From positions 1 through 17,928 of the forward strand of contig JAIYAJ010000408.1 of NCBI GenBank assembly GCA_027489105.1: a DNA stretch of 17,928 bases, read 5' to 3'. This stretch comes from Zymomonas sp. Lineage in GTDB: Bacteria > Pseudomonadota > Alphaproteobacteria > Sphingomonadales > Sphingomonadaceae. Positions 1 through 17,928 of the stretch are shown here, in pieces (positions within the stretch are counted from its first letter, which is position 1; each line of letters starts with the position of its first letter). The position numbers were made by a program, and so were the translations under genes. Below the pieces are notes generated by a model. The model ran no database searches. It was not told where the DNA came from and saw nothing but the letters and a program-made list of their open reading frames with translations.

Positions 1-1
1 G

Positions 2-145
2 CACTACCAGGAGCTGGTGGCGCTGGAGGACCGCATCGTCCTGGCGGGCGAGCACGCGTCCTATGTCGGCTGCTGGATGGAGGGCTCGCTGCTCTCCGCG
101 CTCGATGCGATCGAGCGGCTCCACCAGAAGGCCCTCGCTGCATGA
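2..145 (+). CDS. Flavin amine oxidase, C-terminal end only (AO0)
   Basis: Only the last 47 codons of this gene lie in the window; the rest is cut off by the left edge. The tail carries the C-terminal FAD-contact block of flavin amine oxidases, seen as RIVLAGEHASY followed by GCWMEGSLLSALDAI. It aligns without gaps to the C-termini of the two complete paralogues downstream, matching 36 of 47 residues with AO1 (614-2203). The stop codon overlaps the start of the following cytochrome gene (ATGA at 142-145), so the two genes are almost certainly translationally coupled. The family oxidises amines or amino acids to imines with FAD. The close linkage to a cytochrome suggests electron transfer to cytochrome c rather than oxygen; that is inference. 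Substrate unknown. Confidence 0.9.
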   Translation, partial: HYQELVALEDRIVLAGEHASYVGCWMEGSLLSALDAIERLHQKALAA

Positions 146-585
146 GTCTGGAACGGTCGTTCCTCGCAATTGCGGCTAGCTCGGTTGTCGCACTGATCGC
201 GACCGCATCCGCGTCTGCGCAGGATTCTGCCGGCGGGGTCAGCGCGGTGCAGGTCGCGAACGAGGGCAAGCTGGTCTATGAGCAGATCTGTCAGGCCTGC
301 CACATGGCCGATGCCAAGGGCGGCGGCGGCGCGGGGGCGGCAATCCCGGCTCTCGCGAACAACCCCAAGCTCAAGGACAAGGACTATCCGATCACCCTGC
401 TGCTCAAGGGGCGGGGCGGCATGCCCTGGTTCACCGACATGCTGACACCAGAGCAGATGGCGGCGGTGGCGACCTATGTCCGCAGCCATTTCAACAATTA
501 CCCCGACCCGGTGACGGTCGAGGACGTCAAGCGCGTCGGCGCGGGCAATGCTGGGGCGGTTCCCGACTGCACGACCTGCAATTGA
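142..585 (+). CDS. Periplasmic c-type cytochrome (cyt1), partner of amine oxidases
   Basis: This 147-residue protein has a Sec signal peptide (hydrophobic residues about 7-24, likely cleavage after ASA at 26) and one class I cytochrome c domain. The heme-binding motif CQACH is at C50-C53-H54. Met94 in GGMPWF is the likely second axial ligand (Met100 is an alternative). The helix around TPEQMAAVATYVRSHF (102-117) is the usual C-terminal cytochrome helix. It starts inside the stop codon of AO0 and is followed 28 bp later by AO1, so it sits between two amine oxidases and could take electrons from both. An odd feature is a C-terminal extension ending in CTTCN (C143, C146), a CxxC pair without histidine, so not a second heme site. 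Its paralogue cyt2 (11063-11485) lacks this tail. Cytochrome identity is secure; the partner assignment is inferred from context. Confidence 0.93.
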   Translation: MSLERSFLAIAASSVVALIATASASAQDSAGGVSAVQVANEGKLVYEQICQACHMADAKGGGGAGAAIPALANNPKLKDKDYPITLLLKGRGGMPWFTDMLTPEQMAAVATYVRSHFNNYPDPVTVEDVKRVGAGNAGAVPDCTTCN

Positions 586-613
586 CCGTGGAAACATCGA
601 GGGGGATCGGCCA

Positions 614-2203
614 ATGTTGAGCGAACTGGCGCCGCAGACGCGCCGCGAATGGCTGACCATGATCGGCCGCGTCGGCGGTGGCATGGCGATGTATCAGGCC
701 ATGACGGCGCTGGGGCATGCGGCCGAAACCCAGTTCACCGGGCCGCCCAAGCTGAGCGGCGCGCGGCCGGGTGCGTCCGTGCTGGTGCTGGGGGCGGGGC
801 TCGCCGGACTGGTGGCGGCCTATGAGCTGTCCAAGGCCGGTTACAAGGTCCAGCTGCTCGAATATCAGGACCGTCCGGGTGGTCGGAACTATACGGTGCG
901 CGGGGGTGACAAGATCGTCGAGGTGGGTGGCGCGACCCAGTCGGTCAATTTCGCGCCCGGCAATTATCTGAACCCGGGGCCTTGGCGCATCCCGCACCAT
1001 CACCGGACGATCCTCCATTATTGCAAGGCGTTCGGGGTGGAACTCGAGCCGTTCATCCAGATGAACCACAATGTGTTCGTCCACCGGAAGGACGCGTTCG
1101 GCGGCAAGCCGCAGCGCTATCGGGAACTCGCGGTCGACTTCAAGGGCCATGTGTCCGAGCTGTTGTCGAAGTCGCTCAACGCGGGCGCTCTCGACACGAC
1201 ATTGGGCAAGGAGGACAAGGAAAAACTCCTCGTCGCGATGCGCGAATGGGGGGTGCTCAATGCCGACCTCGCCTATGACAGCAGCATCGCGGTATCGGCC
1301 CAGCGCGGCTATGACCGCGCGCCGGGCGGTGGCGTCGGTGGTGCGCCGACCCCGTCGAAGATCAACAGCCTGGGGGACGTGCTGTCCTCGAAGGTCTGGT
1401 CGCAGATGGGCTTCTATTTCAACTATGTGATGCAGACGACGATGTTCCAGCCGAAGGGCGGCATGGACATGATCGGCAAGGCCTTCGCCAAGCAGCTGGG
1501 CGAGATGATCCGCTACAACAGCAAGGTCGTGAAGATCGCGCAGGGACCGAAGGGCGTCAGCGTCGGCTGGGAAGATGCGAAGACCGGGCAGAAAGGCGAG
1601 GCCAAGGCCGACTGGTGCGTGTGCACGCTGCCGACGAGCATCCTCAACCAGATCGACATCCAGGTGAGCGATCCGAAGAAGGCGGCGATCAAGGCGCTGC
1701 CTTATTCGAGCTCGGCCAAGATGGGGCTCGAGATGCGCCGCCGCTTCTGGGAGGAGGATTACTCCATATATGGCGGCCACAGCTTCTCCGACCATCCGTC
1801 GATCGGTACGCTGTCCTATCCCAATTTCGACTTCTTCCGTGACGCGCCGGGCATGCTGACGTCGCTGTCGGGTGGCCCGGGCGGCTTCATGATCGCGGGC
1901 ATGACCCACGAACAGCGCATGGAGGCGGCGCTCGAGCAGGGCTCGCTGTTCCACCCGGAGTTCCGCAAGGAATTTATGAATGGCGCTTCCTTCGCCTGGG
2001 CGCGCCAGCCCTGGATCCTTGGCTGTTGCGCGACCTGGACCGAGGCGACGCGCAAGGAACATTATCAGAATCTGGTGTCGCTCGACGGACGCATCGTCCT
2101 CGCTGGCGAACATGCCTCCTATTATGGCTGCTGGCAGGAGGGAGCGCTGCTGTCCTCGATCGACGCCATCACCCGACTGCACCAGCGGGCCCTGGCGGCC
2201 TAG
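614..2203 (+). CDS. Tat-exported flavin amine oxidase / amine dehydrogenase (AO1)
   Basis: This 529-residue flavoprotein belongs to the flavin monoamine oxidase / L-amino-acid oxidase family. The N-terminus has a twin-arginine-like motif TRREWL (R10, R11) followed by a moderately hydrophobic stretch ending in GHAAE, suggesting folded export with FAD bound. The dinucleotide-binding motif GAGLAG is at 60-65, with the ribose-binding acid E83 and the family's PGGR at 88-91. The C-terminal FAD block is AGEHASYYGCWQEGALLSS. The start at 614 was chosen because GAGGGGGAT lies about 7 bp upstream and because it places the Tat motif at residues 9-14. An in-frame upstream extension to 548 overlaps cyt1 and adds nothing recognisable. 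The next downstream feature is a 36-bp palindrome, so this probably ends the operon. The substrate is not evident. NicA2, a relative with the same architecture, uses a cytochrome c as acceptor. Confidence 0.9.
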   Translation: MLSELAPQTRREWLTMIGRVGGGMAMYQAMTALGHAAETQFTGPPKLSGARPGASVLVLGAGLAGLVAAYELSKAGYKVQLLEYQDRPGGRNYTVRGGDKIVEVGGATQSVNFAPGNYLNPGPWRIPHHHRTILHYCKAFGVELEPFIQMNHNVFVHRKDAFGGKPQRYRELAVDFKGHVSELLSKSLNAGALDTTLGKEDKEKLLVAMREWGVLNADLAYDSSIAVSAQRGYDRAPGGGVGGAPTPSKINSLGDVLSSKVWSQMGFYFNYVMQTTMFQPKGGMDMIGKAFAKQLGEMIRYNSKVVKIAQGPKGVSVGWEDAKTGQKGEAKADWCVCTLPTSILNQIDIQVSDPKKAAIKALPYSSSAKMGLEMRRRFWEEDYSIYGGHSFSDHPSIGTLSYPNFDFFRDAPGMLTSLSGGPGGFMIAGMTHEQRMEAALEQGSLFHPEFRKEFMNGASFAWARQPWILGCCATWTEATRKEHYQNLVSLDGRIVLAGEHASYYGCWQEGALLSSIDAITRLHQRALAA

Positions 2204-2262
2204 GATCACCGATGCGCGCCGGATCGAGCGTTGGCCTTGCGGGAGGGGAACCCCCATATGAA

Positions 2263-2298
2263 GAAGGACCTCCGATACGCGCGTATCGGAGGTCCTTC
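2263..2298. terminator. 36-bp perfect palindrome between convergent genes, likely bidirectional terminator
   Basis: The arms are 18 bp with no loop, centred between 2280 and 2281; the left arm reads GAAGGACCTCCGATACGC. It lies between the ends of two convergent genes, AO1 (stop at 2203) and the UrcA-like gene (stop at 2335), which is where a bidirectional terminator is expected. There is no clear T-run on either side, so a classic Rho-independent mechanism is not certain. Such a perfect palindrome could instead bind a dimeric protein. The rest of 2204-2334 shows no gene. Confidence 0.65.
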
Positions 2299-2334
2299 CT
2301 TAGGCTCGAGCCCGTCCGTTCTCGAACGGCAATC

Positions 2335-2643
2335 TCAGTTCGCTGCGACGCGGACCGAGTTGTTCTCTCCGGCCGAGCGGAGCGCCGCGTCGAGGCTGGC
2401 AGTCATCTCGCGACGGCAGCGCCAATCGGGCTGACCATCGCCGCCGACGCGATCTTCGGGCTCGCACATGGCGGCGATTTCGCGCGTCATGCGGTTCCGG
2501 AACTGTTCGACCGCGACGGGATCGAGCAGATTGACACCTTCGACCGACGTCTTGAACGACACCGGCTGACGGCCTTCGGCCGAAACGGCGACGGGCAGCG
2601 CCAGAAGGCAAGCCGCCGACAGTGCGACAACCAAGTTCTTCAT
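2335..2643 (-). CDS. Small exported UrcA-like protein
   Basis: This 102-residue protein starts with a clear Sec signal peptide (MKNLVVALSAACLLALPVAVSA, likely cleavage after residue 22). The mature part of about 80 residues contains two cysteines (C60 in AAMCEP and C76 in WRCRRE) spaced as in the UrcA family of small periplasmic proteins from sphingomonads and caulobacters, which typically show a V-x-F/Y strand, a central helix ending in VC, and a second cysteine before a final helix. The match is from memory of the family pattern, so the family name is moderate confidence; the function of UrcA proteins is not well defined. The start at 2643 is preceded by AGGAG about 9 bases upstream; an extension to 2664 would bypass this site. 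The gene points away from the acylase and shares an AT-rich intergenic region with it. Confidence 0.75.
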   Translation of the reverse strand: MKNLVVALSAACLLALPVAVSAEGRQPVSFKTSVEGVNLLDPVAVEQFRNRMTREIAAMCEPEDRVGGDGQPDWRCRREMTASLDAALRSAGENNSVRVAAN

Positions 2644-2918
2644 AGCAATTACTCCTGCAAACAATCTTTATCGTTTTGTAATAACGTTATTTTTATTTAC
2701 GCTGAAAATTTCATCAGGAGCCGTGGGACCGGTCCGGGAATTAATCGACTCTCCCGTTTCCGGAACGTTGGTCCTGTAAAGCGTTCTCTATGCGCTTGTC
2801 GCCGACATAGGTCCGCTGGCGCTTCCCGACAAGCCAAATACGTTGCTGCGCCGCAGAAATCCGCCATTTTTTTCGGAAATTACCGGCGATTTCATGCTGC
2901 ATCGCAGAGGAGGCGGCG
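2644..2918. promoter_or_regulatory. AT-rich divergent promoter region between UrcA-like gene and acylase operon
   Basis: This 275-bp gap between two divergently transcribed genes contains an AT-rich patch at about 2661-2712, a sharp contrast with the GC-rich surroundings and a likely promoter site. Symmetric elements inside it are AATAACGTTATT (2680-2691), GGACCGGTCC (2726-2735) and AAGCG-N9-CGCTT (2779-2797). One AATACG half-site (2837-2842) matches the left half of the repeat found upstream of AO2 and AO3. The ribosome-binding site of the acylase, AGAGGAGG, is at 2906-2913. No -35/-10 pair could be assigned with confidence, and no credible coding frame was seen. Confidence 0.5.
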
Positions 2919-5030
2919 ATGACGATCCCGCTGTTGCGCAAGCACCCTCCAAGTAAAGGTGTAAGATTTTCTCGCGAAATCAGTATCATCGTCTGTCTGG
3001 CCCTCGGTGGGACTGCTCATGCCGCAGGCCGGCACGGCGAAATCCTCTGGGACCGCTACGGCGTGCCCCATATCTATGCGCAGAGCGAGGCTGACGCCTT
3101 TCGCGGTTTCGGATGGGCGCAGGCGCACAGCCATGGCGACGTGATCCTGCGGCTCTACGGCCTCGCCCGGGGCCGTGGCGCCGAATATTGGGGCGCCGCG
3201 CATGTCGCCGAGGATCGCTGGACCCTGTCGCACGGCATCCCGGAGCGGGCGGCGGAGTGGTATAGGCTGCAGACGCCCGGCTTCCGCGCCGATCTCGACG
3301 CCTTCGCGGCCGGCATCAACGCCTATGCGGCGGCCCATCCCGAGGCGCTCGATAGCGAAGTACGGCGCGTGCTGCCGGTCACGGGCACCGACGTGATCGC
3401 GCACGCCCTGCGGCTGGTGAACTATGTCTATATTGCGTCCCCCCAGCGGACATTGGGGGAGGAGCCGGCCGGCGGGTCGAATGCCTGGGCGGTGGCACCG
3501 GCGCGCTCGGCCAGCGGGCGGGCGATGCTGCTCGCCAATCCGCATCTGCCCTGGGAGCCGGGCCAGTACACCTATTATGAGGCGCAGGTCAGCGCGCCCG
3601 GATTCTCAATTTACGGCGCGACGCAGGTCGGCCTGCCGATCATCCGCTTCGCCTTCACCGACAAGATCGGCTTCACCAACACGGTCAACACGATTCAGGG
3701 ATCGACCAGCTACCGCCTGACCCTGCGCGAGGGCGGCTATCTGTTCGACGGCAAGATCCGCCCCTTCGAGACGCGCGAGCGCGACCTGCTGGTGCGCGAG
3801 CCCGATGGACAGGTGCGGACCGAGCAGCTGACGATCCGCTCGACCGTCCACGGGCCGGCCTTCAGGCTGGCCGACGGCAGCATGGTAGCGGTCCATGTCG
3901 CCGGGCTCGACCGGCCGGGCATGCTCCAGCAATATTTCGATATGGCGCGGGCGTCCGGCCTCGACGAATTTGTCGGGATCCTGCGGCGGATGCAGATACC
4001 GATGTTCAACATCGTCTATGCCGACCGCGACGGCCACATATTATACATGGACAATGGCATCTTGCCGCGCCGGGGGCAGGGGGATTTCGCGCAGTGGTCC
4101 AAGCCTGTGGCGGGCGACCGTTCCGACACGCTGGTCAGCGCGATCCACAGCTATGACGATCTGCCCAAGGTCATCGACCCGCCGTCGGGCTTCGTCCAGA
4201 ACGCCAATGATCCCCCCTGGACGCCGACCTGGCCGCAGCCCTATCGCGCGTCGGATTTCCCTGCCTATGTCGCGCCGGCGGGGCCCATGTCGATGCGCGC
4301 GCAGATGTCGGTCCGCCAGTTGCGCGGCCTCGGCCGGTTGAGCTTCGACGATCTCGTCGCGCGCAAGCATGACACGACCGCGCTGATGGCAGGGCGGGTG
4401 CTGCCTGCGCTGCTGCCCGCAGCTTTAGGTTCGGCCGATCCGCTCATCCGCAACGCAGGCGCGGTGCTTGCCGCCTGGGATGGCCGCTTCGAGGCGGAGT
4501 CGCGGGGGGCGCTGCTGTTCGAGAATTGGGCGCGGCTGTTCATGGGAACGCGCCTTGCCGACGATGCGTCCTTCGCAAGGCGTTGGGACGCGGCGGCTCC
4601 GATAGACACCCCCGACGGCATCGCCGACATGGCCGTGGCGCTGCGCCATCTGAAACAGGCAGCCGAGACGACCATCGCCGACCATGGCGCGCTCGATCGC
4701 CCCTTCGGCGAGGTGTCGCGCTTTGCGGTCGGCGATGTCGACCGGCCAGGCAATGGCGGTTTCGGCAATCTTGGCGTTTTCCGCACGATCACCTGGGGCC
4801 CGCTCCGCAATGGGCGGCGGACGCCGGTCGCGGGCGAGACCTGGGTTGCCATGATCGAGTTCGGCCCCAAGGCGCGCGCCATGGGCGTGATGAGCTATGG
4901 CAACAGCAGCCAGCCCGGCTCGTCCCATCGCGGCGATCAGATCGACCTTATTTCCCGCAAGCAACTCCGCACGCTCTGGACCGAGCGCGCGCAAGTAGAG
5001 ACCAACCTTGAAGCCCGCACCGATTATTGA
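2919..5030 (+). CDS. Ntn-hydrolase acylase, penicillin/aculeacin/AHL acylase superfamily
   Basis: This 703-residue protein belongs to the penicillin acylase family, which hydrolyses amide bonds between an acyl chain and an amine after autocatalytic cleavage into two chains in the periplasm. A signal sequence ends near AHA-A (33-36). The alpha-chain begins with [11 protein letters not shown] (44-54) and [12 protein letters not shown] (63-74). The cleavage site is GG-SNAW, making Ser187 the predicted nucleophile and first residue of the beta-chain. The catalytic asparagine region is QNANDPPW (N428/N430), and HGP in the beta-chain is also typical. The 703-residue length fits the family. GAGG upstream of ATG 2919 supports the start. 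Its 3' end overlaps the next gene by 23 bp, tying it to the RND efflux pair. Overall features look closer to aculeacin/AHL acylases than to penicillin G acylase, but the substrate is unknown. Confidence 0.92.
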
Positions 5031-6186
5031 ACCGTCGCACCGTCGCCGCCCGGCCCTGCTGGTCGCGTTCGTCCTGCTGTCGCTCGCCGGCTGCGGCGGA
5101 CGTGAGCAGCGCGACAAGGGGCCGCCCGAGGTGGGCTACCGGGTGCTCCAATTTCAGGACGTGCCCTATGAGGCCGAACTGCCCGGCCGTACGACCGCCG
5201 TCAGGGAGGCCGAGGTCCGCCCGCAGATTACCGGCGTGGTCCGGCGCCGCCTGTTCGAGGAGGGGCAATTCGTCCGCGCGGGGCAGCCGCTCTATGAGAT
5301 CGATCCGAGCCTCTACCGCGCTGCGGTCCAGCAGGCGTCGGCCAACCTGGCCGCCGCCGAGGCGCTGGCGAAGGCGAGCCGCAAGCGCGCCGACCGGCTG
5401 ACCCCGCTCGCCTCTGTTCAGGCGGTCTCGCAGCAGGACTTCGATGATGCCGTTGCGACGTCGCAGCAGGCGGCTGCAGCCGTCGCACAGAACCGGGCCG
5501 CGCTGGAAACCGCGCGCATCAATCTGCGCTTCACCACAGTCCCGGCGCCGGTATCCGGCATTATCGGCCGGTCGCTGCTGACCGAGGGCGCACTGGTAAG
5601 CGTCAACCAGGTCGATCCGATGGCGCGGATCAGCGTGCTCGATCCGATCAATGTCGACATCCAGCAAAATGCGACCGATCTCTTCCGGCTTCGGCGGCTC
5701 GCGCTGCGCGGCGGGCAGGGCATGGGCGTGGCCGTGCGGCTGAAGCTCGACGATGGCGAGGTCTATCCCGTTGTCGGGCGGCTGCAGTTCACCGAGGTAT
5801 CGGTGGCGACGGGAACCAGCACTGTGACCTTGCGGGCGCGCTTCGCCAATTCCGACAATCTGCTGCTGCCCGGAATGTTCGTCCGCGCGATGCTGGAGAA
5901 GGGCATCCAGCGGCAGGTCATGCTGGTGCCTCAGAGCGCGCTCGGCCGCGATGCGCAGGGGCGGGCGCAGGTGCTGCTGGTGGGCAAGGGGAACAAGGCC
6001 GAACAGAGGTTGGTCACCGCAGAGCGCACCGTAGGCAGCGACTGGGTCGTCACCACCGGCCTGAAACCCGGCGACAAGCTGATCACTCAGGGGCTCGGCA
6101 AGGCGCGACCCGATCAGCCCGTGAAGCCGGTGCCCGACACGACGCCGCAACGGCCGAAGCCGGCCAAGGACAAGACGGCGCGCTGA
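5008..6186 (+). CDS. RND efflux periplasmic adaptor lipoprotein (AcrA/MexA type)
   Basis: This 392-residue membrane fusion protein links an inner-membrane RND pump to an outer-membrane channel. It has a lipoprotein signal with lipobox LAGC, placing the lipidated Cys at 29. The barrel-sandwich/lipoyl half-motif [30 protein letters not shown] segment lies at about 67-92. An alanine-rich alpha-hairpin spans about 105-165, and the second lipoyl half ([20 protein letters not shown]) is at about 180-199. The C-terminal tail is rich in Pro and Lys. The predicted start is TTG at 5008, inside the acylase gene; no better in-frame start exists before the signal sequence, so termination-reinitiation is likely. 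The RND pump follows 4 bp after the stop. No outer-membrane TolC/OprM-type factor is encoded in the window, so one must come from elsewhere. Confidence 0.94.
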
Positions 6187-6190
6187 CGGC

Positions 6191-9100
6191 ATGTCCCGCT
6201 TTTTCATAGCCCGGCCGATCCTGGCCTGCGTCGTCGCGATCATCACCATCCTCGTCGGCGTGGTGGCGCTGACGACGATGTCGATCGAGCAATTTCCGGA
6301 CATCGCTCCGCCCCAGGTGAACGTCAACGCGACCTATCCGGGCGCGTCGGCGACCACGCTGGAAACCAGCGTGACGCAGGTTATCGAGCAGCAACTGACC
6401 GGTATCGACGGGCTGCTCTATTTCAGCGCTACCTCCAGCGCGCAGGGGCAGGTCCAACTTACCGTCGTGTTCGAAAAGGGCACCAATCCCGACATCGCTC
6501 AGGTGCAGGTCCAGAACAAGGTCCAGCAGGCGATGGGGCGGCTGCCCCAGGCGGTGCAGGAACAGGGCGTCACCGTCACCAAATCCAATCCCGATCAGCT
6601 GTTGATCGCGACCATCTTCGATACCACCGACCGGTCGACCAACATCGACGTGGCCGACTTCATGGTCTCACGGCTGCAGGATCCGATCGGCCGCATCCCC
6701 GGTGTCGGCCAGACGACCGTCTTCGGCACCCAATATGCGATGCGCATCTGGCTGGATCCCAACAAGCTGGCGGCCAATGCGTTGATGCCGGGGGATGTGA
6801 TCCAGGCAGTCGCGTCGCAGAATGTCGAGGTGGCGGCGGGCGTGGTCGGCGGCTTGCCGAGCCCGGCCGGCCAACTGCTCAACGCCACCATCACGGCGCA
6901 GTCGCGGCTGACCTCGCCCGAGGAATTCGCGCGGATCGTCGTCAAGTCGTCGGTGGACGGCGCATCGGTGCTGCTGTCGGATGTCGCCCGGATCGAACTG
7001 GGGGCCGAGAGCTACAATGTCGTCAGCCGGGTCAACCGGCACCCCGGCGCCGGCATGGGCATCTCGCTCGCCCCCGGTGCCGATGCACTCGTTACCGCGC
7101 GGCTGGTGAAGGCCGAGTTCGAGAAGCAGGTGAAGAATTTTCCGCCGGGCTTTTCCTATGCCTATGCCAACGACACCACCGCCTTTCTCGAGAAGTCGGT
7201 CGAGGATGTGGTGCACACGCTGTTCGAGGCGGTCGTGCTGGTCGTTCTCGTCATCTTCATCTTCCTGCAGAGCTGGCGCGCGACGCTGATCCCGGCGATC
7301 GCGGTTCCGGTCGTCCTGCTGGGTACCTTCGCGGTGCTCGCCATGGTCGGCTATTCGATCAACACGCTCACCCTGTTCGGCATGGTGCTGGCGATCGGCC
7401 TGCTGGTCGACGACGCGATCGTGGTGGTCGAGAATGTCGAGCGGCTGATGCACGAAAATCCGGGCATGTCCCCGCGCGAAGCGACGATCCTGTCGATGCA
7501 GGAGATACAGGGCGCGCTGGTGGCGATAGCGTTGGTCCTGTCGGCGGTGTTTCTGCCGATGGCCTTCTTCGGGGGATCGACCGGCGTCATCTATCGCCAA
7601 TTCTCGGTTACGATCGTGTCGGCGATGGCGCTGTCGGTGCTGGTCGCGCTGATCCTCAGTCCCGCGCTCACTTCGACCATCCTCAAGCCGCGTGAAGATG
7701 GCGGCGAGGGCACGGGCCGGTTCGCACGGTGGAGCCTCGCCTTTCATCACTGGTTCGAGCCGCGCTTCAACCGACTGGCGGATCGCTATCATGCACGGCT
7801 GAGCTGGACGATCGGCCGCCGGCGCGGTGCGATGATCCTCTACGGGGCCATGGTCCTTATCCTCGCCCTGCTGTTCGTGCGTCTGCCGACCGGCTTTCTC
7901 CCGAGCGAGGACCAGGGGTTCGCACAGCTGCAATATACGTTGCCCTCGGGCGCCACGCTGGAGCGGACCCGCGCCGCCCAGCGGCAGATCGAGGATTATC
8001 TGCTCGGTCAGGAGAGCAAGAACATCAAGACGCTGCTGACCGTTGCGGGCGCCGGCAGCGGCGGCAGCGCCAGCGGCCAGAATGCCGGGCGCGGCTTCAT
8101 GTCGCTCGTCAATTGGGACGACCGCCCCGGCGCGGCGCGCACCGCGAACGCGATTGCCGCGCGCGCTACCCGTGCGCTGGGAGGCTATCGCGATCTGGAG
8201 TTTTACGCAATCGTGCCTTCGGTGGTGCGCGGGCTCGGCCAGTCTTCGGGCTTCACCGCCGAATTGCAGAACAGTGGTGGGCTGCCTCGCGACGCCTTCG
8301 TCGCCATTCGCGACCAGGTGCTGGCGGAGGCGCGCGCCGATCCGCTGCTGACCAATGTGCGGCTGACCACCTTGCCCGACCAGCCGACGCTGCGCATCAC
8401 GACCGATAACCAGAAGCTGTCGGCGCTGGGCGTGTCGGTCGCAGACGCCAACGCCACCCTCGCCGCGGCGTGGGGCGGCCGCTACGTCAATGATTTCGTC
8501 GACCGCGGACGGGTCAAGCGGGTCTATGTCCAGGCCGATGCACCCTTCCGCTCGCGGCCCGAAGATGTCGGTCTGTGGCAGGTGCGCGGCAATGCGGGGC
8601 AGATGGTGCCCTTCTCGGCCTTCGCCGCCATTTCCTGGAATCAGGCGCCGACCTCGCTGAGCCGGTTCAACGGCATCCCCAATTTCGAGATCAACGGCCA
8701 GGCGGCACCGGGCTCCAGTTCGGGGCAGGCGATGGCCGCGATCGAGGCGATCATCGCCAAATATCCGGGGGTCTCGCTCGCCTGGGCGGGCGCGTCCTTT
8801 CAGGAGCGGCTGGCGGGCGGGCAGTCGGGCATCCTCTACGCCCTCGCGCTGCTGGTAGTGTTTCTATGTCTCGCCGGCCTGTACGAAAGCTGGTCGGTGC
8901 CCGTCGCCGTGCTGTTCGTCATTCCGCTGGGGCTGCTCGGTGCGATCCTGGCGGTGTCCTTCCGCGGATTGCAGAACGACGTCTATCTGCAGATCGGGCT
9001 GGTGACGACGATGGGGCTCGCCGCCAAGAACGCCATCCTGATGATCGAGTTTGCCGAGCGGTCGGTCCGCGAAGGGCGTGGCGCGGTCGAGGCGGTGCTC

Positions 9101-9340
9101 GATGCCGCCCGCATCCGCCTGCGGCCGATCCTGATGACCAGCTCGGCCTTCATTTTCGGCGTGCTGCCGCTGGTGGTGGCGACCGGGCCTGGCGCAAACA
9201 GCCGCATCGCAATCGGTACGTCGGTCCTGGGCGGGATGCTCTCGGCCACGATCCTCGCGATCTTCTACATCCCGCTGGGTTTCATTCTGGTCCATCAACT
9301 CGTGGAACGCTGGCGTGCCCGACGCGGACGGGCGGGCTGA
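6191..9340 (+). CDS. RND multidrug efflux pump, HAE-1 family (AcrB/MexB type)
   Basis: This 1049-residue inner-membrane proton/drug antiporter has full HAE-1 length. It begins with the typical N-terminus MSRFFIARPILACVVAI (TM1), followed by the porter-domain segment MSIEQFPDIAPPQV. The proton-relay aspartates are D407 and D408 in GLLVDDAIVVVENVERLM, at the same numbers as in E. coli AcrB. The relay lysine is K946 in GLAAKNAILMIEFAE. FFGGSTGVIYRQFSVT marks the central transmembrane block and LPSGATL lies in the second porter half. It works with the adaptor immediately upstream and an outer-membrane factor not present here. Pairing with an acylase suggests handling of an acylated or amine-containing compound, but HAE-1 pumps are broad and the specificity cannot be read from the sequence. 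Confidence 0.96.
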   Translation: MSRFFIARPILACVVAIITILVGVVALTTMSIEQFPDIAPPQVNVNATYPGASATTLETSVTQVIEQQLTGIDGLLYFSATSSAQGQVQLTVVFEKGTNPDIAQVQVQNKVQQAMGRLPQAVQEQGVTVTKSNPDQLLIATIFDTTDRSTNIDVADFMVSRLQDPIGRIPGVGQTTVFGTQYAMRIWLDPNKLAANALMPGDVIQAVASQNVEVAAGVVGGLPSPAGQLLNATITAQSRLTSPEEFARIVVKSSVDGASVLLSDVARIELGAESYNVVSRVNRHPGAGMGISLAPGADALVTARLVKAEFEKQVKNFPPGFSYAYANDTTAFLEKSVEDVVHTLFEAVVLVVLVIFIFLQSWRATLIPAIAVPVVLLGTFAVLAMVGYSINTLTLFGMVLAIGLLVDDAIVVVENVERLMHENPGMSPREATILSMQEIQGALVAIALVLSAVFLPMAFFGGSTGVIYRQFSVTIVSAMALSVLVALILSPALTSTILKPREDGGEGTGRFARWSLAFHHWFEPRFNRLADRYHARLSWTIGRRRGAMILYGAMVLILALLFVRLPTGFLPSEDQGFAQLQYTLPSGATLERTRAAQRQIEDYLLGQESKNIKTLLTVAGAGSGGSASGQNAGRGFMSLVNWDDRPGAARTANAIAARATRALGGYRDLEFYAIVPSVVRGLGQSSGFTAELQNSGGLPRDAFVAIRDQVLAEARADPLLTNVRLTTLPDQPTLRITTDNQKLSALGVSVADANATLAAAWGGRYVNDFVDRGRVKRVYVQADAPFRSRPEDVGLWQVRGNAGQMVPFSAFAAISWNQAPTSLSRFNGIPNFEINGQAAPGSSSGQAMAAIEAIIAKYPGVSLAWAGASFQERLAGGQSGILYALALLVVFLCLAGLYESWSVPVAVLFVIPLGLLGAILAVSFRGLQNDVYLQIGLVTTMGLAAKNAILMIEFAERSVREGRGAVEAVLDAARIRLRPILMTSSAFIFGVLPLVVATGPGANSRIAIGTSVLGGMLSATILAIFYIPLGFILVHQLVERWRARRGRAG

Positions 9341-9458
9341 ACGACGGTCTCGTCGGACGGCCCGCTCGCAATACGCATGATGGCGTATCAACAGCTTCGG
9401 CTTTCCTCCCGAGACTGACCCCACAGAGCGCCTTCCGGTGCCTGATACGGGGAAAATA
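9341..9458 (+). promoter_or_regulatory. Intergenic region upstream of AO2 with inverted-repeat operator candidate
   Basis: This 118-bp gap separates the RND pump gene from AO2. It contains a 20-bp near-perfect inverted repeat at 9370-9389, AATACG-N8-CGTATC, centred about 79 bp upstream of the AO2 start. The same architecture recurs in the AO3/cyt3 intergenic region. The gap suggests that AO2 has its own promoter rather than being read only from the acylase operon. No convincing -35/-10 boxes could be assigned. The ribosome-binding site for AO2 (GGGGA at 9449-9453) is at its right end. Confidence 0.5.
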
Positions 9459-11051
9459 ATGGCCGAAGAGCAAGTCGGGGGCATGACCAAGCGGGACCTG
9501 CTGGCGCTGATCGGCAAGGCAGGCGGGGCGTCCGCCATGTATATGGCGATGTCTAGCCTCGGCCACGCCGCGCCGACGCCCTTCAAGGGCCCGATCGATC
9601 TGGCCGGCGGCGCGAAAGGGGCGTCGGTTCTGATCCTCGGCGCGGGCGTCGCCGGGATGACGGCGGCGCTGGAGCTTAGCCGTGCGGGCTACAAGGTTCA
9701 GGTGCTCGAGTATAACGACCGCATCGGCGGGCGCTGCTGGACGCTCAAGGGCGGCGACACCTACACCGAGCTGGGCGGCGCTACCCAGAAATGCACTTTC
9801 GCCTCGGGCAATTACATCAATCCGGGCCCCTGGCGCATCCCCTGGCAACATCGCGGGATCATGCATTATTGCCAGCAGCTGGGCGTCGCGCTCGAGCCGT
9901 TCCAGCAGCTCAACTACAACGCCTATCTCCACTCGACCAAGGCCTTCGGCGGCAAGCCGCAGCGCTACAGCACGATCCAGGCCGACTTTTACGGCCATGT
10001 CGGCGAGCTGCTCGCCAAGTCGGTGAAGAAGAGCGCGCTGACCGATGAGGTCAGCGCCGAGGACAGCGCGATCCTGCTGGAGGCGCTGAAGAGCTGGGGG
10101 GCGCTCGATTCCAGCTATCGCTATGTCAAGGGCCCGGAATCTTCGGGCCGGCGCGGATGGAAGAAGAATCCCGGTGGCGGGCTGACGGCCGAGCCGATCC
10201 CGTCTGATCCGCTCGACCTGTCGACGGTGCTGAAATCCGGCCTGTGGCGCGGTATCGGCCAGCATCTGACCAACGACCACCAACATGCGATCTTCCAGCC
10301 GGTGGGCGGCATGGAGCAGGTCGCCAAGGGCTATGAGCGCGCCGTCGGTCATCTCGTGCGGCTGAACAGCAAGGTGAAGGCGATCCGCCAGTCCGAGAGT
10401 GGCGTGACGGTCGACTATGTCGACACGATCAAGGGCGACAAGCTCACGGCCAAGGCCGACTGGTGCATCTGCACGATCCCGCTGTCGATCCTCAGCCAGA
10501 TCGAGATGAACGTCGGCCCGGATCTGAATGCGGCGATCCATGCCGTGCCCTATCTGCCGGGCCTCAAGACCGGCATCGAGTTCAAACGGCGCTTCTGGGA
10601 GCAGGACGAGCAGATCTACGGCGGCATCACCACTACCGATCTTCCGATCGGGCAGATCAGCTATCCCAGTTACAATTACGGCTCGAAGGGGCCGGGTACG
10701 CTGCTCGCAGCCTATGCCTATGGCGCCTATGCCTATGAATATACCAGCCTGCCGCCCGAGGAGCGGGTGCGCCGCACGCTCGAATGGGGCGCGCAGATCC
10801 ACCCGCAATATCGCGAGGAGTTCGTCAGCGGCGTGTCGGTCGGCTGGCACCGCGTGCCGTGGACGCAGGGCTGCTTCGGCATCTGGACCGAGGAGAGCCG
10901 GGCGCAGCATTACAAGAATCTGTGCCAGCTCGACGGGCGCATCGTGCTGGCGGGTGAGCATGCTTCCTATGTCGGCGGCTGGCAGGAGGGCGGCATAACC
11001 TCCGCACTCGATGCGATCGGGCGGCTGCATCAGCGCGTTCAGGCGGCGTGA
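9459..11051 (+). CDS. Exported flavin amine oxidase / amine dehydrogenase (AO2)
   Basis: This 530-residue paralogue of AO1 contains the FAD motif GAGVAG (61-66) with its acidic residue at the end of the second strand (QVLEYNDRIGGR), and the C-terminal FAD block AGEHASYVGGWQEGG. The middle shares strongly conserved blocks with AO1 such as NPGPWRIP, FGGKPQRY and GHV-ELL-KS. The N-terminus keeps the Tat-like layout, but the twin arginine is Lys-Arg (TKRDLL, K11-R12), a rarer variant of the motif, followed by GKAGGASAMYMAMSSLGHAA. ATG 9459 is preferred because of GGGGA 5 bp upstream; ATG 9483, which would leave a very short n-region, is a possible alternative. A cytochrome gene follows 11 bp after the stop, repeating the AO-cytochrome order of AO0-cyt1. 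Substrate unknown. Confidence 0.9.
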   Translation: MAEEQVGGMTKRDLLALIGKAGGASAMYMAMSSLGHAAPTPFKGPIDLAGGAKGASVLILGAGVAGMTAALELSRAGYKVQVLEYNDRIGGRCWTLKGGDTYTELGGATQKCTFASGNYINPGPWRIPWQHRGIMHYCQQLGVALEPFQQLNYNAYLHSTKAFGGKPQRYSTIQADFYGHVGELLAKSVKKSALTDEVSAEDSAILLEALKSWGALDSSYRYVKGPESSGRRGWKKNPGGGLTAEPIPSDPLDLSTVLKSGLWRGIGQHLTNDHQHAIFQPVGGMEQVAKGYERAVGHLVRLNSKVKAIRQSESGVTVDYVDTIKGDKLTAKADWCICTIPLSILSQIEMNVGPDLNAAIHAVPYLPGLKTGIEFKRRFWEQDEQIYGGITTTDLPIGQISYPSYNYGSKGPGTLLAAYAYGAYAYEYTSLPPEERVRRTLEWGAQIHPQYREEFVSGVSVGWHRVPWTQGCFGIWTEESRAQHYKNLCQLDGRIVLAGEHASYVGGWQEGGITSALDAIGRLHQRVQAA

Positions 11052-11062
11052 AGGGACAGAGC

Positions 11063-11485
11063 ATGAGCAAGAGCATTTCCGTCCTTCGTCTCGTGGCGCT
11101 GGTGCTGGCGGCGGGTGGCGCCGTCGCGGCGGTCGCGCAGAGCGGCCCGGCAGGCGACGCCGACGGCGCCTTCGTCACCGGCGCGAAATTTAGCGAACCC
11201 AATGGCGAGGCAATGTACCGCCGGGTCTATGCCGGTTGCCATATGCCGAAGGGCGAGGGGGTGTCGACCGGGGCTGGTTTCTATCCGGCGCTCGCAGGCA
11301 ATCCGAAGCTCGAGGCCAGCGGCTATCCGGTGTACATCCTGCTCAACGGGATGAACGGCATGCCTGCCGTGGGCCGGATGATGAGCGACCAGCAGGTGGC
11401 CGATGTGGTCAACTATGTCCGGACCCACTTCGGCAACAGCTATAACGATGCTGTTACCGCCGAAGAGGTGAAGGCGCTTCGCTAA
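11063..11485 (+). CDS. Exported cytochrome c-like protein with single-cysteine heme motif (cyt2)
   Basis: This 140-residue protein has a Sec signal (hydrophobic residues about 7-24, cleavage likely near VAQ) and a cytochrome c domain clearly homologous to cyt1: MYRRVYAGCHM aligns with VYEQICQACHM, and YPALAGNPKL with IPALANNPKL. The heme motif reads Y56-A-G-C59-H60, so the first cysteine of CxxCH is a tyrosine. The codon is TAT at 11228-11230; TGT, one base away, would restore Cys. The expected axial ligand is retained (Met100 in NGMPAVG), as is the C-terminal helix QVADVVNYVRTHF. The reading frame is intact with a good ribosome-binding site (AAGGGA, 6 bp spacing), arguing against a decayed gene. 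It may hold heme by one thioether bond, or the tyrosine may reflect a sequencing error. It is most likely the electron acceptor of AO2. Confidence 0.88.
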   Translation: MSKSISVLRLVALVLAAGGAVAAVAQSGPAGDADGAFVTGAKFSEPNGEAMYRRVYAGCHMPKGEGVSTGAGFYPALAGNPKLEASGYPVYILLNGMNGMPAVGRMMSDQQVADVVNYVRTHFGNSYNDAVTAEEVKALR

Positions 11486-11504
11486 CCGCCTGCCGCCGCG
11501 ACGC

Positions 11505-11534
11505 GACCTGATACAGGTCATAGTTTTATAAAAC
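11505..11534. promoter_or_regulatory. Hairpin GACCTG-ATA-CAGGTC and GTTTTATAAAAC palindrome (terminator or operator)
   Basis: A 6-bp stem with a 3-nt loop (11505-11519) is followed by ATAGTTTT, which fits a weak intrinsic terminator for the AO2-cyt2 operon. It is directly followed by a perfect 12-bp palindrome, GTTTTATAAAAC, at 11523-11534. Both lie in the 96-bp gap before the KstD-like gene, so one or both could instead be operator sequences for that gene. The AT-rich stretch to about 11551 is a plausible promoter location. Confidence 0.4.
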
Positions 11535-11581
11535 ACGGGTTGTATTAAAATCCCGCCGACAAGATCGGTGAGGAGAGGGTC

Positions 11582-13234
11582 GTGGCTGGAGCGGTTGCGT
11601 GGGACCGGGAAGCGGACGTGGTCGTCCTGGGATCGGGCGGAGCAGCGATGACCGCTGCGATCACTGCCCATGATTTCGGGGCGAAGGATGTCGTGATCCT
11701 CGAACGCTCGGGCATGGTGGGCGGCACCACCGCCATGTCGGGCGGGATGTTGTGGATCCCCAACAATCACCACCAGCAGGCGGCCGGGATCGCGGATTCG
11801 GACGAGGAGATCGTCACCTATCTCGACTCGCTCGCGCCGGGAGCGCTCGATCCCGAGACTTTGTGGGCGTTCATGCAGAACGGTCCCGAAATGCTCCGCT
11901 ATCTCGACGAGAAGACGCCGGTGCGGCTCCACGCTTTTACCGATTTCCCGGACTATCAGCCTTATGCGCCGGGCGCGAAGCCCGACGGTGGGCGATCGCT
12001 CGACAATGCAGCCTTTTCCTTCGCACGGCTCGGCAAATGGTCGTCGCGCGTCAATCCGAGCAAGATGGCCTACCCGCTGCGCGGCAGCCTGATGGAGGCG
12101 ACGCGCGGGACGCTCGATGAGGAAACCCTCGCCGAGCGCGAGACGGGCGACTATCGCGGACTGGGGCAGGCGCTGGCGGGATCGCTGTTCCTGGCGGTAA
12201 TCGAGCGGAACATACCGGTGGAGTTCGAGACGCGCGCCCGCCGCCTGGTCAAGGACGGCGACCGGGTCGTCGGCGTGATCGCCGAAGATGCGAATGGCCG
12301 TACCATCCATGTTCGCGCGAGGCGGGGCGTGGTCATCGCCACCGGTGGCTTCGAGTGGAACGAGACGCTGGTGAAGAGCTTCCTGCGCGGTCCGCTGACC
12401 GGTCCGGTGAGCGTTCCCGAAAATGAAGGCGACGGTCTGCTGATGGCGATCGAGGCCGGCGCGCAGGTCGCCAATATGCAGAACGCCTACTGGATGCAGA
12501 GCACGCTGGAGTTCAAACCGCAGCACCGCGCGGCCAAGCCCAATTATCTGCTCGGTTCCGACGAGCGTGCCCGGCCGGGCGCCATATTGGTCAATCGCAA
12601 GGGGCAGCGCTTCGTCAACGAGGCCGCCAACTACAATGCGCTCGGCAAGTCGCTGCACGCCTTCGATGCGGGAACGCACAGCTATGCGAACCTGCCCTAC
12701 TGGTTGATCCTCGATCAGCGCTACAAGGACAAATATCATCTGTTCAATGCCGCGCCCGGCGCGCCTGCGCCCGCCTTTGCGATGAAGGCCGACACGCTGG
12801 AGGAACTGGCGCAGATCGCGGGCATAGAAGCCGAGGGGCTGTGTGCGCAGGTCGACCGCTTCAACGCCATGGTCCGTAACGGCCATGACGACGAGTTCAA
12901 TCGCGGCGACAATAGCTATGACAATTTCTACATGTGGGGCGACATGGAGTTCGAGCCGCCCTTCCGCACATTGGGCGTGATCGACAAGCCGCCTTTCTAT
13001 GCGGTGAAGATGGAGGCGGGTGCCCTGGGGACGGCGGGAGGCCCCAAGACCAATGCCGATGGGCAGGTGGTCGACTGGCAGGGCAATGCGATCCCCGGCC
13101 TCTACGCGGCTGGCAATGCGATGGCGGCTGTGCTGGGCGATGTCTATGGCGGTGCGGGCGGCACGCTCGGTCCCGGCATGACCTTCGGATACATCGCCGG
13201 CAAGCATCTGGGGGCGCATCTGCCGAACCATTGA
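11582..13234 (+). CDS. FAD-dependent oxidoreductase, 3-ketosteroid dehydrogenase (KstD)/fumarate reductase type
   Basis: This 550-residue flavoprotein starts with GTG, preceded by AGGAGAG at suitable spacing. The FAD-binding motif GSGGAA is at 17-22, followed by ERSGMVGGTTAMSGG (41-55), typical of the FAD_binding_2 family. The C-terminal block GLYAAGN...VYGGAGGTLGPGMTFGYIAGKHL is very like 3-ketosteroid-delta1-dehydrogenases. From family knowledge, KstD1 uses Tyr119, Tyr318, Tyr487 and Gly491. Plausible equivalents here are Y125 (PDYQPY), Y351 (NEAANY), Y522 and G526 (Y-G-G-A-G). This supports a ketone desaturase acting on a steroid-like or cyclic ketone, although related enzymes reduce or dehydrogenate other substrates. 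No signal peptide is seen, so it is probably cytoplasmic. It is convergent with AO3, with 36 bp between the stop codons and no obvious terminator. Confidence 0.88.
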   Translation: MAGAVAWDREADVVVLGSGGAAMTAAITAHDFGAKDVVILERSGMVGGTTAMSGGMLWIPNNHHQQAAGIADSDEEIVTYLDSLAPGALDPETLWAFMQNGPEMLRYLDEKTPVRLHAFTDFPDYQPYAPGAKPDGGRSLDNAAFSFARLGKWSSRVNPSKMAYPLRGSLMEATRGTLDEETLAERETGDYRGLGQALAGSLFLAVIERNIPVEFETRARRLVKDGDRVVGVIAEDANGRTIHVRARRGVVIATGGFEWNETLVKSFLRGPLTGPVSVPENEGDGLLMAIEAGAQVANMQNAYWMQSTLEFKPQHRAAKPNYLLGSDERARPGAILVNRKGQRFVNEAANYNALGKSLHAFDAGTHSYANLPYWLILDQRYKDKYHLFNAAPGAPAPAFAMKADTLEELAQIAGIEAEGLCAQVDRFNAMVRNGHDDEFNRGDNSYDNFYMWGDMEFEPPFRTLGVIDKPPFYAVKMEAGALGTAGGPKTNADGQVVDWQGNAIPGLYAAGNAMAAVLGDVYGGAGGTLGPGMTFGYIAGKHLGAHLPNH

Positions 13235-13270
13235 GCGGCGGACGCGGGCGCTGTCGACGGTAGGTGCCGT

Positions 13271-14830
13271 TCAGGCGCGCGCGGCCATCTGCCGCGCGTG
13301 GATCGACGAGACGACATAGCGTCCCGACTGGATCGCGCCCTCTTGCCAGCCCGAATGGGTCAGCCAGTCGGCGGCGAAATAGAAGGGACCGTCCGCCTTG
13401 TTCATGGCGTGGTACAGCGGATCGTCGCCGACGAAGTTCGCCTTATTGCCTTCGTTGTAGGGGATCTTGCCCCAGTTGACGACGATCGGCTTGGACAGCG
13501 ATTTGCCATGGCCCGGGAAGATCGCGTCGATCTCCGCCTGGGCGAAGCGGTGTTGCTCGGCCATTGGCATCGACGTCACCCGTTCGCCACCCATGTAGAT
13601 ATAATAGACGGTGATGCCCTTCAGCCGGTTGAACCCGCCGGACGGGTGCCAGATGGTGGCGCCGGGGTCCTTGGTGAAGGACAGCCCGCCATAGATCTGG
13701 AAGTCCCGTTCCCAGAAACGCGGGGATTCGAAACCGATCTTGACCGCATTGCCATAGAAGACGTCGCCGATCCGGTCGCGGATCTCGGGTGAGAAATCCG
13801 ACGGGATGCGCGCGAGGACGGGCAGGGGGATGGTGCAGACGCAGTAGTCAGCCAGCACCTCCTGGCTCTTGCCGGTCCGGCGATCCTTGTAGACGATCCT
13901 GGTGCCCCGGTCTCCGGGCCCACCCGTCCGGCGGATCTCGGTGACCTCGCTCATCAGGCGGATGACCCCGGCCGGGAATTTGCGCGCGATCGCCTTCGGG
14001 ATGGCATCCATGCCGCCGACCGGTTGCAGCATCGTCGCCTGATCGTCGATCATGTCCTCGAAGATCAGGGTGTTCCACATATCGAGGTCGAGCAGCGCTG
14101 CCATGTCGAGCCGGTCCTCGCGCACCGTCTTCGCCTCGGCCGGTCCCGGCGCCACCTTGTAGCCGGACCGCTTCGATCCCTTGTAGAAGAGGTCCTCGCT
14201 CAGATCGCCATATTGCCGGAGGAAGGCCAGCATTCGCTCCTTGTCGAGCCGCGTCATCTCCTGATCGAGCGCGCCGCCGTTGATCGCCTTGGCGAGCAGT
14301 TCCGAGACGGCCCCGCGCGTGTCGTTGACGGCCCGGCGGAAACGGATCGGCTTACCGTCGAGCGCGTTCGCGTTGCGCAGGAAGGCGGATCGGCTGGCGT
14401 TGACCTCGACCTCCATCTCGACCCCCAGGTCACGGCAATAGTCGAGCACCGCCTGATGGTGGCTGGGAATGCGCGCGGGGCCGGTATTGAAATATTCGCC
14501 TGCATCGTAGCGGCAGGTCTGCACCGATCCGTCGGTCCATTCGACCCGGTCGCCGTTGCGAACGGTCCAGTTATGCCCGCCGACGCGATCGCGCGCCTCG
14601 AGCAGGACGACATCATAACCGGCCTTCAGCAATTCGTCGGTCGCGGCGAGCCCGGCCAGGCCGGCGCCGAGAACCACCACCCGAATGCCGCTGCCCGAGC
14701 CCTTGGGAAGGTCCAGCGGCTTGACCGATGCATAAGCGGGCAACATGCCAAGCGACTGCATCAGGGCATAGGTCGCGCCATAGCCTCCTACCTTGCCGAC
14801 GGCTTCGAGGAACTGGCGTCGCGTCGTCAT
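13271..14830 (-). CDS. Tat-exported flavin amine oxidase / amine dehydrogenase (AO3)
   Basis: This 519-residue flavin amine oxidase is divergent from AO0-AO2 but of the same architecture. It starts with a canonical twin-arginine motif TTRRQFLEA (R4, R5) and the shared segment GKVGGYGATYALMQSLG. The FAD motif GAGLAG is at 55-60, followed by LLEARDRVGGHNWTV. A block NTGPARIPSHHQAVLDYCRDLGVE-type segment aligns with the other paralogues. Near the C-terminus, FAADWLTHSGWQEGAIQSG keeps WQEGA but replaces AGEHAS with AADWLT, suggesting a different active site. The start at 14830 is chosen because GAGGA lies about 9 bases upstream and it puts the Tat motif at the very N-terminus; the frame remains open upstream to 15121 but that part overlaps the divergent cytochrome gene. 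The neighbouring divergent cytochrome is the likely electron acceptor. Confidence 0.9.
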   Translation of the reverse strand: MTTRRQFLEAVGKVGGYGATYALMQSLGMLPAYASVKPLDLPKGSGSGIRVVVLGAGLAGLAATDELLKAGYDVVLLEARDRVGGHNWTVRNGDRVEWTDGSVQTCRYDAGEYFNTGPARIPSHHQAVLDYCRDLGVEMEVEVNASRSAFLRNANALDGKPIRFRRAVNDTRGAVSELLAKAINGGALDQEMTRLDKERMLAFLRQYGDLSEDLFYKGSKRSGYKVAPGPAEAKTVREDRLDMAALLDLDMWNTLIFEDMIDDQATMLQPVGGMDAIPKAIARKFPAGVIRLMSEVTEIRRTGGPGDRGTRIVYKDRRTGKSQEVLADYCVCTIPLPVLARIPSDFSPEIRDRIGDVFYGNAVKIGFESPRFWERDFQIYGGLSFTKDPGATIWHPSGGFNRLKGITVYYIYMGGERVTSMPMAEQHRFAQAEIDAIFPGHGKSLSKPIVVNWGKIPYNEGNKANFVGDDPLYHAMNKADGPFYFAADWLTHSGWQEGAIQSGRYVVSSIHARQMAARA

Positions 14831-14962
14831 ATTGGCTGTCCTCGCCCCAGGATGGGATGTTCGACTGTAGGGAGTGGTCCGTGCGGCCGAATACGGCGAA
14901 TGTCGTATTGGCGCCGCAGCTCCCGCGTTGCCCATAGGGAGGCTCATGATCGGGGGACTCGA
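14831..14962. promoter_or_regulatory. Divergent AO3/cyt3 promoter region with inverted-repeat operator candidate
   Basis: This 132-bp region separates the start codons of AO3 (minus) and cyt3 (plus). It contains a 20-bp inverted repeat at 14890-14909, AATACG-N8-CGTATT, near the middle of the gap (centre about 70 bp from AO3 and 63 bp from cyt3). It matches the element upstream of AO2 at 14 of 20 positions, including both half-sites. One regulator binding here could control both divergent genes. Each gene has its own Shine-Dalgarno sequence (GAGGA for AO3, GGGGGA for cyt3). Confidence 0.55.
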
Positions 14963-15343
14963 ATGCGCGATGCTGGCCGAGGCGCACGACGCCTGCTTCT
15001 GCTGATGACCGCGTTTTGCCTCCCCGCCGAGGTCCGGCCCGAATCCATGCCGGATGGCAGCCAAGTCCCTGAGTTCGCAGAGGTTCGCCGTATCGTGTCG
15101 GCGCGCTGCCGCTTCTGCCACACGCAGGTGCCTCAGGAAGATGGCCTCAACGCCGCGTCTCAGCCGCCGAGGGGGGTAAAGTTCGACACCCCGGCCGATT
15201 ATCGTCTCTTCGCCGGGATGATCGGCGCCACCGCCGTCGACAGCCGATTCATGCCGCCCGATAACGCGACCCGGATCACCGACGCGGAGCGCGCGACGCT
15301 GGGGCGCTGGATCGCTGCCGGCGCGCCCGTCCCCCCACCCTGA
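14963..15343 (+). CDS. Small exported c-type cytochrome (cyt3), PuuD-type cytochrome domain
   Basis: This 126-residue protein has a short signal-like N-terminus (RR followed by LLLLMTAFCLP, residues 9-21) and one cytochrome c domain with heme motif CRFCH (C49, C52, H53). Met97 in RFMPPDN is the probable axial ligand. The pattern around it (GVKFDTP..., FMPPDNATRIT, ERATLGRWIAAGAP) resembles the cytochrome domain fused to the C-terminus of the membrane urate oxidase PuuD, and is unlike cyt1/cyt2. That comparison is from memory of the family. The start at 14963 is supported by GGGGGA about 5-6 bp upstream; the open frame upstream of it is antisense to AO3 and not real. It is transcribed divergently from AO3, which suggests that it is AO3's electron acceptor. 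Confidence 0.85.
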   Translation: MRDAGRGARRLLLLMTAFCLPAEVRPESMPDGSQVPEFAEVRRIVSARCRFCHTQVPQEDGLNAASQPPRGVKFDTPADYRLFAGMIGATAVDSRFMPPDNATRITDAERATLGRWIAAGAPVPPP

Positions 15344-15416
15344 TGCCTCTGGGTCGCAGCCACGGCTTGACCGGCTGGCCGCTATTTACATCGCTGAATA
15401 TCTCGTGACATTGTAA

Positions 15417-15453
15417 GGATCGGGTCAGTCATCCGATCCCGCGATTGCGGGAT
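15417..15453 (+). promoter_or_regulatory. Overlapping alternative hairpins in the leader of the EgtD-like gene
   Basis: Hairpin A pairs GGATCGG (15417-15423) with CCGATCC (15433-15439). Hairpin B pairs ATCCCGC (15436-15442) with GCGGGAT (15447-15453) around a GATT loop. They share 15436-15439 and so cannot both form. Hairpin B ends just before the Shine-Dalgarno sequence AAGGAG (15456-15461), so its formation could affect ribosome access. There is no T-run, so a terminator is less likely. The rest of 15344-15462 contains no gene. Confidence 0.4.
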
Positions 15454-15462
15454 ATAAGGAGC

Positions 15463-16467
15463 ATGAAATTGATCGGTGAGGGACCGGGGCGCACGCCGCC
15501 CGCGCGCGAAATCGTCGCCTTTCACGATCATGGCTCGCCGACGCCTGAGTTAGCGCGTGCGGTGCTCGACGCGCTGGGACGGGAACCGAAAAGCCTCGCC
15601 GGCCTCGCGCTGATCGATCGCCGCTCCGCCGCTCTCCGGCAACTCTGTGGTCTGCCCGAATATTATCTCCAGAGGAGCGAGGTCGACATCCTGCGGACCC
15701 ATGGCGAGGCGATCGGTGCGGCCGTGGGGCCCGGCGCCCAGCTGATCGGGGTTGGCGGCGGATGCCTCGATCAGGTCTGCCTGCTGATCGCGGCCCTTCG
15801 CGACCCCTGGGCCTATGTCCCGGTCGATGACGAGCGCGAAGGGCTGCTTGCCGACGCCCGTTTCGTCCAGCAACAGTCGCCGCGCTTGTGGGTAGAAGCC
15901 GTGCGCGCCGATCTTCACGCACCGATGACCCTGCCGCCCAATGCTGGCGGGGGGCGCAGGATCGCGTTCATACCGGGGAACATCATCGGCAATTTCGATC
16001 CGGCCAGTGCCATAGGCTTGCTCGCTCAGCTGGGAGCGGCCGTGGGGGCAGGTGGCCTGATCCTCGTGACGGTCGATCTGCGCAAAAGCCCGTTGATCGT
16101 CTCCTCTGCCTATGATGACCCGCATGGCTGCAACCAGGCGTTGATCCTTGGCGTGCTCGATCGGCTCAATCGCCAGTTGGGCGCCACGTTCGACCCGCGC
16201 CTGTTCGAGCATCGTGTGCGTTATGAGCCGGAGCGCGGCTGCGTTTCCGCGGATCTGGTCAGCCTCGGAGTGCAGGATGTCCGCATCGCAGGAACGGTCT
16301 TCCGCTTCGCCCAAGGCGAGGCGCTGCTGGTCGAGCGGAGCTGGAAATATGAAGTCGACGATTTCCGCGCGCTGGTGCGGGGCGCCGGCCTGCGCCCGAT
16401 CGGGCTCTGGCAGGACGCCAGGGCCTATGTCGGCTCCTTCCTTCTCGAAGTCATGCCGACCGACTGA
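15463..16467 (+). CDS. EgtD-like SAM-dependent N-methyltransferase (DUF2260/Methyltransf_33 family)
   Basis: This 334-residue protein resembles EgtD, the histidine N-alpha-trimethyltransferase of ergothioneine synthesis. Family blocks in order are LPEYYLQRSEVDIL, YVPVDDEREGL, FIPGNIIGNFDP (N177), SSAYDD (Y217), DRLNRQLGATFDP and VERSWKYEVDDF. In EgtD the substrate is held by an Asn in the IGN block, a Tyr in AYDD and an E-x-S pair; here N177, Y217, E291 and S293 fill these places. The SAM-binding segment, normally close to VELGSGSSxKT, is IGVGGGCLDQ, clearly altered. No egtB or other ergothioneine gene is nearby, so the substrate may be a different amino acid or amine. ATG 15463 with AAGGAG just upstream is the start; a TTG at 15445 lies within the leader hairpin. 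The rnhB gene follows closely. Confidence 0.82.
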   Translation: MKLIGEGPGRTPPAREIVAFHDHGSPTPELARAVLDALGREPKSLAGLALIDRRSAALRQLCGLPEYYLQRSEVDILRTHGEAIGAAVGPGAQLIGVGGGCLDQVCLLIAALRDPWAYVPVDDEREGLLADARFVQQQSPRLWVEAVRADLHAPMTLPPNAGGGRRIAFIPGNIIGNFDPASAIGLLAQLGAAVGAGGLILVTVDLRKSPLIVSSAYDDPHGCNQALILGVLDRLNRQLGATFDPRLFEHRVRYEPERGCVSADLVSLGVQDVRIAGTVFRFAQGEALLVERSWKYEVDDFRALVRGAGLRPIGLWQDARAYVGSFLLEVMPTD

Positions 16468-16506
16468 AGCATGGGCTTCGCGCCATCGGCGCGCTATGGA
16501 CGGACC

Positions 16507-17124
16507 ATGGCCGGACCCTGTTTCACGCTCGAACTGCCCCATCCCATGCCGCTCGCGGGCGTCGACGAGGCGGGCAGGGGCCCATTGGCAGGGCCGGTGG
16601 TCGCGGCAGCGGTCATTCTCGATCGTGACCGTGTCCCGGCGGGGATCGACGATTCCAAGAAGCTGAAGGCCGGTGCGCGCGCCGCTCTGTGCCTCGAACT
16701 GCGCAAGGTGGCCCATGTCGGCGTCGGCGTGGCCAGCGTCGAGGAGATCGATAGCCTCAACATATTATGGGCGTCGATGCTGGCGATGGAGCGAGCCGTG
16801 GCGGCGCTGGGCATCGACCCGGCGATGGTCCTGGTCGACGGCAATCGCTGCCCGAAATGGACACGCCCTTCGCTGGCCGTGGTCGGGGGCGACGCCCGAT
16901 GCCTGTCGATCGCGGCGGCTTCGATCATAGCGAAGGAAGAGCGCGATCGGATGATGGTCGAACTCGACCAGGCACATCCCGGCTATGACTGGGCGAGCAA
17001 CAAGGGCTATGGCACTCGCGCGCACATGGTGGCGCTCGACCGGATGGGTCCGACGCCGCATCATCGACGCAGTTTCGCGCCGATCGCCCAATTCTCTCTG
17101 TTTCAGGTCGAAAGCGCCGCCTGA
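16507..17124 (+). CDS. rnhB: Ribonuclease HII
   Basis: This 205-residue enzyme cleaves the RNA strand of RNA-DNA hybrids and removes single ribonucleotides misincorporated in DNA. The signature GVDEAGRGPLAGPVVAAAV is at 18-36. The four metal-binding carboxylates are present: D20 and E21 in the signature, D111 in LVDGNRCPKW, and D129 in VVGGDARCLSIAAASIIAK. The length is normal for the family. ATG 16507 gives a standard N-terminus; an in-frame ATG at 16471 would add 12 residues without a clear ribosome-binding site. The gene ends 3 bp before the stop codon of a convergent small gene. Its closeness to ccrM is a common alphaproteobacterial arrangement. Confidence 0.96.
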   Translation: MAGPCFTLELPHPMPLAGVDEAGRGPLAGPVVAAAVILDRDRVPAGIDDSKKLKAGARAALCLELRKVAHVGVGVASVEEIDSLNILWASMLAMERAVAALGIDPAMVLVDGNRCPKWTRPSLAVVGGDARCLSIAAASIIAKEERDRMMVELDQAHPGYDWASNKGYGTRAHMVALDRMGPTPHHRRSFAPIAQFSLFQVESAA

Positions 17125-17127
17125 GCG

Positions 17128-17466
17128 TCAAATCCCGCCGACGAAGTCCAGACAGTCGCGCCGGAAGTTCCGGCTGTCGACCGGGCACTGATCCGGGGAC
17201 CGGACCGCGGCGAGGAGCGCCCAGCGATAGCCGCGATCACGCTCGGAACACTCGGTACAGCCGGCCTCGCCAGATCCTTCATTGGGTGACGCGGAACTGA
17301 TCGTCGAGGCCTCGGCGGGGGCGAAGAGCGAAATGCGGTCGGCCGGGCCGTACCGGTGCTGCGTCAGCCCGTCGACGGTCGCTACGCCTGCCAGCGTGCC
17401 GCCGAGCACCGCCGCGACCGCGGTCAGCGCGAGAGCCGGAGAAGATCGCCACGAAGACCACAGCAT
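17128..17466 (-). CDS. Small hypothetical membrane-anchored or secreted protein
   Basis: This 112-residue protein is not assigned to a named family. An N-terminal hydrophobic segment (about residues 7-28, SSPALALTAVAAVLGGTLAGVA) could be a signal peptide or single membrane anchor. The remainder is soluble, with CTEC and two more cysteines near the C-terminus (DQCP, RRDC), suggesting disulfides outside the cytoplasm. The start at 17466 is chosen because the hydrophobic segment then follows MLWSSWRSS directly and AAGGCGG sits just upstream. The frame stays open to 17547, but that extension enters the regulatory region of ccrM. It is convergent with rnhB and divergent from ccrM. I believe that small proteins in this position recur in sphingomonads, but I cannot verify this here. 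Confidence 0.68.
   Translation of the reverse strand: MLWSSWRSSPALALTAVAAVLGGTLAGVATVDGLTQHRYGPADRISLFAPAEASTISSASPNEGSGEAGCTECSERDRGYRWALLAAVRSPDQCPVDSRNFRRDCLDFVGGI

Positions 17467-17928
<462 letters not shown>

Follow-up and report, generated by a model that had tools for sequence, protein, structure and literature searches.

When genes for flavin amine oxidases lie beside genes for exported cytochromes, to which acceptor do the enzymes deliver their electrons and what do they oxidize? The window (the whole stretch of 17,928 nucleotides analysed) raises this question with four flavin amine oxidoreductases, of which AO0 is partial and AO1 to AO3 are complete, and with three cytochrome-like genes (cyt1 to cyt3), all of which were found in the places given by the initial annotation (Table 1).

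Gene content of the locus

AO0 is 77% identical to the C-terminal end of AO1, and its end is overlapped by the start of cyt1 by 4 bp. Export of the enzymes and cytochromes was judged by eye from their N-terminal sequences. The three complete enzymes had been described as carrying Tat-like N-termini; this holds for AO1 and AO3, which have twin arginines, but AO2 has KR. Similarly, the three cytochromes do have signal-like N-termini, and CxxCH is present in cyt1 and cyt3, but the haem motif of cyt2 is altered. Repeated enzyme-cytochrome cassettes, also part of that description, are seen as AO0/AO1-cyt1 and AO2-cyt2. AO3 is on the minus strand, a point on which the initial annotation was silent.

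Table 1. Features of the window, with their positions and strands
Feature	Position	Strand	Description
AO0	2..145	+	Last 47 aa of an AO1-like, L-amino-acid-oxidase-type flavoenzyme; truncated at window edge
cyt1	142..585	+	Mono-haem cytochrome c, signal-like N-terminus, motif CQACH; PF13442 2.8e-12, PF00034
AO1	614..2203	+	Tat-like (TRREWL) L-amino-acid-oxidase-type flavoenzyme; PF01593 4.6e-55
UrcA-family small protein	2335..2664	-	Signal-like N-terminus; TIGR04433 2e-10; 95% in G298
Penicillin-amidase-family acylase	2919..5030	+	Signal-like N-terminus; PF01804 4.6e-120; 84% in G298
RND efflux membrane-fusion protein	5008..6186	+	PF16576 2.3e-13
RND transporter (AcrB type)	6191..9340	+	PF00873 E=0
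AO2	9459..11051	+	L-amino-acid-oxidase-type flavoenzyme; KR (TKRDLL), not twin RR; PF01593 2e-57
cyt2	11063..11485	+	AO2-cassette cytochrome c, signal-like N-terminus; PF13442 7.8e-8, PF00034
Altered haem motif YAGCH of cyt2	11228..11242	+	Codon 56 TAT (11228-11230); TGT in G298
3-ketosteroid/4-oxocyclohexanecarboxylate dehydrogenase-like flavoprotein (KstD-like)	11582..13234	+	96% in G298
AO3	13271..14830	-	Tat-like (TRRQFL) L-amino-acid-oxidase-fold flavoenzyme, separate clade; PF01593 6.2e-40
cyt3	14963..15343	+	Small protein with CxxCH, from a different family; N-terminus signal-like; transcribed divergently from AO3
Segment with AO3 and cyt3	13243..15381		Missing from otherwise syntenic G298 (blastn)

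The acylase is PvdQ-like, but far under the PvdQ cut-off (NF051460, 233.9 bits against 950). The KstD-like flavoprotein matches NF009478 (4.7e-127) and NF053676 (1.9e-125), both under cut-off, and shows no obvious export signal.

Positions 1-13242 are syntenic with a related genome, G298 (86% DNA identity), in which the order AO0-cyt1-AO1-acylase-RND-AO2-cyt2-KstD is kept at 84-97% protein identity (92.5% for cyt1 and 97% for AO2). G298 has a complete AO0 homologue (L099:7463-9055, minus strand). The gene directly upstream of it encodes an imine deaminase, RidA, whose N-terminus is signal-like; a TonB-dependent receptor gene also lies upstream. These genes, relevant to the mechanism, are in the part of G298 that corresponds to sequence beyond the left edge of the window, which begins inside AO0 and contains no RidA gene.

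Enzyme family and pocket

The initial annotation took NicA2 and pseudooxynicotine oxidase (Pnao) as the family frame. Among solved structures, the nearest to AO1-AO3 by a wide margin is instead the L-amino acid oxidase of Rhodococcus opacus (roLAAO, 2jae; E-values of 2.4e-81 for AO1, 3e-70 for AO3 and, among the best 60 of 111 matches, 5e-87 for AO2), so that a NicA2-like identity was judged unlikely on sequence and alpha-amino acids are the likelier substrates. A lao-type gene in locus L125, where all six published lao/cccA/ridA primers have exact matches, encodes a protein 57% identical to AO1 and 55% to AO2; AO3 is 35% identical to lao and of a different clade.

In the tree, AO1, AO2 and lao group together in a 57-row clade (SH-aLRT 100), and AO0/AO1 with the Acetobacteraceae lao form a 21-row subclade (SH-aLRT 100). 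AO3 falls in a separate clade, the sampled members of which are without cytochromes. The array of four enzymes that had been proposed is thus not a uniform one: AO0/AO1 and AO2 form separate branches within a single cytochrome-paired clade, and AO3 belongs to the other clade and to an insertion relative to G298.

The Arg of the roLAAO RIP motif, the carboxylate binder, is conserved in 132 of 132 alignment rows, as is the Lys aligned with the flavin Lys of roLAAO (132/132). Since roLAAO itself uses O2 and this Lys is invariant, sequence does not discriminate between acceptors. One pocket position is Tyr or Phe in 127 of the 132 rows and Leu in AO1; thus, AO1 at least may not accept ordinary amino acids. 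At this position AO3 has Ile in one alignment and Tyr in another. The top fold matches of a structure model of AO3 were 2jae and 2jb1 (TM 0.81/0.88 to 2jae); as confidence in the model is middling (pLDDT 76.5), these matches were all that was used from it.

Cytochromes

When compared with the cytochrome of the lao clusters (loci L124 and L125), cyt1 is 46-47% identical and cyt2 46-49%, the first haem Cys being absent from the window copy of cyt2. The motif of cyt2 is YAGCH, with Tyr for this Cys. Of 1891 homologues found, the best 120 have CxxCH in 119 cases, only the copy from the window itself lacking it, and the syntenic copy in G298 has the Cys. A natural family of single-Cys cytochromes was therefore rejected for cyt2, and judged from these sequences the Tyr is more likely a base error or a change confined to this sequence. 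No match was obtained between cyt3 and CccA-type cytochromes at 1e-8. Although cyt3 scores 21.4 bits, under the Pfam cut-off of 27, it has CxxCH, and C49, C52, H53 and M97 are invariant across a 9-row alignment.

Conservation of enzyme-cytochrome pairing

A genome search for adjacency of such enzymes and cytochromes, a check named in the initial annotation, gave pairing above chance. Across 62 loci that AO matches marked in genomes, a same-strand CxxCH within 650 bp accompanied 69 of 74 AO pieces (60/62 loci), compared with 30 of 5000 random positions on the same contigs away from AO; the pairing rule was a home-made one (CxxCH in a reading frame that has a signal-like stretch, co-directional, ≤ 650 bp). 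A stricter rule, which overlooked cytochromes whose longest frame extended into the AO gene, still paired 37/74 AO pieces against 40/1990 random positions. In a further set (L068-L094, of which L068 is G298 and L069-L071 are already among the 62 loci), a cytochrome was present within about 1.5 kb on either strand in 27/27 loci. The genetic tie of flavoenzyme and cytochrome is thereby upheld, and a respiratory role, as suggested earlier, is likely.

Of 84 AO pieces, 24 (23/68 loci) had a co-directional RidA gene no more than 1.5 kb away, against 97/5000 random positions, and the other 60 had none at this distance. All 24 RidA proteins have a signal-like N-terminus; the profile used was seeded with three AO-adjacent RidA proteins, which are counted among the 24. 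The RidA of G298 is 46% identical to ridA of the primer-matched loci L124/L125. TonB receptors showed modest enrichment near AO (21/68 loci against 426/4000 positions).

The acylase is a weak candidate for a regular part of the system. In 10 other sphingomonad acylase loci, the queries for AO, cytochrome and RND genes gave no match up to 1.5 kb away, and the acylase-AO link was seen in two arrangements only, that of the window and G298 and that of Caulobacter (L033), though in the latter the acylase does lie between two cassettes.

A proposed periplasmic route and its alternatives

The full best explanation, which we consider probable, is that the cassettes AO0/AO1-cyt1 and AO2-cyt2 belong with lao-cccA-ridA and encode respiratory L-amino acid dehydrogenases of the periplasm. 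The best reading of their substrates is L-amino acids or derivatives, which would be deaminated in the periplasm. The nutrient may enter through the outer-membrane TonB-dependent receptor and, where an acylase is present, an N-acyl or peptide-like precursor may be cleaved in the periplasm. The folded, Tat-exported flavoenzyme would transfer hydride from the L-alpha-amino acid to FAD, and the reduced flavin would pass its two electrons, singly, to the neighbouring cytochrome c and on to a terminal oxidase. Exported RidA would hydrolyse the 2-imino acid to 2-oxo acid and ammonium, and several enzymes with differing pockets may widen the substrate range. Of this route, the gene content, homology, conserved pairing, fold and pocket Arg come from the present sequences, as does the RidA with signal-like N-terminus near cassettes of some relatives; export, substrate class and electron route are inferred, and cytochrome c as acceptor and the part played by RidA are adopted from published work. 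Among the points that count against the dehydrogenase reading, the nearest solved relative, roLAAO, is an O2-using oxidase, cyt2 is without one haem Cys and AO2 has KR.

The enzymes could instead be L-amino acid oxidases that are secreted, use O2 and release H2O2, with the cytochrome serving in peroxide handling or general respiration and taking no flavin electrons. The kinship with roLAAO and the flavin Lys in 132/132 rows would fit such oxidases, as would the AO3-type loci without a neighbouring cytochrome, and most Tat-carrying flavin amine oxidases (FAOs) without an adjacent cytochrome c (CytC) are reported to be quick with O2 (PMC12224317). However, pairing is near-universal among the sampled AO1/AO2-type loci, and mutants of Gluconacetobacter diazotrophicus in cytochrome c maturation are reported to lose indole-3-acetic acid (IAA) formation, 5% of it being kept (PMC5053998), which together make this reading improbable. 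A catabolic island devoted to a single nitrogenous compound, whether natural product or pollutant, in which the substrates are amines or other non-amino-acids and the acylase, KstD-like protein and RND pump belong to one pathway, is unlikely too, though a little less so. Conservation of the gene order from AO0 to KstD in G298, the pocket changes in AO1, the TonB receptor upstream in G298 and, in L003, a 35% KstD relative adjoining a cyt2 homologue on the opposite strand all speak for it. On the other hand, the enzymes have an amino-acid-oxidase fold with the conserved Arg, RidA is described as acting on imines from amino acid oxidases (PMC5053998), and the other loci contain no RND pair over 55% identity and no KstD relative beyond the one in L003 and a distant one (29%) in L055.

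The AO3-cyt3 pair is a separate matter. It may have been added later and independently, on the same overall plan but with a different cytochrome. The competing view, that AO3 is an exported oxidase whose neighbouring cytochrome gene is unrelated and has no functional tie to it, is somewhat short of an even chance: cyt3 comes from a different family and is transcribed divergently, and 0/27 AO3-type loci (25 distinct) had a cytochrome within 1.5 kb that passed the filters, but the divergent pair recurs in 3/3 places examined with AO3 or an AO3 at least 70% identical (the window, G006 and G706). If the tie is real, AO3-cyt3 and its relatives without a neighbouring cytochrome would offer a clean natural case in which to study how a flavoenzyme changes its acceptor.

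A broader proposal stands at about even odds. The roLAAO-type lineage may be a further, widespread group of flavoenzymes that act as respiratory dehydrogenases of L-amino acids and lie outside clades 1-3 derived from NicA2, a placement suggested by matches to solved structures. Exported RidA would complete a fully periplasmic deamination module in many members. In sphingomonads the lineage would have grown into arrays of several enzymes, and AO3 would have acquired, independently, a cytochrome from an unrelated family. If so, many annotated H2O2-making monoamine or L-amino acid oxidases would be respiratory dehydrogenases, and this would alter the view of how extracellular amino acids are linked with energy conservation and with the auxin (IAA) made by plant-associated bacteria.

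Comparison with known systems

The general principle of CytC-using amine dehydrogenases is known (PMC12224317), and no further account of a system such as this was found in the open-access literature. The survey in PMC12224317, which began from the 5000 best NicA2 matches, reports that clade 2/3 FAOs with a Tat signal and adjacent CytC react fast with this partner and less rapidly with O2. Those of clade 1 that have an adjacent CytC are slow with both acceptors, so that the genetic rule is imperfect. NicA2/CycN, Pnao and other CytC-using FAOs resemble the present enzymes in their Tat signal (Tat-like N-termini here, with KR in AO2) and adjacent Sec-signal cytochrome (signal-like N-termini here), and in cases with one cytochrome gene between two flavoenzyme genes (PMC12224317), but the nearest solved relatives of AO1-AO3 are L-amino acid oxidases. 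With roLAAO (2jae, 2jb1) they share fold, FAD site, RIP-motif Arg and flavin Lys; unlike this O2-using oxidase, they are encoded next to cytochrome genes and have residue changes in the pocket. The periplasmic L-amino acid oxidase of Chlamydomonas, with its RidA-like subunit, is likewise an enzyme with a RidA-type protein outside the cytoplasm, but it is eukaryotic and its description in PMC5053998 tells of no cytochrome partner.

The closest known system is the lao-cccA-ridA operon of G. diazotrophicus PAL5, where published genetics bear on the step from tryptophan to indole-3-pyruvate: Tn5 in lao abolishes IAA formation from tryptophan (PMC5053998). As the insertion also reduced cccA and ridA transcripts, these genetics do not separate the three genes. 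Both systems have a roLAAO-type flavoenzyme with a Tat signal (here a Tat-like N-terminus, with KR in AO2) and an adjacent cytochrome c (its haem motif altered in cyt2), and RidA, present in the operon, is found here through G298. In G. diazotrophicus there is one cassette with ridA after the cytochrome (PMC5053998), whereas here there are two enzyme branches, a cytochrome between enzymes (AO0-cyt1-AO1) and, in G298, ridA upstream of AO0, in addition to the acylase, RND pump, KstD-like gene and AO3-cyt3 pair. As the single-copy version is known from a plant-associated bacterium, the sphingomonad system is a richer relative of it and not a new kind.

Gene layout of the window

The initial annotation had placed four flavin amine oxidoreductase genes (AO0, partial, to AO3) and three cytochrome-like genes (cyt1 to cyt3) in the window, and their coordinates were correct. 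The AO0 and cyt1 genes share 4 bp; AO1 follows cyt1 after 28 bp, and cyt2 follows AO2 after 11 bp. An EgtD-like methyltransferase directly precedes RNase HII.

Coordinates of features in the window and in related loci (L numbers)
Feature	Location	Strand
AO0, C-terminal piece	2-145	
cyt1	142-585	
AO1	614-2203	
UrcA-family gene	2335-2664	-
Penicillin-amidase-family acylase	2919-5030	
RND pump pair	5008-6186 and 6191-9340	
AO2	9459-11051	
cyt2	11063-11485	
KstD-like flavoprotein	11582-13234	
AO3	13271-14830	-
cyt3	14963-15343	
EgtD-like histidine-specific methyltransferase (PF10017), then RNase HII, right of cyt3	15445-17124	
UrcA-family genes	L004:19692-19973; L013:20782-20964; L014:18753-19001; L053:6734-6982	
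Second RidA-family gene	L099:12270-13094; L007:18236-19156; L013:19584-20108; L014:17553-18149	+
Second RidA-family gene	L008:16661-17161	-
AO-cytochrome-acylase-AO-cytochrome	L033:1837-12000	
Apparently interrupted AO1-type gene	L053:5111-6585	

Cytochrome pairing across genomes

The cytochrome-linked arrangement proposed in the initial annotation is real, non-random and kept in relatives. One genome scan with AO2 gave 63 loci, 62 of them with an AO match at 1e-20 (L063 was dropped). In these, 69 of 74 AO pieces had a same-strand CxxCH within 650 bp, in frame with a signal-like stretch, compared with 30 of 5000 random positions on the same contigs away from AO. The unpaired five are an AO3-type gene (L017), a gene lying 91 bp away from the end of its contig (L051), two pieces of a single broken gene (L053) and a Bacteroidota protein of 38% identity (L058). 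A cytochrome was also present, on either strand within approximately 1.5 kb, in 27 of 27 loci L068-L094, which include G298 (L068), the syntenic relative of the window, and three repeats from the 62-locus count (L069-L071). In L080, L082 and L086, two or three CxxCH proteins surround one AO, suggesting tandem cassettes.

The AO-cytochrome kind extends past sphingomonads. AO matches occurred in 37 plasmid records, and in all four that were opened (Deinococcus radiodurans, Rhizobium tropici, Comamonas odontotermitis and Sulfitobacter indolifex) an annotated cytochrome c adjoins AO; in the latter two, RidA follows the pair. In the family to which genome G001 belongs, 298 genomes were sampled; 52 match at 1e-60 and 26 at 1e-170 or better, several with at least two to four copies (four candidates were scored per genome, making these lower bounds).

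AO3-cyt3 is one odd side branch of the arrangement. G298 is syntenic with positions 1-13242 (86% DNA identity) and 15382-17928 (83%), and the intervening 13243-15381 is either an insertion relative to G298 or was lost there. In an 82-row tree, made by a quick method and with long branches for L060, L058, L064 and roLAAO (the Rhodococcus opacus L-amino acid oxidase), AO3 lies in a 20-row clade separate from AO1 and AO2 (support 96). No filter-passing cytochrome occurred within 1.5 kb on either strand in 27 AO3-type loci (25 distinct, three shortened by contig ends); L107, L108, L111 and L123 have CxxCH in an open frame of ≥ 60 codons that failed the filters. In contrast, genomes G706 and G006 (the latter that of L017) have an AO3 71-74% identical and a divergent cyt3 homologue 180-200 bp from it, arranged as in the window. 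This small group therefore appears to have acquired its own cytochrome. Protein searches gave seven cyt3 relatives at 1e-3, and C49, C52, H53 and M97 are invariant in their alignment.

In cyt2 of the window, Tyr (TAT, 11228-11230) replaces the first haem Cys, although the other 119 of the best 120 listed homologues have CxxCH. This may be a private change or, as the window is a single contig, a base error. If real, this Tyr may keep cyt2 from maturing normally, and AO2 would have to rely on a different acceptor, cyt1 for example.

Neighbouring genes

Two AO-cytochrome cassettes of Caulobacter sp. S45 (L033) flank an acylase with 46% identity to that of the window, and a TonB-dependent receptor adjoins the cassettes. 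None of ten other sphingomonad acylase loci had AO, cytochrome or RND query matches within 1.5 kb. In 21 of 68 loci an AO has a TonB receptor no more than 4 kb away, compared with 426 of 4000 random places, a modest excess. The RND pair and the KstD-like gene are retained in G298. The other loci compared gave no RND pair above 55% identity, the level above which RND matches were listed, and just two KstD relatives, one of 35% identity adjoining cyt2 on the opposite strand (L003) and a distant one of 29% (L055). Small proteins of the UrcA family turn up repeatedly beside AO-cytochrome cassettes. A second RidA-family gene, oriented divergently from the TonB-dependent receptor, is likewise repeatedly present near AO cassettes.

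Enzyme family and electron acceptor

Searches against solved structures gave roLAAO as top match, by a wide margin, of AO1 (2.4e-81), AO2 (5e-87) and AO3 (3e-70). For the predicted AO3 structure (pLDDT 76.5), the three top-ranked fold matches all come from roLAAO entries 2jae and 2jb1, the best of them with TM 0.81/0.88; snake-venom LAAOs and monoamine oxidases rank well below these. In an alignment of 131 AO rows (a few from one locus fetched twice) plus roLAAO, the RIP-motif Arg occurs in 132/132 rows, and at the position matching a roLAAO Tyr most rows have Tyr (107) or Phe (20). We take this Arg and Tyr to bind the substrate carboxylate. The Tyr position is Leu in AO1, Phe in AO0 of G298 and, in AO3, Ile here and Tyr in another alignment. 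The Lys beside the flavin, whose role is described in PMC12224317, is in all 132 rows. From the likeness to roLAAO and these residues, alpha-amino acids would be the default substrate guess for AO2, and the AO1 pocket appears changed. In the Tat motif, KR replaces the paired RR in AO2 (within 9459-9520) and 30 other rows (31/132), a conserved trait of the Sphingomonadales AO2 group, to which all 31 belong.

PMC12224317 reports stopped-flow measurements on 25 flavoprotein amine oxidases/dehydrogenases (FAOs). Clades 2 and 3, with a Tat signal and adjacent cytochrome c, reacted fast with cytochrome c and more slowly with O2; most FAOs with a Tat signal alone reacted quickly with O2, and clade 1 was slow with both acceptors. 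Applied to AO1 and AO2, this Tat-plus-cytochrome rule predicts that both act as dehydrogenases. As that survey began from the best 5000 NicA2 matches, the LAAO lineage may fall outside it.

Relation to the lao-cccA-ridA operon

In G298 a RidA-family gene with a signal-like N-terminus immediately precedes AO0 and is itself preceded by a TonB-dependent receptor. A RidA profile, seeded with three RidA proteins adjoining AO and extended on the same loci, matched on the same strand within 1.5 kb of 24/84 AO pieces (23/68 loci; three seeds included, and two pieces being one broken gene) and at 97/5000 random places; since its seeding favours one RidA subfamily, and other RidA may exist beyond its count, the comparison speaks only of that subfamily, which clusters with AO. 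All 24 have signal-like N-termini. In L053 the apparently interrupted AO1-type gene (two pieces) has as neighbours an AO2 cassette and a RidA whose N-terminus is signal-like.

For Gluconacetobacter diazotrophicus, PMC5053998 describes two Tn5 insertions in lao that abolish formation of IAA from tryptophan and also lower cccA and ridA transcripts. Cytochrome c maturation mutants reportedly make 5% of IAA, and its authors proposed that the cytochrome participates in electron transfer of LAAO. The respiratory mechanism is plausible, and AO0/AO1-cyt1 and AO2-cyt2 are probably best explained as periplasmic respiratory L-amino acid dehydrogenase cassettes of the lao-cccA-ridA kind. Three points slightly weaken this reading: the Tn5 insertions were polar, the clade 1 enzymes reacted slowly, and the RidA profile had been seeded with AO neighbours.

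The lao forward primer matched exactly in 2/397 searched genomes, and all six published lao, cccA and ridA primers match in L125 and five of six in L124. In the 82-row tree a 57-row clade (SH-aLRT 100) unites AO1, AO2 and lao, and within it a 21-row subclade (SH-aLRT 100) joins AO0/AO1 to Acetobacteraceae lao; cytochrome-paired rows outside the 57 are L060 and the first AO of L033 with L094. AO1 and AO2 are 57% and 55% identical to the primer-matched lao, cyt1 and cyt2 46-47% and 46-49% to its cluster cytochrome, and RidA of G298 46% (129 residues) to RidA of the L125 genome. The arrangement is an enlarged relative of the known operon.
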